DNA of 64,000 nt. Source: Kribbia dieselivorans NBRC 106261 (lineage in GTDB: Bacteria > Actinomycetota > Actinomycetes > Actinomycetales > Dermatophilaceae). Positions within the stretch are counted from its first letter, which is position 1. Every line of letters starts with the position of its first letter. The notes below the pieces were generated by a model. The model had not been told where the DNA came from and made no database searches. It saw nothing but the letters and a program-made list of their open reading frames with translations. This document shows, one piece after another, positions 1 through 64,000 of this stretch. The stretch covers positions 1 through 64,000 of the forward strand of contig NZ_BCRE01000004.1 of NCBI RefSeq assembly GCF_001552435.1, read 5' to 3'. Both the position numbers and the translations under genes were made by a program.

Positions 1-625
1 TGGGGTCGGCGACGACGGCGGGCAGGCCGGCGGCGAGCGCACGCGCGCCCTCGACAGCCAGCGCCGCGTTGATCGGGTCGGCCCGCGGTGCCCACAACGA
101 GTCCACGCAGTGCGCCAGGGCGTTGAGGCCGCTGGCCACCGACAGGCCGACCGGCAGCGAGAGCATCAGGGTCGAGTCGTAGACGACGGCAGCCGGCAGC
201 ACCCTCGGGTCGGGGCCGGTCGTCTTCGTGCCGCCCTCGGTCAGACCCCAGACGTTCGTGGCCTCGGACCCGGCGTACGTCGTCGGCACGGCGATGATCG
301 GCACTCCGGTCGTCAGGGCGACGGCCTTGGCCAGGCCGGTGGTCGAACCGCCGCCGACGCTGACGATGGCGTCGACCTGGGAATCGCTGGCGGCGGCCCG
401 GGCCCGTTCGGCGACCTCGACCGGCACATGCATGCGCACCTCGTCGTGGCGCAGGGCCACGTCGATGCCGGCGGTCACGGCTTCGGCGAGCGCGGCCTCG
501 CTGGGGGAGGCGATGCACATGACTCGCTTTGCTCCCAGGAGCTCGACCTCGGCGGTCACGGCGGCGGCCGCGTCACCGGCGGCGAAGCGCACCCGCTGGG
601 GCAGTGTCTCGTGGGTGAACCTCAT
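1..625 (-). CDS. Maleylacetate reductase, N-terminal 208 residues (cut by window edge)
   Basis: Iron-containing alcohol dehydrogenase family; maleylacetate reductase converts maleylacetate to 3-oxoadipate with NAD(P)H in the hydroxyquinol branch of aromatic breakdown. The protein starts MRFTHETLPQRVRF and carries the nucleotide-binding SVGGGSTTGLAKA stretch, then PTTYAGSEATNVWG, then a metal-site ALAHCVDS segment, all typical of this family. The ATG overlaps the stop of the upstream hydroxylase gene as ATGA, so the two are probably translationally coupled. The C-terminal half lies left of the window. The hydroxylase neighbour makes a resorcinol/hydroxyquinol role likely; other chloroaromatic routes also use this enzyme. 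Confidence 0.88.
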   Translation of the reverse strand, partial: MRFTHETLPQRVRFAAGDAAAAVTAEVELLGAKRVMCIASPSEAALAEAVTAGIDVALRHDEVRMHVPVEVAERARAAASDSQVDAIVSVGGGSTTGLAKAVALTTGVPIIAVPTTYAGSEATNVWGLTEGGTKTTGPDPRVLPAAVVYDSTLMLSLPVGLSVASGLNALAHCVDSLWAPRADPINAALAVEGARALAAGLPAVVADP

Positions 626-2256
626 GCCGCGCCTGCCAGGGAGCGCACGCCCATCGCGTCGAAAAGCGTGTCCATCGAGGTGGCGAGCGTATCGGCGGTA
701 TCGGCGGTTGCAGCGACGCAGAAATCGGGCCGCACGAGCAGGTGGTTGACGCCCTGTTGTTTCATCCACCGACCGTACGCCCCCTCGACGTCGATGACAT
801 CGGCACCCGAGCCGGGGGCGCCGACCGAGACGATGCGCCCGCCGATGCCCTCGAACCTGGCCTGCTGTTCGGGGGGGAGCGGCGCGGCCTGGCGCACGTC
901 GGAGAGGAGCATCCACCCGGTGCCGACGACATCGTCGAACCGGCCAAAACGACCGTGGTGGGCGACGCGGCCCGCGATGGCGGGGCGACCGGCGTGCGCG
1001 TCGTCGGCGATCCACGCTCCGGGACCCAGCGTGGCCAGGTGCGGGTGGACCGGACCGATCTCGCGTTGGACGAGGTGCTCGGCGATCATGCGGGAGTCGC
1101 GTTCGGCCGCCTCGGCGGGGTCGGCGACGCAGATCGTGCGACCGAGGTCCACCGCGAAGTCGATGTACCAGCGTACGTTCGTCAGGCGCTCGCTCGAGTA
1201 ACCGTCGAGGCTGTCCCAGCCAGCGTGCCCCTGCAGGATCAGGTCGAGGTGCCAGCACAGGTTCGCGGCGTCACGCAGCCCGGCGCACATCCCCTCGCCG
1301 GCAAAAGGCGGCATGAGGTGAGCGGCGTCCCCGGCCAGGGCGATCCGCCCGACGTTCCACTGGTCGAGGTACTTGGCCTGGAATCGCCACACGACGGCTC
1401 GCTCAAGGACGGCGTTGTCGGGGGTGACGTCGAACGGCGCAAGCAGTTCCCAGACCCGCTCGTCGGCCTCGAGTTCGGCGGCGGTCTCGCCGGGCAGCGC
1501 CATGAACTCCCAGCGTCGACGGCGCGGGGACGTGGGGGTCGGTCCGGGGCCCCCGGGCACGACCGTCGTCGGGCGCACCGGGTCGCAGACCTGATAGTGC
1601 GGAGGGTCGTATTCCTTGTCCTCGTTTGGCAGCACGTCGACGACGAGCCAGTCGTAGTAGAACTCGAGGTCCTGCATCGTCAGGCCGAGGTCCGCGCGCA
1701 CCTTGCTGTTGGCGCCGTCCGAGCCGATCAGGGCCGCCGCGCGCACGGTGCCGGTGACCCCGCCCTCCTTGACCGTGCAGGAGGTGCCGTTGACCTCGGT
1801 CTCGCGGTGGGTCAGCGTGACCCCGTCGGCGTCCTGCTGGATCTCGCCGACCTGGTGGCCCTGCAGCAGGGTGACGTTGGGCAGGGAGGCGATGATCTGG
1901 CGCAGGCGCTCCTCGAGCGCGGGTTGGCTGAACCAGTAGCGGTTGCGCCACCCATCGTCGGCCTGGTTCATCCAGTCGACCTCGGTGAGCACGTCTCCGT
2001 TGGCGTTCTGCCAGCGGTAGATCGCGTCGTAATAGTCGATGCACTCGTCGTCGTCGGCGTTGATGCCGATCGAGTTGAGCAGGCGGGCGATCTCGTGGTC
2101 GAAGGTCACCGCGCGGGGTCGGGCATAGGGGGTGGCCCAGCGGTCGAGGCCGACGACTCGGTAGCCCTTCGTGCCCAGCACGATGGCCGAGAACAGGCCG
2201 ACCGGCCCCAGTCCGACGATGGCGACGTCGCAGTCGTGATGTGTGTTCGTGCTCAT
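622..2256 (-). CDS. FAD-dependent aromatic hydroxylase (MhpA / resorcinol hydroxylase type)
   Basis: A 544-residue class A flavoprotein monooxygenase that would hydroxylate a phenolic ring with NAD(P)H and O2. GLGPVG at residues 15-20 is the FAD Rossmann motif, IGSDGANSKVR is the DG motif, and GDAAHLMPPFAGEGM is the second FAD-binding motif. The ATG at 2256 is preferred over an in-frame start 15 codons upstream because AAAGGAGG lies just before it. The gene is coupled to maleylacetate reductase and divergent from a TetR gene. This matches the Corynebacterium resorcinol cluster, where hydroxylase, reductase and a hydroxyquinol dioxygenase are neighbours. The exact substrate (resorcinol or 3-hydroxyphenylpropionate-like) is not settled by sequence. 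Confidence 0.85.
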   Translation of the reverse strand: MSTNTHHDCDVAIVGLGPVGLFSAIVLGTKGYRVVGLDRWATPYARPRAVTFDHEIARLLNSIGINADDDECIDYYDAIYRWQNANGDVLTEVDWMNQADDGWRNRYWFSQPALEERLRQIIASLPNVTLLQGHQVGEIQQDADGVTLTHRETEVNGTSCTVKEGGVTGTVRAAALIGSDGANSKVRADLGLTMQDLEFYYDWLVVDVLPNEDKEYDPPHYQVCDPVRPTTVVPGGPGPTPTSPRRRRWEFMALPGETAAELEADERVWELLAPFDVTPDNAVLERAVVWRFQAKYLDQWNVGRIALAGDAAHLMPPFAGEGMCAGLRDAANLCWHLDLILQGHAGWDSLDGYSSERLTNVRWYIDFAVDLGRTICVADPAEAAERDSRMIAEHLVQREIGPVHPHLATLGPGAWIADDAHAGRPAIAGRVAHHGRFGRFDDVVGTGWMLLSDVRQAAPLPPEQQARFEGIGGRIVSVGAPGSGADVIDVEGAYGRWMKQQGVNHLLVRPDFCVAATADTADTLATSMDTLFDAMGVRSLAGAA

Positions 2257-2303
2257 GGATCCTCCTTTGGATGCGAAGCAGATGGGACGAGTATGAAGCA
2301 TCC

Positions 2304-2315
2304 CTCATGTATGAG
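2304..2315. promoter_or_regulatory. Candidate TetR operator between hydroxylase and regulator genes
   Basis: CTCAT-GT-ATGAG is a perfect inverted repeat with a 2-base spacer, and a further CTCAT half-site follows at 2322-2326. It lies in the 150-bp divergent region, about 48 bp upstream of the hydroxylase start and 91 bp upstream of the regulator start. It is the only obvious dyad there, so it is a reasonable site for the adjacent TetR protein. Binding is inferred. Confidence 0.45.
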
Positions 2316-2406
2316 ACAACCCTCATTTGTGATTCGAGGTGACCCGACGAAGGGAGCGCCGTTGGTACCGTGTCGCGGACCTGCCCCGACTGCCGAAGGA
2401 CGGCCG

Positions 2407-3066
2407 ATGCCCACAACCCCGAAGGTGGGGCGCACCGACCGTCGGCGCGCGCTCAACCGCCAACGGCTGCTCGACGCCGCTGTGAGCCTGGTGGCGGAGG
2501 TCGGCGCGGACGCCCTGACTGTCTCGGCCGTGACCGAACGGGCCGACCTCGGTGCGGGCACGTTCTACAACCACTTCGCCTCGCGCGAGGAGCTCATCAC
2601 CGAGGTGGTACGCACGACAGTGGAGACGCTGGGACAGCGCCTGGACGCGATGTCGGCACCCCTGGAGGATGCTGCCGAGGTGTACGGATTCTCGCTGCGT
2701 CACCTCATGGGCGCGGCCGTCAGTGACCCGCTGTGGGGGTGGCTGATGGTGCGACTGGGCGTCGCCCACGACGAACTGCTGGCCACGCTGGGCCCGCGAG
2801 CTCGGCGCGACCTGGCCAAGGGCATGGAGTCGGGGCGATTCCGGATCCTCGACCTCGACATTGCCACCGCCATCACCTTCGGGGCGCTCCTGTCGACGAT
2901 GCGCGTCTACCTGGCGGGGGAGCGTGACGTCGATCCGAGCGTGGTCTTCGCCGAGACGATGCTCCGGATGGTCGGGTTGTCGCCGGCGGAGGCGCGCGAC
3001 GTGGCCCATCGCCCGCTCCCTCCGCTTCGCTCGCTCGAGGAGGTCGAGGCCGGGAAGCTGGGCTGA
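2407..3066 (+). CDS. TetR/AcrR family regulator of the resorcinol-type cluster
   Basis: A 219-residue protein. The N-terminal helix-turn-helix (about residues 14-60) includes TVSAVTERADLGAGTFYNHF, a standard TetR recognition helix ending in the F/YxHF signature. The C-terminal ligand domain is divergent, as usual. The gene is divergent from the FAD hydroxylase and maleylacetate reductase genes, so it most likely represses them until an aromatic inducer is present; in Corynebacterium a TetR-type gene sits in the same position. The frame is open far upstream, but ATG at 2407 gives the correct TetR N-terminus. Confidence 0.85.
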   Translation: MPTTPKVGRTDRRRALNRQRLLDAAVSLVAEVGADALTVSAVTERADLGAGTFYNHFASREELITEVVRTTVETLGQRLDAMSAPLEDAAEVYGFSLRHLMGAAVSDPLWGWLMVRLGVAHDELLATLGPRARRDLAKGMESGRFRILDLDIATAITFGALLSTMRVYLAGERDVDPSVVFAETMLRMVGLSPAEARDVAHRPLPPLRSLEEVEAGKLG

Positions 3067-3183
3067 GGCCCCCGGTGGGCCTGTTTCGGACACGCCGAGC
3101 AGCCCTCGGTTCGCATCGACGGGCTCGATCGGTTAATGTCTCTCCTCGCGCCCCGCGTTCGAAATGCCAACTGGCGGGGCCGT

Positions 3184-3256
3184 GCGGATGTAGCTCAGTT
3201 GGTAGAGCGCAACCTTGCCAAGGTTGAGGTCGCCGGTTCGAGCCCGGTCATCCGCT
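3184..3256 (+). tRNA. tRNA-Gly (GCC)
   Basis: A complete cloverleaf of 73 nt. The acceptor stem is GCGGATG with CATCCGC, the D-loop region is GCTCAGTTGGTAGAGC, and the anticodon stem CAACC/GGTTG encloses loop TTGCCAA with anticodon GCC. The T-arm is CCGG-TTCGAGC-CCGG. No CCA is encoded. It is first of a three-tRNA group. Confidence 0.96.
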
Positions 3257-3277
3257 CGGAGGGTTTGCCGCCCCCAT

Positions 3278-3348
3278 GGTGGAGTGGCCGAGAGGCGAGG
3301 CAACGGCCTGCAAAGCCGTGTACACGGGTTCAAATCCCGTCTCCACCT
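3278..3348 (+). tRNA. tRNA-Cys (GCA)
   Basis: A 71-nt cloverleaf with acceptor stem GGTGGAG/CTCCACC and discriminator T, the base that cysteinyl-tRNA synthetase expects. The anticodon stem ACGGC/GCCGT encloses CTGCAAA with anticodon GCA. The T-loop is TTCAAAT. It lies 21 bp after tRNA-Gly. Confidence 0.96.
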
Positions 3349-3365
3349 CGAGTTGTACCCCTCAC

Positions 3366-3440
3366 GGGCGATTGGCGCAGTGGTAGCGCGCTTCCTTGAC
3401 ACGGAAGAGGTCACTGGTTCAAACCCAGTATCGCCCACCA
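3366..3440 (+). tRNA. tRNA-Val (GAC), CCA encoded
   Basis: The acceptor stem is GGGCGAT/ATCGCCC with discriminator A and a genomically encoded CCA, unlike the two tRNAs before it. The anticodon stem CTTCC/GGAAG encloses TTGACAC with anticodon GAC. The 288 bp after it (3441-3728) hold only short open frames with no domain or ribosome site that I can support; I see no integrase or attachment-site duplication. Confidence 0.96.
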
Positions 3441-3728
3441 GCGTAGAAGGCCGCTGACCTGCGGAGATGCTGTTCAGGGGTGGCGCGGGCCCTGATCCAT
3501 GGCGCGGTGGGCGAGCGCCACGGAAAAGTGCCAGCGTCACCAGTTATTACATGCGACCCTCAACTGTTTCCTGCGACACTCCAAGGTTTCTGTGGCGCTC
3601 GGCAGACGGAGCGCCGTTCGCCTCAGCACGCGCGAGACGGAGAACGCGACCTCGTCGGGTGTCAGCGGTGAGACGGTCACCCCTCCATTCTCCGTCGTCG
3701 CCCGACCCCCACGGCTAGGCTCACCGAC

Positions 3729-4094
3729 ATGAGCAACGACGCACTCCACCACCACGGTCAGGACGTTCTCGACGACGTCATCCCCCTGGGTCGCGATCTG
3801 CGACGCATGATCCCCGACGTGTACAAGGGGTATGCGGCCGTCCACTCGGCAGCCCTTGCCCCGGGCGCGCTGGATGCCAAGACCAAGGAACTCATCGCCC
3901 TGGCCATCGCCGTGACCAGACAGTGCGACGGCTGTATCGCCTCGCACGCCAAGGGAGCAGCCGGCGCGGGTGCGAGCCAGGAGGAGGTCGCCGAGATGTT
4001 GGGCGTCGCCATCCTCATGAATGGCGGCCCGGCGACGGTCTACGGGCCACGCGCCTACAGCGCCTTCACCGAGTTCTTGGGCAAGCAGGGCTGA
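3729..4094 (+). CDS. Carboxymuconolactone decarboxylase / AhpD-like protein
   Basis: A 121-residue, all-alpha CMD-family protein. The pattern VTRQCDGCIASHAKGA, around residues 58-75, has the CxxC...H motif of AhpD-like members. That motif points to an alkylhydroperoxidase-type redox role, not to decarboxylation of a lactone. The length is normal for a single-domain member. It stands alone between the tRNA group and an unknown gene, so the context gives no pathway. Confidence 0.8.
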   Translation: MSNDALHHHGQDVLDDVIPLGRDLRRMIPDVYKGYAAVHSAALAPGALDAKTKELIALAIAVTRQCDGCIASHAKGAAGAGASQEEVAEMLGVAILMNGGPATVYGPRAYSAFTEFLGKQG

Positions 4095-4188
4095 AATACC
4101 CCCGCCCGTACCCTCGCGTCACGGCTCCGTTGGCCCTATGGTCGATGGACAGGGACTCTTTCCCTGTGCCACCCGCAGAGGAGGAGCC

Positions 4189-4575
4189 ATGTCACAGCCC
4201 AGTCGCCACACCTTCATCGACCGGGATGTCGTCATCGAACTCAACGAAGTCTGGCTGGAGGGCGTCTCCGACGAACAGGTCTCGACGTACATCAACGTGC
4301 TCGTCAGAGCGCACGAGCAGGCGGCACACCTGACGGAGGCAGAGCTCGCCGAACGACTCACCGAGGGGTTCGCGGCGAGTTCGGTGCCCGTCAAGAACCC
4401 CCGCGTGAAGCGGCTGGCCGAGCAGTTGCGGCTGGGGGCCGGTCACGACCTGACAGTCATCACCGATGGCGGGCGCCTGCTGTACGGCAACCCGAACGAG
4501 GACCAGGCGCACCACGTGCCCGATGATGCGCCGGGCGACCCGGGCGGCGGCGGCCACCGCCCCTGGTTCAGCTGA
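4189..4575 (+). CDS. Hypothetical protein, 128 aa
   Basis: I do not recognise this protein. It starts MSQPSRHTFIDRDVV after a strong ribosome site (AGAGGAGGAG), is acidic and helical in its first 90 residues, and ends in a Gly/Pro-rich tail. It has no signal peptide or membrane segment. The good ribosome site and coherent codon use support it as real. It converges with the membrane-protein gene at 4599. Confidence 0.6.
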   Translation: MSQPSRHTFIDRDVVIELNEVWLEGVSDEQVSTYINVLVRAHEQAAHLTEAELAERLTEGFAASSVPVKNPRVKRLAEQLRLGAGHDLTVITDGGRLLYGNPNEDQAHHVPDDAPGDPGGGGHRPWFS

Positions 4576-4579
4576 CCCC

Positions 4580-4598
4580 GCCGTCGGCTGACGACGGC
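4580..4598. terminator. Short hairpin between convergent genes
   Basis: GCCGTCG-GCTGA-CGACGGC is a perfect 7-bp stem with a 5-base loop, placed exactly between the stop codons of two convergent genes. It probably ends both transcripts. There is no clear T-tract. Confidence 0.5.
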
Positions 4599-5510
4599 TC
4601 AGGCCGGCAGGATCGTCGGCCTGAGCAGCGACACCAGCAGGAACCCGGCCAGCGACAGCAGCAGAGGCCACACGACCACACCCCACAACAGGCCGCGCCA
4701 CCAGTTGCGCCGGGTGTCCTTGGGTGGGGTGACCTGCTCCGTCACCCCGGCCGGATCGTCGTGTGTCCAGATCGGCAGATCGTCACGTTTGACCGCACCA
4801 CCGGCCGGTGCGGAGGCACCCGCTCGGCCGCGCAGCAACTCGACCACCGCGTACGCCACCGTGCCCAATCCGGCGGGTATGGCCAGCATCCAGAACCAGT
4901 ACCACCGGGTTCCCCACCCGGGGCGCGGACCGGTGATGATCAACGCCAACGTACCCAGGAGGAGTGCGGCGGTGAGTGCTTCGGCGACGCTGATGCCGCT
5001 TGGCCGGTTCGCGTCGACGGCCGCGAGCGCCCCCGAATGTGGCCCGTGCGAGACCAGCCCGGCCACGCGCTTCTCCGCCGAGCCCCACTTCGACAACTCC
5101 GAGTGACGACCGAACTGGAGGAGCGGCATGATCGACGTGGACGTGGCTCCCTCGCCCGGCGGCATGACCACACGTACGCGGTCGTCGAACCAGCCACGCG
5201 CGTCGTCCTTGAGCGTGTACGCGACGATCCCGCCGGCCGTGGATGCGGTGCCTTCGGTCAGAATCAGACGAATGCCCGTCTGCATGGTCGTCGTCGGGCC
5301 CTCCTGCGACCCGGAGGCCAGCGCGATGTCGGACACCGTCCCGGCATCGGCGTCGCGCTGCAGATCGTCGAGGGTGACCATCTGATAGCCCGACCGCACC
5401 CCGAGCAGGAGGATGACGGCCCACAACGCGATGATCCCCAGCCCCGCACTCAGTTGCCAGTATCGCGTCCGGTTCGTCTCGCGGGCCTGCCCGAGGTAGT
5501 CGCTCGTCAC
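4599..5510 (-). CDS. Predicted integral membrane protein, unknown function
   Basis: About 303 residues from a GTG start (VTSDYLGQARETN). I see a transmembrane helix near residues 20-41 (LGIIALWAVILLLG), a hydrophilic, probably extracytoplasmic domain of about 130 residues, a middle pair of helices (ALLLGTLALIITG and WFWMLAIPAGLGTVAYAVV), and a C-terminal helix (VVVWPLLLSLAGFLLVSLL). The frame stays open upstream to 5666, but that would overlap the divergent reductase gene. An ATG at 5597 is an alternative start. No family is recognised. Confidence 0.6.
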   Translation of the reverse strand: MTSDYLGQARETNRTRYWQLSAGLGIIALWAVILLLGVRSGYQMVTLDDLQRDADAGTVSDIALASGSQEGPTTTMQTGIRLILTEGTASTAGGIVAYTLKDDARGWFDDRVRVVMPPGEGATSTSIMPLLQFGRHSELSKWGSAEKRVAGLVSHGPHSGALAAVDANRPSGISVAEALTAALLLGTLALIITGPRPGWGTRWYWFWMLAIPAGLGTVAYAVVELLRGRAGASAPAGGAVKRDDLPIWTHDDPAGVTEQVTPPKDTRRNWWRGLLWGVVVWPLLLSLAGFLLVSLLRPTILPA

Positions 5511-5595
5511 GGCCCAATCCTGCCCGACGGCTGGTCGTCTCGCCCCTTCGAACACGCCTTCCCAAGCCGCGGGGCGCCCGACTACTCTCCGGGCC

Positions 5596-6681
5596 ATGAC
5601 TGCAGTGGGCAATGAGGCCAGTGGTTCACCCGACGCCGGCGAGGTGGTCGACGTCGATGTCGCCATCGTGGGGGCCGGCCCGACGGGGCTCTTCGGCGCC
5701 TACTACGCGGGGATGCGGAGTTTGAGCGTCGCGCTCATCGACTCCCTCGAGGAGCCCGGGGGACAAGTCAGCGCGATGTACCCCGAGAAGCTCATCCACG
5801 ATGTCGCCGGTTTCCCGTCGATCTCGGGCCGCAACCTCGTGGACAATCTCGTCACGCAGGCCGCCGCCGCCGACCCGATCTACCTGCTCGGCCAGGAGGC
5901 CCAGGACCTGACGCGACTCGACCCAGCGGAGCGCGGTGTGGGGGAGTCCGCATTGCCGCGCCACTTCATCATCACCACGAGCGCAGGCACGCAGGTGCGC
6001 ACCGGAGCCATCGTCGTCACCGGTGGCATCGGAACCTTCACCCCGCGACCGCACCCGGCCGGTGAGGAGTTCCTCCACCGCGGATTCTCGTTCTTCGTGC
6101 CGGACCCGACACCGTTCGCCGGGGCCGACGTCGTGGTCGTCGGCGGTGGCGACAGCGCCGTGGACTGGGCCCTCATGCTCGAGCCGATCGCCAAGTCGGT
6201 CACGCTCGTGCACCGGCGTGCGAAGTTCCGCGCGCACCCGGCGAGTCTGGCTCGGCTGCAGGCGAGTTCGGCGACCATCATCACCGACGGGGAGGTGAGC
6301 GCCGCCCACGGGTCGACCCATCTCGAACAGGTCGAGGTCACGGTCAAGGGCGAGGACACCCCCCGCCTGCTGCCGTGTACCCGCATGATCGGTGCCCTCG
6401 GCTTCACCGCCAACCTGGGGCCGCTGCTCGAATGGGGGATGGAGATCACGGGGCGTCGGTACATCAACGTCGACACCACCGGGGTCACCGCCATCCCGGG
6501 GGTGTACGGCGCGGGCGACATCGTCGAGTACCCGGGCAAGGTCCGTCTGATCGTCGTCGGCTTCGGGGAAGCGGCGATCGCGATCAACAACGCGGCGGTC
6601 TTCCTCGACCCGTCCGCCCACCTCTTCCCCGGTCATTCGAGCGAGGAATCGGCCGCGGAACCGGCCTCCACGAGCGCCTGA
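5596..6681 (+). CDS. Ferredoxin--NADP reductase, thioredoxin-reductase-like type
   Basis: A 361-residue two-dinucleotide-binding flavoprotein. VAIVGAGPTGLFGAYYAG near residue 20 binds FAD, the EEPGGQVSAMYPEK segment is characteristic of this FNR class, VVVVGGGDSAVDWALML near residue 180 binds NADPH, and GVYGAGDIVEYPGK near 310 is the C-terminal FAD motif. The CxxC of true thioredoxin reductase is absent, which supports the ferredoxin reductase assignment. It would shuttle electrons between NADPH and ferredoxin. No monooxygenase lies directly beside it. Confidence 0.85.
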   Translation: MTAVGNEASGSPDAGEVVDVDVAIVGAGPTGLFGAYYAGMRSLSVALIDSLEEPGGQVSAMYPEKLIHDVAGFPSISGRNLVDNLVTQAAAADPIYLLGQEAQDLTRLDPAERGVGESALPRHFIITTSAGTQVRTGAIVVTGGIGTFTPRPHPAGEEFLHRGFSFFVPDPTPFAGADVVVVGGGDSAVDWALMLEPIAKSVTLVHRRAKFRAHPASLARLQASSATIITDGEVSAAHGSTHLEQVEVTVKGEDTPRLLPCTRMIGALGFTANLGPLLEWGMEITGRRYINVDTTGVTAIPGVYGAGDIVEYPGKVRLIVVGFGEAAIAINNAAVFLDPSAHLFPGHSSEESAAEPASTSA

Positions 6682-6696
6682 GAGCCGATATCGGGG

Positions 6697-7194
6697 TCAG
6701 AAATCTCCGGCGCTGCGCCGCATCGTCGTCAGGATCCGCACGAGGTCGGTGATGTCGTCGTCGGAGAGCCCGAGGTCGCCGAACACCTCGGCGTTGAGGC
6801 GGTCGGTGGCCTCGGCCGCGAGCGACCGACCAGCCTGAGTGATCTCGACCAGCGTGGCCCGACGATCCTCCGGGTGGGGGAGTCGCGAGACCAGACCCGC
6901 GCCCTCCAACCGATCGACCGCATTCGTCACGCTCGACTGGTGCACCTGCAGGCGCGACGAGACCACGCTCATGGGCAGTGCACCGCGCTTGCTGAACACG
7001 AGCAGCATGAGCAGTTCGTAGCGCGAGAACGTCACGCCCATTGGCTTGAGCACGGCCTCGACGCGGGCCAGGGCGATCTGCTGCGCGCGCATGAGCGAGG
7101 TGATCGCGACCATGCCGTCCGCCGCGCCCGCCCAGCCATGTTCGACCCAGTTCTGGTGGGCCGCCTCGATGGGGTCTCGGTGCAGGGTCGTCAC
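6697..7194 (-). CDS. MarR family regulator, divergent from icmF
   Basis: A 165-residue winged-helix protein. VVSSRLQVHQSSVTNAVDRL is the recognition region and HPEDRRATLVEIT is the wing with the DxRxx signature of MarR proteins. The GTG at 7194 is preceded by AGGAGAAC. It is divergent from icmF across 113 bp that contain a good dyad (7241-7263), so it probably controls icmF and itself, perhaps in response to an acyl-CoA or organic acid. The ligand is unknown. Confidence 0.85.
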   Translation of the reverse strand: MTTLHRDPIEAAHQNWVEHGWAGAADGMVAITSLMRAQQIALARVEAVLKPMGVTFSRYELLMLLVFSKRGALPMSVVSSRLQVHQSSVTNAVDRLEGAGLVSRLPHPEDRRATLVEITQAGRSLAAEATDRLNAEVFGDLGLSDDDITDLVRILTTMRRSAGDF

Positions 7195-7240
7195 GGCGTT
7201 CTCCTCGGTGCGCGCGGATGTGCGTCACACCACCATACAT

Positions 7241-7263
7241 TGACGTCCATTAGTTGGATGTCA
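7241..7263. promoter_or_regulatory. Candidate MarR operator upstream of icmF
   Basis: TGACGTCCA-ttagt-TGGATGTCA is an inverted repeat with 9-bp arms (one mismatch) and a 5-base spacer. It sits 44 bp upstream of icmF and 46 bp upstream of the MarR start. Its size and symmetry suit a MarR dimer. Confidence 0.6.
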
Positions 7264-7307
7264 TAGCATTCAGGTGTTCCTGATCCTCCATGCCCTGGGA
7301 GCCCACC

Positions 7308-10300
7308 ATGTCCACACCGGCACTGCACGTCCCCACCAACCCGGTGAGGATCGTCACCGCGGCCAGCCTCTTCGACGGCCACGACGCCTCGATCAACATC
7401 ATGCGGCGCATCATGCAGAGCCAGGGTGCGGAGGTCATCCACCTGGGCCACAACCGCTCCGTCCAGGAGGTCGTCGACGCCGCGATCGAGGAGGATGCTC
7501 AGGGGGTGGCCGTCTCGTCGTACCAGGGCGGGCACGTCGAGTACTTCGAGTACCTCGTGCAGTCCCTGCGTGAGCGCGGCGCCGGTCACGTCCGCGTCGT
7601 GGGCGGTGGCGGCGGCGTCATCGTGCCCGAGGAGATCGCCCGCCTGCGCAAGTCCGGCGTGACGATCTTCTCCCCGGAGGACGGGCAGCGTCTGGGCCTG
7701 GTCGGCATGATCAACAACGTCATCGCCGACTGTGACTTCAACCTGTGGGAGACCGGCGCGGCGGACGTCGATGCCGTGCTGACCGGCGACCGCACCGCTC
7801 TGGCCCGCGCGATCACCGGAGCCGAGCTCGGTGCCCTGAGCGAGGATGTCCGGGCTCGTTTCGCCGGCGCCGCCGCGACGACGACCACCCCGGTCCTGGG
7901 CCTGACCGGTACCGGTGGGTCGGGCAAGTCCTCCCTGACCGACGAGCTCGTCCGTCGCTTGCGCGTCGACCAGGAGGACAAGCTCCGGATCGCCGTCGTC
8001 GCGATCGACCCGACCCGTCGCCGGGGCGGAGGCGCCCTGCTCGGCGACCGCATCCGCATGAACTCGCTCGACGGCGACCGCGTCTACTTCCGCTCGCTGG
8101 CCACGCGCGGCGACAAGGAGGTGCCCGAGGCACTGCCGCAGGTCATCGACGTGCTCAAGGCCGCCGGGTTCGACCTGATCATGGTCGAGACTCCGGGCAT
8201 CGGTCAGGGCGACGCCGGCATCGTGCCCTTCGTCGACCTCTCGATGTACGTCATGACCCCCGAGTTCGGTGCCGCCTCGCAGCTCGAGAAGATCGACATG
8301 CTCGACTTCGCCGACGTCGTGGCGATCAACAAGTTCGAGCGACGCGGTGCGATGGACGCGCTGCGCGACGTGGGCCGCCAGATGGTCCGCAACCGTGAGG
8401 CCTTCGGCAAGAAGCCCGAGGACATGCCTGTCTTCGGCACCTCGGCCGCGACGTTCAACGACGATGGCGTCACGGCGCTCTACCAGCACCTGCGCGGCGA
8501 ACTGGCCGCCAAGGGGCTGCCGGTCACCGAGGGGACCCTGCCGCACGTCGACGTGCGGCACTCCAGCGGCATCCGCCAGGTCGTCCCGGCCACGCGCGTG
8601 CGCTACCTCTCCGAGATCTCCGAGACGATCCGTGGTTACCACGCCGACACCGAGACCTACGCCGAGGCCGCCCGCCGCGTCCAGCGCCTTGAACTCGTCG
8701 ACGACGAACTCGCCGCCGCCGGTCACGAGGACCACGCCGTCGACCAGCTCCTCAAGGTCGCCCGCAAGGCCGTGCCGACCGAGGTCAAGGACCAGATCGA
8801 GGCCTGGCCCGGTGTGGTCGAGTCCTACTCCGGCGACGAGCAGGTCGTCCGGGTGCGCGACAAGGAGTTGCGCACCAAGCTGACCAAGGAGTCGCTCTCG
8901 GGCAACAAGATCCCGCGCGTCGCCCTGCCGCGGTACAAGGACCACGGTGAACTCGTGTCGTTCTGGCGCCGCGAGAACCTCCCGGGCTTCTTCCCCTTCA
9001 CCGCCGGGGTTTTCCCGTTCAAGCGCGACAACGAGGATCCGGCTCGCATGTTCGCCGGTGAGGGTGACCCGTTCCGCACCAACCGTCGATTCAAGCTCCT
9101 CTCCGAGGGCCAGCCGGCCACCCGCCTGTCGACCGCGTTCGACTCGGTGACCCTCTACGGCCGTGACCCGCACCCGCGCCCCGACATCTACGGCAAGGTC
9201 GGCACCTCGGGTGTCTCCGTCGCCACGCTGGACGACATGAAGGTGCTCTACGGCGGTTTCGACCTGCTCGCACCGACGACGTCGGTGTCGATGACGATCA
9301 ACGGTCCGGCCCCGACGATCCTCGCGTTCTTCCTCAACACCGCGATCGACCAGCAGGTCGACAAGTTCCGCGAGAACGAGGGCCGCGAGCCGAGCGGAGC
9401 CGAGTACGACGAGTTGCGCGCCTACGCGCTGCAGAACGTGCGCGGCACGGTGCAGGCCGACATCCTCAAGGAGGACCAGGGCCAGAACACGTGCCTGTTC
9501 TCCACGGAGTTCTCGCTGCGCATGATGGGTGACATCCAGCAGTGGTTCATCGATCAGGGCGTGCGGAACTTCTATTCGGTGTCGATCTCGGGCTACCACA
9601 TCGCCGAGGCCGGGGCGAACCCGATCAGCCAACTCGCGTTCACGCTGGCAAACGGGTTCACCTACGTCGAGTCGTACCTCGCCCGCGGCATGGACATCAA
9701 CGACTTCGCGCCGAACCTGTCGTTCTTCTTCTCCAACGGCATGGACCCGGAGTACTCGGTCATCGGCCGCGTCGCCCGCCGCATTTGGGCGGTGGCGATG
9801 AAGGAGAAGTACGGCGCGAACGACCGGGCGCAGAAGCTCAAGTACCACGTCCAGACCTCCGGTCGCTCGCTGCACGCCCAGGAGATGGACTTCAACGACA
9901 TCCGCACGACGCTCCAGGCGCTCATCGCGATCTACGACAACGCCCAGTCGTTGCACACGAACGCCTTCGACGAGGCGGTCACCACGCCGACCACGGAGTC
10001 GGTCCGTCGCGCCCTGGCCATCCAGCTCATCATCAACAAGGAGTGGGGCCTGGCGATGAACGAGAACCCCAACCAGGGGTCGTTCATCATCGACGAGCTC
10101 ACCGACCTCGTCGAGGCGGCCGTGCTGGCCGAGTTCGACCGCATCTCGGAGCGCGGTGGCGTGCTCGGCGCGATGGAGACCGGTTACCAGCGCGGCCGGA
10201 TCCAGGACGAGTCGATGCTCTACGAACACCGGAAGCACGACGGCTCCCTGCCGATCATCGGGGTGAACACCTTCCGGGCGCCGGAGTCCGAGGCGCCGCA

Positions 10301-10541
10301 GACCACGGTGGAGCTGGCTCGGGCGACTGAGTCGGAGAAGCAGTCGCAGCTCGATCGGGTGCACGCCTTCCAGGACACCCACCGCGACGAGGCCCAGGTG
10401 CAACTGGCCCGACTCAAGGACGCGGCCGTGGCCGGAGACAATGTGTTCGCCGTGCTCATGGACGCTGCCCGGGTCTGCTCGCTGCAGCAGGTCACCGACG
10501 CGTTCTTCGAGGTTGGCGGCCAGTACCGACGCAACGTCTGA
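7308..10541 (+). CDS. icmF: Fused isobutyryl-CoA mutase (IcmF)
   Basis: A 1077-residue fusion, the usual IcmF length. The cobalamin-binding domain comes first (DGHD at residues 23-26). A MeaI-type G-protein chaperone domain follows with a P-loop near residue 200 (LTGTGGSGKSSLTDEL). The mutase substrate domain ends the protein. It interconverts isobutyryl-CoA and butyryl-CoA with adenosylcobalamin; some family members also act on isovaleryl/pivalyl-CoA. The ATG at 7308 follows GGGAG. A G-protein domain between the B12 and mutase domains separates IcmF from methylmalonyl-CoA mutase. It probably helps branched acyl-CoA use and is likely controlled by the divergent MarR gene. Confidence 0.93.
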   Translation: MSTPALHVPTNPVRIVTAASLFDGHDASINIMRRIMQSQGAEVIHLGHNRSVQEVVDAAIEEDAQGVAVSSYQGGHVEYFEYLVQSLRERGAGHVRVVGGGGGVIVPEEIARLRKSGVTIFSPEDGQRLGLVGMINNVIADCDFNLWETGAADVDAVLTGDRTALARAITGAELGALSEDVRARFAGAAATTTTPVLGLTGTGGSGKSSLTDELVRRLRVDQEDKLRIAVVAIDPTRRRGGGALLGDRIRMNSLDGDRVYFRSLATRGDKEVPEALPQVIDVLKAAGFDLIMVETPGIGQGDAGIVPFVDLSMYVMTPEFGAASQLEKIDMLDFADVVAINKFERRGAMDALRDVGRQMVRNREAFGKKPEDMPVFGTSAATFNDDGVTALYQHLRGELAAKGLPVTEGTLPHVDVRHSSGIRQVVPATRVRYLSEISETIRGYHADTETYAEAARRVQRLELVDDELAAAGHEDHAVDQLLKVARKAVPTEVKDQIEAWPGVVESYSGDEQVVRVRDKELRTKLTKESLSGNKIPRVALPRYKDHGELVSFWRRENLPGFFPFTAGVFPFKRDNEDPARMFAGEGDPFRTNRRFKLLSEGQPATRLSTAFDSVTLYGRDPHPRPDIYGKVGTSGVSVATLDDMKVLYGGFDLLAPTTSVSMTINGPAPTILAFFLNTAIDQQVDKFRENEGREPSGAEYDELRAYALQNVRGTVQADILKEDQGQNTCLFSTEFSLRMMGDIQQWFIDQGVRNFYSVSISGYHIAEAGANPISQLAFTLANGFTYVESYLARGMDINDFAPNLSFFFSNGMDPEYSVIGRVARRIWAVAMKEKYGANDRAQKLKYHVQTSGRSLHAQEMDFNDIRTTLQALIAIYDNAQSLHTNAFDEAVTTPTTESVRRALAIQLIINKEWGLAMNENPNQGSFIIDELTDLVEAAVLAEFDRISERGGVLGAMETGYQRGRIQDESMLYEHRKHDGSLPIIGVNTFRAPESEAPQTTVELARATESEKQSQLDRVHAFQDTHRDEAQVQLARLKDAAVAGDNVFAVLMDAARVCSLQQVTDAFFEVGGQYRRNV

Positions 10542-10549
10542 CCCCGCCT

Positions 10550-10600
10550 GCAGATGAGGAGGCCTCGGGTGCCCAGCGCACCCGGGGCCTCCTCATCTGC
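10550..10600 (+). terminator. Strong hairpin terminator after icmF
   Basis: A long stem begins 9 bp after the icmF stop. GCAGATGAGGAGGCC pairs with GGCCTCCTCATCTGC, enclosing a further GGGTGC/GCACCC stem. There is no T-run, as is common in G+C-rich actinobacteria. Confidence 0.75.
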
Positions 10601-10663
10601 CGGACACGCAGGGTTCATCCAGCCGTCACTCGCTCGACACCCGGGATCGGGAGGGTGGAGGGC

Positions 10664-12037
10664 ATGCGAACCATGACCCGATCCTTCGCCCTGACCGCCG
10701 GTGTCGCCGTCGCCGCTGCGCTTGTCCTCCCAGCCCAGGCGGCCATCCCGGCATCGCGACCCAGCGCTGCTCCGCACGCGACCGTGACCACGGACAACGA
10801 GACTCCCGTCCTCTTCGACGATGAGGCCGGGGGCAACGCCTCCGGCGACGACCCGGCCATCTGGGTGAACTCGAAGAACTCCCACAATTCGCTCGTCCTC
10901 GCCACGGCCAAGGAAGGCGGCCTGCGGGTCTACGACATGAAGGGCGGCGAACTCCAGTCACTGGCCGCGACCGCGTTCCCCGCGGCCGGTCGATTCAACA
11001 ACGTCGACATCGCCTACGGACTCAAGGTCGGCTCGCGTCGTGTGGACGTCGCGGCCGTGTCGGACCGGTACAACGACACGGTGCGCTTCTTCGCCATTGA
11101 CCCGGCCGGTGCCACGGCCGCCACCCCGCTGCGTGAGATTACCGCCGAGGGGTACAAGTGGCTGTTCGTGACGTCGCAGTCCGAGCTCGAGGACGAGCAC
11201 ACGGCCTACGGCCTGGCCGTGTACCAGCCCACCCGCGGCAAGGACAAGGGCAAGACCTTCGTCGTCGTCACCCGCGAGGGCAATACCACCCTCGCGGTGG
11301 CCCAGGTTCTCCCCAAGGCCGACGGTACGGTCGCCCTGGGCAGCCCGCGCCTGATCACCATGCCGCGCACGTTCACCCTGCCGGACGGCTCGAGCTGGTA
11401 CCCCTGCGAGGAACCCGGTGTCGACCCGCAGTTCGAGGGCGTCACCGTCGATCAGCGCACCGGCACCCTGTACGCCGCGCAGGAGGACGTGGGCCTGTGG
11501 CGCATCGAACTCGAGAAGCGCTCGGCCACACCGGTCCTCATCGACAAGGTCAAGGACTTCGGCGTCACGGACGTGTTCGACGCCGACGAGGAGGAGTGCG
11601 TGGTCGCCGGACCCGACAAGGGCTTCGGCGGGAAGTACATCGAGGCCGATGCCGAGGGGGTCGACATCTGGTATGGCCCCGGTGCGAATGGCTACGTCGT
11701 GCTGTCCAGCCAGGGCGACGACACCTTCGTCGTGTACGACCGCAAGGGCAAGAACAAGGTGGTCGGCACCTTCTCGGTCGCCGGCATCAAGGGTGCCGAC
11801 GACATCAACGGCTCCGACGGCCTGGCCATCACCAACCGGCCCGTCGGTCGCTTCCGCCAGGGCCTGGTCGTCACCCACGACGAGCCCGAGACCTGGGCCG
11901 GCATGACCGAGGCCGAGGTGGACCGCGACCCGACGAACTTCTCGTACGTCTCCTGGGGTGAGGTCGCCAAGGAACTCAAGCTCAAGAGCCACGGCAAGGC
12001 CGGCACCAAGGCCGGTAACGACCCGCGGTTCCGCTGA
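10664..12037 (+). CDS. Secreted beta-propeller phytase (3-phytase family)
   Basis: 457 residues with an N-terminal signal peptide (MRTMTRSF, a hydrophobic core, then a PAQA-type cleavage site near residue 28). The body matches beta-propeller phytases: DDPAIWVN, GGLRVYDMKG, FNNVDIAYG, a VAAVSDRYNDTVRFF stretch, CEEPGVDPQFEGVTVDQ and, near the end, DGLAITN. Such enzymes need calcium and release phosphate from phytate outside the cell. ATG 10664 has GGGAGG nine bases upstream; the GTG at 10655 would lack a separate site. It is monocistronic. Confidence 0.88.
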   Translation: MRTMTRSFALTAGVAVAAALVLPAQAAIPASRPSAAPHATVTTDNETPVLFDDEAGGNASGDDPAIWVNSKNSHNSLVLATAKEGGLRVYDMKGGELQSLAATAFPAAGRFNNVDIAYGLKVGSRRVDVAAVSDRYNDTVRFFAIDPAGATAATPLREITAEGYKWLFVTSQSELEDEHTAYGLAVYQPTRGKDKGKTFVVVTREGNTTLAVAQVLPKADGTVALGSPRLITMPRTFTLPDGSSWYPCEEPGVDPQFEGVTVDQRTGTLYAAQEDVGLWRIELEKRSATPVLIDKVKDFGVTDVFDADEEECVVAGPDKGFGGKYIEADAEGVDIWYGPGANGYVVLSSQGDDTFVVYDRKGKNKVVGTFSVAGIKGADDINGSDGLAITNRPVGRFRQGLVVTHDEPETWAGMTEAEVDRDPTNFSYVSWGEVAKELKLKSHGKAGTKAGNDPRFR

Positions 12038-12109
12038 TCCCGCCTGCTGTCCGGCGGTGCGGCGGGGCACAATGGTCACGCCGCACCGTCTGACAGAGAG
12101 GGACAACGC

Positions 12110-13291
<1,182 letters not shown>

Positions 13292-13320
13292 TCACCGGGT
13301 TCGACTCGAGTGTCCCTCCG

Positions 13321-13407
13321 CCCTCCCGCGGTTCGAGGTATTACCCGTCGCAATAGCGACGGGTAATACCTCGAACCGCAGGGGAACGGGCTCGAACCGC
13401 GGGAGGG
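13321..13407. terminator. Three-armed inverted repeat between convergent genes
   Basis: The arms 13328-13351 and 13356-13379 are perfect 24-bp complements around an AATA loop. In addition 13321-13337 is perfectly complementary to 13391-13407 (17 bp), so the left arm can pair with either downstream segment. It lies between the thiolase and CYTH-CHAD stop codons and most likely ends transcription from both sides. The alternative pairings are unusual for a plain terminator. Confidence 0.75.
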
Positions 13408-13411
13408 CGCG

Positions 13412-14947
13412 TCAGCGCTTGGCCAACCAGGGGCCGATCTTGGTGGTCGGCAGCCGCGCCCACGAGGCCTCGAACTCCCGCTCCACATCCGCGCCACGAC
13501 GCTCCTCGGCGGCGTGCAGGCGACCATAGGTGAACGTGTCCTCGCCGGCCTCGTGGGCGGCCTCGGCGAGTTCGAGCAGCCGCTGACGCGCCACGACGGA
13601 GTCCTGATGGTCACCGAGCGACTCCTGCACCGCCGTCGCGCGGGCGGCGAGCTTGGCGGCTCGCGCCCCCAGGACCGGCACGGCCGATTCGGCGGCGTAC
13701 CGCAGCCGCTTGGCCTTCTTCCGCACCGCGTGCAGGGCGAGATCATGCTCGACCGGGTCGGTGGCCCGCTGCGCCGCGCGGTGGGTGCGAGTGACCAACC
13801 GCAGGTCACGCGCGATGAGCCGAGGCAACACGACGGAGGCGCGTTCGGTGGCCAGCGCGGTGATGTCGGGTTCGAGCACGAGACGCTCCAGGCGATCGAG
13901 CAGCGTCAGGTAGCGCTCACCGTCCATCTGCTCGACGGAGTCTCGTCGGCCGCGATCGTAGGTCTCCTGCTGCCGCTGCGCGATCTTCTCGACGACCGGC
14001 CCGCGGATCGCCTCGGGCGGCTCCTGGGCGAGGAGGGCGGCGAAGTGGTCGCGGAGCACCTCCGCATCACGCGCGACACCGAGCTCCGCGCCGATCCATC
14101 GCAGATCCGCCTCGATCTCGGCCAGACCCTCGGGCTGCAGGAGCGGCTCGAACGTCTTCAACGCCGACCGCAATCGCCGCGCCGCGACGCGCATCTTGTG
14201 CACGCTGTCGTCGGCATCGACGCGCACGCGGCGGTCCTGGTCGATCAGGGCCCGCACGTGCTGCCCGAGGTGGGCCTGCATCGCCTCCTTGGCGGTGGCC
14301 CTGCCGCGCAACTTCTGGGTCGAGGGCCACTGGGTCGGCGACGGAGCGTCGTCGCCGAGGGCGCGCGCGAGCTTCGAGGCGTGGTCGGCCGGGGTGGCTC
14401 CGGCATCGGCGAGCACCTGCGCGACGTCGACGAAGACGCCGGGCTCGCCGTCGACCAGCTCAACCTCCCACTCGCGCCACTGGGCCAACGGCACCGGCCG
14501 GTCGAGACGCTGCGCGGTGACGAGGTCGTCGGCGACCTTGGCGAGCACCACGTCCTCGTAACCGACGAGGTCGGTCTCGTGGCGCGTCGTGGTGAGCCGC
14601 ACGACGGGGGCGAGGGGCTCGAGTCGCACCACGGCCCGCACGAGGCCGAGCAGGTCCTCGGGCACCGACTCGTCATCGTCGCCGAGCGGATGGGCGACCT
14701 CGGTGCGGGCACCCTCGGTGGCAGGCAGTTTCAGGTGCCACCCCGCGTCGGCGCCACCGACCCGGCGGCGCAGCGTGATGCGATGGCGCGACAAGGCGAA
14801 CGACGCCGTGTCGTAGTAGGTCGCGTCGAGGTGGTGCTCGTGGGCCACCGTCGTCGTCACGCCTGGGACCTGCGCCAGATCGGGCATCACGTCGGAGGCC
14901 TGGACGTCGTACTTGCGCTCGATCTCGGTGGTGGACGAAACAGACAT
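13412..14947 (-). CDS. CYTH and CHAD domain protein
   Basis: 511 residues. The N-terminal CYTH domain (about 1-200) begins with the diagnostic EIERK at residues 8-12 and has alternating charged beta strands such as RHRITLRRRVGG and GWHLKLP, which form the triphosphate tunnel. The C-terminal CHAD domain (about 215-511) is a helical domain rich in conserved His/Arg, with VHKMRVAARRLRSALKTF and HAVRKKAKRLRYAAE. CHAD domains bind polyphosphate, so a role in polyphosphate or triphosphate metabolism is likely. ATG is preceded by GGGAG and GAAGG. It is monocistronic. Confidence 0.9.
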   Translation of the reverse strand: MSVSSTTEIERKYDVQASDVMPDLAQVPGVTTTVAHEHHLDATYYDTASFALSRHRITLRRRVGGADAGWHLKLPATEGARTEVAHPLGDDDESVPEDLLGLVRAVVRLEPLAPVVRLTTTRHETDLVGYEDVVLAKVADDLVTAQRLDRPVPLAQWREWEVELVDGEPGVFVDVAQVLADAGATPADHASKLARALGDDAPSPTQWPSTQKLRGRATAKEAMQAHLGQHVRALIDQDRRVRVDADDSVHKMRVAARRLRSALKTFEPLLQPEGLAEIEADLRWIGAELGVARDAEVLRDHFAALLAQEPPEAIRGPVVEKIAQRQQETYDRGRRDSVEQMDGERYLTLLDRLERLVLEPDITALATERASVVLPRLIARDLRLVTRTHRAAQRATDPVEHDLALHAVRKKAKRLRYAAESAVPVLGARAAKLAARATAVQESLGDHQDSVVARQRLLELAEAAHEAGEDTFTYGRLHAAEERRGADVEREFEASWARLPTTKIGPWLAKR

Positions 14948-15064
14948 CCTTCATTCTCCCACTGGCCGATCGGCCGAATCATCGGCCACCGACCACAGTC
15001 GGACAGGTCACACAGTAGATTTCGCCATGAACCCACCCACACCGCTTGAGGAGCTGACGATTCC

Positions 15065-16696
15065 ATGCAGCCTGTTTCCTTCACGGCCCTGACGCCGCTT
15101 TCATTCCTGCGACGCTCCGCATCGGTGTGGCCGCAGAGCACGGCGATCGTCTACGGCGACCGTCGCCACACCTACGCGCAGTTCCAGGCCGAGGCCGTGC
15201 GGGTGGCGCATGCGCTGAAGCACGCCGGCGTGAAGCCGGGCGACCGCGTCGCCTACCTCATGCCGAACGTGCCGGAGATGGTCGTGGCCGAGTTCGCGGT
15301 GCCGCTGGCCGGCGGCGTGCTGCTGGCGATGAACACCCGACTGGCACCGCCGGAGATCGGGTACATCCTCCAGCACTCCGAGGCCAAGGTGCTCATCGTC
15401 GACGCCGGTTTCGCCACCGCCGCGATCGAGGGCGTGCAGGACGCGAACCTCTCCATCCCCGTCGTCGTCGTCGATGACACCGTGGCCGGGATCACCGCGA
15501 CCGACGCCCACCGCGAGGCGCTCGGCGGCTTCTTCCGCACCTACGACGAGTTCCTGGCGACTGGGTCGGACGAGCCGCTGCCGTTCGAGATCGACGACGA
15601 ATTGGCACCGCTCGCGCTGAACTACACCTCCGGGACGACCGGGCGACCCAAGGGAGTCGTGTACACGCACCGCGGCGCGCACCTCAACGCGCTGAGCGAG
15701 ATCATCCACTCCGGCTTCACCCGGGCGTCCAACTACCTGTGGACCCTGCCGCTCTTCCACTGCAACGGCTGGTGCACCGGCTGGGCCGTGACCGCGGTCG
15801 GTGGCACCCAGGTCTGCCTGCGCGAGGTGCGCGGGACCGCCATCTGGGACAACATTCGCACCCATGAGATCACCCATCTCAACGGCGCTCCGACCGTCGT
15901 CACGACGATCCTCAATGCCGAGGAGGCCGGCCGGCTGGAGTCGCCGATCACCATCACCACCGCAGGTGCTCCGCCGGCGCCGGCGACCATCATGGAGATG
16001 GCCGACATGGGCTTCACCATCAACCACGTCTACGGCCTGACCGAGTCCTACGGTCCGTACTCCGTGTGTGAGCCCCAGGACTCGTGGACGGAGATGTCGC
16101 GCGAGGACCGCGCGGTGGCGCAGGCTCGGCAGGGCGTGGGTATGATCCACGCCGACCGGCTGCGCGTCGTCGACGGTCAGATGGGCGACGTGCCCGCCGA
16201 CGGCACGACCATGGGTGAGATCGTCATGCGCGGCAACGGCATCATGAAGGGCTACTTCAAGGACGACGCCGGCACCGCGGCGGCGTTCCAGGGTGGCTGG
16301 TTCCACACCGGCGACCTCGGCGTCATGCACCCGGACGGGTATGTCGAGTTGCGCGACCGGATGAAGGACGTCGTCATCTCCGGCGGCGAGAACATCTCCA
16401 CCGTCGAGGTCGAGCAGGCGCTCATGTCACACCCGGACGTGCTCGAGGCGGCGGTCATCGGGGTGCCCGACCCGAAGTGGGGCGAGCGTCCCAAGGGCTT
16501 CGTCATCGTCAAGCCGGACGCCACCATCACCGGCGAGGAACTGGTCGAGCACGTCAAGACCCGCATCGCTCGGTACAAGGCGCCCGGGTCGGTGGACGTC
16601 GTGCCGGACCTGCCGAAGACGAGCACCGGCAAGATCCAGAAGTTCGCGCTGCGCGAGCAGGCCTGGGCCGGGCACGAGTCCCGCATCCAGGGTTGA
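15065..16696 (+). CDS. Acyl-CoA synthetase, AMP-forming
   Basis: A 543-residue ANL-superfamily ligase that makes acyl-AMP, then acyl-CoA. The ATP loop YTSGTTGRPKGVV is near residue 187, HCNGWCTGW follows, YGLTESYGP is the adenine motif, GWFHTGDLGV is the hinge region, and the catalytic Lys lies in STGKIQKFALRE at the end. The HCNGW block and overall length resemble medium-chain or methylmercaptopropionate-type ligases. The chain specificity cannot be set by eye. It lies outside the FadR-like regulon sites and is monocistronic. Confidence 0.88.
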   Translation: MQPVSFTALTPLSFLRRSASVWPQSTAIVYGDRRHTYAQFQAEAVRVAHALKHAGVKPGDRVAYLMPNVPEMVVAEFAVPLAGGVLLAMNTRLAPPEIGYILQHSEAKVLIVDAGFATAAIEGVQDANLSIPVVVVDDTVAGITATDAHREALGGFFRTYDEFLATGSDEPLPFEIDDELAPLALNYTSGTTGRPKGVVYTHRGAHLNALSEIIHSGFTRASNYLWTLPLFHCNGWCTGWAVTAVGGTQVCLREVRGTAIWDNIRTHEITHLNGAPTVVTTILNAEEAGRLESPITITTAGAPPAPATIMEMADMGFTINHVYGLTESYGPYSVCEPQDSWTEMSREDRAVAQARQGVGMIHADRLRVVDGQMGDVPADGTTMGEIVMRGNGIMKGYFKDDAGTAAAFQGGWFHTGDLGVMHPDGYVELRDRMKDVVISGGENISTVEVEQALMSHPDVLEAAVIGVPDPKWGERPKGFVIVKPDATITGEELVEHVKTRIARYKAPGSVDVVPDLPKTSTGKIQKFALREQAWAGHESRIQG

Positions 16697-16701
16697 TCGA
16701 C

Positions 16702-16760
16702 CGGGCCGGCCAGGTCAGAGGCGCGTCAGAGCCTGATGCGCCTCGACCATGGCCGGCCCG
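16702..16760. terminator. Nested hairpin at a convergent junction
   Basis: CGGGCCGGCCA (16702-16712) is perfectly complementary to 16750-16760, and inside it GAGGCGC (16718-16724) pairs with GCGCCTC (16738-16744). The structure runs over the 3' end of the minus-strand gene at 16715, just after the acyl-CoA synthetase stop. A bidirectional terminator is the simplest reading. Confidence 0.6.
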
Positions 16761-17464
16761 TACCAGGTCAGGTGGCGGCCGCTGACCAACTGGGTGGCGG
16801 TGTGGGTGAACGACTCCGGTCCGTCCTCCGGGGTGAAGACGTAGGGCTCGTCGGGCAGGAGGACGAGGTCGATGTCGGCCCGGTCGAGGTCGGCCAGGTC
16901 CACCTTGGGGTAGCGCCCGGAGTGCTGCTCGAAGACGTTGTCGAAACCGACCCGGCGCAGCAGGTCACCGGTGTAGGTGCGTGACCCGACGACCATCCAC
17001 GGGTCACGCCAGATCGGCACCGCCACCCGAGTCGTGATGGGTGGGAGCGCGGTGTCCCAGAGTCGGCGTGCCTCGGCCAGCCACTCGGGGATACCCCAGC
17101 CCAGGGCCTCGGCGAACAGCCGGTCCATGGCGTCGAGGGACTGCGGGACCGATTCGATGACGGTCACCCACACCGGTACTCCGGCCTCGCGCAGGCGCCG
17201 GACGTCGATCTCGCGGTTCTCCTCCTGGTTGGCGATGACCAGGTCGGGGGAGAGGGCGACGACGGCGCGCCAGTCGACGTTCTTCGTGCCACGCACGCGC
17301 GCGACGTCGAGGTCGGCCGGGTGTGTGCACCACTCCGTGGCCCCGACGAGCGCCTCTGGCCGGGTGGCGGCGACCGCCTCGGTCAGTGATGGAACCAGCG
17401 AGACCACGCGGGTGGCGGTCGTCGGGACGTCAACCGGGGTGCCGAGGTCATCAGGGGTGGGCAT
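16715..17464 (-). CDS. Helical backbone metal receptor (BtuF-like), no signal peptide
   Basis: 249 residues resembling the periplasmic cobalamin/iron-binding fold: TRVVSLVPSLTEAVAA at the start, LSPDLVIANQEENREIDV in the first lobe, a long connecting helix, and LDRADIDLVLLPDEPYVF in the second lobe. Unlike transport proteins, it starts directly at the fold with no export signal, so it is probably cytoplasmic. No permease or ATPase lies nearby. The frame is open upstream, but ATG 17464 avoids overlap with the next gene. Confidence 0.75.
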   Translation of the reverse strand: MPTPDDLGTPVDVPTTATRVVSLVPSLTEAVAATRPEALVGATEWCTHPADLDVARVRGTKNVDWRAVVALSPDLVIANQEENREIDVRRLREAGVPVWVTVIESVPQSLDAMDRLFAEALGWGIPEWLAEARRLWDTALPPITTRVAVPIWRDPWMVVGSRTYTGDLLRRVGFDNVFEQHSGRYPKVDLADLDRADIDLVLLPDEPYVFTPEDGPESFTHTATQLVSGRHLTWYGPAMVEAHQALTRL

Positions 17465-17487
17465 GACGCCCAGCCTACGAGTGTGCT

Positions 17488-17916
17488 TCAGGTCAACAGG
17501 GCACCGGCAAGGTGCTCGGTGACTGCGATGCCATGCACCGGCCAACTGATGAAGACGTCGAGGACGTCACCGCCCGTCGGAATGGTGAATCGTCCGGCGC
17601 CGTGGAAGGAGACCAGCCCCTCGTCGTCGACGCCACCGCCGGCGTCGACGACCTCGTATGGGACGTTCACGCCCCCCGATGAGAGGTTGAGGGTGAAGCA
17701 CCCAGATGGGCGAAGTTCCTGCCAAGAGCCATCCGGCCCCCAGTCAGCGAGATCGGCGAGGTAGTCGTGCCCGCTGACAGCATTCGCTTCCCAAGAGACG
17801 TGGAAGGTCGCCGATGGCCCACGCGTGACCCATCCGTAGATCTCGACACGGGCATCGTCGCCTGGAACGGTGAGGTCCAACCCTGCCACGGTGCGAGGAG
17901 GTAGGTGGCCGGTCAT
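17488..17916 (-). CDS. Hypothetical protein, 142 aa
   Basis: I do not recognise this protein. It is predicted to be beta-rich (AGLDLTVPGDDARVEIYGWV, GCFTLNLSSGGVNVPYEVV, GRFTIPTGGDVLDVFISWPV), with no signal peptide or membrane helix. It follows the exported protein gene by 19 bp on the same strand, so both may be co-transcribed. The ribosome site is weak. Confidence 0.5.
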   Translation of the reverse strand: MTGHLPPRTVAGLDLTVPGDDARVEIYGWVTRGPSATFHVSWEANAVSGHDYLADLADWGPDGSWQELRPSGCFTLNLSSGGVNVPYEVVDAGGGVDDEGLVSFHGAGRFTIPTGGDVLDVFISWPVHGIAVTEHLAGALLT

Positions 17917-17935
17917 GAGGTACCGCTCAGATCTG

Positions 17936-18730
17936 TCAGGAGTATCGGCATCGATTGTCCCTTCCCGATCGACCAGTGCAGTCGCGCGTCTTAGCCCCGT
18001 CGTACGTCCATCCCCTGGGGCTATACGCCTCCAAGCCCGTTGCGATCGTCAGAGGCTTCCCGGAGCGATCCGATGTGCTGGTGAGGTACTTGACGCTCGT
18101 TCCCGTCTTCCAGCCCGTATAGAGGTTTGTCCCGCAGACCCTGCCAGAGCAGACGGCAAACAGGCGTAGTCGTCGCTGCGAGAACGCGCCGGAGTTGGGG
18201 AAATAGCTGGTTGTCAGGGTTAGCTTCGAGGTCTTGGTTCCGGGGTCAACGGTGGCCCGCACGGAGAACTTGTCCGTCACGGTGCAGCCGCTGGACGTGC
18301 AGTACGCGCCCTCGACGATTGTTCGCATCTGGTGCCAGGCCCAGCGATCCCCTGTCTTGACACCCCTAACGGGGAAAGTGTTCGGGTTAGAGGGTGTGAC
18401 GCTGTATGTCCCCACATTCAGGGCGTTGTCCAGTTCATCAAGTTCGCTCAGTTGCTCGGCGATCGAGGCCTGAGGGGTGCCGACGCCAACGTCCTCCCCG
18501 GAGTTCAGTTGATCGCGCATCCCCTTGGACATCGTGCGCACAGTCTCTTCGGAATCTGGGTGTTCGCCTACGTGGTGCTCCAGCGCGTCAGCAGCCGAAG
18601 TATCCCCGGTCCGGACGACGAAGATGGGTTCGTCGCGAGGTTGAACTTCCAGCGAGACTGCGGCCCTGGCCGACGGTGAGACTATAAGTGCCAGCGTCGT
18701 CGCCATGGCCCTCCATGTGATCCTGCGCAC
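17936..18730 (-). CDS. Hypothetical secreted protein
   Basis: About 264 residues from a GTG at 18730. The N-terminus (VRRITWRAM, then TLALIV and SPSARA) reads as a signal peptide with positive charges, a hydrophobic core and an Ala-x-Ala cleavage site. The mature part has Cys pairs (YCTSSGCTV and VCSGRVCG, plus two near the C-terminus) suited to disulphides outside the cell. No family is recognised. Base composition looks less G+C-rich than in the neighbours. ATG 18706 has a better Shine-Dalgarno but would lose the basic N-region. Confidence 0.5.
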   Translation of the reverse strand: MRRITWRAMATTLALIVSPSARAAVSLEVQPRDEPIFVVRTGDTSAADALEHHVGEHPDSEETVRTMSKGMRDQLNSGEDVGVGTPQASIAEQLSELDELDNALNVGTYSVTPSNPNTFPVRGVKTGDRWAWHQMRTIVEGAYCTSSGCTVTDKFSVRATVDPGTKTSKLTLTTSYFPNSGAFSQRRLRLFAVCSGRVCGTNLYTGWKTGTSVKYLTSTSDRSGKPLTIATGLEAYSPRGWTYDGAKTRDCTGRSGRDNRCRYS

Positions 18731-18838
18731 ACGAAGATCCAAGCAGCGCGTGAAACAGCCTGTCAAGTGCGGCCTGCGTGGCTTGGAAGCGTCGCAGCTT
18801 CCCACTTGAGCCAGGCAAGGGCTTGAGGTGCTGCCGCC

Positions 18839-19648
18839 TCAGGGCGCGTGGTACATCGCTGTGGCGCGGACGCCCACCCGACCGTCGTGGTCACGTCCCA
18901 GCACCTCGAACGACGCCACGCCGCGGCCGACGTGCTGTGGCGTGGCGGTGAACGATGCTCCGTGTTCGGCCGACAGCGGTGCCAGGAAGGTGACGTCCAG
19001 CGAGGCCGCGAGACGATCACCGGTCGTGGCCGCGAGGTGCGCGGCCGCCAATTCGCAGGCCCACATGGAGATGCCGCCGTGCAGGATCCCGGCGGGGTTC
19101 GTCAAGGCGCGGTGCGGCAGCACCTCGATCGTCGTCTCGTCCACGATCCTGACCAGATCGGCGGGCTGCAGGGCGGTCGGCAAGGCTTCGTCCAGCCCCC
19201 GAGGGGTCAGTTCGTCCGTCGTCGGGAAGAAGCGGACCCACTGCGAGACGGTTGCCACGGGGAGGCCGTTCGGATCCGTGATCTCCCCGCCGCCGTGGGC
19301 GTTGCGGCCCACGGGAGGCGATGTCAGCGCTCGGGCGCTCAGGACGCTGCCGTCGCTGGGCACGCGCTGGTGGAAGGTGATGTGACAGTGGGTCGTGACC
19401 GACCAATGTCCATCCGCGCGCCAGCGGTTGGCGCCGTAGCCGAAGGCCTCATCGACGAACACCCCCAGCGCCCCCGCCGCGGGGGCGCCGGACGGTGCCA
19501 GACACCAGGGCCCGGTCGTCATGGTGCCAACGGTGTCGTCACCGTCGGTGTCGACCCGCCCGAGGTGGAACAACTGGCTGGGACCACCGCCGTAATACGT
19601 CGAGTCCTCGCGCAGGCGCGCCACGGTGGGCGAGGCGTGGTCAGGCAA
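18839..19648 (-). CDS. Acyl-CoA thioesterase, double hotdog type
   Basis: About 269 residues with two hotdog-like halves. The second half carries the PaaI-type motif NPAGILHGGISMWACELAAAH, which places substrate and water in thioesterases. It would release CoA from surplus or dead-end acyl-CoA made by the island. The proposed TTG start at 19648 overlaps the end of the upstream SDR gene by 8 bp and has GAGGG before it; a GTG at 19624 is an alternative. It is co-transcribed with the SDR behind operator copy 1. Confidence 0.7.
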   Translation of the reverse strand: MPDHASPTVARLREDSTYYGGGPSQLFHLGRVDTDGDDTVGTMTTGPWCLAPSGAPAAGALGVFVDEAFGYGANRWRADGHWSVTTHCHITFHQRVPSDGSVLSARALTSPPVGRNAHGGGEITDPNGLPVATVSQWVRFFPTTDELTPRGLDEALPTALQPADLVRIVDETTIEVLPHRALTNPAGILHGGISMWACELAAAHLAATTGDRLAASLDVTFLAPLSAEHGASFTATPQHVGRGVASFEVLGRDHDGRVGVRATAMYHAP

Positions 19649-20519
19649 GATTGGTGCCCTCGAGCACGGCCGGAGCGGTGCTGCGGTGGAAACCCTTGAA
19701 CGGTGCGGTGTTGTTGGACCCCTGCAGCGGCCAGCCACCGCGCCAATTGGGCGTGCCGCCATCGACCCGCAGCACCGATCCGGTGACATAGGCCGCGGCC
19801 GGCGACAGGAGGTAGACGATGCCGGCCGAGATCTCCGCCTCGGTGCCGAACCGGCGCAGCGGGATGACGGGCACGGCCTGGTCCCGGAAGAACACGTTGT
19901 CGGCTTCGGTGTAGGTGTCGAATCCGCTCGAGGCGATGCCGCCCGGCGCGAGGGCATTGACGCGAACACCGAACTCGGCCCACTCGCAGGCCGCGGTCTC
20001 GGTCAGGGTGAGCATGCCGCCGCGGGCGGCGCCGGAGTGACCCATGCCCGGCCAGCCGTGCCAGATGTCGGCGATGATGTTGACGATGGAGCCGCCGTTC
20101 TGCGCCATCCACTGGTTGACGGTCTCGCGCATCATGATGAAACCGCCGGTGAGGTTGTTGCGCACCACGGCTTCGAAGCCCTTGGTCGAGACGTCCTTCA
20201 GGGGCGACTTGTACTGGCCGCCGGCGTTGTTGACCAGGCCGTCGATCTTGCCGTGCTCGGCGAGGATGGCGGAGATCGCGGCGGAGACCGCCGGCTCGTC
20301 ACGGATGTCGAAGGCGTGGCTCGACACCGAGCCGCCGTCCTCGGTGATCTCGGCGACCACGGTGTCGAGCTTGTCCTGGCTGCGTCCGGTGATGACCACG
20401 TGCGCGCCGAGGTGGGCCAGCTCATGGGCCGTGCACCGCCCCAGGCCGCTGCCACCGCCGGTGATGACGATGACCTGGTCAGCAAAGAGGTCCTGCGCAT
20501 AGATCGAGGTGTAGGCCAC
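19641..20519 (-). CDS. SDR family dehydrogenase (enoyl/3-hydroxyacyl-CoA type)
   Basis: A 292-residue classical SDR. TGGGSGLGR near residue 19 binds the nucleotide and LVNNAGGQY is the NNAG motif. The segment around IADIWHGWPGMGHSGAARGG replaces the usual Ser-Tyr-x3-Lys block, so the canonical YxxxK is not obvious. Proteins of this shape include peroxisomal trans-2-enoyl-CoA reductase-like enzymes. A close paralogue lies at 42254. The GTG start has GGAGG upstream, and operator copy 1 is 35 bp upstream. Confidence 0.82.
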   Translation of the reverse strand: MAYTSIYAQDLFADQVIVITGGGSGLGRCTAHELAHLGAHVVITGRSQDKLDTVVAEITEDGGSVSSHAFDIRDEPAVSAAISAILAEHGKIDGLVNNAGGQYKSPLKDVSTKGFEAVVRNNLTGGFIMMRETVNQWMAQNGGSIVNIIADIWHGWPGMGHSGAARGGMLTLTETAACEWAEFGVRVNALAPGGIASSGFDTYTEADNVFFRDQAVPVIPLRRFGTEAEISAGIVYLLSPAAAYVTGSVLRVDGGTPNWRGGWPLQGSNNTAPFKGFHRSTAPAVLEGTNLA

Positions 20520-20554
20520 GTCGCCTCCAATGTGGTGGGATCTGAGATCCTGTT

Positions 20555-20565
20555 TGGTCGGACAA
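20555..20565. promoter_or_regulatory. FadR-like operator copy 1, divergent SDR / MenB-type gene
   Basis: TGGTCGGACAA is a one-mismatch match to TGGTCnGACCA. It lies 35 bp before the SDR start and 92 bp before the MenB-type gene, so it could govern both directions. An extra ACCAA half-site follows at 20570-20574. Confidence 0.6.
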
Positions 20566-20657
20566 TTAAACCAACCGTACATGCCGAGTGGGCGATTGCA
20601 CCAGAGGTGGCATCATCCCATCACCGGGGAGATCCCCAGCGGGCATAGGGTGCAGCC

Positions 20658-21512
20658 ATGCCAACCGCACGTGAGTACGCCCCGGTCGAGTGGACCCAGC
20701 AGGGCGAATACGAGGACATTCGGTACGACCTCAGCGGCGACGGGATCGCCAAGATCACTATCTGTCGACCGGAGGTGCGCAATGCGTTCCGTCCGCAGAC
20801 GCTGATCGAGATCTCCGACGCGCTGACCTTGGCGCGCGAGGATGGCGACGTCGGCGTCATCATCCTCACCGGTGAGGGCCCGGACGCCTTCTGCTCCGGC
20901 GGTGACCAGCGCGTGCGCGGTGACACGGGTTACTTGACGGAGCCCGGTAAGGCGGGCTCGGTGGGACGGTTCCACGTGACCGACCTCCAGATCCAGATCC
21001 GACGACTGCCCAAGCCGGTCGTGGCCATGGTGGCCGGTTACGCGGTCGGTGGCGGGCACATCCTCCACCTCGTCTGCGACCTGACGATCTCTGCCGACAA
21101 CGGCAAGTTCGGCCAGGTCGGCCCGAAGGTCGGCTCCTTCGACGGCGGCTACGGCGCGGCCCTGCTGGCCGACCTCGTCGGGCCGAAGAAGGCCAAGGAG
21201 ATCTGGTTCCTCTGCCGGATGTACGACGCGCAAGAGGCGCGCGAGATGGGGCTGGTCAACACCGTCGTGCCGCTGGCCGATCTCGAGTCCGAGACGGTGG
21301 CGTGGTGCCGCGAGATGTTGGAGAAGTCACCATTCGCCCTGCGTCTGATGAAGGCGAGCTTCAACGCCTCGGAGGATGGCATGGCCGGCCTGCAGCAGCT
21401 GGCGCACGACGCGAACCTGCTCTTCTACAGCACGGACGAGGCGAAGGAGGGGCGCGAGGCCTACAAGGCCAAGCGTCGCCCGGAGTTCGAGAAGTTCCCG
21501 CGCCGCCCGTGA
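20658..21512 (+). CDS. MenB/BadI-type crotonase (naphthoyl-CoA synthase or ring-opening hydrolase)
   Basis: 284 residues. [37 protein letters not shown] and [16 protein letters not shown] place it in the MenB/BadI branch, as does the C-terminal [20 protein letters not shown]. MenB closes a ring in menaquinone synthesis by a Dieckmann reaction; BadI runs the reverse, opening 2-oxocyclohexanecarboxyl-CoA to pimelyl-CoA. No other men gene is in the window, and the gene sits among acyl-CoA catabolic genes behind a FadR-like site, so ring opening is a serious alternative. Sequence alone is closer to MenB over the first 60 residues. Confidence 0.8.
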
Positions 21513-21651
21513 GGGTTTCGCGATCCGCGGTCCGACCAGGCCGGCGTCGGTGACGGCGCGGACCTGATCGACGCGACGGAGGGGCCTGCCACTGGGGAAA
21601 TCCACACCCCGGTCGTCGGGCCCCTCTTGTGTATGCCACAGGCCCCAACTA

Positions 21652-21662
21652 TGGTCCAACCA
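21652..21662. promoter_or_regulatory. FadR-like operator copy 2 overlapping a promoter
   Basis: TGGTCCAACCA, a perfect TGGTnnnACCA dyad, ends 23 bp before the ligase start. It overlaps a possible -10 (TATGGT, 21650-21655) that has TTGTGT 17 bp upstream (21627-21632). Binding would block the promoter. Confidence 0.65.
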
Positions 21663-21685
21663 TTCGCGGTAGTGGGAGGATCAGT

Positions 21686-23335
21686 ATGGACGTGACCAGT
21701 CTCTACGGGCGTCGAAACACCGACCGGTGGAACCGGATGGTCGTCGGCGACGTGTTCGAGCGGGTGCGCTGGAGCACTCCGGACAAGGTGGCCCTCATCG
21801 GGTGGGAGGGGGCCTACGGGAGCGCGGACCTCGCCCGGGTCACCTACGCCGAGGCCGACGATCGCGCGAATCAGGTGGCCAACGCCCTGCTGGCACGAGG
21901 CCTCGAACGCGGGGCTCGCGTCCTGCTGTACTGCGACAACTCCATCGAGGCGGTCCTGTCGATGATCGGGGTCGCGAAGGCGGGGCTGGTGGCCGTGCCG
22001 GTCAACCCGCACCTGGCCGGTGATCTGCTCCGGTGGGTGGTCGACCTGACCGAGCCGAGCTTCGTCATCGCCGACGCCGAACATGTGGGCCGGGCCGCCG
22101 ACGTGCTGGGTTCGGCTCCGGGTGTGGGCGTGACCATCGAGATCGGGGGCGTCGCCGCTGCGGGCAGCGTGGGCTGGGAGGCGTGGCTGCGGGAGGTGCC
22201 CACCTCCGAGCCCGACGTCGAGATCGCGCTGCACGCCGATGACATCTGGTGTCTGACCTTCACCTCCGGTACGACCGCGATGCCGAAGGCGTCGATGTCG
22301 TCGAACACCTTCTCCTACCTGTCGGCGTGGGCCTACTCGATGTCGTTGACGCGCGGTTTGGATGTCGAGACCGATCTCATCCAGGCCACGTTCCTGCCGA
22401 TCATCTACCACACGGGTTTCAGTTCCAGCGTGCTCGCCTCCGTGCTGACCGGCGGCACCCTGGTCCTGGGCCGGCGCCCGAACGCCGAGGCCCTGGCCCT
22501 GGCCGTGACGACGACCCGGGCGACCGCCGTGTGGGCCGGAGCGCCGCTCTGGGTGCAGAAGTTGACCGACGAGGCCACGGCTCACCCGGCGAGCATCGAT
22601 CTGAGCTCCCTCACCGTGGTGATGTTCGCGTGGGGAACGATTCGGCCGGCGATGTTCGAGGAGGTCCGTCGGGTCTGTGCCGATGGCGTCCGCCTGCTCG
22701 AGGTGTTCGGGCAGACGGAGTCGATGTCGTGCTACCGCTTCTGGCCACACCGTGAGCCGGCGAAATTCGCCGAAAGCATCGAGGGCGTCAACCACGTCGG
22801 CCGACCCAACCCCCTGCTGGCCGCGCAGATCGTGGACCTCGACGGCACGCCACTGCGCGGGACGGTGGGAGTGCCGGGGGAGGCGGTGTACCGATCTCCG
22901 GCGATCAGTTCCGGCTACTACCGCGACGAGGTCGCCACGGCGGAGGCCTTCCGTGGAGGCTGGTTCCACTCCGAGGACAGCTGTCGTTACACCGACGACG
23001 GCTCCCAGATCATGGTCGACCGCTACAAGGACATCGTGAAGTCCGGTGGCGAGAACATCTCGTCCCTGCGCGTCGAGACCGTCCTGGCCGACTGCCCGGG
23101 TGTCGAGAAGGTCGCCGTCGTCGGGATCCCCGACGATCGCTGGGGCGAGCGGGTCATCGCCGTGCTCACGGCCCGGGCCGGAGCCGAGGTCACCGAGGAG
23201 GCCGTCCTGGACTACGCGCGAGCGCACCTGGCCGGGTACGAGGTGCCCAAGCAGGTGCTCGTGGTGGATGCCCTGCCCGAGACCGTGGGGGGCAAGGTGC
23301 AGAAGCACCGGGTCCGCAACCAACTGTCGACATGA
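21686..23335 (+). CDS. Acyl-CoA synthetase, AMP-forming
   Basis: 549 residues of the ANL superfamily. The ATP loop FTSGTTAMPKASM near residue 191 is slightly unusual, with Ala-Met where Gly-Arg is common. VFGQTESMSCYR is the adenine motif, GGWFHSEDSC replaces the usual HTGD, and GGKVQKHRVRNQ ends the protein with the catalytic Lys. It would activate a carboxylic acid entering the island. It starts with ATG after GTGGGAGGA, 23 bp downstream of operator copy 2, and leads an operon with a regulator, an SDR and an MDR. Confidence 0.85.
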   Translation: MDVTSLYGRRNTDRWNRMVVGDVFERVRWSTPDKVALIGWEGAYGSADLARVTYAEADDRANQVANALLARGLERGARVLLYCDNSIEAVLSMIGVAKAGLVAVPVNPHLAGDLLRWVVDLTEPSFVIADAEHVGRAADVLGSAPGVGVTIEIGGVAAAGSVGWEAWLREVPTSEPDVEIALHADDIWCLTFTSGTTAMPKASMSSNTFSYLSAWAYSMSLTRGLDVETDLIQATFLPIIYHTGFSSSVLASVLTGGTLVLGRRPNAEALALAVTTTRATAVWAGAPLWVQKLTDEATAHPASIDLSSLTVVMFAWGTIRPAMFEEVRRVCADGVRLLEVFGQTESMSCYRFWPHREPAKFAESIEGVNHVGRPNPLLAAQIVDLDGTPLRGTVGVPGEAVYRSPAISSGYYRDEVATAEAFRGGWFHSEDSCRYTDDGSQIMVDRYKDIVKSGGENISSLRVETVLADCPGVEKVAVVGIPDDRWGERVIAVLTARAGAEVTEEAVLDYARAHLAGYEVPKQVLVVDALPETVGGKVQKHRVRNQLST

Positions 23336-23351
23336 CCTGGGGGTGGGGCAG

Positions 23352-24714
23352 GTGCGACGGGACCCGCGGCTGATGATCCCGAGCGGTCGCACCCTGCCCG
23401 AGATTGCGGAGGAGGGCGTCGCGGACGCCGGGGCGAGCGCGGAGATCGCGGCATTGCGCGGCCGCCTGGAGGTGCTCGAGTCGTTCGACCGGGCCCAGGG
23501 GCTGTCCGGACTGGTCAATGCGGCCCAGGCCGGGTTGCGCAAGCCGGTCGCCTACATCGACCTCGGACATCGGCTGGTGGCGGGGGCCCCACGCGAGCAT
23601 CGCCAGTGGCCCGACCTGCGGCGCGTGCTGGCCGCGTGCCACGCGGCTTCCTCCGTGGCCATCGGGGCGGCGCCCCTGATCGCTCCGGCGGGGCCCACGA
23701 CCGGGTTGGCCCACCGCGTCCTGGTGACCCCGGTCGGGATCGGCGAGGAGCACGTCGGGTGGTGCTTGGTCGTGGAGCGCCCCGGCCGGCTGGACGAGAC
23801 CGACGGGTACATCCTGCGCGCACTCGCCCGCCGGCTCGGCCTCGAATTGCGCACCCAGCAGCGCATCGCCCGCGTCGCGTTCGACGCCCGCGCCACCTTG
23901 GCGCGGCAATTGGCGCGAGGAACCGCCACGCTGGACGACCTGCGCGCGAGCGGGGAGTACCTCGGCGTCGACGTCGATGCGAGCCGGGTCGTGGTCCACG
24001 TCCTGGATGGAAGCCCGGAGGCCTCGGCACCGGGCGCCGAACCGGTCGATCCCGGCCTGATCGCTGCCGACATCAGGCGCGCCACGGCCACCGACGTGCT
24101 CGCCGCTCGCGGCAACGAGGGCGTACTCCTGATGGTGGAGGCGCCGGAGGGCGTCCCCGGCCACGAGGTCACGGTGCGCGTGCGACGAGCGGTCGAGATG
24201 GCCCTGGCACAACGATGTGGTCCCGCTGCCGTGGCCGGGGTCTCCGACGTGGCCGAGCCGGGACACTTCATGCGCGCCTATCGAGACGCGCGTGACGTCG
24301 CCCATTCCGTGCGCCGCTGGGGTGGCGCGGGCCGGCGGGTGTTGTCGGTCGGGGACCTCGGCCCGGCGCGACTCTTCCTGGCCAACAGTGACATCGTGGC
24401 GCTGCGGCGACATGTCAGCGCGACAATCGGCCCTCTTCTCGAAGCGGAGTCGGGAGATCTGCTGCCGACCCTCCAGACGTGGTTCGATCTCGGCCGCAGC
24501 ATCCGCGGTACGGCCCAGGAACTCGGGGGTCCACGAGAACACGGTGCGGCTGCGGCTGAACAAGGTCCAGACCTTGACCGGACTCGACATGACCAATGCG
24601 AACGATCAACTCAGCGTGCAGACGGCGCTGCTCGTGCTGCGCCTGCAGGGTCACCCTGCCGTGGACGAGCGAGCCCCGGCACCGACCAGCCAGCGAAAGG
24701 AAGGGACGACATGA
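23352..24714 (+). pseudogene. PucR-type regulator interrupted by one extra G in a G-run
   Basis: The protein has a long GAF/PucR-like sensory region, a middle GGDEF-like PucR linker, and the family's C-terminal HTH. Reading from GTG 23352 the frame gives LLPTLQTWFDLGRSIRGTAQELG and then goes out of phase at a run of five G (24525-24529). With four G the frame would continue VHENTVRLRLNKVQTLTGLD, the expected PucR helix-turn-helix, and stop at 24714. That stop overlaps the next start as ATGA, so the intact frame looks ancestral. Either a sequencing error or a recent loss-of-function frameshift explains it. Without the fix it would lack its DNA-binding domain. Confidence 0.8.
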
Positions 24715-25424
24715 GCAGGACCGCACCCAAGGCCTTGGTCACCGGAGCCGCCCGGGAGGGCAGCATCGGTGAGGCCATCGTCGAGCGGCTCGTCGCCGAT
24801 GGGATGGAGGTCGTCACGATGGACCGCCGCCCCGGCTGCACGTGGCAACTCGACATCGCCCGCGACCCCCTGCCCGACCTGTCCGATGTCGACGTCTATG
24901 TCGGCAACGCTGCCCTGACGACCGTGTTCGGCCAGGCTCACACCCTCGACCTGGCCAAGTGGCAGCTCGATCTGGACGTCAACCTCACCGGTACCTTCCG
25001 GGTGCTGCAGGCCTGTCTGGCCGGCATGCGCGAGCGCGGCTTCGGCCGGGTGGTGCTCGTCTCGAGCACGGCCGGCACGGTGGGTTTGCCCGGGCAGGTC
25101 AGCTACAGCACCACCAAGGCCGGGCTGCTCGGCATGGTCAAGACGGTGGCGGCCGAGAACGTGGCCACCGGCATCACGGCCAATGCGGTGCTGCCGGGGA
25201 TGACGGCGAGCAGCGGGGTGCTGTCCATGCCGGCCGACATCGTGCAGGCCTGGCGCGACAGCATGCCCGGCGGGATGGTCGAACCGGAGGACATCGCCGA
25301 TGCGGTGGCGTACTTCGCCTCCCCGCGCGCAGGCCGGGTGACCGGGCAGATCCTGACGGTCGACGCGGGCGACGGCCTCAACACCCGGTCGGTCACTTCG
25401 AGTGTGGTCGGTTCGGCACCGTGA
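24711..25424 (+). CDS. SDR family dehydrogenase
   Basis: A 237-residue short-chain dehydrogenase. The nucleotide motif is degenerate (TGAAREGSIGEA), then VYVGNAAL replaces the NNAG motif, and the catalytic Ser and YSTTK are present (LVSSTAG and QVSYSTTKAG). It ends with GQILTVDAGDG. It would oxidise a hydroxyl, perhaps a 3-hydroxyacyl-CoA. Its ATG overlaps the regulator stop and its stop overlaps the MDR start (GTGA), so the three are one coupled unit. Confidence 0.85.
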   Translation: MSRTAPKALVTGAAREGSIGEAIVERLVADGMEVVTMDRRPGCTWQLDIARDPLPDLSDVDVYVGNAALTTVFGQAHTLDLAKWQLDLDVNLTGTFRVLQACLAGMRERGFGRVVLVSSTAGTVGLPGQVSYSTTKAGLLGMVKTVAAENVATGITANAVLPGMTASSGVLSMPADIVQAWRDSMPGGMVEPEDIADAVAYFASPRAGRVTGQILTVDAGDGLNTRSVTSSVVGSAP

Positions 25425-26416
25425 AGGCCTTCGTCATCCGGGACCTCATCGGGCCCGCCGGCGGCGCCGTGGAGGACGTTCCCGAGCCGGTCGGGGCGCA
25501 CGAGTGGGCCGACGGCCAGCGACTGCTGATCGACGTGCACGCGACCGGCCTGTCGTTCCCGGATCTGCTGCAGTCCCGGGGCGAGTACCAGCACGGCAAA
25601 CCGACGCCCTACGTGTCCGGGGGTGAAGTCGCCGGGGTGGTGCTCGAGGCTCCGCCCGGATCACGGTGGCGGCCCGGGGATCGCGTGGCGAGCCTGACGT
25701 TGTGGGGTGGATTGGCCCAGCGCGCCCTCGGCATGCCCCAGTACACCGTGCGTCTGCCCGATGCGATGTCGTGGATCGAGGGCGCCGCCCTGCAACTGAA
25801 CTACTCCACGGCCTGGTTCGCCGCTCGTCGGGTCAGCCTGACGGCGGGGGAGTCCGTGCTGATCCACGGCGCCGCCGGCGGGGTGGGCACGGCGGCGCTG
25901 CAGGTGACGCGAGCGCTGGGGGCGACGCCGATCGCGGTCGTCTCCGACGACGCCAAGGCTGCGGTGGCCCGACGGCTGGGGGCGATGCACGTGATCCGGC
26001 CGGAGCCCGGTTGGGTCGAGGAGGTGCGCGGGCTCACCCAGGGGCGTGGCGTCGACGTGGTCATCGACCCGGTCGGCGGGGATCGGTTCACCGACTCGCT
26101 GCGCAGCCTCGACGTGGGCGGCCGCCTGGCCGTCGTCGGGTTCGCCGGCGGCGAGATCCCGACGGTGAAGGTGAACCGGCTCCTGCTGCGCGACCTCAGC
26201 GTCGTCGGGGTGGCTCTCGCCCCCTACGTCGAGCGTCATCCCCAGATCGCCGTCGAGATGGCCGAGGCGATCGAGGATCTCGCCCAGCGCGGCGCCATCA
26301 CGCCGCACATCGGTGCGGTGCTGCCGTTGGCGCAGGCCGCCCAGGCCCTGGAGTCGATCGCCGGGCGAACCGCCCACGGCAAGGTCGTCGTCGACCTCGC
26401 CGGTGTTGGCGCCTGA
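25421..26416 (+). CDS. MDR oxidoreductase, NADPH:quinone reductase-like
   Basis: 331 residues of the zinc-free medium-chain reductase group. The substrate domain comes first, then GAAGGVGTAALQVT near residue 150 binds NADPH, and DPVGGDRFTDSLRSL and EIPTVKVNRLLLRDLSVVG follow. No zinc ligands are visible. Enzymes of this group reduce enones or enoyl thioesters. It is a paralogue of the gene at 31170 and is coupled to the SDR by a GTGA overlap. Confidence 0.83.
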   Translation: MKAFVIRDLIGPAGGAVEDVPEPVGAHEWADGQRLLIDVHATGLSFPDLLQSRGEYQHGKPTPYVSGGEVAGVVLEAPPGSRWRPGDRVASLTLWGGLAQRALGMPQYTVRLPDAMSWIEGAALQLNYSTAWFAARRVSLTAGESVLIHGAAGGVGTAALQVTRALGATPIAVVSDDAKAAVARRLGAMHVIRPEPGWVEEVRGLTQGRGVDVVIDPVGGDRFTDSLRSLDVGGRLAVVGFAGGEIPTVKVNRLLLRDLSVVGVALAPYVERHPQIAVEMAEAIEDLAQRGAITPHIGAVLPLAQAAQALESIAGRTAHGKVVVDLAGVGA

Positions 26417-26463
26417 ACGCGCCGACCGACGCTCCATTACGTCCATTTGGATCTCTTGACCAA

Positions 26464-26474
26464 TGGTTAGACCA
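26464..26474. promoter_or_regulatory. FadR-like operator copy 3 within a promoter spacer
   Basis: TGGTTAGACCA is a TGGTnnnACCA dyad lying between TTGACC (26456-26461) and TACGCT (26479-26484), elements spaced 17 bp apart like a sigma-70-type promoter. It is 45 bp upstream of the ligase start. The position suggests direct repression. Confidence 0.7.
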
Positions 26475-26519
26475 AAAGTACGCTTGACCCCACATCCGAT
26501 CCGAAGGGAATCACAGCCA

Positions 26520-28163
26520 ATGACGACTGACCTGAAGACTGTTCACGACCGATACTCCGAGCAGGAGATCGCCGCGTGGTACGAGTCGGGTTACTGGACC
26601 ACCGAGAGCTTCGCGGCCCTGGCCCACCGTCAGGCTGAGGCCCACGGGGACAAGACCTCCTTCATCGACGACCGCGGGTCGCTCACCTACGCGCAGTTCG
26701 AGGAGCGCGCCCTGCGACTGGCCGTCGGGCTGCACCGTCAGGGGATTCAGCGCGGCCAGCGCGTGGTGGTCCAACTGCCGAACTGGACCGAGTTCCCGAC
26801 CATCGCGCTGGCGCTCTCGCGGATCGGGGCGGTACTCGTCCCCGTCATGCCGATCTACCGCAACGACGAGGTGGCCTACGTCCTCCAGCATTCCGGGGCC
26901 GTGGCCGCCATCACGTGTGGTTCCTTCCGCAACTTCGACCACGCCGCAATGTTCCGCAGCCTCCGGCAGCAGGCGCCGGCCGTGAAGAACCTGTGGGTGG
27001 CCCGCAGCGAGGGCGAGGAGGCCCTGGACGCCCTCATCGTCGAGGGTGACCTGGCGACCCTGACGAGCGAACTCCCCGAGGACAGCCGGCCCGACGACGC
27101 CTTCCTGATCGTCTACACCTCCGGCACCACCTCCCGGCCGAAGGGCTGCCTGCACACCTTCAACACCGTTCGCACCAGCGCTGCGGCCATCCACACGGCC
27201 CTCGACTACACCGCCGACGACGTCCAGTTCGGCCCTTCGCCGATCACCCACGCCACGGGTCTGGTGACCAGCGTCGTGTTGCCCATGCTGGCCGGCGCCT
27301 CCTCCTACCTCATGGAGGTGTGGGAGCCCACGGCCGGTGTCGCCGCCGTCAAGCGCCACGGGTGCACCGCGGCCGTCACCGCGGCCCCGTTCCTGCAGAT
27401 GCTCCTGGACGCCAACGACCCAGGGCAGAACGACGCCGGCACCCTCACCCGCTGGATCTGCGCCGGCTCGCCCATCCCGCCGCCGCTCGTCGAGCGGGCC
27501 GGTCGCGAGTTGCCCGGGTTGCGGGTTCTCAGCCTGTACGGTCGGTCGGAGAACTTCGTCACGACGACCTGCAGCACCGGTGACGACCCCGGTCGAGCGC
27601 TGACCTCCGACGGCCAGGCCGTCGACGGAGGTTCGGTCAAGATCGTCGGTGGCGATGGCCTCGAGGTGGCCCGTGGCGAGGAGGGCGACATCGCCTACCG
27701 CGGCCCGAGCCACATGATCGAGTACTTCCACGACGACGAGCAGACCGGTGCGCTGTTCACCCCGGAGGGCTACTCCCGCTCCGGCGACCTCGGGCGCATG
27801 GACGAGGACGGTTTCGTTCGGGTCACCGGGCGCACGAAGGACCTGATCATCCGGGGCGGCATGAACATCAGCGCTCGCGAGATCGAGGAGCACCTCATGC
27901 GCCACGACTCGGTGTCGCAGGTCGCGGCCGTCGGCATGCCGGACGACCGACTCGGCGAGAAGGTCTGCATCTACGTGGTCCCGGCTGACGGCGCGTCACC
28001 GACCCTGGCGGAACTGACCGACTTCCTGCGCAGCGACGGCATCGCGACACAGAAGCTCCCCGAGCGACTGGAGGTCGTCGACGCGTTGCCGATGACCGCC
28101 ACGGGCAAGGTGCAGAAGCATGTCCTGCGCCAGCAGATCGCCGAGAGGCTGGCAGCGGTATGA
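26520..28163 (+). CDS. Acyl-CoA ligase, cyclohexanecarboxylate-CoA ligase (AliA)-like
   Basis: 547 residues. The N-terminal block YSEQEIAAWYESGYW, the MPIYRNDEVAYVLQHSGA block and the ATP loop YTSGTTSRPKGCLH near residue 198 resemble AliA-type ligases. SLYGRSENFVTT is the adenine motif, SRSGDLGRMDEDGFVRVTGR the hinge, and TGKVQKHVLRQQ the catalytic Lys region. It would activate an alicyclic or aromatic acid. The specificity is inferred from family resemblance. It is paralogous to 37299 and coupled by ATGA to the next gene. ATG 26520 was chosen because the upstream frame runs through the operator. Confidence 0.82.
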   Translation: MTTDLKTVHDRYSEQEIAAWYESGYWTTESFAALAHRQAEAHGDKTSFIDDRGSLTYAQFEERALRLAVGLHRQGIQRGQRVVVQLPNWTEFPTIALALSRIGAVLVPVMPIYRNDEVAYVLQHSGAVAAITCGSFRNFDHAAMFRSLRQQAPAVKNLWVARSEGEEALDALIVEGDLATLTSELPEDSRPDDAFLIVYTSGTTSRPKGCLHTFNTVRTSAAAIHTALDYTADDVQFGPSPITHATGLVTSVVLPMLAGASSYLMEVWEPTAGVAAVKRHGCTAAVTAAPFLQMLLDANDPGQNDAGTLTRWICAGSPIPPPLVERAGRELPGLRVLSLYGRSENFVTTTCSTGDDPGRALTSDGQAVDGGSVKIVGGDGLEVARGEEGDIAYRGPSHMIEYFHDDEQTGALFTPEGYSRSGDLGRMDEDGFVRVTGRTKDLIIRGGMNISAREIEEHLMRHDSVSQVAAVGMPDDRLGEKVCIYVVPADGASPTLAELTDFLRSDGIATQKLPERLEVVDALPMTATGKVQKHVLRQQIAERLAAV

Positions 28164-29191
28164 CCGAGGCGGGTGCCGACTTCCACGATCCGCTGGTCCG
28201 GCGCGACGAGGCCGCCAGCCTGCCGGCGCGATTCTTCGACCGATTCATGTTCAACCTGCATCCGGTCGATGACACCCAGCCGTCGGTCATCCTCGGCTAC
28301 GGCGTGTACCCGCCCAAGGATGTCGCCGATGGGTTCGCGGTGATCTCGACCGCCACGGAGCAGCGCAATGTCCGCTTCTCCACGGAGTTGTCGGCGACGG
28401 GCGACGAGGGCTCCGGACCGCTGCGGTTCGAGTGCGTCGCCGCCAACCGGGAATGGCGCCTGCAGTTGGGCGAGAACCCCACGGGCGTCGAACTCGACGT
28501 CACCTGGACCGCCCGCACGCCGTACTGGCTGGGGTCGGTCGAGGTCGACAACGCCGACGGCCCAGCCACCTCGTTCGATCATCTCGTGCAGTCGGGTCGC
28601 TACCGGGGCACCATCACCATCGACGGGCGCCAGCAGCCCGTCGATGGCTGGTACGGCCAGCGGGACCGTTCCCGCGGGGTGCGCACGATGAGCGGCGGCC
28701 AGGGACTGCACATCTGGTTCCAGGCCCAGTTCGCCGACCGCTCCGTGGGCTTCCTGCTCGTGGAGGGCCGGCAGGGCGGGGACCGCCTGCTGCTGGAGGG
28801 CGCCGTCATGCATGAGGACGGCACCCTGGACGACGTCGTCGAGGTCCGCCACGATCTCGTCTTCGACGACGGGCTCGACCTCACCTCCGGGATCGTCGAG
28901 GTGATCACGGCCGCGGGTCGGGTCTACCGGATCGACTGCGACGGCACCGCCCGGGGCGGGTACATGTCCGGAGGCGGGTACGGGGGCCATCACGGGAAGC
29001 CGCGCGGGCGCGATCATCTCGAGTCCGACACGTACCCCCTCGACGGCACGGTCTCCCCGCGCACCGTGGACACGGCCCTGACGGACCGACTCACGGCGTT
29101 CACGTGGGGAGAGCAGCGCGGCACGGGCATCTTCGAGTTCGCCCACTCGCGGAGCAGTTCCTACCGCTACCTCCCGACTCTGGGCGACTGA
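28160..29191 (+). CDS. AttH/CrtC-like lipocalin-fold protein (DUF7064/7065 type)
   Basis: 343 residues, no signal peptide, beta-rich, with VDGWYGQRDRSRGVR (near residue 160) and LHIWFQAQFADRSVGFLLVEG, a pattern I associate with the AttH/CrtC (hydroxyneurosporene synthase-like) fold and DUF7064/7065 proteins. Some relatives hydrate isoprenoid double bonds; most are uncharacterised. It is coupled by ATGA to the AliA-like ligase, so it probably works on the same substrate or its CoA ester. The family call is from memory and the function is unknown. Confidence 0.6.
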   Translation: MTEAGADFHDPLVRRDEAASLPARFFDRFMFNLHPVDDTQPSVILGYGVYPPKDVADGFAVISTATEQRNVRFSTELSATGDEGSGPLRFECVAANREWRLQLGENPTGVELDVTWTARTPYWLGSVEVDNADGPATSFDHLVQSGRYRGTITIDGRQQPVDGWYGQRDRSRGVRTMSGGQGLHIWFQAQFADRSVGFLLVEGRQGGDRLLLEGAVMHEDGTLDDVVEVRHDLVFDDGLDLTSGIVEVITAAGRVYRIDCDGTARGGYMSGGGYGGHHGKPRGRDHLESDTYPLDGTVSPRTVDTALTDRLTAFTWGEQRGTGIFEFAHSRSSSYRYLPTLGD

Positions 29192-29202
29192 CTCGAGACT
29201 CC

Positions 29203-30009
29203 TCAGTTGATCAGCACGCCGCCGTCGACGGGCAGGCTCACGCCTGTCACGTAGGCGGCGGCGTCGCTGGCGAGGAACACGACCACGGCAGCGGCGTCCT
29301 GCGGGTCACCGATGCGCCCGATCGGGATCTTCGCGGCGATGACCTTGCGCTTGTAGTTCTCGCTGTAGTTGGCGGTCGCCTCCGAAGGGAAGACCCCGGG
29401 CAGGATCGCGTTGACCCGAATTCCCTTGGGCCCCAACTGCGCTGCCAGGTCACGCGTCAGCCCGAGCACACCGGCCTTGCTCGCGCTGTACCCGGCCGCC
29501 GGCATCTTGGCGGTGGTCAGCGCCATGACGCTCGAGACGTTGATGATCGACCCGCCCGCTCCCATGACCCGGGCAGCCTCGCGGACCATCCAGTAGGAGC
29601 CGAAGAGATTGATGTCGACCACGGACCGGAAGTGCTCCGGCGGGTCGTCGGTGACACTGTGATACTCCCCACCGGTACCGGCGTTGTTGACGAGGATGTC
29701 CACGCGGCCCAACCGGTCCATCGCCGTGTCCACCACCCGCGCGCAGTCCTCCAGCGCGGTCACATCGGCGGTGATCGCCACCACCCGAACGCCCAACGCC
29801 TCGACGGCCCGCTTGGTCTCCTCCAGACGGTCGCTGCGGCGCGCCGTGATGACGACGTCCGCACCGCTCTGCGCCAATCCGAGGGCATGCGCGACTCCCA
29901 GGCCGGAGGAGGCTCCGGTAACGATGGCGACGCGACGCGCCAGGGAGAAGCGTTCGGGCACGGTCGCGGCGCTCTCGACGGCGATGTGGGCCAGTTCTGG
30001 TTCGGTCAT
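29203..30009 (-). CDS. SDR family dehydrogenase
   Basis: A 268-residue classical SDR. TGASSGLGVAHALG near residue 31 binds the nucleotide, ILVNNAGTGG is the NNAG motif, and the catalytic Ser-Tyr-Lys set is seen in NVSSVMAL and GYSASKAG. It ends VSLPVDGGVLIN. It stands between convergent and divergent neighbours with its own 124-bp upstream region, where I see no FadR-like site. It might oxidise a secondary alcohol or hydroxyacyl-CoA. Confidence 0.87.
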   Translation of the reverse strand: MTEPELAHIAVESAATVPERFSLARRVAIVTGASSGLGVAHALGLAQSGADVVITARRSDRLEETKRAVEALGVRVVAITADVTALEDCARVVDTAMDRLGRVDILVNNAGTGGEYHSVTDDPPEHFRSVVDINLFGSYWMVREAARVMGAGGSIINVSSVMALTTAKMPAAGYSASKAGVLGLTRDLAAQLGPKGIRVNAILPGVFPSEATANYSENYKRKVIAAKIPIGRIGDPQDAAAVVVFLASDAAAYVTGVSLPVDGGVLIN

Positions 30010-30133
30010 GCCATGTGTCTAACAGCGGCGGCCGCCGGGGTCACCGAGGAGACATCGACCGGGTGTGGAGATCTCCAGCCCGCGCGCTCGTCGGTCTTGC
30101 CGCCAGCGGGCCCCCTCCGGCAGGGTCGCGGCC

Positions 30134-31180
30134 ATGAATGAACCAGATCCCGAGGCCATGCGCAGCCGACTCGACGGTCTGTTCGAGACCCGCTGGCCGG
30201 GGGCTCGCACCGGTGACCTGCGACGGCTCCCCGGCGGAGTCTCGAGTCTGACCTATCTCGTGTCCGTGACGGGCCTGGCGGAGGTGAGCCACGTGGTGGT
30301 GAAGGTGGCTCCGCCCGGACTGGCGCCGGTGCGCAATCGGGACGTGCTCCGGCAGGCGCGATTGATGCGGGCGCTGGGCTCCGCGACCGACCTGCGTCTG
30401 CCGGAGGTGCTGCTGGAGGAGGACGGCGATCCACCGTTGTTCGTCATGACGCGGCTGGTGGGCGACAGCTACGAACCGCTCACCGACGTGGCCGCGGACC
30501 CACCCAGCCCCGCGGTGGTCCGGGAGCGGGCGTTCGCAGCCGCCGGGGCCCTGGCGGCGATGCAGGCCGTGTTGCCGGAGGAGCTCGGGCTGGGGGACGA
30601 GCCGGTGCTCACCCCGGCCGACGAGCTGGCGAAGTGGGCCGCCCTGTTCGACACGGTCGACGACGACATCTGTCCGACGCAGAACGGCCTGCGGGCGCGG
30701 CTGGAATCCGCGACACCCGAGTTGGGCGGGGCGGTCGTCACGCACGGGGACTTCCGGTTGGGCAACATGATCTTCGAGGGCTCCGACCTGTCGGGCGTCA
30801 TCGACTGGGAGATCTGGGGGGTCGGAGATCAGCGTCATGACGTCGCGTGGCTGGTCATGCACGCCGACCCGGTCCACCGCTTCCATGACACCCGACCGGA
30901 GGCCGACGTGGTCGCGGGCCGAGCGATGCCGTCACCGGCCGAGATGCTTGACGCCATCGTGGCGGCCACGGGCCGGGGGAGTGAACTGCTGCCGAACCTG
31001 GGCTGGTTCCTGGCCCTGAATCAGTACAAGGTGGCCTCGACGGTCGGCGTCCTGGCCAAGCGCAACCGGCGCGCGCCGCACCCACGACCGGACCTGGTCG
31101 CGGCCGCGCAGACGCTGTCGGTCGTCGTCGAACGCGGCCACGACCTGCTCGATCGTGGCATGGAGGCCTTCAGTCGCTGA
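30134..31180 (+). CDS. APH-family phosphotransferase (ACAD10/11 or LvaA kinase-like)
   Basis: 348 residues of the aminoglycoside-phosphotransferase fold. LPGGVSSLTYLV is the glycine loop, HVVVKVAPPG carries the ATP-binding Lys, VVTHGDFRLGNM near residue 220 is the catalytic loop, and VIDWEIWGVGDQRHDVAWLVM carries the metal-binding Asp. Relatives fused to or beside acyl-CoA dehydrogenases phosphorylate 4-hydroxyacyl-CoA so the hydroxyl can be eliminated. An acyl-CoA dehydrogenase lies 1.6 kb away. An antibiotic target is less likely in this setting. The stop overlaps the convergent MDR gene by 11 bp. Confidence 0.8.
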   Translation: MNEPDPEAMRSRLDGLFETRWPGARTGDLRRLPGGVSSLTYLVSVTGLAEVSHVVVKVAPPGLAPVRNRDVLRQARLMRALGSATDLRLPEVLLEEDGDPPLFVMTRLVGDSYEPLTDVAADPPSPAVVRERAFAAAGALAAMQAVLPEELGLGDEPVLTPADELAKWAALFDTVDDDICPTQNGLRARLESATPELGGAVVTHGDFRLGNMIFEGSDLSGVIDWEIWGVGDQRHDVAWLVMHADPVHRFHDTRPEADVVAGRAMPSPAEMLDAIVAATGRGSELLPNLGWFLALNQYKVASTVGVLAKRNRRAPHPRPDLVAAAQTLSVVVERGHDLLDRGMEAFSR

Positions 31181-32156
31181 CGCGTACGACGACCTTCCCG
31201 ACCGCCGACCGCTGCGACATCGAGGCCATGGCCGCGCCGGCCTCCGCCAACGACCAGACCGACCCCACCCGCGGGGCCAGCCGCCCGGCGAGCGCCAGGT
31301 CCTCGACCCCACGGGCGACCCGCGCCAGGGTGCCCGGGTACTCCGTCTCCATGTTGTCCATGGTGATGCCGGTGACGGTCAGGTTGCGATGGAGGAGCCG
31401 GTTGACCTTGACCGTCGGGATCGAACCGCCGGTGAAGCCGATCACCACGAGGCGGCCACCCTGACGCAGCGAGCGCAGGGAGTCGGTGAACCGGTCGCCA
31501 CCGACCGGGTCGAGGACGACGTGGACGCCGCGGCCGTCGGTGACCTCGCGCACCCGATCCAGCCATCCCTCCCCGGCATCCACGACGAACTCGGCTCCGC
31601 ACTCTCGGGCCACCTCGGCCTTCTCCGGTGTCGAGACGACCGCCACGGCTCGCGCACCGAACGACTTGGCGAGGTCCAGCGCCGCCGTTCCGACACCACC
31701 GGCGGCGCCGTGGACGAGGACGAACTCACCGGGCTCCACCCGCGCCCGGTCATACGCGTACCAGGCGGTGGCGTAGTTCATGTACAACGCAGCACCGTGC
31801 TCGAAGTCCATGGAGTCGGGCAGTTTGACCGTGTAGTCCGGCAGCGCGAGGCACCGCTCGGCAAGCGCCCCCTGCCACACGATGCCGCCCACCCGGTCGC
31901 CGGGCACGAATCGGGTGTCGGTCGGTGCCTCGAGCACGACGCCGGCGAACTCGCTGCCCGCGACGTAGGGAGCCGGAAGCCCGTTCTGGTACTCGCCGCG
32001 GGTCTGCAGTGGGTCGATGAAGGACAGTCCGGCGGCCCGTACATCGATGAGCATCCGTTGGCCGTTGGCCCGGGGGTGGGCGCCGACTGGTTCGGGGACG
32101 TCGGTCAGGTGGGCCGCCTGGGGCCCGGTCAGGCTCTCGACGACCACGCCCCTCAC
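31170..32156 (-). CDS. MDR oxidoreductase, NADPH:quinone reductase-like
   Basis: 328 residues, zinc-free MDR. GAAGGVGTAALDLAKSF binds NADPH, followed by DPVGGDRFTDSLRSL and SIPTVKVNRLLHRNLTVTG, nearly the same motifs as the gene at 25421, so they are paralogues. It would reduce an enone or enoyl thioester. The GTG at 32156 overlaps the MaoC stop (GTGA), so it is the second gene of a two-gene unit. Confidence 0.83.
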   Translation of the reverse strand: MRGVVVESLTGPQAAHLTDVPEPVGAHPRANGQRMLIDVRAAGLSFIDPLQTRGEYQNGLPAPYVAGSEFAGVVLEAPTDTRFVPGDRVGGIVWQGALAERCLALPDYTVKLPDSMDFEHGAALYMNYATAWYAYDRARVEPGEFVLVHGAAGGVGTAALDLAKSFGARAVAVVSTPEKAEVARECGAEFVVDAGEGWLDRVREVTDGRGVHVVLDPVGGDRFTDSLRSLRQGGRLVVIGFTGGSIPTVKVNRLLHRNLTVTGITMDNMETEYPGTLARVARGVEDLALAGRLAPRVGSVWSLAEAGAAMASMSQRSAVGKVVVRVSD

Positions 32157-32635
32157 GACGAGGCCGCCTCGGCGACGCGAGCGTTCTCGAAGTACGCCAC
32201 GACGGCGGTCGCGACGCAGACCGGGCCGGGCAGGCCCTCGGCCTCGAAGACCTGCTCGATGGTGACCCGAACGCCGCCCTCGATGTCGCGCACCTCCGCG
32301 ATCCGCGCCGACATGCGCACGCGCGCGTCGACGGGGACCGGTTGGAGGAAGCGCACCTTCTCGAAGCCGTAGTTCAGGGCCAGCGGCACACCCGTCACGG
32401 CGTACAACTCGTAGAGGAACCGCGGGCCCAGGGAGAGGGTCAGCAGGCCATGGGCAATGGTCGAATCGAGACCCGCCGCTCGGGCGGCCTGCGCGTCGAC
32501 GTGGATCGCCTCGAAGTCGTCGGTGGCCCGGGCGAAGTCGTCGATGCGTTGCTGATCGACGGTGAACCACGGGGTGGATCCGAGGTCGCGGCCGCCGGCC
32601 GCGCGGATGGCGTCAATGCCGTGAAGTTCCAACAT
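32153..32635 (-). CDS. MaoC family hydratase/dehydratase
   Basis: A 160-residue single hotdog protein. The catalytic signature is intact as DDFEAIHVDAQAARAAG, then STIAHGLLTLSL, the hydratase-2 motif with Asp and His. It would hydrate trans-2-enoyl-CoA to the (R)-3-hydroxy form or reverse this. ATG 32635 gives the usual N-terminus. It leads the unit with the MDR gene. The divergent region to 32810 shows no FadR-like site. Confidence 0.86.
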   Translation of the reverse strand: MLELHGIDAIRAAGGRDLGSTPWFTVDQQRIDDFARATDDFEAIHVDAQAARAAGLDSTIAHGLLTLSLGPRFLYELYAVTGVPLALNYGFEKVRFLQPVPVDARVRMSARIAEVRDIEGGVRVTIEQVFEAEGLPGPVCVATAVVAYFENARVAEAASS

Positions 32636-32809
32636 GCCCCGATCCTGCTCGCCTCGGCCCGCGACTGCCCGTCCGGCGACGAGGCGCGATGTGGAATCCC
32701 ACACCGCTCCCCACCATGCCCGCCCCGCGGACCGCATTCAGTCCGTACCGTCCGGCCCAGAGACCGCAGCACCGACCCACGCATATCGACCTACGCAAGG
32801 ACCATTGCC

Positions 32810-34054
32810 ATGGATTGGACCATCCCGCCGGAGATCGCGCGCTTCATCACCGACCTCGATGTCTTCATCGACCGGGAGATCACGCCCCTCGAGGCCGAGC
32901 ACCCGCACTTCTTCGACCACCGTCGGGAGTGGGCCCGCACCGACTGGGACCGTGACGGCTTCCCGAAACAGGAGTGGCTCGACCTGCTCCGGGAGATGCG
33001 CCGACGCGCCGACGCAGCCGGATTCTTCCGCTACCCGCTGCCCGCCGCGCTGGGCGGCCAGGACGGCACCAACCTCGGCATGGCCCTCATTCGCGAGCAC
33101 CTGCTGACCAAGGGCTCAGGCCTGCACTTCCCCCACGCCGACGAGGCCTCCGTCGTCGCGAACCTGCCGCTGGCCCTGGTGCTGCACGAGTACGGGACAC
33201 CCGAGCAGAAGGAGGCCTACCTCGAACGGCTCATCACCGGTGACCTCGAGATCGCCTTCGGCCTGACCGAGCCGGGACACGGCAGCGACGCGACCTTCAT
33301 CGAGACCCAGGCGAAGCCGGATGGCGACGACTGGATCATCACCGGCGCCAAGCGCTTCAACAGCCTGGTCGGCACCGCCGAGATCGATGTCGTCTTCGCC
33401 CGCACCGGTGGCGAGGACGGCAAGGCCGCGGGGATCACCGCGTTCATCGTGCCCACCGACGCGCCCGGCTTCTCGGTGCCCTTCAACCACTGGACGTTCA
33501 ACATGCCCAGCGATCACCCGGAGGTCCACCTCGACGACGTTCGGGTACCGGCCGAAGCGGTGCTCGGTGAGGTCGGGCGAGGCCTGGACCTCGCCCAGCT
33601 CTTCGTCCACGAGAACCGTATTCGGCAGGCCGCCTCGTCGCTGGGGGCGGCGCAGTACTGCATCAATGAGTCGATCGCCTACGCCCAGGAGCGCCGCGTT
33701 TTCGGCACCCTGCTGCGCGACCACCAGGGCATCCAGTGGCAGTTGGTCGAGCTGCAGACCGAAGCCGAACTGGTGCGCAACACGCTGTACCGGACCGCCG
33801 CGATGATGGACGCCGGGGGCAAGACCGCCGTCAGCGACAAGGTCGCCATGGTGAACTTCCGCAGCAACCAATTGGCGTGCCAGGCCGCCGACCGCGCGAT
33901 CCAGATCCACGGCGGGATCGGATACACGCGGGCCAAGCAGTTCGAACACATCTACCGCCACCACCGCCGGTACCGCATCACCGAGGGCACCGACGAACTG
34001 CAGAAGCGCCGGATCGCCGCGGCGATGTTCGACTTCTCCGGTGTTCGGAGCTGA
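32810..34054 (+). CDS. Acyl-CoA dehydrogenase
   Basis: A 414-residue ACAD. GLTEPGHGSDATFIETQ is the FAD/substrate signature, ITGAKRFNSLVG the beta domain, RVFGTLLRDHQGIQWQLVEL the helix that contacts FAD, and IHGGIGYTRAKQFEHIYRHHRRYRITEGTDE holds the usual C-terminal catalytic Glu (EGTDE). The N-terminal 40 residues are longer than average. AAGGA precedes the ATG. It is near the APH-family kinase and a MaoC/MDR pair, so a joint pathway is possible. Confidence 0.88.
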   Translation: MDWTIPPEIARFITDLDVFIDREITPLEAEHPHFFDHRREWARTDWDRDGFPKQEWLDLLREMRRRADAAGFFRYPLPAALGGQDGTNLGMALIREHLLTKGSGLHFPHADEASVVANLPLALVLHEYGTPEQKEAYLERLITGDLEIAFGLTEPGHGSDATFIETQAKPDGDDWIITGAKRFNSLVGTAEIDVVFARTGGEDGKAAGITAFIVPTDAPGFSVPFNHWTFNMPSDHPEVHLDDVRVPAEAVLGEVGRGLDLAQLFVHENRIRQAASSLGAAQYCINESIAYAQERRVFGTLLRDHQGIQWQLVELQTEAELVRNTLYRTAAMMDAGGKTAVSDKVAMVNFRSNQLACQAADRAIQIHGGIGYTRAKQFEHIYRHHRRYRITEGTDELQKRRIAAAMFDFSGVRS

Positions 34055-34095
34055 GTCGGGCGCAGGTGGCCGGGGGCTCCGTTAATCTGCCCGGC

Positions 34096-35283
34096 ATGGC
34101 CAGCCCGTCGAGAACCATCGTGGCCCAGCTGCGGGCCCGCGCCCAGGTGCTGCTGGCGCGGGTCGGCGAGCTCGGCGGCCGGAGCGTCGTCATCGGCCCG
34201 GACGACGACCTGGCCGACATCGACGCCAAGCTCACCGACGCCGTCGCGCGGATCCGGATCTGGCTGCAGGAGGCCGACACCGAGCGCAGCGGTGTGCTGG
34301 TGGTCGAGGCGAGTCAGTGCCTCTCCGACCTGCACACCTTGCGCTGGGACCTCCGTGGCCACCACATCGAGGAACGGCAACGCCGGTTCGCCGTGCTCGA
34401 TGCGGGCGTCCAACGGATGCGCCAGCACATCGATCCCGACGTCCTCCTCGACGGGGTGTGCCGGGCCGTGCTCGAGTGTGGCGAGTTCGACCGGGTGCTG
34501 GTCTCCCGCGTGCAAGAGGGTCGGTGGCGTCCGTGGCGGAGTCTCGCGCGGCAGGTGCGTGACAACGAGCAGGCCTTCGTCGAGTGGCTGACCACCTCCC
34601 CGGAGATTGCGCTGGATCCGAGGATTCGCGAGGGGGACATCGTCGACCGGCGCGAGACGGTCATCGTCTTCCCCGATGACGAGCGCACCCGGATGGCCGG
34701 GAGCTTCATCCGGGCCCGACCGACCACATCTGCCGCCGACCGTCCGCACGGGTCCTATGTCGCCGCTCCGCTCGCCCCGGCGGGTGAGGTCATCGGCCTG
34801 ATCCACGCCGACTTCCAGGACCAGGACGTCACCCCTCTCGACCGAGATGTCCTGGACGCCTTCGCGCGGGCCTTCGACCAGTTGTACGAGCGTGCGGTGT
34901 TGCTGTTCCAGCTCAACCGTCAGCGGGTGGAGGTCCAGGCGGCCCTGGCGGACGTCGAACGCGTGCTGGGAGAGGTCGCCAACACCGAGATCGCCCTGTC
35001 TCGGATGGGGGTCAAGGATCAGGACAGTCATCCGGAACATGCCCTGACGCTCAGCTCCAGGCAGCGGGCGACCGAGGGTTTGGCCGGCATTCTGACGCCC
35101 CGCGAACTCGAGGTGCTGCATCAGATGTCGACCGGAGCGACGAACGACCGGATCGCCACGGAGCTGTACATCGCGCCTGACACCGTGAAGTCGCACGTCA
35201 AGCACATCCTGCGCAAGCTCCGCGCGGAGAATCGTGCGGAGGCCATCGCGCAATACCTGCGGGTGACCCTGGGCAGCCTCTGA
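34096..35283 (+). CDS. GAF-type LuxR family regulator
   Basis: 395 residues. A helical N-terminus is followed by a GAF-like sensor (about 115-290; SYVAAPLAPAGEVIGLIHADF), a short coiled stretch, and a C-terminal LuxR helix-turn-helix (LTPRELEVLHQMSTGATNDR, then VKSHVKHILRKLRAENRAEA). No receiver aspartate or autoinducer domain is evident. It follows the acyl-CoA dehydrogenase gene by 41 bp and may be co-transcribed. Its signal and targets are unknown. Confidence 0.82.
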   Translation: MASPSRTIVAQLRARAQVLLARVGELGGRSVVIGPDDDLADIDAKLTDAVARIRIWLQEADTERSGVLVVEASQCLSDLHTLRWDLRGHHIEERQRRFAVLDAGVQRMRQHIDPDVLLDGVCRAVLECGEFDRVLVSRVQEGRWRPWRSLARQVRDNEQAFVEWLTTSPEIALDPRIREGDIVDRRETVIVFPDDERTRMAGSFIRARPTTSAADRPHGSYVAAPLAPAGEVIGLIHADFQDQDVTPLDRDVLDAFARAFDQLYERAVLLFQLNRQRVEVQAALADVERVLGEVANTEIALSRMGVKDQDSHPEHALTLSSRQRATEGLAGILTPRELEVLHQMSTGATNDRIATELYIAPDTVKSHVKHILRKLRAENRAEAIAQYLRVTLGSL

Positions 35284-35335
35284 GTTTCGTCACCGACGGC
35301 GGGTTGCCACCGGCGTCATCGCACGCTAGCGTCAT

Positions 35336-35346
35336 TGGTCAGACCA
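35336..35346. promoter_or_regulatory. FadR-like operator copy 4, perfect
   Basis: TTGGTCAGACCAA (35335-35347) contains the perfect core TGGTCAGACCA. It lies immediately before the AAAGGAGG ribosome site of the MDR gene and downstream of a possible promoter, TTGCCA (35304-35309), 17 bp, TAGCGT (35327-35332), so it would cover the start of transcription. Confidence 0.75.
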
Positions 35347-35357
35347 AAGGAGGATCG

Positions 35358-36338
35358 ATGCTGGCTGCTGTGATGACGCGCTTCGGTGACGCCGATGTCC
35401 TGGTGCCGACCGACGTGCCCACTCCCGAACCGGCCACCGGATGGGTGCGCGTCGATCTGCGCGCGAGTGCCCTGAACTGGCACGACGTGCTGGTGCGGCA
35501 GGGGCTGTACGGCTCCCCGCTGCCACATGTGCCCGGGGCTGATGGAGCGGGCGTGCGGGCCGACACCGGGGAGGAGGTCATCGTCCTGCCGTCGTTGTGG
35601 TGGGGCGAACGTGACGCGGCGCCGGCAGCCGAGTGGGAGATCCTCGGGGATCGCCGATGGGGGACCGCGGCGCAGTCCGTCGTCGTCCCGCAGGAGTGTG
35701 TTGCTCCCAAGCCGAGCGGATGGGGGTGGCACGAGAGTGCGGCCCTGCCGCTTGTTGGCCTGACCGTGTACCGCGCGCTCATCTCCCGGGGTCGATTGTC
35801 TGCCGGGGAGTCGCTGCTCGTTCTGGGAGCCGGGGGCGGCGTCGCGACCATGGCGATCTCGATGGCCGCGGCGATCGGCGCTCCGGCCTGGGTGACGTCC
35901 TCTTCCGACGCCAAGATCGCGACCGCCCAGACGGCCGGTGCCGTCGGCGGCGTGCGCTACGACGATCCGGATTGGGCTCAGGCGGCCAAGGCTCTCTCGC
36001 CCGGCGGGGCCGGGTTCGACGTCGTGCTCGACTCCGTCGGCGCCTGGTCACAGGCCGTCACCGCGCTCCGGCCCGGCGGGCGACTCGTCGTCCTGGGAGC
36101 GTCGCAGGGCAACGAACAGGTGCTCCAGGCGCGGCCCTTCTACTTCGGACAGTACGAACTCATCGGCACGACCATGGGCTCGCCCCGTGACCTGGCCGGG
36201 CTGCTCGCGCTCATCGACGAGGGCCGCCTGCCGCCGCCGACCATCGCCGAGGTCCTGCCGTTGGCCCGGATCGCCGATGCACACCGACTCCTCGAGTCGG
36301 GGCAGGCTGTCGGCAAGATCGTGCTCGACCACACCTGA
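35358..36338 (+). CDS. MDR oxidoreductase (alcohol dehydrogenase-like)
   Basis: 326 residues of the medium-chain reductase superfamily. ALNWHDVLVRQGLYG and LPHVPGADGAG form the substrate domain, and VLGAGGGVATMAISMAAAIG near residue 160 binds the nucleotide. The usual catalytic-zinc Cys is replaced by ALNWHDV, so it is more likely a zinc-free reductase. It is only distantly like the MDR pair at 25421 and 31170. AAAGGAGG precedes the ATG, directly behind operator copy 4. A crotonase follows by 51 bp. Confidence 0.83.
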   Translation: MLAAVMTRFGDADVLVPTDVPTPEPATGWVRVDLRASALNWHDVLVRQGLYGSPLPHVPGADGAGVRADTGEEVIVLPSLWWGERDAAPAAEWEILGDRRWGTAAQSVVVPQECVAPKPSGWGWHESAALPLVGLTVYRALISRGRLSAGESLLVLGAGGGVATMAISMAAAIGAPAWVTSSSDAKIATAQTAGAVGGVRYDDPDWAQAAKALSPGGAGFDVVLDSVGAWSQAVTALRPGGRLVVLGASQGNEQVLQARPFYFGQYELIGTTMGSPRDLAGLLALIDEGRLPPPTIAEVLPLARIADAHRLLESGQAVGKIVLDHT

Positions 36339-36389
36339 CGCCCAGTCCTTCCACCACCCAACCACCCCTGACACGACGGGATCCCTGAC

Positions 36390-37196
36390 ATGCCCGAGAA
36401 CTCCACTCCGACGACCGAACCGCAATTCGTGCGCCGCGCCCACGAGGCCGGCATCGCGTGGATCACCCTGGACAGTCCGGCCACGCGCAACGCCCTCGGT
36501 GATGCCCTGCTCGACGAACTCATCGCCGCCTTCGAGTCCGCCCGAGACGATGAGCAGGTGCGGGTGGTCGTGCTGGGCAGTTCCCATGACCGGGTGTTCT
36601 CCGCCGGCGGCGACCTCAAGGCCTTTGCCAGCGATGCTCCGGCCATCCAGAAGTACGCCGGTCTCGATCGGTTCCCGCGTCTGTACCAACTGATCGGTGG
36701 GCTGGGCAAGCCGGTCATCTGCGCGGCCGGAGGTGACGTCTTGGCCGGTGCCTTCGGTCTGGCACTGGCCTGTGACCTCGTCATCGCCAAGGAGGGTGTC
36801 CGGTTCGGGTGCCCCGAGATCAATGTCGGCGTCTTTCCGTTCATGATCTCCGCGCTGATCTACCGCAACCTGCCGCGCGTGCGGGCCAATGAGTTGATGA
36901 TGCTCGGCGATCCGATCGATGCCCAGGAGGCCGCCGACCTGGGCATCGTCAACCGCGTCGTGCCGGCCGACGAGTTCGACACCGTGGTGCGGGCCTGGGC
37001 GCAGCGGCTGGCGACCAAGTCGCCGTTGCTCATGCAGTTGGGCAAGAACGCCATCGATGCCACCCGGGATCTCGCGCTGCCGGAGGCGCTCTCGGCCCTG
37101 CAGTCGCAGCTGGCGCTGGCCTTCACCACCGAGGACATCAAGGAGGGCGTCGCGGCCTTCCGGGAGAAGCGCGACCCGCGCTGGCAGATGCGCTGA
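36390..37196 (+). CDS. Enoyl-CoA hydratase/isomerase family protein
   Basis: A 268-residue crotonase. VFSAGGDLKAF is the first oxyanion strand, AGGDVLAGAFGLALACDLVIA the second, and GCPEINVGVFPFM retains the C-terminal catalytic Glu. The first hydratase Glu is not at its usual place (AGAFG instead of GGGxE), so an isomerase or other crotonase reaction is as likely as hydration. It is second in the unit led by the MDR gene. Confidence 0.83.
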   Translation: MPENSTPTTEPQFVRRAHEAGIAWITLDSPATRNALGDALLDELIAAFESARDDEQVRVVVLGSSHDRVFSAGGDLKAFASDAPAIQKYAGLDRFPRLYQLIGGLGKPVICAAGGDVLAGAFGLALACDLVIAKEGVRFGCPEINVGVFPFMISALIYRNLPRVRANELMMLGDPIDAQEAADLGIVNRVVPADEFDTVVRAWAQRLATKSPLLMQLGKNAIDATRDLALPEALSALQSQLALAFTTEDIKEGVAAFREKRDPRWQMR

Positions 37197-37223
37197 CCTC
37201 CTGGTGCCAATCCTCTTGACATT

Positions 37224-37246
37224 TGGTCCAACCATAATATGGTTGG
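37224..37246. promoter_or_regulatory. FadR-like operator copy 5 with an overlapping second palindrome
   Basis: TGGTCCAACCA (37224-37234) is a TGGTnnnACCA dyad. It overlaps CCAACCAT-AAT-ATGGTTGG (37228-37246), a perfect 8-bp dyad. TTGACA (37216-37221) and TATGGT (37238-37243), 16 bp apart, form a likely promoter, so both dyads sit inside it. It is 64 bp upstream of the ligase gene. Confidence 0.72.
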
Positions 37247-37298
37247 AGCGATAGAGATGTGGGGTCCGGATGGGACTCCCTGGCGAGAGAGGCGCACG

Positions 37299-38957
37299 AT
37301 GGCGTTCGCGAAGGTGACGGATCGGTATTCGATCGAGGCGATCGACGAGTTCTACGCCACGGGCCAATGGCGCTCGGAGACGCTCTTCGACCTCCTGTCG
37401 GGGCACGCGGCGGCGACGCCCGATCGGGTCTTCCTCACCGATGACCACCGGTCGCTGACCTTCGGCGAACTGCGCGATCAGGCCATCGCGTTCGCCGGTG
37501 GTCTGCGGGCGCGCGGCATCGGCGCCGGCGATCGCGTCAGCGTCCAGGTGCCCAACTGGGTGGAGTTCGCCGTCATCGCGGTGGCCCTCCAGCGGCTCGG
37601 CGCGATCATGGTGCCGATCATGCCCATCTACCGTGACGACGACGTGGCCTACATCGTCGACAACGCCGGGGTGCGCCTGGCCATCACGAGCCAGACCTTC
37701 AAGAAGTTCGACTACGCCGCCATGTACGGGCGGATTCGCGAGACCGTGTCGGCGATCGAGGACGTGGTCGTCGTGCGCGGGGAGACGCCGGGCCAGGGCT
37801 TCACCGCCTATGCGGATGTGGTGGCCGACGGCGCTGGGGCGACCGACGAGTCCTTGGGTGAGAAGTTCGGGCCGGATGAGCCGGTCGTCATCGTCTACTC
37901 CAGCGGGACGACCTCGCGTCCGAAGGGGTGTCTGCACACCTTCAACACGCTCGCCTGCGGTTCCCGGCTGTTGGCCAAGGCCTGGGCCATCACCCAGGAC
38001 GACGTCCAGTTCGGGCCGTCACCGATCACCCACACCACGGGGCTGGTGACCAGCATCATCCTGCCGATGATGCATGGCGCCGCGTCGCACGTCATGGAGT
38101 CGTGGGTGCCGGAGGCCGGGGCGCAGCAGATCCAGGAGCACCGCTGCACCGTCGCGGTCACCGCCACGACCTTCCTGCAGACCCTGTTGGACGCCTATGA
38201 CCCGCAGCGCCACGACCTCACCAGCCTGCGGTTGTGGACCTGTGCCGGATCGCCGATCCCGGCCAGCATCATCGAGCGGGCCGCCGTCGAGCTGCCGACC
38301 CTCAAGGTGCTCAGCCTGTACGGCCGCACCGAGAACGTCACCACGACGATGTGCACCATCGACGACCCGGTGGAGCGATCGCTGACCTCCGACGGCCGCG
38401 TGCTGCCCTTCCAGCAGGTGCGGATCATCGATGGGTCGGGTCACGAGGTGCCGCGCGGCGAGGAGGGTGACATCGCCTACAAGGGCGCGATGCACATGCT
38501 CGAATACATCAACAACCCCACCGAGACGGCAGCCCTGTTCACCGAGGATGGCTTCTCGCGCTCCGGCGACCTCGGCACGATGGACGCCGACGGCTTCGTT
38601 CGCGTCACCGGGCGCACCAAGGACATCGTGATCCGGGGTGGAATGAACATCTCCGTGCGGCACGTGGAGGATCTACTGAGCAAGCACCCGGCCGTCAGTC
38701 AGGTCGCAGCCGTCGGCATGCCGGACGAGCGACTTGGCGAGAAGGTGTGCCTCTACCTGGTGCCGACCGAGCAGGGGACGGGCCTGACCCTGGATGACGT
38801 GCGTGACTACCTCCTGGGCGAGGGTCTGGCCATCCAGAAGGTGCCCGAGCGGCTCGAGATCGTCGAGGGCCTGCCGATGACCGCGACCGGCAAGGTCCAG
38901 AAGCATGTGCTGCGCTCCATGATCAAGGAGCGGATCGCCGCCGAGCAGAACGCCTGA
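37299..38957 (+). CDS. Acyl-CoA ligase, cyclohexanecarboxylate-CoA ligase (AliA)-like
   Basis: 552 residues, clear paralogue of the ligase at 26520, sharing YSIEAIDEFYATGQW, MPIYRDDDVAYIV, the ATP loop YSSGTTSRPKGCLH near residue 199, the GPSPITHTTGLVTS block and TGKVQKHVLRSM with the catalytic Lys. It should make the CoA ester of a cyclic or branched acid; a different chain or ring preference from its paralogue would explain keeping both. It is alone between operator copy 5 and a strong terminator. ATG 37299 has AGAGAGG upstream. Confidence 0.82.
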   Translation: MAFAKVTDRYSIEAIDEFYATGQWRSETLFDLLSGHAAATPDRVFLTDDHRSLTFGELRDQAIAFAGGLRARGIGAGDRVSVQVPNWVEFAVIAVALQRLGAIMVPIMPIYRDDDVAYIVDNAGVRLAITSQTFKKFDYAAMYGRIRETVSAIEDVVVVRGETPGQGFTAYADVVADGAGATDESLGEKFGPDEPVVIVYSSGTTSRPKGCLHTFNTLACGSRLLAKAWAITQDDVQFGPSPITHTTGLVTSIILPMMHGAASHVMESWVPEAGAQQIQEHRCTVAVTATTFLQTLLDAYDPQRHDLTSLRLWTCAGSPIPASIIERAAVELPTLKVLSLYGRTENVTTTMCTIDDPVERSLTSDGRVLPFQQVRIIDGSGHEVPRGEEGDIAYKGAMHMLEYINNPTETAALFTEDGFSRSGDLGTMDADGFVRVTGRTKDIVIRGGMNISVRHVEDLLSKHPAVSQVAAVGMPDERLGEKVCLYLVPTEQGTGLTLDDVRDYLLGEGLAIQKVPERLEIVEGLPMTATGKVQKHVLRSMIKERIAAEQNA

Positions 38958-38981
38958 TCGGCCTGCCGCGACTGTCGAGAC

Positions 38982-39018
38982 CGAATGCCCGAACCGCCCA
39001 GCGCGGTTCGGGCATTCG
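38982..39018 (+). terminator. Perfect 16-bp hairpin after the ligase gene
   Basis: CGAATGCCCGAACCGC pairs without mismatch with 39003-39018 across a 5-base loop, 24 bp after the ligase stop. It separates the ligase transcript from the TetR gene. Confidence 0.78.
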
Positions 39019-39063
39019 TCATGTCGGGGCGGGGCTGCTGGGCGCTGACCCTAGGATCGCCGC

Positions 39064-39648
39064 ATGACGAGTCGCACGCGTGAGTCCACCGAGGTGAGGC
39101 GGGCACGCATTCTCGCGGCCGCGGCGACGTTGTTCTCGGACCGGGACTACGCGCGCGTGTCCATGTCCGACATCGCGGGGGCCGTGGGCATGGCTGCCTC
39201 GACGATCTATTGGCACTTCTCCGGCAAGCAGGAGATTCTCGTCACGTTGTTCGATGAATGCCTGGATGCCCTGCTGTCTGACGAGGCTCAGGCCATCGCC
39301 GCGGCGTCGGACCCCCTGGGTGCGCTACGAGCGATCGTGCGTCGCCACGTGGACTTCGTGGTGCACGAACGGCGGACCGCCCAGACCTACTACCGGCAGG
39401 CCGGCCACATCGCCGAGGCGGATGCCGGGCGGATCCGTACCAAGCAACGTGCGTACATCGGCGGGTGGAGCGACCTGCTCGTCCGCGCCCGCCCCGACCT
39501 TTCGGCCGAGGAGGCGGAGCAGTTGGTGCGAGCCGCCATCGGCGCCCTCCAATCCGATCTCTACCACCACTCGGCGCGCAGCATCGAGCAGCGGCAGACG
39601 GATCTGAGTGCCATCGCGGGCCGCGTGCTGGGCCTGCTCTCGATCTGA
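39064..39648 (+). CDS. TetR/AcrR family regulator
   Basis: 194 residues. RRARILAAAATLFSDRDYARVS and IAGAVGMAASTIYWHFSGKQ form the TetR helix-turn-helix at about residues 12-58. The C-terminal domain has the TetR_C shape of fatty-acid or steroid-type repressors, ending with HSARSIEQRQTDL. It is encoded directly upstream of an operon whose leader holds an 18-bp perfect palindrome (39733-39750), its best target candidate. Ligand unknown, probably an acyl-CoA. Confidence 0.86.
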   Translation: MTSRTRESTEVRRARILAAAATLFSDRDYARVSMSDIAGAVGMAASTIYWHFSGKQEILVTLFDECLDALLSDEAQAIAAASDPLGALRAIVRRHVDFVVHERRTAQTYYRQAGHIAEADAGRIRTKQRAYIGGWSDLLVRARPDLSAEEAEQLVRAAIGALQSDLYHHSARSIEQRQTDLSAIAGRVLGLLSI

Positions 39649-39704
39649 CATCCCTCGTCACTGGAGAAACCCACATTCACGGGTGTGGCTCAGGCTTGCC
39701 ATTT

Positions 39705-39715
39705 TGGTCTGACCT
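39705..39715. promoter_or_regulatory. FadR-like operator copy 6
   Basis: TGGTCTGACCT differs by one base from the perfect core. It lies between TTGCCA (39696-39701) and CATGAT (39720-39725), spaced 18 bp, and 18 bp upstream of the TetR-type palindrome. The operon downstream would thus answer to two regulators. Confidence 0.65.
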
Positions 39716-39732
39716 ATTGCATGATTCTCTCA

Positions 39733-39750
39733 CTCGAATGATCATTCGAG
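39733..39750. promoter_or_regulatory. 18-bp perfect palindrome, candidate TetR operator
   Basis: CTCGAATGATCATTCGAG is fully self-complementary. It ends just before the AAGGAG sequence of the operon leader and lies 85 bp after the TetR stop. Size and symmetry fit a TetR dimer; the adjacent TetR is the natural candidate. Confidence 0.65.
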
Positions 39751-39783
39751 AAGGAGACGTTGCTCAAGGGAGAGGAACATCCA

Positions 39784-41328
39784 ATGTGGCGACACCCCGA
39801 AATCCGCACCCTGCCCGACATCGTTGACGTCTGGGCCGACCGAACGCCGGACCGCGTCGCGCTCGTGGCCGGCGACGCTGAGCTCACGTGGCAGCAACTG
39901 GCCGAACGAGTCATTGACCTCGCCGTGACGCTGGTGAACTGTGGCGAGCCGCGGCAACCCATCGCCTATCTCGGCCACAACACCCTGGAGTTGTGGGTCA
40001 CGTGGTTTGCCGCCAACCGCGCGCGTCGGCCGTTCGTCCCGCTGAACTGGCGCTTGGCCGTGCCGGAGATCGCTGCCCTGCTGCGGGACTGTGCTCCGGC
40101 CGTCGTCGTCACGCAGGAGGACTTCGCCGACGCGTTGCAGACCGCTGTGAGCCAGGTGGCGCAGCCCATCGACCTCTGGCCGTTCGTGAGTGTGGCCGCG
40201 GGCGGGTCGGGTCTGGACCCGCGGCTGACCGGGGTGGACGGCACCGTCGATCTGCCCCGGCCGATCAGCGAGGACATCTCGTTGATCGCCTACACCTCGG
40301 GGACCACGGGTCAACCCAAGGGGGCCTTGCACCGGCATGACGGCTTCGACCTGTCGATCCTCTCGGACGAACTCGAACCCACCATCCGCACCGGCCGCGA
40401 GGACGTCCACCTCATGGCCATGCCGAACTTCCATTTGGCCGGCACGTGGGTCAGTTTGCCGACGCTCTACCACGGCGGCACCGTGGCAATGATCCCGTTC
40501 TTCGAACCGGCTGCCGTGCTCGAGGCCCTGACCCGCCACCGCCCGACCACCCTGTGTCTGGTGCCCACGGCGATCCAGTGGCTGGTCGACGAGGTCAGGC
40601 GGACCGGCGCCGACGTCAGCTCATTGCGCACCCTCATCTATGCCGGCTCGGCCATCACCCCGCCGACCATCGAAGGTGCACTGGAGGCGCTGGGCTGTGA
40701 ACTGCGCCAGTTCTACGGCACCACCGAGACCTACATCATCTCGATCCTTCGGCCGGACGACCACGACGCCTCCCGGCTCGAGCTCGTGGCGTCGGCGGGA
40801 GCACCGGTGCCGCTGGTTCACGTTCGGATCGTCGATCCGATGGACCACGACTGCCCCGCCGGCGAGGTTGGGGAGGTCCTCGTGCGGTCGCCGTATGTCA
40901 TGGCCGGCTACCTGGGACAGCCCGAAGCCAGCGCGGCGGCGTTCACCGACGGTTGGTACCGCACCGGGGATCTGGGATTCCACTCGAGTGCCGGCCAGCT
41001 GACCCTGGTCGACCGGGCCAAGGACATGGTCGTCACCGCCGGCGAGAACGTCTACTCGGTGGAGGTCGAACGGGCCCTGGGCAGCCACCCGGACGTGGCG
41101 ATGGCAGCCGTCATCGGCGTGCCGGACGAGCGCTGGGGCGAGGCCGTCACCGCCTTCGTCGTGCCCGCCCAGGGGCGCGACGTGGACCCGGATGCGCTGC
41201 GGGCGCACTGCCGCGAACACATCGCCGGCTACAAGGTGCCCAAGAGCATCCACATTCGCACATCGCTGCCGCTGACGCCGTCGGGGAAGGTCCGCAAGGT
41301 CGACCTTCGCACCGAGGCCGCGTCGTGA
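39784..41328 (+). CDS. Acyl-CoA synthetase, AMP-forming
   Basis: 514 residues. The ATP loop YTSGTTGQPKGALH lies near residue 169, PNFHLAGTWVSL follows, FYGTTETYI is the adenine motif, GWYRTGDLGF is the hinge and TPSGKVRKVDLR carries the catalytic Lys. It is shorter than the AliA-like pair and belongs to a different ligase branch. It leads an operon with a crotonase and an SDR behind operator copy 6 and the TetR palindrome. ATG 39784 is chosen; a TTG at 39760 with AAGGAG is an alternative. Confidence 0.84.
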   Translation: MWRHPEIRTLPDIVDVWADRTPDRVALVAGDAELTWQQLAERVIDLAVTLVNCGEPRQPIAYLGHNTLELWVTWFAANRARRPFVPLNWRLAVPEIAALLRDCAPAVVVTQEDFADALQTAVSQVAQPIDLWPFVSVAAGGSGLDPRLTGVDGTVDLPRPISEDISLIAYTSGTTGQPKGALHRHDGFDLSILSDELEPTIRTGREDVHLMAMPNFHLAGTWVSLPTLYHGGTVAMIPFFEPAAVLEALTRHRPTTLCLVPTAIQWLVDEVRRTGADVSSLRTLIYAGSAITPPTIEGALEALGCELRQFYGTTETYIISILRPDDHDASRLELVASAGAPVPLVHVRIVDPMDHDCPAGEVGEVLVRSPYVMAGYLGQPEASAAAFTDGWYRTGDLGFHSSAGQLTLVDRAKDMVVTAGENVYSVEVERALGSHPDVAMAAVIGVPDERWGEAVTAFVVPAQGRDVDPDALRAHCREHIAGYKVPKSIHIRTSLPLTPSGKVRKVDLRTEAAS

Positions 41329-41381
41329 CGCTTAGCCCGTCAGAAATCCCCGTCAACCACCGATCCAGGAGGGACACCACC

Positions 41382-42254
41382 ATGTCCAGTTCAGACGCCG
41401 CATCGACCGCGGCCAAGGTCATCTATGAGAAGCGCGGCCCGGTCGCGTGGATCACGTTGAATCGCCCCGAGGTCCGCAACGCCATCGACATCGAGACCCA
41501 TGAGTTGCTCTGTCGGATCTGGGAGGACTTCCGCGACGACGATGACCTGCGCGTGGCGGTCATCACCGGCAGCGACCACACCTTCACCTCGGGAGCGGAC
41601 CTGCGTACCCATGCGCCCGAGTGGCAACAGGTCGGCCCGATGGTCGGCCGAGAGCGCCTGGAGGACGGGGTCAGCGGGATCACCCGCGGACCACTGGCCT
41701 CGATCCCCAAGCCGATCGTCGCCGCCATCGATGGCTGGTGTGTCGGGCACGGCATCGAACTGGCCATGGCCTGTGACCTGCGCATTGCGACGGATCGCGC
41801 GAAGTTCGGCACCTTCGAGGTCCGGCGCGGCATGCACCCGGCCGACGGTGGCATCGTTCGCCTCGTCAACAGCTGCGGCGTCAGCTTCGCAATGGAACTC
41901 CTCCTGACCGGAGATCCCGTCACCGCCGAGCGGGCCTACCACGCCAACATGGTGAACAAGGTCGTGCCGGCCGACCGACTCATCGACGAGACCGAACGCG
42001 TGGTGCAGGCCATTCTGCGCTGCGACCAGGCGGCCATCGAGTCGGCGAAGGAGACGGTGCACGAGATCATCGGCCGGCCACTGCACGACCAGTTGCGCGT
42101 CGAGGCGATGTGGGGTTACGCCCTGTGTGCCAGCAACCCGACGGTGATGGGCCGTTCGCAGGAGTTCTTCACGCGCACCGACGTCGGCCGCGACGGTACG
42201 ACACCCACCCCCTTCACCCCCTTGGCACCCGCCGACGACCGGAAGGACTCCTGA
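41382..42254 (+). CDS. Enoyl-CoA hydratase/isomerase family protein
   Basis: 290 residues, crotonase fold. TFTSGADLRTH is the first oxyanion block, IDGWCVGHGIELAMACDLRIA the second, and FGTFEVRRGMHPADGG takes the place of the usual LPE block but keeps a Glu. The 20-residue C-terminal tail is Thr/Pro-rich. AGGAGGG precedes the ATG at 41382. The stop overlaps the start of the SDR (TGATG). It would hydrate or isomerise the product of the ligase and a dehydrogenase. Confidence 0.83.
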   Translation: MSSSDAASTAAKVIYEKRGPVAWITLNRPEVRNAIDIETHELLCRIWEDFRDDDDLRVAVITGSDHTFTSGADLRTHAPEWQQVGPMVGRERLEDGVSGITRGPLASIPKPIVAAIDGWCVGHGIELAMACDLRIATDRAKFGTFEVRRGMHPADGGIVRLVNSCGVSFAMELLLTGDPVTAERAYHANMVNKVVPADRLIDETERVVQAILRCDQAAIESAKETVHEIIGRPLHDQLRVEAMWGYALCASNPTVMGRSQEFFTRTDVGRDGTTPTPFTPLAPADDRKDS

Positions 42255-43123
42255 TGAGCTACCAGAGCGGCTTTGCCCCAGGGTTGTTCGCCGGACAGGT
42301 GGTCGTCGTCACCGGCGGGGGGAGTGGCATCGGACGGTGCACCGCGCACGAGCTGGCCTCCCTGGGAGCGTCCGTGGTGATCGTCGGACGAAACGAGGCG
42401 AAGTTGGCGGCCGTGGTGGAGGAGATCACGGCCGACGGCGGCCACGTCAGCGCCTACGCCACCGATATCCGCGACGAGGAAGGCGTGGCCGGTGTCGTGG
42501 ATCGGATCCTGTCGGACCACGGCCGGATCGACGGTCTGGTCAACAACGCCGGTGGGCAGTACCGCGCTCCGCTGAAGTCCATCAGCACCAAGGGATTCCG
42601 CGCCGTGGTCGACAACAATCTCGTCGGTGGATTCATCATGATGCGCGAGGTGTACAACCGCCACATGGCCGAGCACGGCGGAGCCATCGTCAACATGATC
42701 GCCGACATCTGGCACGGCTGGCCGAACTTCTCGCACTCCGCAGCCGCCCGGGGTGGAATGTTCACCCTGTCGGAATCCGCGGCGACCGAGTGGGCCGAAT
42801 CGGGGGTGCGGGTCAACACCATTGCACCGGGCTCCATCGCCTCCAGCGGCCTCGACACCTATGACCCGAAGGACACCGAGTTCATTCGCACCGAGGTCAC
42901 TCCCGGGATCCCGCTGCAGCGGTTCGGCACGGAGGCCGAGGTGTCGGCCGCCATCGTCTTCCTGCTCTCGCCGATGGCGGCCTTCATCACGGGTTCCTGC
43001 ATCCGGGTCGATGGTGGGGCTCCCAATGCGCGCCGGGGGTGGTGGCAACTGCAACCGGCCTCGAACAACGAGCCGTTCGACGGGTTCCACCGTGCCCAGG
43101 GGCCGGAGATCCTCAGGGGGTGA
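42254..43123 (+). CDS. SDR family dehydrogenase (enoyl/3-hydroxyacyl-CoA type)
   Basis: 289 residues, close paralogue of the SDR at 19641: TGGGSGIGR, LVNNAGGQYRAPLKSISTKG, MIADIWHGWPNFSHSAAARGG and a C-terminal FDGFHRAQGPE tail are shared. As there, the canonical YxxxK is not obvious, the segment reading SAAARGG instead. It may therefore be an enoyl-CoA reductase-like or catalytically altered SDR. It ends 11 bp inside the convergent dehydratase gene. Confidence 0.83.
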   Translation: MSYQSGFAPGLFAGQVVVVTGGGSGIGRCTAHELASLGASVVIVGRNEAKLAAVVEEITADGGHVSAYATDIRDEEGVAGVVDRILSDHGRIDGLVNNAGGQYRAPLKSISTKGFRAVVDNNLVGGFIMMREVYNRHMAEHGGAIVNMIADIWHGWPNFSHSAAARGGMFTLSESAATEWAESGVRVNTIAPGSIASSGLDTYDPKDTEFIRTEVTPGIPLQRFGTEAEVSAAIVFLLSPMAAFITGSCIRVDGGAPNARRGWWQLQPASNNEPFDGFHRAQGPEILRG

Positions 43124-43517
43124 CCGGTACCCCCACCGACGCGGTGCCGGTGACGACCGTGGCCGCATCGGCCTTGGTCATCGCCAGCGCCAGCGTGGCG
43201 ACCCCGTCGCCCACCTCGGTCACCGTTCCGGTCACGGTGAGCACATCGCCGATCTCGACCGGGGCGACGAAACGCACCTCGAGGGCGCGTAGGTGTTCGA
43301 CGCCGACCCGGTCGGTCAGCGCGGCGGCCAGGATGCCGGCCTGCATCTGACCCATGGCGATCGGCGCGGTGAAGCCGGCGCGGGCGGCGAACTCCGGATC
43401 GTGGTGGAGGGGGTTGAAGTCGCCACCCGCGCCGGCGAAGCGCACGATGTCGGTCTGGGTGATCGGACCGATGGTGCGCGGCTCGAGGGCGGTACCGACC
43501 TGCAGGGTCGTGGTCAT
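43113..43517 (-). CDS. MaoC-like dehydratase, catalytic subunit (HadB-like)
   Basis: A 134-residue hotdog protein. GGDFNPLHHDPEFAARAGFTAPIAMG holds the catalytic Asp and His of the hydratase-2 motif. With the neighbouring 149-residue partner it should make a two-subunit (R)-3-hydroxyacyl-CoA dehydratase of the HadAB type. AAGGGGAG precedes the ATG, and the start overlaps the partner's stop (ATGA). Confidence 0.85.
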   Translation of the reverse strand: MTTTLQVGTALEPRTIGPITQTDIVRFAGAGGDFNPLHHDPEFAARAGFTAPIAMGQMQAGILAAALTDRVGVEHLRALEVRFVAPVEIGDVLTVTGTVTEVGDGVATLALAMTKADAATVVTGTASVGVPVTP

Positions 43518-43963
43518 CGGGCTCCCCTTTCGATGAGGACCTCACGTTGGCGAACGGGCGTCTGGCCTTCTGCGTCGGTATAGGTGGTCTCCAGGGTCAC
43601 CAGGCGCATGGTGCCGCCGCGCTTGCCCTCGCGGGTCTCGTCGGCGATCACGACCCGGCGACCCGTCAGACGATCACCGGCGAGCAGTGGCCGGTCGTAC
43701 TCCCAGCGCACCGACCCCACGACGATCCGGGTCATGTCCAGGCCGAGGCGAGCCACGAAGGCCCGCTGGTCACGATGGTGGCCGGCCACGACGACATGGG
43801 TGGCGGTGGCGGCCGGGGCGGACAGCCCCCGGGCGTGCGCGACAGACGGGTCGGTGTGCACCGGATCCTCGGCGAATGATGCCCGGGCGAACTCGCGGAT
43901 CTTGCCCTCTTCGACGCCGTACTCCACCTCGTCGACGACGAGGCCGACGAGACTTTCGGCCAC
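43514..43963 (-). CDS. FAS1-like dehydratase subunit (HadA-like, MaoC N-terminal type)
   Basis: A 149-residue hotdog protein of the N-terminal MaoC dehydratase type (EDPVHTDPSVAHARGLSAPA, then VVGSVRWEYDRPLLAGDRLTG). It lacks the full hydratase motif and is expected to shape the substrate pocket for the catalytic partner encoded next. The GTG follows AAGGAGGAG. Operator copy 7 is 29 bp upstream, shared with the divergent acyl-CoA dehydrogenase operon. Confidence 0.82.
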   Translation of the reverse strand: MAESLVGLVVDEVEYGVEEGKIREFARASFAEDPVHTDPSVAHARGLSAPAATATHVVVAGHHRDQRAFVARLGLDMTRIVVGSVRWEYDRPLLAGDRLTGRRVVIADETREGKRGGTMRLVTLETTYTDAEGQTPVRQREVLIERGAR

Positions 43964-43992
43964 AACTCCTCCTTCGGAGTCCTTGACGGTTT

Positions 43993-44003
43993 TGGTCAGA
44001 CCT
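43993..44003. promoter_or_regulatory. FadR-like operator copy 7, divergent promoters
   Basis: TGGTCAGACCT, one base off the perfect core, lies between the dehydratase pair (29 bp away on the minus side) and the acyl-CoA dehydrogenase gene (41 bp away). A TTGACG box at 43983-43988 may be the -35 of the plus-strand promoter. Confidence 0.65.
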
Positions 44004-44044
44004 ATAGTACCATTTAGCCATCATTGCGAGGAGAGGAGACGGCT

Positions 44045-45220
44045 GTGGAACTGACCGACTCACCTGACGAGGCGGCCTTCCGTTCGAAGCTGCGAACCTG
44101 GCTCGTCGACACATTGCCCCTGCTGCCCTGGCCGGAACCGGTCACGCTGGAGGGCAAGAAGCCGTTCTGGCAACAGTGGCAACGGCTGTTGTTCGACGCC
44201 GGATATGCCGGCATCAACTGGCCGCGCGAATACGGCGGCCAAGGGGCCAACGAGATCATCCGCGCCATCTACACCGAGGAACTCGACCGGGCCGGCGCCC
44301 CCGAGCGGCTCAACACGATCGGCGAGGACTTCGCCGGACCGACGATCAGCCAGTTCGGCACCTCCGCCCAGAAGGAACGCTTCCTCGAGAAGATCCTGCG
44401 TGGCGAGGAGATCTGGTGCCAGCTCTTCTCCGAACCGGAGGCCGGCTCGGACCTCGCCTCCCTGCGGACGAAGGCGACCAAGGTCGAGGGCGGCTTCCGG
44501 ATCAACGGACAGAAGATCTGGACGTCCCGAGCGCACATCGCCGACCACGCCATCCTCCTGGCCCGCACCGGTGGCGGTGAGCGTCACCGGGGGATCACCT
44601 ACTTCCTCGTGCCGATGGACGCTCCCGGCATTACCGTGCGGCCGTTGGAGCACATGCTCGGTGAGGCGGAGTTCAACGAGGTCTTCCTGGACGACGTCTT
44701 CATCCCCGACGAGATGGTCGTCGGCGAGGTCGACGGCGGCTGGTCGGTGGCCATGGGCACGTTGGCCTTCGAGCGGGTGGCGATCGCCACCGGGCGCGTA
44801 AACACCAAGCGCGCTGTCGACGAGATCGTGGCTGACGTGCGATCCATGACCGACGACGACGGTCAACCGCTGGGCCGCCACGAGGGCGTCCGGCAGCAGG
44901 TGGCCGACCTCTACGGACGGGCCCTCATCCACCAGCTCATCGGTCAGCGCGTGATCAGCCTGGCGGCCACCGATGGCCCGCCCGGTCCGGTCACCTCGAT
45001 CGGCAAGTTGTACTTCTGCCCCCTCGTCGAGGACCTGGCCGACTTCCGGCTCTCGCTCGAACCCCTCGGCGGTCAGACGGGGTTGGACGATCCCGGTCAG
45101 GTGGCGGGCCGCTGGCTTAGGCTGGCCTATCAGGCCCGAGGGACCGCCATCGCCGGCGGATCGACCTTCATTCAGCGCAACATCGTCGCCGAGCGCATGC
45201 TCGGCATGCCGAGGAGTTGA
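44045..45220 (+). CDS. Acyl-CoA dehydrogenase
   Basis: A 391-residue FadE-type ACAD. NWPREYGGQGA, the substrate/FAD block CQLFSEPEAGSDLASL near residue 135, INGQKIWTSRAHIADHAILLART, and a C-terminal FIQRNIVAERMLGMPRS are typical of actinobacterial steroid- and branched-acid-type ACADs. Such enzymes often pair with a second shorter ACAD subunit; the 355-residue protein at 48114 would suit. GTG 44045 is preferred because GGAGAGGAG precedes it. The stop overlaps a TTG of the next gene. Confidence 0.87.
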   Translation: MELTDSPDEAAFRSKLRTWLVDTLPLLPWPEPVTLEGKKPFWQQWQRLLFDAGYAGINWPREYGGQGANEIIRAIYTEELDRAGAPERLNTIGEDFAGPTISQFGTSAQKERFLEKILRGEEIWCQLFSEPEAGSDLASLRTKATKVEGGFRINGQKIWTSRAHIADHAILLARTGGGERHRGITYFLVPMDAPGITVRPLEHMLGEAEFNEVFLDDVFIPDEMVVGEVDGGWSVAMGTLAFERVAIATGRVNTKRAVDEIVADVRSMTDDDGQPLGRHEGVRQQVADLYGRALIHQLIGQRVISLAATDGPPGPVTSIGKLYFCPLVEDLADFRLSLEPLGGQTGLDDPGQVAGRWLRLAYQARGTAIAGGSTFIQRNIVAERMLGMPRS

Positions 45221-45225
45221 ACGTC

Positions 45226-47208
45226 GTGGCAGAGAACACGCAGACCTACGTCTGGCACCCGACCCCCGAGCAGGTCGCGGACGCGAACGTCACGCGGCTC
45301 GCCCGGGCCCACGGAATCACGGGGATCGACGAACTGCGGGCCCGGTCCGTCGAGGACGTCGCGTGGTACTGGGATGCCGCCATTCAAGACCTGGGATTGC
45401 CGTTCCGGCAGCCGTACGAGCGCGTGCTGGACATCTCGCGGGGGATCGAGCACCCCGACTGGTTCATCGGCGGCCGGCTCAACATCGTCGACGCCTGCCT
45501 GTCGCGCTGGACCGCCGATCCGGTCTCGGCCGCCCGCGACGCGGTCGTGCACGAGGCCGAGGACGGCACGGTGACCCGGCTGACCTACGCCGAGTTGGAG
45601 GACCAGGTGTCCAGGGCCGCTGCCGGACTTCGCCGGCTCGGCGTGGGCCGCGGCGATGCGGTCGCGATCTATCTACCCATGATTCCGGCGGCCGTCATCA
45701 GCCTGTACGCGGTGGCGCGCATCGGTGCCGTCCTGGTGCCGCTGTTCTCCGGTTTCGCGCCGACCGCCATCGCGTCGCGGTTGCAGGATGCCGACGCCAA
45801 GGCGGTCATCGTCGCCGACGGCACCGTGCGCCGTCGCAAGCGGGTCGCCATGAAGCCGCTCCTGGACGAGGCCCTGCGCGACTGCCCGTCGGTCGAGTCG
45901 GTGATCGTCGTGCGCAACCTCGGCGAGGGCGCCGCGAACGACGGTGAGGCCGACACCTCCGAGGGACACCCCGCGGAGATCGCGTGGGAGACCTTGGTGG
46001 ACAACGACGGCGATTCCGAACCCGTCGCGGAGATGTCGGCCGCCGAGACATTCATGCTGGCCTACACCTCCGGTACGACCGGGCGACCCAAGGGAGCCGT
46101 GCACACGCAGGCAGGCTTCCTGGTCAAGGTTGCCAGCGAGGTCGCCTACTCGTTCGACGTCTCCGCCGGCGGGGTCTTCTGTTGGATCACCGACATGGGT
46201 TGGGTCATGGGCCCGCTGTCCATGGTCGGCACCCACGCCAACGGCGCGACGCTGCTGCTCTACGAAGGCAGTCCCGATGTACCGGACCTCAACCGCCTGT
46301 GGAACCTCGTCGCACGGCACCGGGTGACGATGCTCGGGGTGTCACCAACACTGATCCGCACGCTGCGCCTGACCGAGGCCACGACCGACCTCCCGGATCT
46401 GAGTTCGGTCCGGGTGATCGGCTCCACCGGTGAACCGTGGGACGCCGCCGCATACGAGTGGATGGCCCGGGACCTGTTCGGCGGGCGTGTGCCGGTGATC
46501 AACTTCTCCGGCGGCACCGAGGTAGGCGGGTCGTTCCTGGCTCCGTACCCGGTCGAGTCGATTCGCAGCTGCTCCCTCGGCGGGCCCTCGCTTGGCATGG
46601 ACGTCGACGTGGTCGACGACCAGGGACACTCGGTGCGCGGTGAGGTCGGCGAGCTCGTGTGTCGCCAGCCCTGGCCGGCCATGACCCGCAGCATCTGGAA
46701 GGACGACGAGCGCTACCTGGAGGCGTACTGGTCGACCTTCCCAGGGATGTGGCGCCACGGCGACTATGCGCTCGTCGAGGACGGACAGTGGTTCATCCGT
46801 GGCCGCTCGGACGACGTCATGAACGTCGCGGGCAAGCGCCTGGCTCCGGCCGAGGTGGAAGCCGTGATGGTGACGCACCCGGCGGTCGCCGAGGCAGCCG
46901 CCATCGGGGTGCCGGACGCGAAGAAGGGCGAAAGCGTGTGGGCCTTCTGGGTGCCGCGCGCGGATGCCGATGTCGATGTGTCGGCCGAGCTGCGCGACAT
47001 GGTCGCCGACCAGGTGGGCAAGCCGTTCGCGCCGAGCCTGGTGCAGCGGGTCACGCGCCTGCCCAAGACCCGGTCGCAGAAGATCATGCGCCGCGCCGTC
47101 CGGGCCGCGGCGATGGGTACCGATCCCGGTGATCTGGCCGGAGCGGAGAACCCGGAGGCGATCGACGAGATCCGGGCGTCGATCGGCGACCGCAGACCGA
47201 CGGCGTGA
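45226..47208 (+). CDS. Acetyl-CoA synthetase-like acyl-CoA ligase
   Basis: 660 residues, longer than the other ligases and of the AcsA/acetoacetyl-CoA synthetase shape. DISRGIEHPDWFIGGRLNIVDAC is the N-terminal ACS-type block, the ATP loop YTSGTTGRPKGAVHTQAG lies near residue 279, INFSGGTEVGG replaces the adenine motif, RGRSDDVMNVAGKRLAPAEVE is the hinge, and TRSQKIMRR has the acetylatable catalytic Lys. It would activate a short or branched acid. GTG 45226 is chosen because GAGGAG lies nine bases upstream. Confidence 0.84.
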   Translation: MAENTQTYVWHPTPEQVADANVTRLARAHGITGIDELRARSVEDVAWYWDAAIQDLGLPFRQPYERVLDISRGIEHPDWFIGGRLNIVDACLSRWTADPVSAARDAVVHEAEDGTVTRLTYAELEDQVSRAAAGLRRLGVGRGDAVAIYLPMIPAAVISLYAVARIGAVLVPLFSGFAPTAIASRLQDADAKAVIVADGTVRRRKRVAMKPLLDEALRDCPSVESVIVVRNLGEGAANDGEADTSEGHPAEIAWETLVDNDGDSEPVAEMSAAETFMLAYTSGTTGRPKGAVHTQAGFLVKVASEVAYSFDVSAGGVFCWITDMGWVMGPLSMVGTHANGATLLLYEGSPDVPDLNRLWNLVARHRVTMLGVSPTLIRTLRLTEATTDLPDLSSVRVIGSTGEPWDAAAYEWMARDLFGGRVPVINFSGGTEVGGSFLAPYPVESIRSCSLGGPSLGMDVDVVDDQGHSVRGEVGELVCRQPWPAMTRSIWKDDERYLEAYWSTFPGMWRHGDYALVEDGQWFIRGRSDDVMNVAGKRLAPAEVEAVMVTHPAVAEAAAIGVPDAKKGESVWAFWVPRADADVDVSAELRDMVADQVGKPFAPSLVQRVTRLPKTRSQKIMRRAVRAAAMGTDPGDLAGAENPEAIDEIRASIGDRRPTA

Positions 47209-47229
47209 TCGCCTCGAGGCGCGCGAACG

Positions 47230-48003
47230 CTAATCCGGCAAGGTGATGTCGGTGCGCACCTCGACCTTGAGGAGCTCCTCGGCATAGACGTGAACGTGAC
47301 GGTCCATTCGCCTCATGGCGGCTGGGCCGTCACCGTCACGGATGGCGCGATTGATGCTCTGGTGGGCCTTGAAGGTGGTCTCCATGACCTCGTCGTCGAT
47401 GAACTGCTCGTTCTCCGTGGCCTCGTAGATGGCAGGGGAGAGGGCCATCATCAATCCGGTCATCAGTTCGTTGTGCCCAGCCTGCGCGACACCGACGTGC
47501 CAGTCGATGTTGGCCTGGAGGAAGGAAGCCAGGTCGGGGGCATCCTTGATTCGCTGGTTGGCGGCCTCCAGCACGGCGAGGTCCTCCTCGGTGCGGTTGC
47601 GTGCCGCGAGCTTGGCACTGAACGGCTCCAGGCCCTCGCGGGTCTCGAGCAGGGCCTTGAGTCGAATCTGGCGCCCGCGGATGAGCAGGCCGACGCTGCG
47701 CGCCATCGACTCCTCGCCCGGGCGCTGCACGAAGGCGCCACCGGCCCGGCCAGCCTTGATGCGGACCAGGCCCTGGACCTCGAGGATGCGCAAGGCCTCC
47801 CGAACCGTGGTGCGACTCATGTTCGTCTGCACGACGAGCTCACGCTCCGGCGGCAGGGGTGTGCCTTCGACGAACTCCCCGGACAGAATGCGTTCGCGCA
47901 ACTCGTCGGCCAGGACATCCGAGGCCTTCGGCACGGACATCGGCGCCAGCTGGATCGTGGAGCGCCCCGAGCGCTCCTTGGCGGGCTCTTCGGCAGTGGG
48001 CAT
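47230..48003 (-). CDS. GntR family FCD-type regulator, FadR-like; candidate master regulator
   Basis: 257 residues. The winged helix at about residues 25-95 includes GTPLPPERELVVQTNMSRTT and VREALRILEVQGLV; the recognition helix SRTTVREAL matches FadR's RTTLREV. The C-terminal FCD domain (about 105-245) binds an acyl or organic acid in relatives, with HxxH-type positions such as IDWHVGVAQAGHN and TFKAHQSINRAI. Operator copy 8 (48038-48048) is 34 bp upstream, and nine more copies stand before other operons of the island, so it is probably the regulon's controller and autoregulated. It points opposite to the ACAD at 48114. Confidence 0.88.
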   Translation of the reverse strand: MPTAEEPAKERSGRSTIQLAPMSVPKASDVLADELRERILSGEFVEGTPLPPERELVVQTNMSRTTVREALRILEVQGLVRIKAGRAGGAFVQRPGEESMARSVGLLIRGRQIRLKALLETREGLEPFSAKLAARNRTEEDLAVLEAANQRIKDAPDLASFLQANIDWHVGVAQAGHNELMTGLMMALSPAIYEATENEQFIDDEVMETTFKAHQSINRAIRDGDGPAAMRRMDRHVHVYAEELLKVEVRTDITLPD

Positions 48004-48037
48004 GGCGACATCCTTCTGTGGAACAACTATGGTCTAT

Positions 48038-48048
48038 TGGTCAGACCT
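48038..48048. promoter_or_regulatory. FadR-like operator copy 8, regulator's own divergent region
   Basis: TGGTCAGACCT, one base off the perfect core, lies 34 bp from the GntR start and 65 bp from the acyl-CoA dehydrogenase start at 48114. An extra ATGGTC half-site is at 48029-48034. It would allow autoregulation. Confidence 0.68.
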
Positions 48049-48113
48049 AATGTACTCTCGCAGCATCGAACATTTCGAGACTAGATCACGACGTCCGGAG
48101 GGGAGTCGACAAC

Positions 48114-49181
48114 ATGCGGTGGGAACTGTCCTTCGAGCAGCAGGAATTCCACGAGGCCTTCACGGGGTGGCTCGACCATGTGGCGGATTCACCGTCCGTG
48201 CGCGAATGGGCCACCCACGGCGGAGCGCCGTTCGAGGCGCGTCTGGCCGAGGACGGCTGGCTGGCGGCCGGGTTGGCCGAGGCCGCCGGCGGTGCCGGCG
48301 GGGGACTGGTCGAACTGGCGCTGGCCAGTGAGGCGATGGGGTCGCACGGCGCTCCGTCGGCCGCCTGGCTGTCGACGATGGCCGTGCTGCCGGCGGTCGC
48401 GGGTCGTCCCGAGGTCATCGAGGGCCTCGTCGAACGCGGCGAGTTCGTCGTGTGGGTCGGTGCCTCCGACCGGATCCCCGGAGGTGGCCGGGCGCTTCCC
48501 CTGGTCGACGGTACGGTGACCGGCGAGGTCCGACTCGTGCTCGGTGGCAGTCGGGCGGCGCGGTTCGTCGTGCCGGTCGCCACCGGTGGGGGAGTCGGGC
48601 TGGCCCTGGTCGAGGCCGCCGACGTGCAGCGTGGCGAACGATCGCTGCTCGACCAGACCCGCGAGGCCTGTGACGTTCGGTTCGACGGCGCTCCGGCGCA
48701 GGTGCTGGACGTCGATGCCGAGGCCATCCTGACGCAGGTGGCCCGGCGGGCCGCCGTCCTGGTCTCCGCCGACTCGCTCGGCGCCGCGGCGCGCATGCTC
48801 GATCTGGCGGTCGAGTACAGCAAGCAGCGTCAGCAGTTCGGCGTCCCGATCGGTTCGTTCCAGGCCGTCAAGCATGCGGCGGCGACGATTCTCGTCGGGG
48901 TCGAGGCGGCCCGGTCGATCATCTATCCGGCCGCCGCCGCGGTCGACGAAGGCCACGAGATGGCCGAGCCGTGGGCGTGTGCCGCCAAGGCCCAGGTGAC
49001 GAAGTCCGGGGTGGCTGCGGCCGACAGCGCCCTGACGATGCACGGGGCCATCGGCTACACGTGGGAACACGACCTGCACCTGTACTACAAGCGAGCCAAG
49101 CTCGACGCGCGCCTGTTCGGCGCTCCGTCGGCGTGGAACGAGCGGTTGGCGTCCCAGCTCGAACTCACCCCACAGTCATGA
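48114..49181 (+). CDS. Acyl-CoA dehydrogenase, short subunit type
   Basis: A 355-residue ACAD, about 30 shorter than standard. The N-terminal domain has WLAAGLAEAAGGAGGG, the middle domain lacks the usual TEPxxGSD block, while the C-terminal domain keeps RQQFGVPIGSFQAVKHAAA and MHGAIGYTWEHDLHLYYKRAK. This shape is typical of the partner subunit of heteromeric ACADs in actinobacterial steroid-type catabolism. A pairing with 44045 or another ACAD here is inferred. GGAGGGGAG precedes the ATG. Confidence 0.83.
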   Translation: MRWELSFEQQEFHEAFTGWLDHVADSPSVREWATHGGAPFEARLAEDGWLAAGLAEAAGGAGGGLVELALASEAMGSHGAPSAAWLSTMAVLPAVAGRPEVIEGLVERGEFVVWVGASDRIPGGGRALPLVDGTVTGEVRLVLGGSRAARFVVPVATGGGVGLALVEAADVQRGERSLLDQTREACDVRFDGAPAQVLDVDAEAILTQVARRAAVLVSADSLGAAARMLDLAVEYSKQRQQFGVPIGSFQAVKHAAATILVGVEAARSIIYPAAAAVDEGHEMAEPWACAAKAQVTKSGVAAADSALTMHGAIGYTWEHDLHLYYKRAKLDARLFGAPSAWNERLASQLELTPQS

Positions 49182-49189
49182 TTGCTGTT

Positions 49190-49200
49190 TGGTCTGACCA
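49190..49200. promoter_or_regulatory. FadR-like operator copy 9, perfect, before the seven-gene operon
   Basis: TGGTCTGACCA is the perfect core. It lies in the spacer between TTGCTG (49182-49187) and TATGGT (49205-49210), 17 bp apart, and 37 bp upstream of the next ACAD start. The downstream TATGGTTGG also occurs after copy 5. Confidence 0.75.
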
Positions 49201-49237
49201 TTGGTATGGTTGGCCCAGCTAAGGAAGGGATGGAACC

Positions 49238-50404
49238 GTGGACTTCGATCTGACCGAGGATCAACAGGAGATTCGAAAGGCCGTGCGCGAACTCGCGGGC
49301 ACCTTCGATGACCAGTATTGGATGGAGAAGGACCTCGCGCACGAGTTCCCCACCGAGTTCTACGAGGCGTTCGCCAAGGGTGGTTGGCTCGGGGTGACCA
49401 TGCCCGAGCAGTACGGCGGTCATGGCATGGGCATCACCGAGGCCTCGATCCTCCTCGAGGAGGTCGCTGCCTCCGGCGCCGGCATGAACGGGGCCAGCTC
49501 GATGCACCTGTCGATCTTCGGCATGCACCCGGTCGTCGTGCACGGCTCCGACGAACTCAAGGCCCGCACGCTGCCGCGCATCGTCAATGGTGACCTGCAT
49601 GTCTGCTTCGGGGTGACCGAACCCGGCGCCGGCCTGGACACGACGAAGATCACGACGTTCGCCAAGCGCGACGGCGACGACTACGTCGTCAACGGCCGCA
49701 AGGTCTGGATCTCGAAGGCGATGGAGTCCGAGAAGATCCTGCTCCTGACGCGCACCACCAAGGCCGAGGACGTCGAGAAGAAGACCCAGGGCATGACCCT
49801 GTTCCTGACCGACCTCGACCGCGACAAGGTCGAGATCCGCCCCATCAAGAAGATGGGTCGCAACGCGGTCACCTCCAACGAGCTGTACATCGACAACCTG
49901 CGCATCCCGGCGGAGGATCGTGTCGGCGAGGAGGGGCAGGGCTTCAAGTACATCCTCGACGGGCTCAACCCGGAGCGGATGCTCGTCGCCGCCGAAGCCC
50001 TCGGCATCGGTCGCGCAGCGCTGCGCACGGCCGTGAAGTACGGCAACGACCGTGAGGTGTTCGGCCGCCCGATCGGCAAGAACCAGGGCATCCAGTTCCC
50101 GCTGGCCGACTCGCTCGCCCGACTCGACGCCGCCGAGCTCGTCCTGCGCAAGGCCACGTGGCTGTACGACATCGGTCGCCCGTGTGCCAAGGAGGCCAAC
50201 ATGGCCAAGTACCTCTGCGCCGACGCCGGCTTCGAGGCCGCCGATCGTGCCGTGCAGACCCACGGCGGCATGGGCTACTCGGAGGAGTACAACGTCTCGC
50301 GTTACTTCCGGGAGTCACGTCTGACCCGGATCGCCCCGCTCAGCCAGGAGATGGTTCTCAACTACCTCGGCGAGCACGTCCTCGGCCTTCCCCGGAGCTA
50401 CTGA
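49238..50404 (+). CDS. Acyl-CoA dehydrogenase, isovaleryl-CoA dehydrogenase-like catalytic position
   Basis: A 388-residue ACAD. FGVTEPGAGLDTTKITT is the FAD/substrate block, NGRKVWISKA the beta domain, and DREVFGRPIGKNQGIQ and QTHGGMGYSEEYNVSRYFRES the C-terminal part. The usual EGT Glu near the end is absent (RIAPLSQEM instead). A Glu lies in GLNPERMLVA, the position used as base by isovaleryl-CoA dehydrogenase, so catalysis may use that residue. It leads an operon with SDR, thiolase, CoA-transferase, lyase, SDR and crotonase genes. Confidence 0.85.
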   Translation: MDFDLTEDQQEIRKAVRELAGTFDDQYWMEKDLAHEFPTEFYEAFAKGGWLGVTMPEQYGGHGMGITEASILLEEVAASGAGMNGASSMHLSIFGMHPVVVHGSDELKARTLPRIVNGDLHVCFGVTEPGAGLDTTKITTFAKRDGDDYVVNGRKVWISKAMESEKILLLTRTTKAEDVEKKTQGMTLFLTDLDRDKVEIRPIKKMGRNAVTSNELYIDNLRIPAEDRVGEEGQGFKYILDGLNPERMLVAAEALGIGRAALRTAVKYGNDREVFGRPIGKNQGIQFPLADSLARLDAAELVLRKATWLYDIGRPCAKEANMAKYLCADAGFEAADRAVQTHGGMGYSEEYNVSRYFRESRLTRIAPLSQEMVLNYLGEHVLGLPRSY

Positions 50405-51153
50405 TGTTTGAACTCACCGGGCGTACTGCCCTCGTTACCGGAGCCGGAGGCGGCATCGGCGCCGCCGTGGCTCGTGCCTTCGGAGCCGCCGGAGCCGCGG
50501 TGATGGTCACCGACGTCAACGAGGAGGCTGCGGCTGCCGTCGCACAGGTGATCCGTGATGCCGGCGGTGTCGCGCAGCACGCGGTCCTCGATGTCCGCAA
50601 CGCCGAACAGGCCGCAGCCGCCGTCGAGGGCGCCGCCGCCCTGGGCGACGGGCACGTGCACATCCTCGTCAACAACGCCGGCGCCATTGCGCCCGCGATG
50701 TTCCCCAACATGGACGAGGACTCGTTCCGTCGCGTCATCGACATCCACCTCATCGGCAGCTACGTCTGCAGCAAGGCCGTGCTCGACAAACTGCCCCAGG
50801 ACGGTACCGGCCGGATCATCAACGTCACCTCCGCGGCGGGCCTGACCGGCACGATCGGGCAGGCCAACTACGGGGCGGCCAAGGCGGGCATCATCGGCCT
50901 GACGAAGTCGCTGGCCAAGGAGCTGGCGCGGCGCCAGGTGACGGTCAACGCCATCGCCCCGCTGGCGGCCACGGCGATGACCGAGACGGTGCGCACCAAC
51001 GAGAAGCTCTCGGCGAAGAACCTCGCCCGGGTGGCACTGGGCCGCTGGGCCGAGCCCGACGAGATCGCGCCGACCTTCGTGTTCTTCGCCTCCGACGGAG
51101 GTTCATACATCACCGGGCAGGTCCTGCCCGTCGACGGCGGGACGGTCATCTGA
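50404..51153 (+). CDS. SDR family dehydrogenase (3-hydroxyacyl-CoA type)
   Basis: 249 residues, classical SDR. TGAGGGIGAAVARAFG near residue 12, LVNNAGAIAP, and the catalytic set in NVTSAAGLTG and ANYGAAKAG (Ser-Tyr-x3-Lys) are all present. It ends VLPVDGGTVI. It should make a 3-oxoacyl-CoA ahead of the thiolase encoded next. Its ATG overlaps the stop of the ACAD, and its stop overlaps the thiolase start. Confidence 0.88.
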   Translation: MFELTGRTALVTGAGGGIGAAVARAFGAAGAAVMVTDVNEEAAAAVAQVIRDAGGVAQHAVLDVRNAEQAAAAVEGAAALGDGHVHILVNNAGAIAPAMFPNMDEDSFRRVIDIHLIGSYVCSKAVLDKLPQDGTGRIINVTSAAGLTGTIGQANYGAAKAGIIGLTKSLAKELARRQVTVNAIAPLAATAMTETVRTNEKLSAKNLARVALGRWAEPDEIAPTFVFFASDGGSYITGQVLPVDGGTVI

Positions 51154-52355
51154 TGGCACGCACGATCAACGGTCCGTTCATGACCCACTCCCGCGAGGTC
51201 CTCATCACCGAGGCGGCGCGCACGCCGTTCGGTCGCTCGCACGCCGAGAAGGGCTGGTTCCGCGACGTCCACCCGAACGAGATGCTCGGCCGGGTCTACA
51301 CCGAGCTCCTCACCCGATCCGGCATCGAGCCGATGACCGTCGAGGACCTCATCGTCGGGTGCACCGCGCCCTTCGGTGAGCAGTCCCGCAACATCGGTCG
51401 CAACGCCTGGCTGCAGGCGGGCTACCCGCCCGAGGTGCCCGCCGTGGTGCTCGACCGTCGCTGTGGCTCGGCCCAGACCGCCATCGAGATGGGCGCCTCG
51501 CTCGTCGGCACCGGCACCCACGAGGTCGTCATCGCCGGAGGCGTGGAGCACATGGGTCACGTGCCGATCAACTCGCCGGCGAAGCTCGAGGAGTTGTACG
51601 GCGTGGCCTGGCCGCCCGCCCTGCGCGAGCGGTACGACTTCGTCCACCAGGGCGAGAGCGCCGAACTCATCGCCGACCGCTGGGGCATCACCCGCGAGGA
51701 CATGGACGCCTTGGCCGTCGAGTCCCACCGGCGCTCCGTCGAGGCCCAGAATGACGGGCGGTTCGCGGGCGAGATCATCCCGATGGAACTGGACGGCGAG
51801 ATCCGCACCAGCGACCAGACCGTCCGCCCCGGTACCTCGATGGAGACCCTCGCCGGGCTCAAGCCGGCCTTCCGCCCGGAGGGTGGGCGGGTCACCGCCG
51901 GCTCCTCTTCACCGATCTGTGACGGCGCCAGCGGGGTGCTGCTCGCGTCCCGCGACGCCGTCAACCAGCACGGTCTGCGTCCCCGGGCGCGCATCGTCGA
52001 CCACACCACGGTCGGCGTCGACCCGATCATCATGCTCACCGGACCGATCCCGGCGACCCGCAAGTTGCTGGAGCGCAACGGGCTGACGATGGCGGACATC
52101 GACCTCGTCGAGATCAACGAGGCCTTCAGCTCGGTGGTCATCGCCTGGGAGCGCGAGCTCGGCGCGGACATGTCCAAGGTCAACGTCAACGGCGGCGCCA
52201 TCGCCCTGGGGCACCCCGTCGGCGCGACCGGCGCTCGCCTCGTGGGCACGGCCGTGGCCGAACTGGAGCGTCGCGACGGCGAACTCGCCCTGATCACCAT
52301 GTGCTGTGGCGGCGGCATGGGCACCGCGACGTTGGTTCAGCGGGTCGAGTCGTGA
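51153..52355 (+). CDS. Thiolase (acetyl-CoA acyltransferase)
   Basis: 400 residues. The acyl-binding Cys is in VLDRRCGSAQTAIEMG near residue 100, NEAFSSV and GHPVGATGARL hold the catalytic His, and MCCGGGMG holds the second Cys. The RRCGS context differs from the NRLCGSG of the housekeeping-type thiolase at 12110 and is common in catabolic thiolases. It should cleave the 3-oxoacyl-CoA made by the SDR encoded just before. A second ATG at 51180 could be the true start. It is coupled on both sides. Confidence 0.9.
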   Translation: MARTINGPFMTHSREVLITEAARTPFGRSHAEKGWFRDVHPNEMLGRVYTELLTRSGIEPMTVEDLIVGCTAPFGEQSRNIGRNAWLQAGYPPEVPAVVLDRRCGSAQTAIEMGASLVGTGTHEVVIAGGVEHMGHVPINSPAKLEELYGVAWPPALRERYDFVHQGESAELIADRWGITREDMDALAVESHRRSVEAQNDGRFAGEIIPMELDGEIRTSDQTVRPGTSMETLAGLKPAFRPEGGRVTAGSSSPICDGASGVLLASRDAVNQHGLRPRARIVDHTTVGVDPIIMLTGPIPATRKLLERNGLTMADIDLVEINEAFSSVVIAWERELGADMSKVNVNGGAIALGHPVGATGARLVGTAVAELERRDGELALITMCCGGGMGTATLVQRVES

Positions 52356-53602
52356 CCCCGGAGCTGCGTGACCTCATCGCGCCGGGAGCCGGCGTGTGGT
52401 GGAGCCAGACGAGCGCCGAACCGACTCCGTTGGTCCACGCCCTGCTGGATCTCGCACCCGAGCTCGTCGACGTCACCGCCTTCATCGGCATGACGTGGGA
52501 CAAGCGCGTGGCCACGCAGCTCCCGCCGCAGATTCGAGCCCTGTCCTACGGCGCGCTGGGCGACCTGCGTCACCTCAGCGCGGCGGGCCGGTTGGAGGTC
52601 GTGCCCTGTCACTTCTCCAACCTGCCGCGGCTGTTCGCCCAAGGTCGACTCCCGCACGACGTCGGTCTGATCCAGGTCTCACCCCCGGATGCCGACGGCA
52701 ACTGCTCGCTGGGGACCGGTGTCGACTACGTCGCCGACGCGATCGCCCACACCCCGGTGCTCATCGCCGAGGTCAACCACCAGATGCCCGCCACCGTCGG
52801 ATCGGTGCGCCTCCCGCTGAGCCGGTTCGCGGCCACCGTCGAGACCGACCGCCCGCTGCTGCAGGCCCCCGAACGATCTCCCGGAGCCGTGGAGCTCGCG
52901 ATCGCGGGTCACGTCGCCGACCTCGTCGAGGACGGCGACACGATCCAGGTCGGGGTCGGCGTCATCCCGTCGGCCATCCTGGACGCGCTGTCCGGGCACC
53001 GCGATCTGGGCCTCCATTCGGGACTGATCTCCGATCCGGTGCTGCGGCTGGTGCAGGCCGGGGCCCTGACCGGGGCCCGCAAGGAGATCGACCCGGGCAT
53101 GATGGTCACCGGCGCCGCATTGGGCTCGACCGAGCTCTACGCGTGCCTGGGCGACCTGCCGGTGCAGTTCCGGCCCGTCAGCTACACCCACGCGCCGACC
53201 ACCTTGGCCCGACTGCGCTCCCTGGTCTCGATCAACTCGGCCATCGAGGTCGACCTCACCGGCCAGGCCGGCAGCGAGGTGCGAGGCACGACGTATGTCG
53301 GGGCCATCGGCGGCCAGACCGACTTCTCCCGGGCGGCGGCCCAGACCGGCGCGCGCTCGATCATCGTGCTGCCCGCCACGAGCAAGGGGAAGTCCACCAT
53401 CAAGGCGCACCTGGAGTTCGGCGCGATGTCGACCTCCCGCGCCGACATCGACGTGGTGGTCACCGAACACGGCGCCGCCCATCTGACCGGGTGCTCCCTG
53501 CCCGAACGAGCGCGCCGCCTCATCGAGGTAGCCGCCCCCGAACACCGTGAGCAGCTCGAGCGCTCCGCCCAGGTCGACCGCGCCGCGGTCCCGACCCGCT
53601 GA
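52352..53602 (+). CDS. Acetyl-CoA hydrolase/CoA-transferase family protein
   Basis: 416 residues of the Cat1/4-hydroxybutyrate CoA-transferase family. The glutamate that forms the CoA thioester lies in SINSAIEVDLTGQAGSEV, and IGGQTDFSRAA, then VLPATSKGKSTIKAHL and VTEHGAAHLTG, follow. It would move CoA between an acid and acetyl- or another acyl-CoA, or hydrolyse it. The GTG overlaps the thiolase stop. Its place between thiolase and lyase suggests CoA saving near the end of the pathway. Confidence 0.87.
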   Translation: MTPELRDLIAPGAGVWWSQTSAEPTPLVHALLDLAPELVDVTAFIGMTWDKRVATQLPPQIRALSYGALGDLRHLSAAGRLEVVPCHFSNLPRLFAQGRLPHDVGLIQVSPPDADGNCSLGTGVDYVADAIAHTPVLIAEVNHQMPATVGSVRLPLSRFAATVETDRPLLQAPERSPGAVELAIAGHVADLVEDGDTIQVGVGVIPSAILDALSGHRDLGLHSGLISDPVLRLVQAGALTGARKEIDPGMMVTGAALGSTELYACLGDLPVQFRPVSYTHAPTTLARLRSLVSINSAIEVDLTGQAGSEVRGTTYVGAIGGQTDFSRAAAQTGARSIIVLPATSKGKSTIKAHLEFGAMSTSRADIDVVVTEHGAAHLTGCSLPERARRLIEVAAPEHREQLERSAQVDRAAVPTR

Positions 53603-53613
53603 AAGGAATCACC

Positions 53614-54537
53614 GTGACGACGACAGCCCTGCCCAAGAAGGTCCAGATCCGTGAAGTCGGCCCCCGCGACGGCTTCCAGAACGAGCCCGAGAGCATCCCG
53701 ACCCCGGACAAGGTGCGGCTCATCAACGCGTTGGGGGCCGCCGGCTTCAAGCGCATCGAGGTCGCCAGCTTCGTGCGCCCCGACGTCATTCCGCAGCTCG
53801 CCGACGGGGTCGAGGTGCTGCAGCAGATCGACGTTCCCAAGGACGTGCGCCTCATGGTGCTCGTGCCGAACAGCAAGGGCCTGGACAACGCGCTGCGGTA
53901 CCGCGACCTGTTCCACGACGTCGTCATCTTCGTCTCCGGCTCTGAGACCCACAACCGCAAGAACGTCAACCGCACGATCGCCGAGACGATGGCCGACAAC
54001 GAGGTCATGGCCCAACGCATCGTCGCCGAGGGGCTCAAGTGCGCGGCGGTCATCGCGACCTCGTTCGGCTGCCCGTTCGAGGGGCACGTCGACATGCAGC
54101 ACGTCCTCGACCTGGCCGAACGGTTCGCCGCCGCCGGGGCCACCGAGATCGGGTTCGGCGACACCACCGGCATGTGCAACCCGGCCTACTCGCGGGCCTT
54201 CTTCACCCGAGCCCTCGAACGACTCTCCGGTGTGGAGGTGACCGCCCACTTCCACAACACCCGTGGGCAGGGGCTGGCCAACGCCTACGCCGCCCTCGAG
54301 GCCGGGTGCACGAGTTTCGAATCGAGCTTCGGTGAGCTCGGCGGCTGTCCGGTGCCGGCCGGTTCGACCGGCAACATCGCCACCGAGGACCTCGTGAGCA
54401 TGTTCCACGAGATGGGCGTGGACACCGGGCTCGACCTGGGCAACGTCATCGACGCCGCGCGCCAGGCGCAGTCGGTGCTGGGCCGGAAGCTGACCAGCCA
54501 CTCCATCGTTGCCGGCCCCGTCACCTGGCACAACTGA
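53614..54537 (+). CDS. Hydroxymethylglutaryl-CoA lyase-like enzyme
   Basis: 307 residues, TIM-barrel DRE family. REVGPRDGFQNE holds the metal-binding Asp and catalytic Arg, FVSGSETHNRKN and ATSFGCPFEGHV are the barrel strands, TAHFHNTRGQGLAN carries metal-binding His, and ELGGCPVPAGSTGNIATEDLV holds the catalytic Cys. It cleaves HMG-CoA, or a substituted 3-hydroxy-3-methylacyl-CoA, to acetoacetate and acetyl-CoA-type products. No leucine-pathway carboxylase lies in the window, so a catabolic substrate from the island is likely. Confidence 0.87.
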   Translation: MTTTALPKKVQIREVGPRDGFQNEPESIPTPDKVRLINALGAAGFKRIEVASFVRPDVIPQLADGVEVLQQIDVPKDVRLMVLVPNSKGLDNALRYRDLFHDVVIFVSGSETHNRKNVNRTIAETMADNEVMAQRIVAEGLKCAAVIATSFGCPFEGHVDMQHVLDLAERFAAAGATEIGFGDTTGMCNPAYSRAFFTRALERLSGVEVTAHFHNTRGQGLANAYAALEAGCTSFESSFGELGGCPVPAGSTGNIATEDLVSMFHEMGVDTGLDLGNVIDAARQAQSVLGRKLTSHSIVAGPVTWHN

Positions 54538-54568
54538 CCTTCACCACACACTCACACGGGAGAGAAAC

Positions 54569-55330
54569 ATGACTGCACGCGTCGCCATCGTCACCGGTGG
54601 TGCCCAGGGCATCGGCCGGGGCATCGTCGAGTCACTCGTCGCACAGGGCCACACCGTGGCCATCGCCGACCTCAACGGCGAGACCGCCACCAGCACGGCC
54701 AAGGAGGTCGCCGCAGCCTCGGGCGGCAACGTCATCGCGGTGCGCATGGACGTCACCGACACCGACTCGGTGCGCTCGGCCGTCGCCGAGGTCGAGCAGC
54801 AGCTCGGCCCGGTCGAGGTCCTCGTCAACAACGCCGGCTGGGACGACTTCATGCCCTTCGTCAAGACGAACGAGGAGTTCTGGGACAAGATCCTCGACAT
54901 CAACTTCAAGGGCGCCCTGCGGGTCATCCAGGCGGTCGTGCCCGGCATGATGGAGCGCGGTTTCGGCCGGGTCGTCAACATCGGCTCCGACGCCGGTCGG
55001 GTCGGATCGTCGTTGGAGGCCGTGTACTCCGGCTCCAAGGGCGGCATCATCGCCTTCACGAAGACGCTGGCCCGCGAGGTGGCCACGAAGGGCGTCACCG
55101 CGAACACGGTCTGCCCGGGCCCGACCGACACCCCGGCGCTGCGCAACTTCACCCAGGCCTCCGGCCAGGACGCCGACAAGGTCATCGCCGGCATGACCCG
55201 CGCTGTGCCGATGAAGCGACTGGGCACGCCGAGTGACATCGGCCCCGCCGTGGCGTTCTTCGCCTCCGACGGCGCCGGTTTCGTCACCGGCCAGACGCTG
55301 TCCGTCAGCGGCGGCCTGACGATGGCCTGA
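54569..55330 (+). CDS. SDR, 2-hydroxycyclohexanecarboxyl-CoA dehydrogenase (BadH)-like
   Basis: 253 residues, classical SDR. TGGAQGIGRGI binds the nucleotide. The block LVNNAGWDDFMPFVKTNEEF, then VNIGSDAGRVGSSLEAVYSG and KTLAREVA, then CPGPTDTPAL closely follows the pattern I recall for BadH of Rhodopseudomonas, which oxidises the ring hydroxyl before ring opening. Other SDRs also share part of it, so the function is likely but unproved. The Ser-Tyr-Lys set is present (SDAG, YSGSK). A 31-bp gap and GGGAGAG precede the ATG. It is the sixth gene of the operon. Confidence 0.78.
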   Translation: MTARVAIVTGGAQGIGRGIVESLVAQGHTVAIADLNGETATSTAKEVAAASGGNVIAVRMDVTDTDSVRSAVAEVEQQLGPVEVLVNNAGWDDFMPFVKTNEEFWDKILDINFKGALRVIQAVVPGMMERGFGRVVNIGSDAGRVGSSLEAVYSGSKGGIIAFTKTLAREVATKGVTANTVCPGPTDTPALRNFTQASGQDADKVIAGMTRAVPMKRLGTPSDIGPAVAFFASDGAGFVTGQTLSVSGGLTMA

Positions 55331-55360
55331 GTGGCCCAGTCCGAAGCAAAGGATTCGACC

Positions 55361-56143
55361 ATGACAGAACACAACTCCGCCGTCGGTTGGGCCGTTCCCG
55401 AGCCGGGCATCATGCTCGTCACGCTCCAGCGCCCACCGGCCAACGCCCTGGGCCCGGTCATCATCGAGGGCGTCGAGGCCGCGCTGGCCGAGGCCGACCG
55501 CCGCGGTGACATCAAGATCGTCGTCATCGCCTCGGACCTGCCCGGGGTCTTCGCCGCCGGTGCCGACATCAAGCACATGTCCAACATCGATGCCGCCTCC
55601 TTCACCGCCTACGGTGACGGTCTGCGGGCGACGTTGGACCGCCTGACCGGCACCGACTACATCACGGTGGCGGCCATCGAGGGACTTGCCCTCGGTGGTG
55701 GCCTGGAGTTGGCCATCGCCTGTCACCTGCGGGTGGCGGGCCGAGACGCCAAGCTCGGTCTGCCGGAGGTCAAGCTCGGCCTGATCCCGGGCGCCGGTGG
55801 CACGCAGCGGCTGCCGCGGCTGGTCGGTCGCGGACGCGCCCTGGACATCATGCTGACGGCGCGGCAGGTGCCGGCCGACGAGGCCCACGTCATGGGTCTG
55901 GTCGACCGGCTCGTCGAGCCCGGCACGGCCGTCGAGGAGGCGCTGACCCTGGCGCGCGGACTGTGCGGCATGTCGCAGCCGGCGCTCAAGGCCATCGTCC
56001 GCACGGTCGACGCGTCCTTCGACACCGCCATCGACGAGGGCTTCCGCTACGAGATCGAGCAGGAGCAGGAGTTGTTCGAGCACGGTGAGGCGCAGGAGGG
56101 GCTGTCCGCCTTCCTCGGCAAGCGCGCCCCCGAGTTCGCCTGA
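55361..56143 (+). CDS. Enoyl-CoA hydratase
   Basis: 260 residues, with both hydratase Glu positions present: AAGADIKHM, LALGGGLELAIACHLRVAG and LGLPEVKLGLIPGAGGTQ. This is the full crotonase pattern, so true hydration of a 2-enoyl-CoA is likely. BadK-type cyclohexenoyl-CoA hydratases have the same pattern. AAAGGA precedes ATG 55361; a GTG at 55331 lacks such a site. It is the last gene of the operon. Confidence 0.88.
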   Translation: MTEHNSAVGWAVPEPGIMLVTLQRPPANALGPVIIEGVEAALAEADRRGDIKIVVIASDLPGVFAAGADIKHMSNIDAASFTAYGDGLRATLDRLTGTDYITVAAIEGLALGGGLELAIACHLRVAGRDAKLGLPEVKLGLIPGAGGTQRLPRLVGRGRALDIMLTARQVPADEAHVMGLVDRLVEPGTAVEEALTLARGLCGMSQPALKAIVRTVDASFDTAIDEGFRYEIEQEQELFEHGEAQEGLSAFLGKRAPEFA

Positions 56144-56158
56144 GCGCAGTTCCCTCGG

Positions 56159-56217
56159 CCCCACCCGGCGCGGGTCGGCCACCACGCGTGGTCCTCGCCG
56201 ACCCGAATCGGGTGGGG
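56159..56217 (+). terminator. Long three-level hairpin at operon end
   Basis: CCCCACCCG (56159-56167) pairs with CGGGTGGGG (56209-56217). Inside, GGGTCGGC pairs with GCCGACCC, and at the tip ACCACGCGTGGT is a perfect palindrome. It lies 16 bp after the hydratase stop and before the transporter promoter. Confidence 0.7.
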
Positions 56218-56312
56218 TCAGGTATCGCCCTCGTTCGACGCTCCGGCGTGCGTGGGCGACTCACCCCAGTGGGGGAGGTGGATGACCCCATCGGGGGATG
56301 CTCTCCCATTGT

Positions 56313-56323
56313 TGGTCAGACCA
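56313..56323. promoter_or_regulatory. FadR-like operator copy 10, perfect, before the importer operon
   Basis: TGGTCAGACCA is the perfect core, extended to TTGGTCAGACCAA. It lies 71 bp upstream of the solute-binding protein start, so uptake and breakdown would share one regulator. Confidence 0.75.
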
Positions 56324-56394
56324 AAATAAAGGCATGCCACACCGGTGGCATCGAATCACTGTGAGCCCCGAGCTCCATGACCCCGAGGTGTCCG

Positions 56395-57627
56395 ATGAAG
56401 TGCACTCGTTCGACGTTCATCATCTCTGCCCTGGCCGTGTCCGGCCTGCTGGCCGCGTGCGGTAGCCCGCAGAGCGCCGGTGACGGAAACTCCGCCGATG
56501 GGGAGGCCGTCAAGGTTGCGGTCATCCCGCCCTCGAGCGGTGCCCTGGCCCAGTTCGGCCAGGACGCCTACGCGGCGTGGCAGTTCGCCGCCGACGAGGT
56601 CAACGCGGCCGGCGGGATCGACGGCCGCAAGGTCGAGATCATCAAGATGGACACCGACGCGACCCCGGCGACGACGCTGCGGGCGGCCCGCGAGGCCGTG
56701 AACCAGAAGGACGCCAAGTTCATCGGCGGCGTGATGACCTCCACCGAGCACGGCGCCCTCAACGCCCAGCTCGAGGGCCTCGGCGCGCTGTCGTTCAACG
56801 GCCTGGGCAAGGACGACGCCCTGACCGGCAAGGACTGCAACGCCAACGCCTTCCGCGTCGTGCAGTCCACGACCATGGACATGAACGCCGTCGCCGAGGG
56901 CCTGAGCAAGCTGCCCGCGGCCACGTGGGACATCCAGGCCGTCGACTACTCGACCGGTCACACCTCCGCCAAGGTGTTCAAGGCCGCCGCCGACAAGGGC
57001 GGCAAGAAGATGGGCATCGAGCAGTTCGCGCCGCTGAACACGACGGACTTCGGGTCGTACATCTCGAAGCTCAAGGGTAGCGATGCCGACGGCCTCTTCG
57101 CCGTGGAGTACGGCGCCGACGGTGTCGCCTTCGTCAACCAGATGGCCCAGTTCAACCTCTCCAAGAAGTACGACACCGTGCTCGGCTTCAACATGGTCTC
57201 GGAGCCGTTGTTCAAGGCCCTCGGCGACAAGATCGTCGGCTTCAACAACAACCTCGGGTACGACGTCAACTCCGACGAGCCGAAGAACCAGGAGTTCGTC
57301 AAGGCCTGGGCAGAGAAGCACGACGGGGCGCGCCCGTACTACGTGGTGGCCGACAACTACCTCTCCGCCCAGACCCTCTTCGAGGGCGTGCGCAAGGCCG
57401 GCAGCGCCGACCCCGAGAAGGTCAAGGAGGCGCTCAACGACCTGACGTTCAACAGCATCGCGGGCGAGGTCACCATGCGCGGAGCCGACCACCAGTTGAT
57501 TCGCCCGTCCTACCTCGGCCAGGTCGTCAAGGACGACAAGGGCACGGCCGGTCTGGGCTGGAAGATCCTGCACAAGGCCGACGGCGCGACCATCGCGGGC
57601 GACCCCAGCCCCGACTGCACACTCTGA
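56395..57627 (+). CDS. livK: LIV-type ABC transporter, solute-binding lipoprotein
   Basis: 410 residues. The signal peptide ends in a lipobox (SGLLAAC, then G), so it is a membrane-anchored lipoprotein. The mature part is a periplasmic-binding type I protein: VAVIPPSSGALAQFGQDAYAA, AADEVNAAGGIDGRKVEIIK, TPATTLRAAREAV and ALNDLTFNSIAGEVTMR. The family carries branched amino acids but also aromatic and alicyclic acids. The gene symbol is by family only; the ligand is probably the island's substrate. ATG 56395 follows GAGGTG and gives the best signal peptide. Confidence 0.88.
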   Translation: MKCTRSTFIISALAVSGLLAACGSPQSAGDGNSADGEAVKVAVIPPSSGALAQFGQDAYAAWQFAADEVNAAGGIDGRKVEIIKMDTDATPATTLRAAREAVNQKDAKFIGGVMTSTEHGALNAQLEGLGALSFNGLGKDDALTGKDCNANAFRVVQSTTMDMNAVAEGLSKLPAATWDIQAVDYSTGHTSAKVFKAAADKGGKKMGIEQFAPLNTTDFGSYISKLKGSDADGLFAVEYGADGVAFVNQMAQFNLSKKYDTVLGFNMVSEPLFKALGDKIVGFNNNLGYDVNSDEPKNQEFVKAWAEKHDGARPYYVVADNYLSAQTLFEGVRKAGSADPEKVKEALNDLTFNSIAGEVTMRGADHQLIRPSYLGQVVKDDKGTAGLGWKILHKADGATIAGDPSPDCTL

Positions 57628-57696
57628 TCGAGTGCGTCCCCACTCGATTGACGTCGGGCGGGCCTGGACCGGGCCCGCCCGGGAGAGGAGAACGAC

Positions 57697-58548
57697 GTGG
57701 ACCTCACCCAGCTGCTGAACGGCATTGCGCTCGGCTCACTGCTGATGATCCTCAGCTCCGGCCTGGCCATGATCTACGGCCTGCGCGGAGTGACGAACTT
57801 CGCCCACGGCGCGCTCTACATGGCCGGCGCGTACATCGCCTACTCGGTCGCCCAGCAGGTCTCGTTCTGGGCCGCGCTCATCGCCGCGCCGCTCGTGCTC
57901 GCGGCGCTCGGAGCGGTGCTCGAGCTCGTGTTCTTCCGACGTCTGCAACACCGCAACCACATCGAGGTGGGACTGGTGACGTTCGGTCTGGCGATGATCA
58001 TCGAGCGGGTCATCGTCATCATCTGGGGCGAGCGCACCCTGTCGGTCGACGCGCCACCCGGGCTGACCGGCACCACGTCGGTCCTCGGCAGCGACTACCC
58101 CTCCTACCGACTGCTCGTCATCGGGATCGCCCTCGCGCTGGCCGTCGGTCTCGTGTACTGGCTGCGCAAGAGCCGGGTCGGCCTGCACATCCGCGCCGCG
58201 AGCCACGACGTCGAGACCTCGGCGATCCTGGGCATCAACGTCGACCGGGTCAGTCTGCTCGTCGTCTGTATCGGCGCCGCGTTGGCGGGCTTGGCGGGAA
58301 CCCTCGCCGCCCCGTATGTCTCGGTGCACCCGGCGATGGGCGTCGCGATCCTCATCCAGGTGCTGATCGTCGTGGTCATCGGCGGCGCCGGCAGCATCGG
58401 CGGCGCCATGCTGGCCGGGATGGCACTGGGCATCCTCCAGACCGTGGGTGCCATCTGGGCGCCGAGCCTGTCGGTGCTGATTCCGTACGCGGCCCTGGTC
58501 GTGGTGCTGTTGTGGCGGCCCCAGGGCCTGGCCGGAAAGCGAGCCTGA
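57697..58548 (+). CDS. livH: LIV-type ABC transporter permease 1
   Basis: 283 residues, all hydrophobic with about eight transmembrane segments: GIALGSLLMILSSGLAMIYG is the first, with the family block GVTNFAHGALYMAGAYIAY, and GAGSIGGAMLAGMALGILQTVG near the C-terminus is the ATPase-contacting part. Start GTG after GGGAGAGGAG. It is followed by the second permease after one base. Confidence 0.9.
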   Translation: MDLTQLLNGIALGSLLMILSSGLAMIYGLRGVTNFAHGALYMAGAYIAYSVAQQVSFWAALIAAPLVLAALGAVLELVFFRRLQHRNHIEVGLVTFGLAMIIERVIVIIWGERTLSVDAPPGLTGTTSVLGSDYPSYRLLVIGIALALAVGLVYWLRKSRVGLHIRAASHDVETSAILGINVDRVSLLVVCIGAALAGLAGTLAAPYVSVHPAMGVAILIQVLIVVVIGGAGSIGGAMLAGMALGILQTVGAIWAPSLSVLIPYAALVVVLLWRPQGLAGKRA

Positions 58549-58549
58549 C

Positions 58550-59656
58550 ATGACGGACAACCTCACCGGCGCGCCCGAGCTGACCATCACCCCCGGCGGC
58601 AGCGACTCGCAGACTCGATTGGGCACCATCGCGCGCCACCGACACTGGCTCGTGGGCGGCGGCATCATCGCGGTGATCACCCTGCTCGGGCTGGCGGTGC
58701 CCTATCTCGTCTCCTCGAAGTTCAACATGGGACTCGTCCTCGACGGTGTCATCCTCGCCTTCCTCGCGCTGTCCATCGGATTCCTGGCGCGCCATCTCGG
58801 CTTGATCAGCCTGGGTCACACGGCGTTCTTCGGCGGTGCCGCCTATACGGTGGGCATCGGGATCGGCCGATGGTCGATGACGCCCACGGTCGCCTTCGTT
58901 GTCGCGGTCGTCGTCGGCACGCTGTTGGCGCTCATCATGGGTGTGCTGGTCGTGCGCTCGACCGGGATGACGTTCCTCATGCTGACGTTGGCCCTGGGGC
59001 AGGCGCTCTATCAGTTCTCCACCCAGCGCATCGCCATCCCGTGGACCGGCGCCCACGACGGGCTGCAGATCGACCTGTCGGGCGGGACCTTCCTGGGTCT
59101 GACGCAGAAGTCGATGATGAACGCGGCGTTGTTCTGGCCGGTGGCCTGGGTGCTCCTCATGGTCTGCGCCCTGTGGCTGTGGATCACCGGGCGGTCCCGC
59201 TTCGGCACGGTGCTCGAGGGAATCCGCGAGAACGAGGAGCGGATGCGCTTCTCCGGCTTCAACACCGACCTCCCGCGCCTGATCGCGTTCGTCGTCTCCG
59301 GCTGTGTGGCGTCGATCGGTGGTGCCCTCTTCGCCCTCAACGCGGCCTACGTCTCTCCGGAGTTGCTCAGCTTCACCAAGGCCGGGGACGCGTTGACCGC
59401 CGCGATCGTCGGTGGCCTCGGCGTCCTGGCCGGGCCGATCTTCGGGGCGATCGTCTACGTGTTGGCCCAGTCGCGGTTCAACACCTCCGGCAACCTGCAC
59501 CTGTACACCGGCATCGCCCTGGTGCTCGTGCTGATGTTCCTGCCCGGAGGCATCCTCGGGAGCCTGGAGAAGTGGGTGCGAGGCCGGCTGTCCCGGCGGC
59601 GCCAGGCCACCCCACCGAGCACGTCCGAACCGAGCAGTCCGGAGGACCAGTCATGA
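58550..59656 (+). CDS. livM: LIV-type ABC transporter permease 2
   Basis: 368 residues, with a polar N-terminal tail of about 35 residues and then eight or so transmembrane segments. HLGLISLGHTAFFGGAAYTVGI is the LivM signature, and GTVLEGIRENEERMRFSGF is the ATPase-contact loop. The C-terminus is Arg- and Ser-rich. The start overlaps or abuts the first permease stop, and the stop overlaps the next start (ATGA). Confidence 0.89.
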   Translation: MTDNLTGAPELTITPGGSDSQTRLGTIARHRHWLVGGGIIAVITLLGLAVPYLVSSKFNMGLVLDGVILAFLALSIGFLARHLGLISLGHTAFFGGAAYTVGIGIGRWSMTPTVAFVVAVVVGTLLALIMGVLVVRSTGMTFLMLTLALGQALYQFSTQRIAIPWTGAHDGLQIDLSGGTFLGLTQKSMMNAALFWPVAWVLLMVCALWLWITGRSRFGTVLEGIRENEERMRFSGFNTDLPRLIAFVVSGCVASIGGALFALNAAYVSPELLSFTKAGDALTAAIVGGLGVLAGPIFGAIVYVLAQSRFNTSGNLHLYTGIALVLVLMFLPGGILGSLEKWVRGRLSRRRQATPPSTSEPSSPEDQS

Positions 59657-60354
59657 CGATCTTCGAGGGACGTGGCCTCAGCGTGCGGTACGGCGCGGTC
59701 AAGGCCCTGACCAACGTGGACATCGCCCTTGAACCCGGTCTCGTCCATGGAGTCATCGGCCCCAACGGTGCCGGGAAGTCGACCTTCATCGACGGACTCT
59801 CCGGTCGGGCGCGAGTCAGCAGCGGCGTCGTGACCTTCAACGGTGAGGACATCACGGCGCGGTCGCCGCGCTGGCGGCGCCGCCACGGGATCGCGCGGTC
59901 GTTCCAACGGACGAGCGTCTTCAACTCGATGACGGTGCGTCACCAACTGGAGATGGTCGCCGAACGCAACGGTGAGAGCGACCTGGCCAGCTTGGTCGAC
60001 ACCCTCGGTCTGGCCCCGGTCATGGACCGGGTGTGCAGCGAGATCGCCTACGGCACCCAGCGGTCGGTGGACCTCGCCCTGGCGCTGATCGGGGACCCCA
60101 AGGTCGTGCTCCTCGACGAGCCCTGTGCCGGATTGGTGCAGGACGAGTCGGTGCGGATGCTGCAGCACGTGCGGGACATCTGCCGCGAACGCGAGGTCGC
60201 CGCCCTGCTCGTCGAACACGACGTCGAAGGGGTCTTCCGCACCTGCGACCGCATCACCGTCCTCAATCTGGGCGAGGTGCTCGCCTCGGGCGAACCGGCC
60301 GAGGTCCGCAGCAACCCTGCCGTCGTGCAGGCCTACCTGGGGAGTGCGGCATGA
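59653..60354 (+). CDS. livG: LIV-type ABC transporter ATPase 1
   Basis: A 233-residue ATPase. The Walker A motif is GPNGAGKSTF at residues 37-46, EIAYGTQRSVDLALAL is the signature region (LivG proteins use YGxQ in place of LSGGQ), VVLLDEPCAG is Walker B and VEHDVEGV the switch His. It energises import together with the second ATPase. ATGA overlaps on both sides. Confidence 0.9.
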   Translation: MTIFEGRGLSVRYGAVKALTNVDIALEPGLVHGVIGPNGAGKSTFIDGLSGRARVSSGVVTFNGEDITARSPRWRRRHGIARSFQRTSVFNSMTVRHQLEMVAERNGESDLASLVDTLGLAPVMDRVCSEIAYGTQRSVDLALALIGDPKVVLLDEPCAGLVQDESVRMLQHVRDICREREVAALLVEHDVEGVFRTCDRITVLNLGEVLASGEPAEVRSNPAVVQAYLGSAA

Positions 60355-61043
60355 CGCCCGTCCTGGAGTTCCGCAACGTCGGCGCCTCGTACGCCGGAGC
60401 CATCGTGCTCCAAGGGGTGTCGTTCGCGATCGACGAGGGCGAGACGGTCGGACTGGTCGGCCGCAACGGCGCCGGCAAGACGACCGCGCTGATGTCGGTC
60501 TACGGCGTGCCGCACGTCACCGGAGAGATCCTCATCGACGGCTCGCCCATCGGTCGCTCCCGGCATGAGCCGGCCAGTCGGGGGGTGAGCGTCGTCCCGC
60601 AGGGCAAGCGCATCTTCCCGAACCTGACCGTCGAGGAGAACATCCACCTGGGACGGGCCTCGGGGCGCTCGGGCTACTGGACCGTCGAGCGGGTGTTCGC
60701 GCTCTTCCCGAACCTCGAGCGCGGTCGCAGCCGGCACGGCACGGCCCTCAGTGGCGGTGAACAGCAGATGCTCGCCATCGCCAGGGCCCTGATGTCCTCA
60801 CCGAAACTGCTCATGCTCGACGAGCCCACCGAGGGACTGGCGCCGGTCATCATCGACCAGTTGACCGAGGCGTTCCGCGCGATCCGGGAGTCCGGCACCG
60901 CACTGCTGCTCGTCGAACAGCACATCGGGATGATCCAGCAGATCGCCGATCGCTACCTCGCTTTGCGCAAGGGTGAACTGGTCGGTGACGGCCCGGTCGA
61001 GGACCTGGGCAAGCGCGAGGTCCAGGAGTTGATTGCGCTGTGA
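60351..61043 (+). CDS. livF: LIV-type ABC transporter ATPase 2
   Basis: A 230-residue ATPase. GRNGAGKTTALMSVYG is Walker A, VPQGKRIFPNLTVEENI the Q-loop region, LSGGEQQMLAIARALM the ABC signature, LLMLDEPTEGLAP Walker B and LVEQHI the switch His. This is the LivF-type partner. The stop overlaps the GTG start of the racemase-like gene, so that enzyme is translated with the transporter. Confidence 0.9.
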   Translation: MTPVLEFRNVGASYAGAIVLQGVSFAIDEGETVGLVGRNGAGKTTALMSVYGVPHVTGEILIDGSPIGRSRHEPASRGVSVVPQGKRIFPNLTVEENIHLGRASGRSGYWTVERVFALFPNLERGRSRHGTALSGGEQQMLAIARALMSSPKLLMLDEPTEGLAPVIIDQLTEAFRAIRESGTALLLVEQHIGMIQQIADRYLALRKGELVGDGPVEDLGKREVQELIAL

Positions 61044-62263
61044 AGCCCGGGCACGAATCGAGCCCGCCGACCCCGTTGGATCCGCGATCGGGTACGGGGC
61101 CCTTGGCCGGCCTGCGCGTCGTCGAGGTCGGCTCCATCGGGCCGGGTCCGTTCTGCGCCATGCTGTTGGCCGATCTGGGCGCCGAGGTGCTCCGCCTGGA
61201 TCGCCCGGTCGGCACGGGGATGGTCAGCCCGAACGAGAACCCCCGCGAGGAACTCCTCCATCGGGGGCGGGAGTCGGTGGCGGTCGATCTGAAGAACCCC
61301 CGGGCGGCCGAGGTCGTCCTGGATCTGGTCGAGCGGGCGGATGTTCTCATCGAGGGCATGCGACCCGGCGTCGCCGAACGGCTCGGGATCGGTCCCGAGG
61401 TGGCCCTGGAGCGGAACCCGCGCCTGATCTACGGGCGGATGACCGGCTTCGGCCAGGACGGGCCGCTCGCCCAGGCCGTCGGGCACGACATCAACTACGT
61501 TGCGCTCAGCGGGGTGCTCTCGACGATCGGGCGACGCGGCGATGCTCCGGCCGTGCCTCTGAGCCTGGTCGGGGACTTCGGCGGCGGGGGCATGCTGCTC
61601 GCCCTGGGCATCCTCGCGGCCCTGCACGAACGACAGTCCTCCGGCCTCGGCCAGGTCATCGACGCAGCCATGGTCGAGGGAGCGGCCCTGCTCGGCACGG
61701 CCTTCTTCGGGTACGCCCAGAACGGTTCGTGGCGTGAGGAACGCGGGACCAACCTCGTCGATAGCGGAGCACCGTTCTACGACGCCTACGAGACCGCCGA
61801 CGGCGCCTGGTTGTCGGTCGGGGCCTTGGAACCGCACTTCTTCGAGGACCTGTGCGATCTGCTCGAGTTGCCGCCGGAGCGCCCCGGGCAGTACGACCGC
61901 GACCGGTGGCCGGTGTTGCGGGAGTTGATCGCCGCCGCCATCAAGGGGCGCACCCGTGAGGAGTGGGTGGCGCGGGCGGTGGGGCGCACGCCCTGCATCG
62001 CTCCGGTCCTGACCCTCTCGGAAGCGCCCGCACACCCCCACCACCAGGCCCGGGACACGTTCGTCGAGGTCGACGGCATCGTTCAGCCCGCACCCGCACC
62101 CCGGTTCAGCCGCACCCCTGCGGCCCTGCGGCGCCGTCCGCCGCTGCCCGGTGAACACACGCACTCGGCGTTGGCGCAGTGGGGGATCGACCCGACTTCG
62201 ATTCAGCAATGGGTGGCCGACGGCGCCGTCGTCGACCGCCGCAACGAAAGGGAGACGCAGTGA
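61040..62263 (+). CDS. Alpha-methylacyl-CoA racemase-like, CoA-transferase family III (CaiB/BaiF)
   Basis: 407 residues. LRVVEVGSIGPGPFCAMLLADLG is the family N-terminus, and GHDINYVALSGVLSTIGR with LVGDFGGGGM match the catalytic His and Asp positions of mycobacterial and human AMACR. A racemase is thus more likely than a CoA-transferase. It would interconvert 2-methylacyl-CoA epimers so beta-oxidation can go on. It is GTGA-coupled to the last transporter gene and to the next crotonase. Start GTG. Confidence 0.85.
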   Translation: MKPGHESSPPTPLDPRSGTGPLAGLRVVEVGSIGPGPFCAMLLADLGAEVLRLDRPVGTGMVSPNENPREELLHRGRESVAVDLKNPRAAEVVLDLVERADVLIEGMRPGVAERLGIGPEVALERNPRLIYGRMTGFGQDGPLAQAVGHDINYVALSGVLSTIGRRGDAPAVPLSLVGDFGGGGMLLALGILAALHERQSSGLGQVIDAAMVEGAALLGTAFFGYAQNGSWREERGTNLVDSGAPFYDAYETADGAWLSVGALEPHFFEDLCDLLELPPERPGQYDRDRWPVLRELIAAAIKGRTREEWVARAVGRTPCIAPVLTLSEAPAHPHHQARDTFVEVDGIVQPAPAPRFSRTPAALRRRPPLPGEHTHSALAQWGIDPTSIQQWVADGAVVDRRNERETQ

Positions 62264-63072
62264 CGTCCACGACACTCGAGTTCGAGACGATCGCGATCGA
62301 CCGGCCGGTCGACGGGGTCGTCGTCGCCACGCTCAACCGCCCCGAGCGGATGAATGCCCAGAACAACACGATGTTCCGCGAGCTGGAGACCCTCGCCCGG
62401 ACCCTCAAGCTCGAGGATGACCTGCGGGTCCTCATCCTCACCGGCGCCGGTCGCGCGTTCTGCGCCGGCTTCGACCTCGAGGACGCCGAGACCCTGACCG
62501 CGCTGAGCCCGCTGGGCATGCTCGACCAGCAGGAGTTGGCCGCGCGTGGACTGCTGGCCATTCGCACCCTGCGGGTTCCCGTCATCGCGGCGGTCAACGG
62601 CGCGGCGGCGGGCGGGGGATTCTCGCTGAGCCTGGCGGCCGACATCCGGATCGCCTCGACGGCAGCGAAGTTCAATGCGGCGTTCGTCAAGATCGGCCTG
62701 ACGGCCGGGGACCTCGGCTGTTCGTGGCTGCTGCCGCGACTGATCAACCCGGCCCTGGCGAACGAGATCTGCTACACCGGGCGCATCGTCGGCCCCGAGG
62801 AGGCCGACCGGATCGGGCTGGTCAACAAGGTCGTCGAGCCCGACCAACTGCTGCCGGAGGCGTTGGCCATGGCCGAACTGATCAAGGCCAACTCACCCGG
62901 CGGCGTGCAACTCTCGAAGCGGGCGTTGCAGGCGAACATGGAGGTCTCCTCGTACGCGGCGGCCCTGGAACTGGAGAACCGCGGTCAGGCCCTGCTGACG
63001 CGGGGCAAGGACATGCCCGAGGCGCTGGCTGCCTTCAAGGAGAAGCGCGCACCGAAATTCACGGGGGAGTGA
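62260..63072 (+). CDS. Enoyl-CoA hydratase/isomerase family protein
   Basis: 270 residues, crotonase fold. FCAGFDLEDAETL is the first oxyanion block, VNGAAAGGGFSLSLAADIRIA the second, and AFVKIGLTAGDLGCSWLLPRL the third. Neither hydratase Glu is at its usual place (FSL for xEL, GLTAGDLG for LPE), so hydration is doubtful. It shares a long C-terminus with the next gene (RGxDMPEALAAFKEKRAP), showing tandem duplication. GTG start after AAGGGAG. Confidence 0.83.
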   Translation: MTSTTLEFETIAIDRPVDGVVVATLNRPERMNAQNNTMFRELETLARTLKLEDDLRVLILTGAGRAFCAGFDLEDAETLTALSPLGMLDQQELAARGLLAIRTLRVPVIAAVNGAAAGGGFSLSLAADIRIASTAAKFNAAFVKIGLTAGDLGCSWLLPRLINPALANEICYTGRIVGPEEADRIGLVNKVVEPDQLLPEALAMAELIKANSPGGVQLSKRALQANMEVSSYAAALELENRGQALLTRGKDMPEALAAFKEKRAPKFTGE

Positions 63073-63077
63073 ACCGT

Positions 63078-63926
63078 ATGACCATCGACGAGACCGACAC
63101 CACGGCCGAGCTGAAGAACTACACGGCGCCGGACCTGGAGACGCTGACCCTGGACATCCTTCCCGGGCGCATCGTCGTCATGACGATCAACCGACCCGAG
63201 CGGATGAACTCCAACACCGTTCGGATGTTCGCCGAGTTCAACGTCGTCGCCGACGCGCTGCGGGACACCGATGCGCGGGCCATGATCATGCGCGGAGCCG
63301 GCGAACGTGCCTTCTGCGCCGGCTTCGACCTGGACGAGATCGACGTCATCACGACGATGGGGGTCCGCGAGTTCCTGCAGTTCCAGGAGTTGGCCACCGG
63401 TGGGATCGCGGCGATCCACCATCTGCCGTTCCCGGTCATCGCCGCCATCCATGGCCCCGCCACCGGTGGCGGGCTCTCGCTGGCCCTCGCCGCGGACATG
63501 CGGCTCGGCGCACCGAGCGCCAAGCTCAGTGCCGCCTTCGTCCAGGTCGGCCTGTCGGCCGGCGAGCTCGGGACGTCTTGGCAGTTGACGCGACTGATCG
63601 GCCCGGCGCGGGCCGCGGAGATCTGCTACACCGCCCGGCTCGTCAAGGCCGAGGAGGCAGAACGCATCGGCCTGATCAACCGGGTGGTCCCCGCCGAGGA
63701 CCTCATGGACGAGGCGATGGCCCTGGCCAACGCGATCGCCGCGAACTCGCCGGGAGGCGTTCGGCTCTCCAAGCGTGCGCTGCAGCACAACCGTGAGGTG
63801 ACCTCGTACGCGGCAGCCCTCGAATTGGAGAATCGTGGGCAGGCGCTGCTGACCCGTGGGCAGGACATGCCCGAGGCCCTGGCCGCGTTCAAGGAGAAGC
63901 GCGCACCGCACTTCACCGGTCGATGA
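63078..63926 (+). CDS. Enoyl-CoA hydratase/isomerase family protein, tandem paralogue
   Basis: 282 residues. FCAGFDLDEIDVITTMG, IHGPATGGGLSLALAADMRLG and AFVQVGLSAGELGTSWQLTRL follow the preceding crotonase closely, including the C-terminal RGQDMPEALAAFKEKRAP. It has an extra N-terminal 20-residue stretch. As in its twin, the hydratase Glu positions are replaced, so an isomerase or thioester hydrolase role is possible. GGGGGAG precedes the ATG 5 bp after the twin's stop. Confidence 0.83.
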   Translation: MTIDETDTTAELKNYTAPDLETLTLDILPGRIVVMTINRPERMNSNTVRMFAEFNVVADALRDTDARAMIMRGAGERAFCAGFDLDEIDVITTMGVREFLQFQELATGGIAAIHHLPFPVIAAIHGPATGGGLSLALAADMRLGAPSAKLSAAFVQVGLSAGELGTSWQLTRLIGPARAAEICYTARLVKAEEAERIGLINRVVPAEDLMDEAMALANAIAANSPGGVRLSKRALQHNREVTSYAAALELENRGQALLTRGQDMPEALAAFKEKRAPHFTGR

Positions 63927-63965
63927 CCGCTCGGCCGGCAGTGGCCGCAACACAGGAGGATTCCC

Positions 63966-64000
63966 ATGTGGGACTGGTCGGATGACCAACGCACGGACCT
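63966..64000 (+). CDS. Start of a probable acyl-CoA dehydrogenase gene (cut by window edge)
   Basis: Only MWDWSDDQRTD is seen. This opening (MWDxS-D-Q) is common in ACADs of actinobacterial operons, and an AGGAGG site precedes the ATG. The call rests on very little sequence. It would continue the transporter/racemase operon to the right. Confidence 0.5.
   Translation, partial: MWDWSDDQRTD

Follow-up and report, generated by a model that had tools for sequence, protein, structure and literature searches.

A probable single-island catabolic regulon with a predicted metal-type FCD regulator in Kribbia dieselivorans

The window analysed here, a 64,000-nucleotide stretch of contig NZ_BCRE01000004.1 of Kribbia dieselivorans NBRC 106261, contains an island of catabolic genes. 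These include a rightwards-transcribed gene for a MenB/BadI-like ring-hydrolase candidate of the crotonase fold (20658..21512; 74–91% identical in related clusters), two rightwards-transcribed AMP ligases resembling cyclohexanecarboxylate-CoA ligase (26520..28163 and 37299..38957), and a rightwards-transcribed PimC-like acyl-CoA dehydrogenase (44024..45220). A rightwards operon (49238..56143), whose gene order is conserved, codes for an acyl-CoA dehydrogenase, an SDR, a thiolase, a CoA-transferase, an HMG-CoA lyase, a BadH-like SDR and an enoyl-CoA hydratase, and is followed by a rightwards-transcribed ABC importer of the branched-chain-amino-acid type (56395..61043), with a binding protein, two permeases and two ATPases. 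Genes for a GAF-LuxR protein (34066-35283) and a TetR protein (39064-39648) lie inside the island, as does a leftwards-transcribed gene (47230..48003) for a 257-residue GntR/FCD protein, the predicted repressor of the regulon described below.

The island enzymes resemble those of ring cleavage by the bad/ali route, with an HMG-CoA lyase in addition. The BadI-, BadH- and AliA-like proteins are homologous to the bad/ali enzymes without equivalog assignment, as their scores fall below the cut-offs of the corresponding models (BadI, 276.5 and 354.3 of 467.6; BadH, 307.5 of 431.2; AliA, 420 bits for ligase 26520 and 396 for ligase 37299, of 792), and the product of gene 20658 passes the MenB cut-off, not that of BadI. 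Homology nevertheless suggests the sequence of CoA ligation, dehydrogenation, hydration, oxidation and hydrolytic ring cleavage seen in Rhodopseudomonas palustris and Aromatoleum, although the scores are all under the bad/ali equivalog cut-offs and the regulator is of a different family. We infer from these likenesses that the substrate is an alicyclic carboxylic acid, degraded by bad/ali-like ring cleavage; because an HMG-CoA lyase is present, a 4-alkyl-substituted cyclohexanecarboxylate is suggested.

Ten dyads of the TGGTCnGACCA type, reported in the initial annotation, are all present and all lie between genes; as it had graded them, three are perfect, three have both the TGGT and ACCA arms, and four have one changed arm base. 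The first, TGGTCGGACAA (20555..20565), is between a leftwards-transcribed SDR gene and the divergent hydrolase gene 20658, and TGGTCCAACCA (21652..21662) is 23 bp 5' of an AMP-ligase start (21686). Upstream of the AliA-like ligase gene 26520, TGGTTAGACCA (26464..26474) is located between TTGACC and TACGCT, and the ortholog of this ligase in genome G091 also has a site. The perfect operator TGGTCAGACCA (35336..35346), directly upstream of the Zn-ADH gene 35358, is kept in G091 with zero mismatches to the 13-mer. A second copy of TGGTCCAACCA (37224..37234), between TTGACA and TATGGT, precedes the AliA-like ligase gene 37299, whose orthologs in G091, G043, Rhodococcus and Amycolatopsis also have a site; TGGTCTGACCT (39705..39715), between TTGCCA and CATGAT, precedes AMP-ligase gene 39784. 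The operator TGGTCAGACCT occurs twice, between a leftwards-transcribed MaoC-like gene and the divergent PimC-like dehydrogenase gene (43993..44003), where the operator and its -10-like block are kept in five other genomes and the operator also in Williamsia, and between the GntR/FCD gene and the rightwards-transcribed acyl-CoA dehydrogenase gene 48114 (48038..48048), where it is conserved in seven genomes and autoregulation is predicted. The remaining two are perfect: TGGTCTGACCA (49190..49200), upstream of the operon 49238-56143, whose ortholog has a site or half-site in six genomes, and TGGTCAGACCA (56313..56323), upstream of the importer operon, where the matching position in G091 and G043 holds a half-degenerate site.

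Intergenic DNA makes up just 7.8% of the region, yet holds all ten operators. The distance from operator to the next rightwards start is 11–92 bp, and six of the ten sit between -35-like and -10-like hexamers, with several of these hexamers being weak (7–8 of 12). All ten contain TGGTnnnAC, and thus have the GT-N3-AC spacing and TKGT/ACMA boxes of the FadR/FCD subfamily. Allowing one mismatch, TGGTCnGACCA matches 11 times in the window, compared with 3.4 ± 1.6 in dinucleotide shuffles, none of 100 of which reaches 11; at up to two mismatches there is no enrichment in the window (34 observed, 43 expected). Coding structure is not captured by such shuffles, and counts over the whole genome and over the family genomes therefore serve as better controls. 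The eleventh one-mismatch match, at 21528, is GC-flanked and departs from the AT-flanked form common to the ten sites; we rejected it as a further operator, and it is probably a chance occurrence. An 18-bp palindrome (39733-39750), tried as a shared second operator, occurs once in the window.

With the AT flanks included, the pattern WTGGTYNRACMWWW has 15 strand-matches in the window, at ten places, with 0.01 expected, a count that is circular because the pattern was drawn from those ten sites; independent evidence comes from the lack of this pattern in the rest of the genome and from the results in other genomes. An equal density of the motif throughout the genome, named beforehand as grounds for abandoning the regulon, is not what the genome shows. 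Searched by patterns, the 3.29-Mb genome has the AT-flanked motif at 11 places, all on the contig of the window: the ten window sites and one at 68,032, which belongs to an operon at 65–68 kb and extends the regulon past the window. The reversed-pattern control has no match genome-wide. Plain TGGTCnGACCA with one mismatch is uninformative at genome scale, with 119 matches and 143 for the reversed control, and outside this contig it has four perfect matches, whose GC-rich flanks resemble coding sequence by appearance, rather than by annotation. Among 188 family genomes, the AT-flanked motif is most abundant in the Kribbia genome (11 forward matches), followed by G091 with six, and at most four on either strand in the others.

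Orthologous genes in G091, G043, Rhodococcus, Amycolatopsis and Williamsia also have the operators upstream, set in flanking DNA that is not conserved. All six sites in the 3.0-Mb G091 genome are at 944–956 kb, around a 72%-identical regulator, and in the 8.1-Mb genome of R. opacus all four matches to a broader pattern fall inside 26 kb at the orthologous cluster, one of them upstream of the ortholog of the badI-like gene that follows the 68,032 site. In both genomes the sites are next to an ortholog of the 47230-48003 protein whose DNA-contact residues are unchanged. The regulator is also encoded in G043 (75%), which lacks a strict site; the sites there have one degenerate arm (CGGT). We note that TGGTCnGACCA is also found in other genomes next to unrelated FCD regulators.

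The 47230-48003 protein combines an N-terminal GntR winged helix-turn-helix (PF00392, 67.1 bits; cut-off 27) with a C-terminal FCD domain (PF07729, 82.3 bits; cut-off 24.3) that is all-helical in an AlphaFold2 model. Compared with the E. coli FadR DNA contacts R35, T44, R45, T46 and H65, both arginines and T46 are the same, Ser replaces T44 and Ala replaces H65 (with Thr in two orthologs), and the residues corresponding to R35, T44, R45, T46, T47 and R49 are identical in all eight regulator orthologs. So too are the metal-type residues N165, H169, H214 and H236 present in eight of eight; these correspond to the Asn/His/His/His metal site of Ps5454, where E. coli FadR has non-ligand residues (PMC7674646). 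The scores against the FadR equivalog models are far below their cut-offs (TIGR02812, 33.1 of 249.2 bits; NF003444, 37.9 of 189), and the modelled fold is nearer LldR than FadR. We rejected an E. coli-type FadR identity because of the domain, the scores against the models and the metal residues, and the initial description of the protein as FadR-like does not survive as an identity, since the operator agrees with the consensus of the whole FadR/FCD subfamily, with its TKGT/ACMA boxes and GT-N3-AC spacing (PMC4494728). The protein is a metal-type FCD regulator, nearer LldR, PdhR and NanR than FadR.

Co-conservation of sites and regulator across genomes upholds the 47230-48003 protein as the likely binder, its own promoter included, and we put the probability of a single-island regulon with this protein as its regulator at roughly 85%, a figure that excludes inducer and substrate. 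The protein would bind TTGGTCnGACCAA-type operators, probably as a dimer, over or beside at least 11 promoters (ten in the window plus 68,032), its own among them, and when bound would keep the enzyme and importer genes for an alicyclic carboxylic acid from being transcribed. Either this acid or a carboxylate intermediate would occupy the metal-type effector pocket and release the regulator, allowing expression of the island. With the same operator at eleven promoters and the regulator gene within the block, the whole pathway is probably switched on together. The proposal that the whole island is repressed stands insofar as the regulon is restricted to the island, and is otherwise overstated, as shown by three promoter-like gaps without a site (30.0–30.1, 32.6–32.8 and 38.96–39.06 kb), by the TetR and GAF-LuxR genes inside, and by the operon outside the window. 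The importer promoter is likewise supported as a target, although G091 and G043 keep just half of its site.

Residue conservation and family precedent make a carboxylate the more likely inducer. The acyl-CoA originally proposed is not supported because the effector domain is a metal-type FCD domain, not that of FadR; the same regulon responding to a pathway acyl-CoA (e.g. cyclohexanecarboxyl-CoA or a ring-opened dicarboxyl-CoA), as in E. coli FadR, is unlikely, even though CoA thioesters are substrates of nearly all island enzymes and the DNA-contact residues resemble FadR, given the PF07729 assignment, the low FadR model score, the LldR-like fold and the conserved metal-site residues that FadR lacks. 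An activating or two-way role for the regulator is distinctly improbable: some FCD proteins activate, CitO among them (PMC4746285), and a position between promoter hexamers is not clear for four operators, but six are so placed, and an operator adjoining a conserved -10-like block recurs across genera.

Binding of the sites by another regulator, whether one of the genome's two further GntR proteins (C71 and C102), the TetR protein or the GAF-LuxR protein, is very improbable. Several regulators are present and operators resemble one another throughout the FCD subfamily (PMC4494728), but the 47230-48003 protein alone adjoins the sites in every genome examined; at the contact positions C71 and C102 have GRAT or SHPP instead of the SRTT signature, and no strict site is near either. 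TetR and LuxR proteins are not generally known to use a TGGTCnGACCA-type dyad, which counts against them as binders. Chance matches in a GC-rich genome, with which the two-mismatch window count and the one-mismatch genome count would agree, are scarcely credible and already refuted by the comparative data, as the AT-flanked form is confined to the island, all sites are intergenic, and they are conserved across genera.

The organization is like the E. coli FadR regulon in its operator core, retained contacts and control of several promoters by one regulator, and is unlike it in the metal-type effector domain, the Ala at the His65 position, the confinement to one island, and a pathway that is alicyclic rather than for long-chain fatty acids. 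Regulators of the LldR, PdhR, NanR and DgoR type are the best sequence and fold matches, and share the FCD domain with metal-type residues and local catabolic regulation, with the GT-N3-AC operator spacing common to LldR, PdhR and DgoR; they differ in pathway and in having one or few operators, compared with about eleven over 48 kb here. The chcpca cluster of Rhodococcus aetherivorans BCP1, which acts on naphthenic acids and has eight genes including two for TetR-like regulators (PMC5906575), is, by its description, similar in having BadI-, BadH-, AliA- and AliB-like enzymes in an actinobacterium, and unlike the Kribbia island, which has an FCD regulator, an importer, an HMG-CoA lyase and many more genes. 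No FCD regulator for such a cluster was described in the freely available literature searched. More tentatively, and on balance doubtfully, the island may have spread horizontally among actinobacteria and serve the breakdown of 4-alkylcyclohexanecarboxylates, with ring cleavage yielding a 3-alkylglutaryl-CoA for an HMG-CoA-lyase step, under a previously uncharacterised carboxylate-sensing metal-type FCD repressor whose approximately eleven operators occur only there in the genome.

Among the alicyclic acids are naphthenic acids, which are toxic components of oil-sands process water. A conserved actinobacterial cluster, uncharacterised in the literature searched and also present in Rhodococcus, which can be cultured, is now tied to one named regulator with a defined operator, so that the question of its substrate becomes testable; the regulator's inducer would point to the compound, and the list of operators provides a ready set of target genes.

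The sites form a real and conserved regulon, confined to the island and under a predicted regulator of a known kind, the GntR/FCD protein encoded leftwards at 47230–48003. All ten TGGTCnGACCA-type dyads claimed in the initial annotation are present (20555, 21652, 26464, 35336, 37224, 39705, 43993, 48038, 49190 and 56313), and each of them falls between genes, in a region of which 7.8% is intergenic; gene boundaries were drawn from family matches and a simple script for codon usage in place of a full gene caller. In the window, the 11-mer with at most one mismatch occurs 11 times against 3.4 expected, and at two mismatches there is no excess over expectation; an AT-rich flank marks the ten, and WTGGTYNRACMWWW fits every one. 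Motif density outside the island, the check named by the initial annotation, bears the regulon out: in the assembly searched (3.29 Mb, 310 contigs, 96.8% complete) the AT-flanked pattern matches 11 distinct places, all on contig C4 (105,093 bp, the window being its bases 1–64,000), namely the ten and an eleventh site at 68,032, and its reversed control has no match genome-wide. Because the pattern itself comes from those ten sites, its strength lies in its absence elsewhere and in the results from other genomes.

At six promoters a -35-like hexamer precedes the operator and a -10-like hexamer follows it, an arrangement that fits repression. The claim that the regulator represses the entire island goes too far, as three gaps searched for an operator (30,010–30,133, 32,571–32,809 and 38,958–39,063) have none, and TetR and GAF-LuxR genes are also present. 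The GAF-LuxR gene (34066–35283) belongs to the island itself, and G043 and G091, the two regulator-bearing relatives, have homologs at the cluster or close to it. The promoters of an APH-type phosphotransferase gene (30134–31180) and an acyl-CoA dehydrogenase gene (32810–34054) lack an operator, and we take this pair to be reminiscent of ACAD10/LvaA-type hydroxyacyl-CoA handling. Directly past the TetR gene (39064–39648), between the 39705 operator and the ligase gene at 39784, is a perfect 18-bp palindrome, CTCGAATGATCATTCGAG (39733–39750), possibly a TetR operator that places the ligase promoter under two controls.

Three GntR-domain proteins exceed the Pfam cut-off in the genome, and only the 47230–48003 protein has an SRTT recognition helix, the others having GRAT and SHPP. 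At the positions of FadR E34, R35, T44, R45, T46, T47, R49 and E50 it has E, R, S, R, T, T, R and E, identical in 8/8 orthologs; the H65 position is Ala or Thr in the regulator and orthologs. We infer that this protein binds the operators. Autoregulation is likely, as seven genomes keep the operator that lies between the regulator gene and the dehydrogenase gene diverging from it.

Among 188 Dermatophilaceae genomes the AT-flanked pattern is most frequent here (11), followed by G091 (6); the remainder have at most four on either strand, and roughly half of all the genomes lack it. Many matches in other genomes adjoin FCD regulators of their own, about 30% identical to the 47230–48003 protein, and the sequence is thus a generic FCD operator; the subfamily consensus is NyGTM-N0-1-KACNy, with TKGT/ACMA boxes (Suvorova et al. 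2015, PMC4494728). In eight genomes (G054, G057, G059, G061, G064, G065, G035 and G025) TGGTCnGACCA operators are paired about 53–57 bp apart, mostly beside another FCD regulator gene (~30% identity), a recurrent two-site arrangement that belongs to a different regulator. On contig G000:C43, a single 860-aa open frame (locus L018, 652–3234, leftwards) matches an FCD domain profile without a wHTH and by eye includes benzoate-dioxygenase-reductase (BenC-like) and SDR (BenD-like) parts; it may be a fusion or an assembly artefact.

The effector domain is PF07729 FCD, and the regulator is not FadR proper: the FadR equivalog models fall well short of their cut-off and are outscored by those for PdhR, NanR and LldR. 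Its AlphaFold2 model (mean pLDDT 88) matches S. agalactiae GntR, C. glutamicum LldR (2DI3) and NanR, all ahead of FadR. N165, H169, H214 and H236, kept in 8/8 orthologs, correspond to the metal-binding Asn/His/His/His of Ps5454, which E. coli FadR lacks, and DgoR, with a comparable metal site, binds D-galactonate together with metal (PMC7674646). The FCD domain, LldR-type likeness, metal residues and DgoR precedent together favor a carboxylate as the more likely inducer, rather than the acyl-CoA initially proposed.

The regulator's closest orthologs are actinobacterial. Rhodococcus has close ones in four named species and one MAG (73–74%), and others are in Amycolatopsis (68%) and Williamsia (64%); within the 188 family genomes, apart from this one, only G043 (75%) and G091 (72%) have a close ortholog, and so scattered a distribution suggests horizontal transfer. 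Gene order around the regulator is kept in relatives. All six G091 sites lie at 944–956 kb, around the regulator, and in R. opacus a broader pattern admitting Rhodococcus variants has 4/4 matches inside 26 kb at the cluster. One of these precedes a badI-like gene, ortholog of the gene behind the 68,032 site, and is independent confirmation of that site, itself found by scan. Alignments show the operator and adjoining -10-like block (TTTTGGTCTGACCTATAGTATCATT) kept across genera, and the flanks not. The G043 genome scan gives no strict match; its orthologous promoters bear one-arm variants, e.g. CGGTCTGACCT, and the importer operator, perfect here, is half-degenerate in G091 and G043.

The island encodes five AMP-forming ligases (two cyclohexanecarboxylate-CoA-ligase-like, one acetate/acetoacetate-CoA-ligase-like), several acyl-CoA dehydrogenases (one PimC-like, 44024–45220), enoyl-CoA hydratases, SDRs (one BadH-like), a MenB/BadI-like hydrolase, a thiolase, a CoA-transferase, an HMG-CoA lyase (325 bits, cut-off 246) and a branched-chain-amino-acid type ABC importer. 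Behind 68,032, the operon encodes an acyl-CoA dehydrogenase, an SDR and another BadI-like protein, the second, which reaches 354 bits against its best model (cut-off 468); every bad/ali score is below the equivalog cut-off, so these are homologies, not assignments. Elsewhere in the window, 7290–10541 encodes a methylmalonyl-CoA-mutase-type protein whose single chain also carries B12-binding and MeaB GTPase domains, presumably an IcmF-like fusion; 23336–24841 is 1.5 kb without a confidently assigned gene, and the Zn-ADH open reading frame at 24842 probably starts further downstream. On paper, a 4-methylcyclohexanecarboxyl-CoA derivative opened by hydrolysis would yield 5-methylpimeloyl-CoA, which could proceed to 3-methylglutaryl-CoA and on to HMG-CoA, on which HMG-CoA lyase acts, and the same logic would apply to other 4-alkyl groups.

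Follow-up and report, generated by a model that had tools for sequence, protein, structure and literature searches.

A candidate doubly repressed promoter ahead of an acyl-CoA ligase operon: a regional GntR/FCD-type site and an 18-bp palindrome beside a TetR-family gene

How many regulators act on one short promoter, and can they be named from the DNA around it? The question is raised by a 135-bp gap which separates the stop codon of a TetR-family gene (39648) from the ATG of an acyl-CoA ligase gene (39784) in the window, that is, in the whole analyzed stretch of 64,000 nucleotides from Kribbia dieselivorans NBRC 106261. The operon downstream of the gap consists of ligase, crotonase, and SDR genes, in that order. 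Judging from the sequence, it appears to break down an acyl compound and to have two off-switches at its promoter, the second of which is probably worked by the neighbouring regulator gene. Our main reading, to which we give a probability of about 0.6, is that 39649-39783 is a doubly repressed promoter on which a GntR/FCD regulator and the adjacent TetR act together as an AND gate. This reading draws on sequence features, predicted promoter geometry, and conservation of the regional sites, and from these we infer the pairing of each protein with its DNA, the direction of control, and the ligands.

Layout of the Promoter Region

In the 5′ to 3′ direction the elements of the gap follow each other as TTGCCA, TTGGTCTGACCTA, CATGAT, CTCGAATGATCATTCGAG, and GGGAGAGG (Table 1). 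The TTGCCA/CATGAT pair was the sole promoter-like match which the consensus scan found in 38900-39850. The palindrome begins 84 bp after the TetR stop codon and ends 33 bp before the ligase ATG; it is separated from TTGGTCTGACC by 18 bp and from the whole 13-bp site by 16 bp, and the predicted −10 box sits within these 16 bp. The centres of the two sites are 31.5 bp apart, which corresponds to three turns of B-DNA. Judged from the −10 box, the start of the palindrome would coincide with the expected start of the transcript. The sequence-only reading had described a fully palindromic 18-mer located 18 bp past an operator copy and ahead of the ribosome site, with a TetR gene ending just upstream. 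The sequence and coordinates agree with this description.

Table 1. Positions of genes and candidate control elements in the window, with the orthologous sites in a second genome of the same family (G219).
Feature	Position	Strand	Basis	G219 site
Regional-type site ATGGTTAGACCAA before ligase gene	26463..26475	.	10/12	
Regional site TTGGTCAGACCAA before zinc dehydrogenase gene	35335..35347	.		944452
Regional site TTGGTCCAACCAT before another ligase gene (37239)	37223..37235	.	in spacer of TTGACA-16-TATGGT	946310
TetR-family regulator gene (TetR_N, TetR_C_24), presumed local repressor	39064..39648	+	Pfam	
Predicted −35 box TTGCCA	39696..39701	+	consensus scan	
Candidate regional GntR/FCD-type operator TTGGTCTGACCTA, 13 bp, filling the promoter spacer	39704..39716	.	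motif scans	
Predicted −10 box CATGAT	39720..39725	+	consensus scan	
Perfect 18-bp palindrome CTCGAATGATCATTCGAG, candidate TetR operator at predicted transcription start	39733..39750	.		
Likely ribosome-binding site GGGAGAGG for ligase ATG 39784	39768..39775	+	from sequence	
AMP-forming acyl-CoA ligase gene	39784..41328	+	Pfam AMP-binding, 245 bits	
Crotonase (enoyl-CoA hydratase family) gene	41382..42254	+		
SDR oxidoreductase gene	42254..43123	+		
Regional site TTGGTCAGACCTA before acyl-CoA dehydrogenase gene	43992..44004	.		950659
GntR/FCD regulator gene, presumed owner of regional sites	47230..48003	−	Pfam GntR + FCD	
Regional site TTGGTCAGACCTA between GntR gene and divergent acyl-CoA dehydrogenase gene	48037..48049	.		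954689
Regional site TTGGTCTGACCAT before acyl-CoA dehydrogenase gene	49189..49201	.		955898
Regional site TTGGTCAGACCAA before substrate-binding protein gene	56312..56324	.		

The Regional Motif and Its Presumed Regulator

The operator consensus of GntR/FCD regulators such as PdhR and FadR is of the TGGTC.GACCA kind. The window regulator resembles E. coli PdhR and FadR in having GntR plus FCD domains, with 67.1 bits for GntR (cut-off 27) and 82.3 bits for FCD (cut-off 24.3), which places it in the GntR/FCD subfamily. No NCBIfam equivalog reached its cut-off, the best being PdhR with 97.9 bits of 330. The E. coli-type FadR families NF003444 and TIGR02812 gave 37.9 and 33.1 bits against 189 and 249.2. 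This regulator is FadR-like in its presumed operator only.

On the + strand of the window TTGGTCNGACCAA was matched at nine places with at least 10/12 positions, against a mean of 1.45 in shuffles. Eight of the nine precede genes of the cluster by our reading, and the match at 20554 lies inside an open reading frame. Genome-wide, the pattern TNGGTCNGACCNA occurs at 11 sites (five in the window and six outside) and its reversed control at one. The other promoter found in 37150-49300 likewise holds a regional-type site in its spacer.

Conservation in Other Replicons

Among 238 genomes of the order, the own one included, just one other genome, G219 from the same family, has a close relative of the GntR regulator (72% identical); two further genomes have relatives of 35-36%. 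Gene order in the G219 cluster largely follows that of the window, and sites of at least 10/12 stand at five orthologous promoters (Table 1). A sixth match (957579) falls outside the orthologous promoters, and weaker sites precede a second ligase (9/12) and the gene for substrate-binding protein (8/12, counterpart of the window site at 56312). In the 80 kb of G219 examined, the TetR gene had no match at 1e-10, and ligase and crotonase had distant matches only (31% and 37%). A 64% relative of the SDR lies elsewhere in this stretch. Between the orthologs of the ligase 37239 and MaoC genes, G219 has another ligase.

The search with the window ligase led to a Mycobacterium paragordonae plasmid (positions 130000-178000), where genes for ligase (46%), SDR (77%), and crotonase (74%) are adjacent, in the order ligase-SDR-crotonase. 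Nearby lies a gene of the FadR/GntR family with 66% identity to the window regulator. The plasmid also holds relatives of the window zinc dehydrogenase (60%), crotonase (63%), ligase (53-54%), and acyl-CoA dehydrogenase (73%). Its 48 kb contain seven motif matches of at least 10/12 versus 1.75 in shuffles, four of them before annotated genes and three inside genes. By our reading, ATGGTCTGACCAT precedes the plasmid ligase operon and overlaps the −10 box of TTGACC-17-TATGGT; therefore, the operon bears the regional motif in two distant replicons. A site of the TTGGTC.GACCAA type is kept together with the GntR regulator both in G219 and on the plasmid. In the plasmid ligase promoter no perfect palindrome is longer than 8 bp, and no match to the 18-mer exceeds 10/18. 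A TetR gene elsewhere on this stretch is a distant relative of the window TetR (29% over 49 residues). As a separate observation, the plasmid cluster relative adjoins ring-hydroxylating and extradiol dioxygenase genes, a neighbourhood which hints that the substrate is aromatic or carries a ring.

The sequence-only reading had suggested a design of an own plus a regional regulator. With a GntR/FCD gene in the cluster, recurrent promoter sites, and conservation in two other replicons, the regional half of this design is well supported by sequence comparison. The TetR half, for which adjacency, a unique perfect dyad at the predicted start, and the occurrence of the core near a TetR gene once elsewhere speak, is the best guess.

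How widely is the operon itself distributed? No match to the ligase at E at most 1e-100 came from the other 185 family genomes searched, nor any to the crotonase at E at most 1e-70 from the other 240 class genomes searched. In view of this rarity in the family, in the class, and in G219, the TetR gene, its operator, and the operon look like a rare module set into the cluster. Base composition does not distinguish the module from its surroundings. Since TetR, ligase, and crotonase are missing in the examined G219 cluster and the plasmid promoter is without the palindrome, TetR and palindrome look lineage-specific. The regional layer is common to distant replicons, and the TetR layer seems to have been added in one lineage.

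Uniqueness of the Palindrome

Within the window the 18-mer has one match even when up to three mismatches are allowed, and in the assembled genome there is one exact copy plus one three-mismatch match on another contig. The sequence-only reading had named many copies at unrelated places as one refuter; the genome search found the 18-mer to be single-copy. With 3.29 Mb in 310 contigs, the assembly is 96.8% complete and may therefore have missed a copy.

The 14-bp core CGAATGATCATTCG occurs in two of 393 other genomes of the class. In one of them (G681) the copy, around 1501-1514 of the extracted locus, lies between divergent genes which we read as TetR and MMPL-like transporter genes. An imperfect second copy is present at the same locus, and the two are likely the operator pair of the TetR of that genome. 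The other copy precedes an argC-like gene by our reading. One more was detected among 80 other genomes of the G681 genus, and it is not beside a TetR gene. Elsewhere, then, the core adjoins a TetR gene in at least one case, without doing so regularly. The literature search gave no match for the core. Judged by title, nothing relevant was found for AATGATCATT with TetR, for TGAATGA/TCATTCA with FadR, or for dual control by TetR plus GntR.

Two other roles of the palindrome were considered and rejected: a terminator, as no T-run follows it, and a second GntR site, as it bears no resemblance to that motif. A hairpin with a 16-bp stem at 38982-39018, between the upstream ligase gene and the TetR gene, is probably a terminator. 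Its outer arms CGAATG...CATTCG are the hexamers of the 39733 palindrome, but 25 bp apart.

The TetR Gene and Its Relatives

The protein belongs to the TetR family by its TetR_N domain (57.2 bits, cut-off 24), and TetR_C_24 scored 29 bits. Its best NCBIfam family, SACE_7040 (NF050111), gave 113 bits, below the cut-off of 250. The single-sequence structure prediction had a mean pLDDT of 43.9 and was not used. Six bases before the TetR ATG, TAGGAT (39052-39057) is predicted as the gene's own promoter, a position which suggests a leaderless transcript. No site similar to the palindrome was seen ahead of the TetR gene itself.

In the genomes searched no TetR relative exceeded about 45% identity, and the highest figures were short alignments; no close ortholog was found on which the palindrome could be footprinted. 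Several relatives of about 40% stand beside acyl-CoA ligase or beta-oxidation genes: those on Rhodococcus plasmids adjoin AMP-ligase, thiolase, or MaoC genes, and one in genome G816 adjoins an AMP-ligase gene. The relative in genome G597 has molybdopterin-binding and HAD genes as neighbours, and that on an M. aubagnense plasmid has hypothetical and transposase genes.

Do these relatives share an operator? The survey covered 59 TetR genes including the window's own, with the weak relatives L036-L043, and also L023, left out, as well as L019, a duplicate of L090. TTAGTGNNCACTAA was present upstream at 10/12 or better in 15 of the 59 and in 4 of 2360 shuffled stretches. By hand count from the listing, all 15 carriers are among the 26 genes with recognition helix SGPAVYRHF. 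The best match to TTAGTGNNCACTAA up- or downstream of the window TetR is 7/12. No 18-mer like that of the window was found near the closest relatives in the palindrome scan, and a 40% relative at locus L035 has no matching operator. Among 13 loci scanned, dyads of the TAGTGATT-N4 type were above own-locus shuffles in three: L080, L081, and L090. These loci, two from Rhodococcus plasmids and one a paralog within the own genome, carry dyads of the type TAGTGATT-N4-(A/C)TTCACTA at 4688, 4694, and 4684, respectively. They look like the operator type of that TetR clade.

Alternative Explanations

Could the palindrome be a chance dyad without function, so that the GntR site alone matters? Length by itself says little, because a perfect palindrome of at least 18 bp is present in 35 of 60 Markov sequences with the length and dinucleotide make-up of the window, and the window itself holds three. 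The equivalent plasmid promoter has a GntR-type site, and its longest perfect palindrome is 8 bp. However, only about 0.0005 perfect 18-bp palindromes are expected inside the 135-bp gap, and about 0.02 over the 25 counted intergenic stretches of the window (2,484 bases, gene limits partly set by hand). This one lies at a predicted transcription start beside a TetR gene. The position of the palindrome tells more than its length, and of the three alternatives considered we regard chance as the least likely. An action in RNA, with the GntR site alone controlling transcription, seems improbable too, though a little less so. With transcription expected to start near 39732, CUCGAAU-GAUC-AUUCGAG would form a stem-loop at the very 5′ end of the transcript, stabilising the ligase mRNA or tuning translation, and this stem-loop belongs to the minimum-energy fold of 39730-39800 (z −2.1). 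However, the stem leaves the ribosome site uncovered in the predicted fold. The loop GATC is itself palindromic, which a stem-loop does not need (by chance this would be expected about 1 time in 16) and a DNA dyad requires.

Slightly ahead of both, and still unlikely, is an operator used by a regulator whose gene lies elsewhere in the genome, with the adjacent TetR controlling something else. The TetR gene is not arranged divergently to the ligase gene and is predicted to have a promoter of its own, and the window site is unlike the operators of the relatives. As described in a survey of streptomycetes (PMC3511530), 67 of 372 TetR-type genes were neither divergent from their neighbours nor probably co-transcribed with them, and the 200-bp rule given there covers divergent pairs only. 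Against this, a remote regulator would be expected to have further sites, but no second copy within two mismatches is present in the genome, and the site lies very near the TetR gene. Binding of the adjacent TetR to the palindrome is plausible.

Proposed Mechanism

According to the two-repressor reading, the GntR/FCD regulator, acting on the acyl-CoA catabolic cluster as a whole, would bind TTGGTCTGACCTA between −35 and −10 and block RNA polymerase. This block would last until the inducer builds up, which is probably one of the pathway's acyl-CoAs. A second, operon-specific block would come from the adjacent TetR, bound to the palindrome over the transcription start, and might be lifted by the substrate of the operon itself or by the CoA ester of that substrate. 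The ligands of both regulators are suggested by analogy. Since both proteins would block the same promoter, the release of both would be needed, and expression of ligase, crotonase, and SDR would depend on both signals.

More tentatively, we suggest a history of this promoter. An operon shared by an actinobacterial chromosome and a mycobacterial plasmid, and already wired to GntR, may have gained a TetR gene with its operator in one lineage. The possible result is a double-repressor AND gate around the −10 box, with both sites on the same face and three turns apart. If this is true, the sequence shows how a second layer of control was acquired step by step. The cluster-wide motif at the ligase operon is common to distant replicons, and TetR control seems to have been added. 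The analysis names a likely regulator, together with a likely operator, for an acyl-CoA catabolic cluster that is uncharacterised, and the two sites make a compact promoter, a candidate two-signal switch. The arrangement is tidy but ordinary in kind, and the comparative sign of a shared versus an added layer is the useful extra.

Comparison with Known Systems

The qsd operon of Rhodococcus erythropolis, compared here by its description in PMC6262395, offers a similar arrangement. There a TetR repressor, QsdR, adjoins an operon with an acyl-CoA ligase gene, palindromes lie in the gap between regulator and operon, and a predicted FadR site and a FadR gene are nearby; therefore, the two-layer design is not new. 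However, the predicted FadR site described there precedes the −35 box of qsdR rather than lying in the operon promoter, and the operon, as described, encodes a lactonase and a ligase, without crotonase or SDR. Repression by QsdR is lifted by lactone signals (PMC6262395).

In mycobacteria, acyl-CoA catabolic genes are likewise repressed by a TetR protein, BkaR or Fad35R, whose operator is an even-centred dyad with a 16-bp core, as presented in PMC3920632. The BkaR operator is also carried by relatives of the window TetR, and TTAGTGNNCACTAA fits the BkaR core given in that paper. At the window TetR the core GTTA(N)T(N4)A(N)TAAC is missing, so that the even-centred dyad is what is shared. The recognition helix of the window TetR is ASTIYWHF, in contrast to SGPAVYRHF in the relatives with the BkaR-type motif. 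As both helix and site differ, a BkaR site is not expected at the window TetR, and its membership of the BkaR group was rejected by the absence of the operator. According to the same source, TetR regulators are generally autoregulatory, and BkaR is divergent and autoregulated, unlike the window TetR. DNA binding of BkaR/Fad35R is reduced by palmitoyl-CoA (PMC4418694, PMC3920632).
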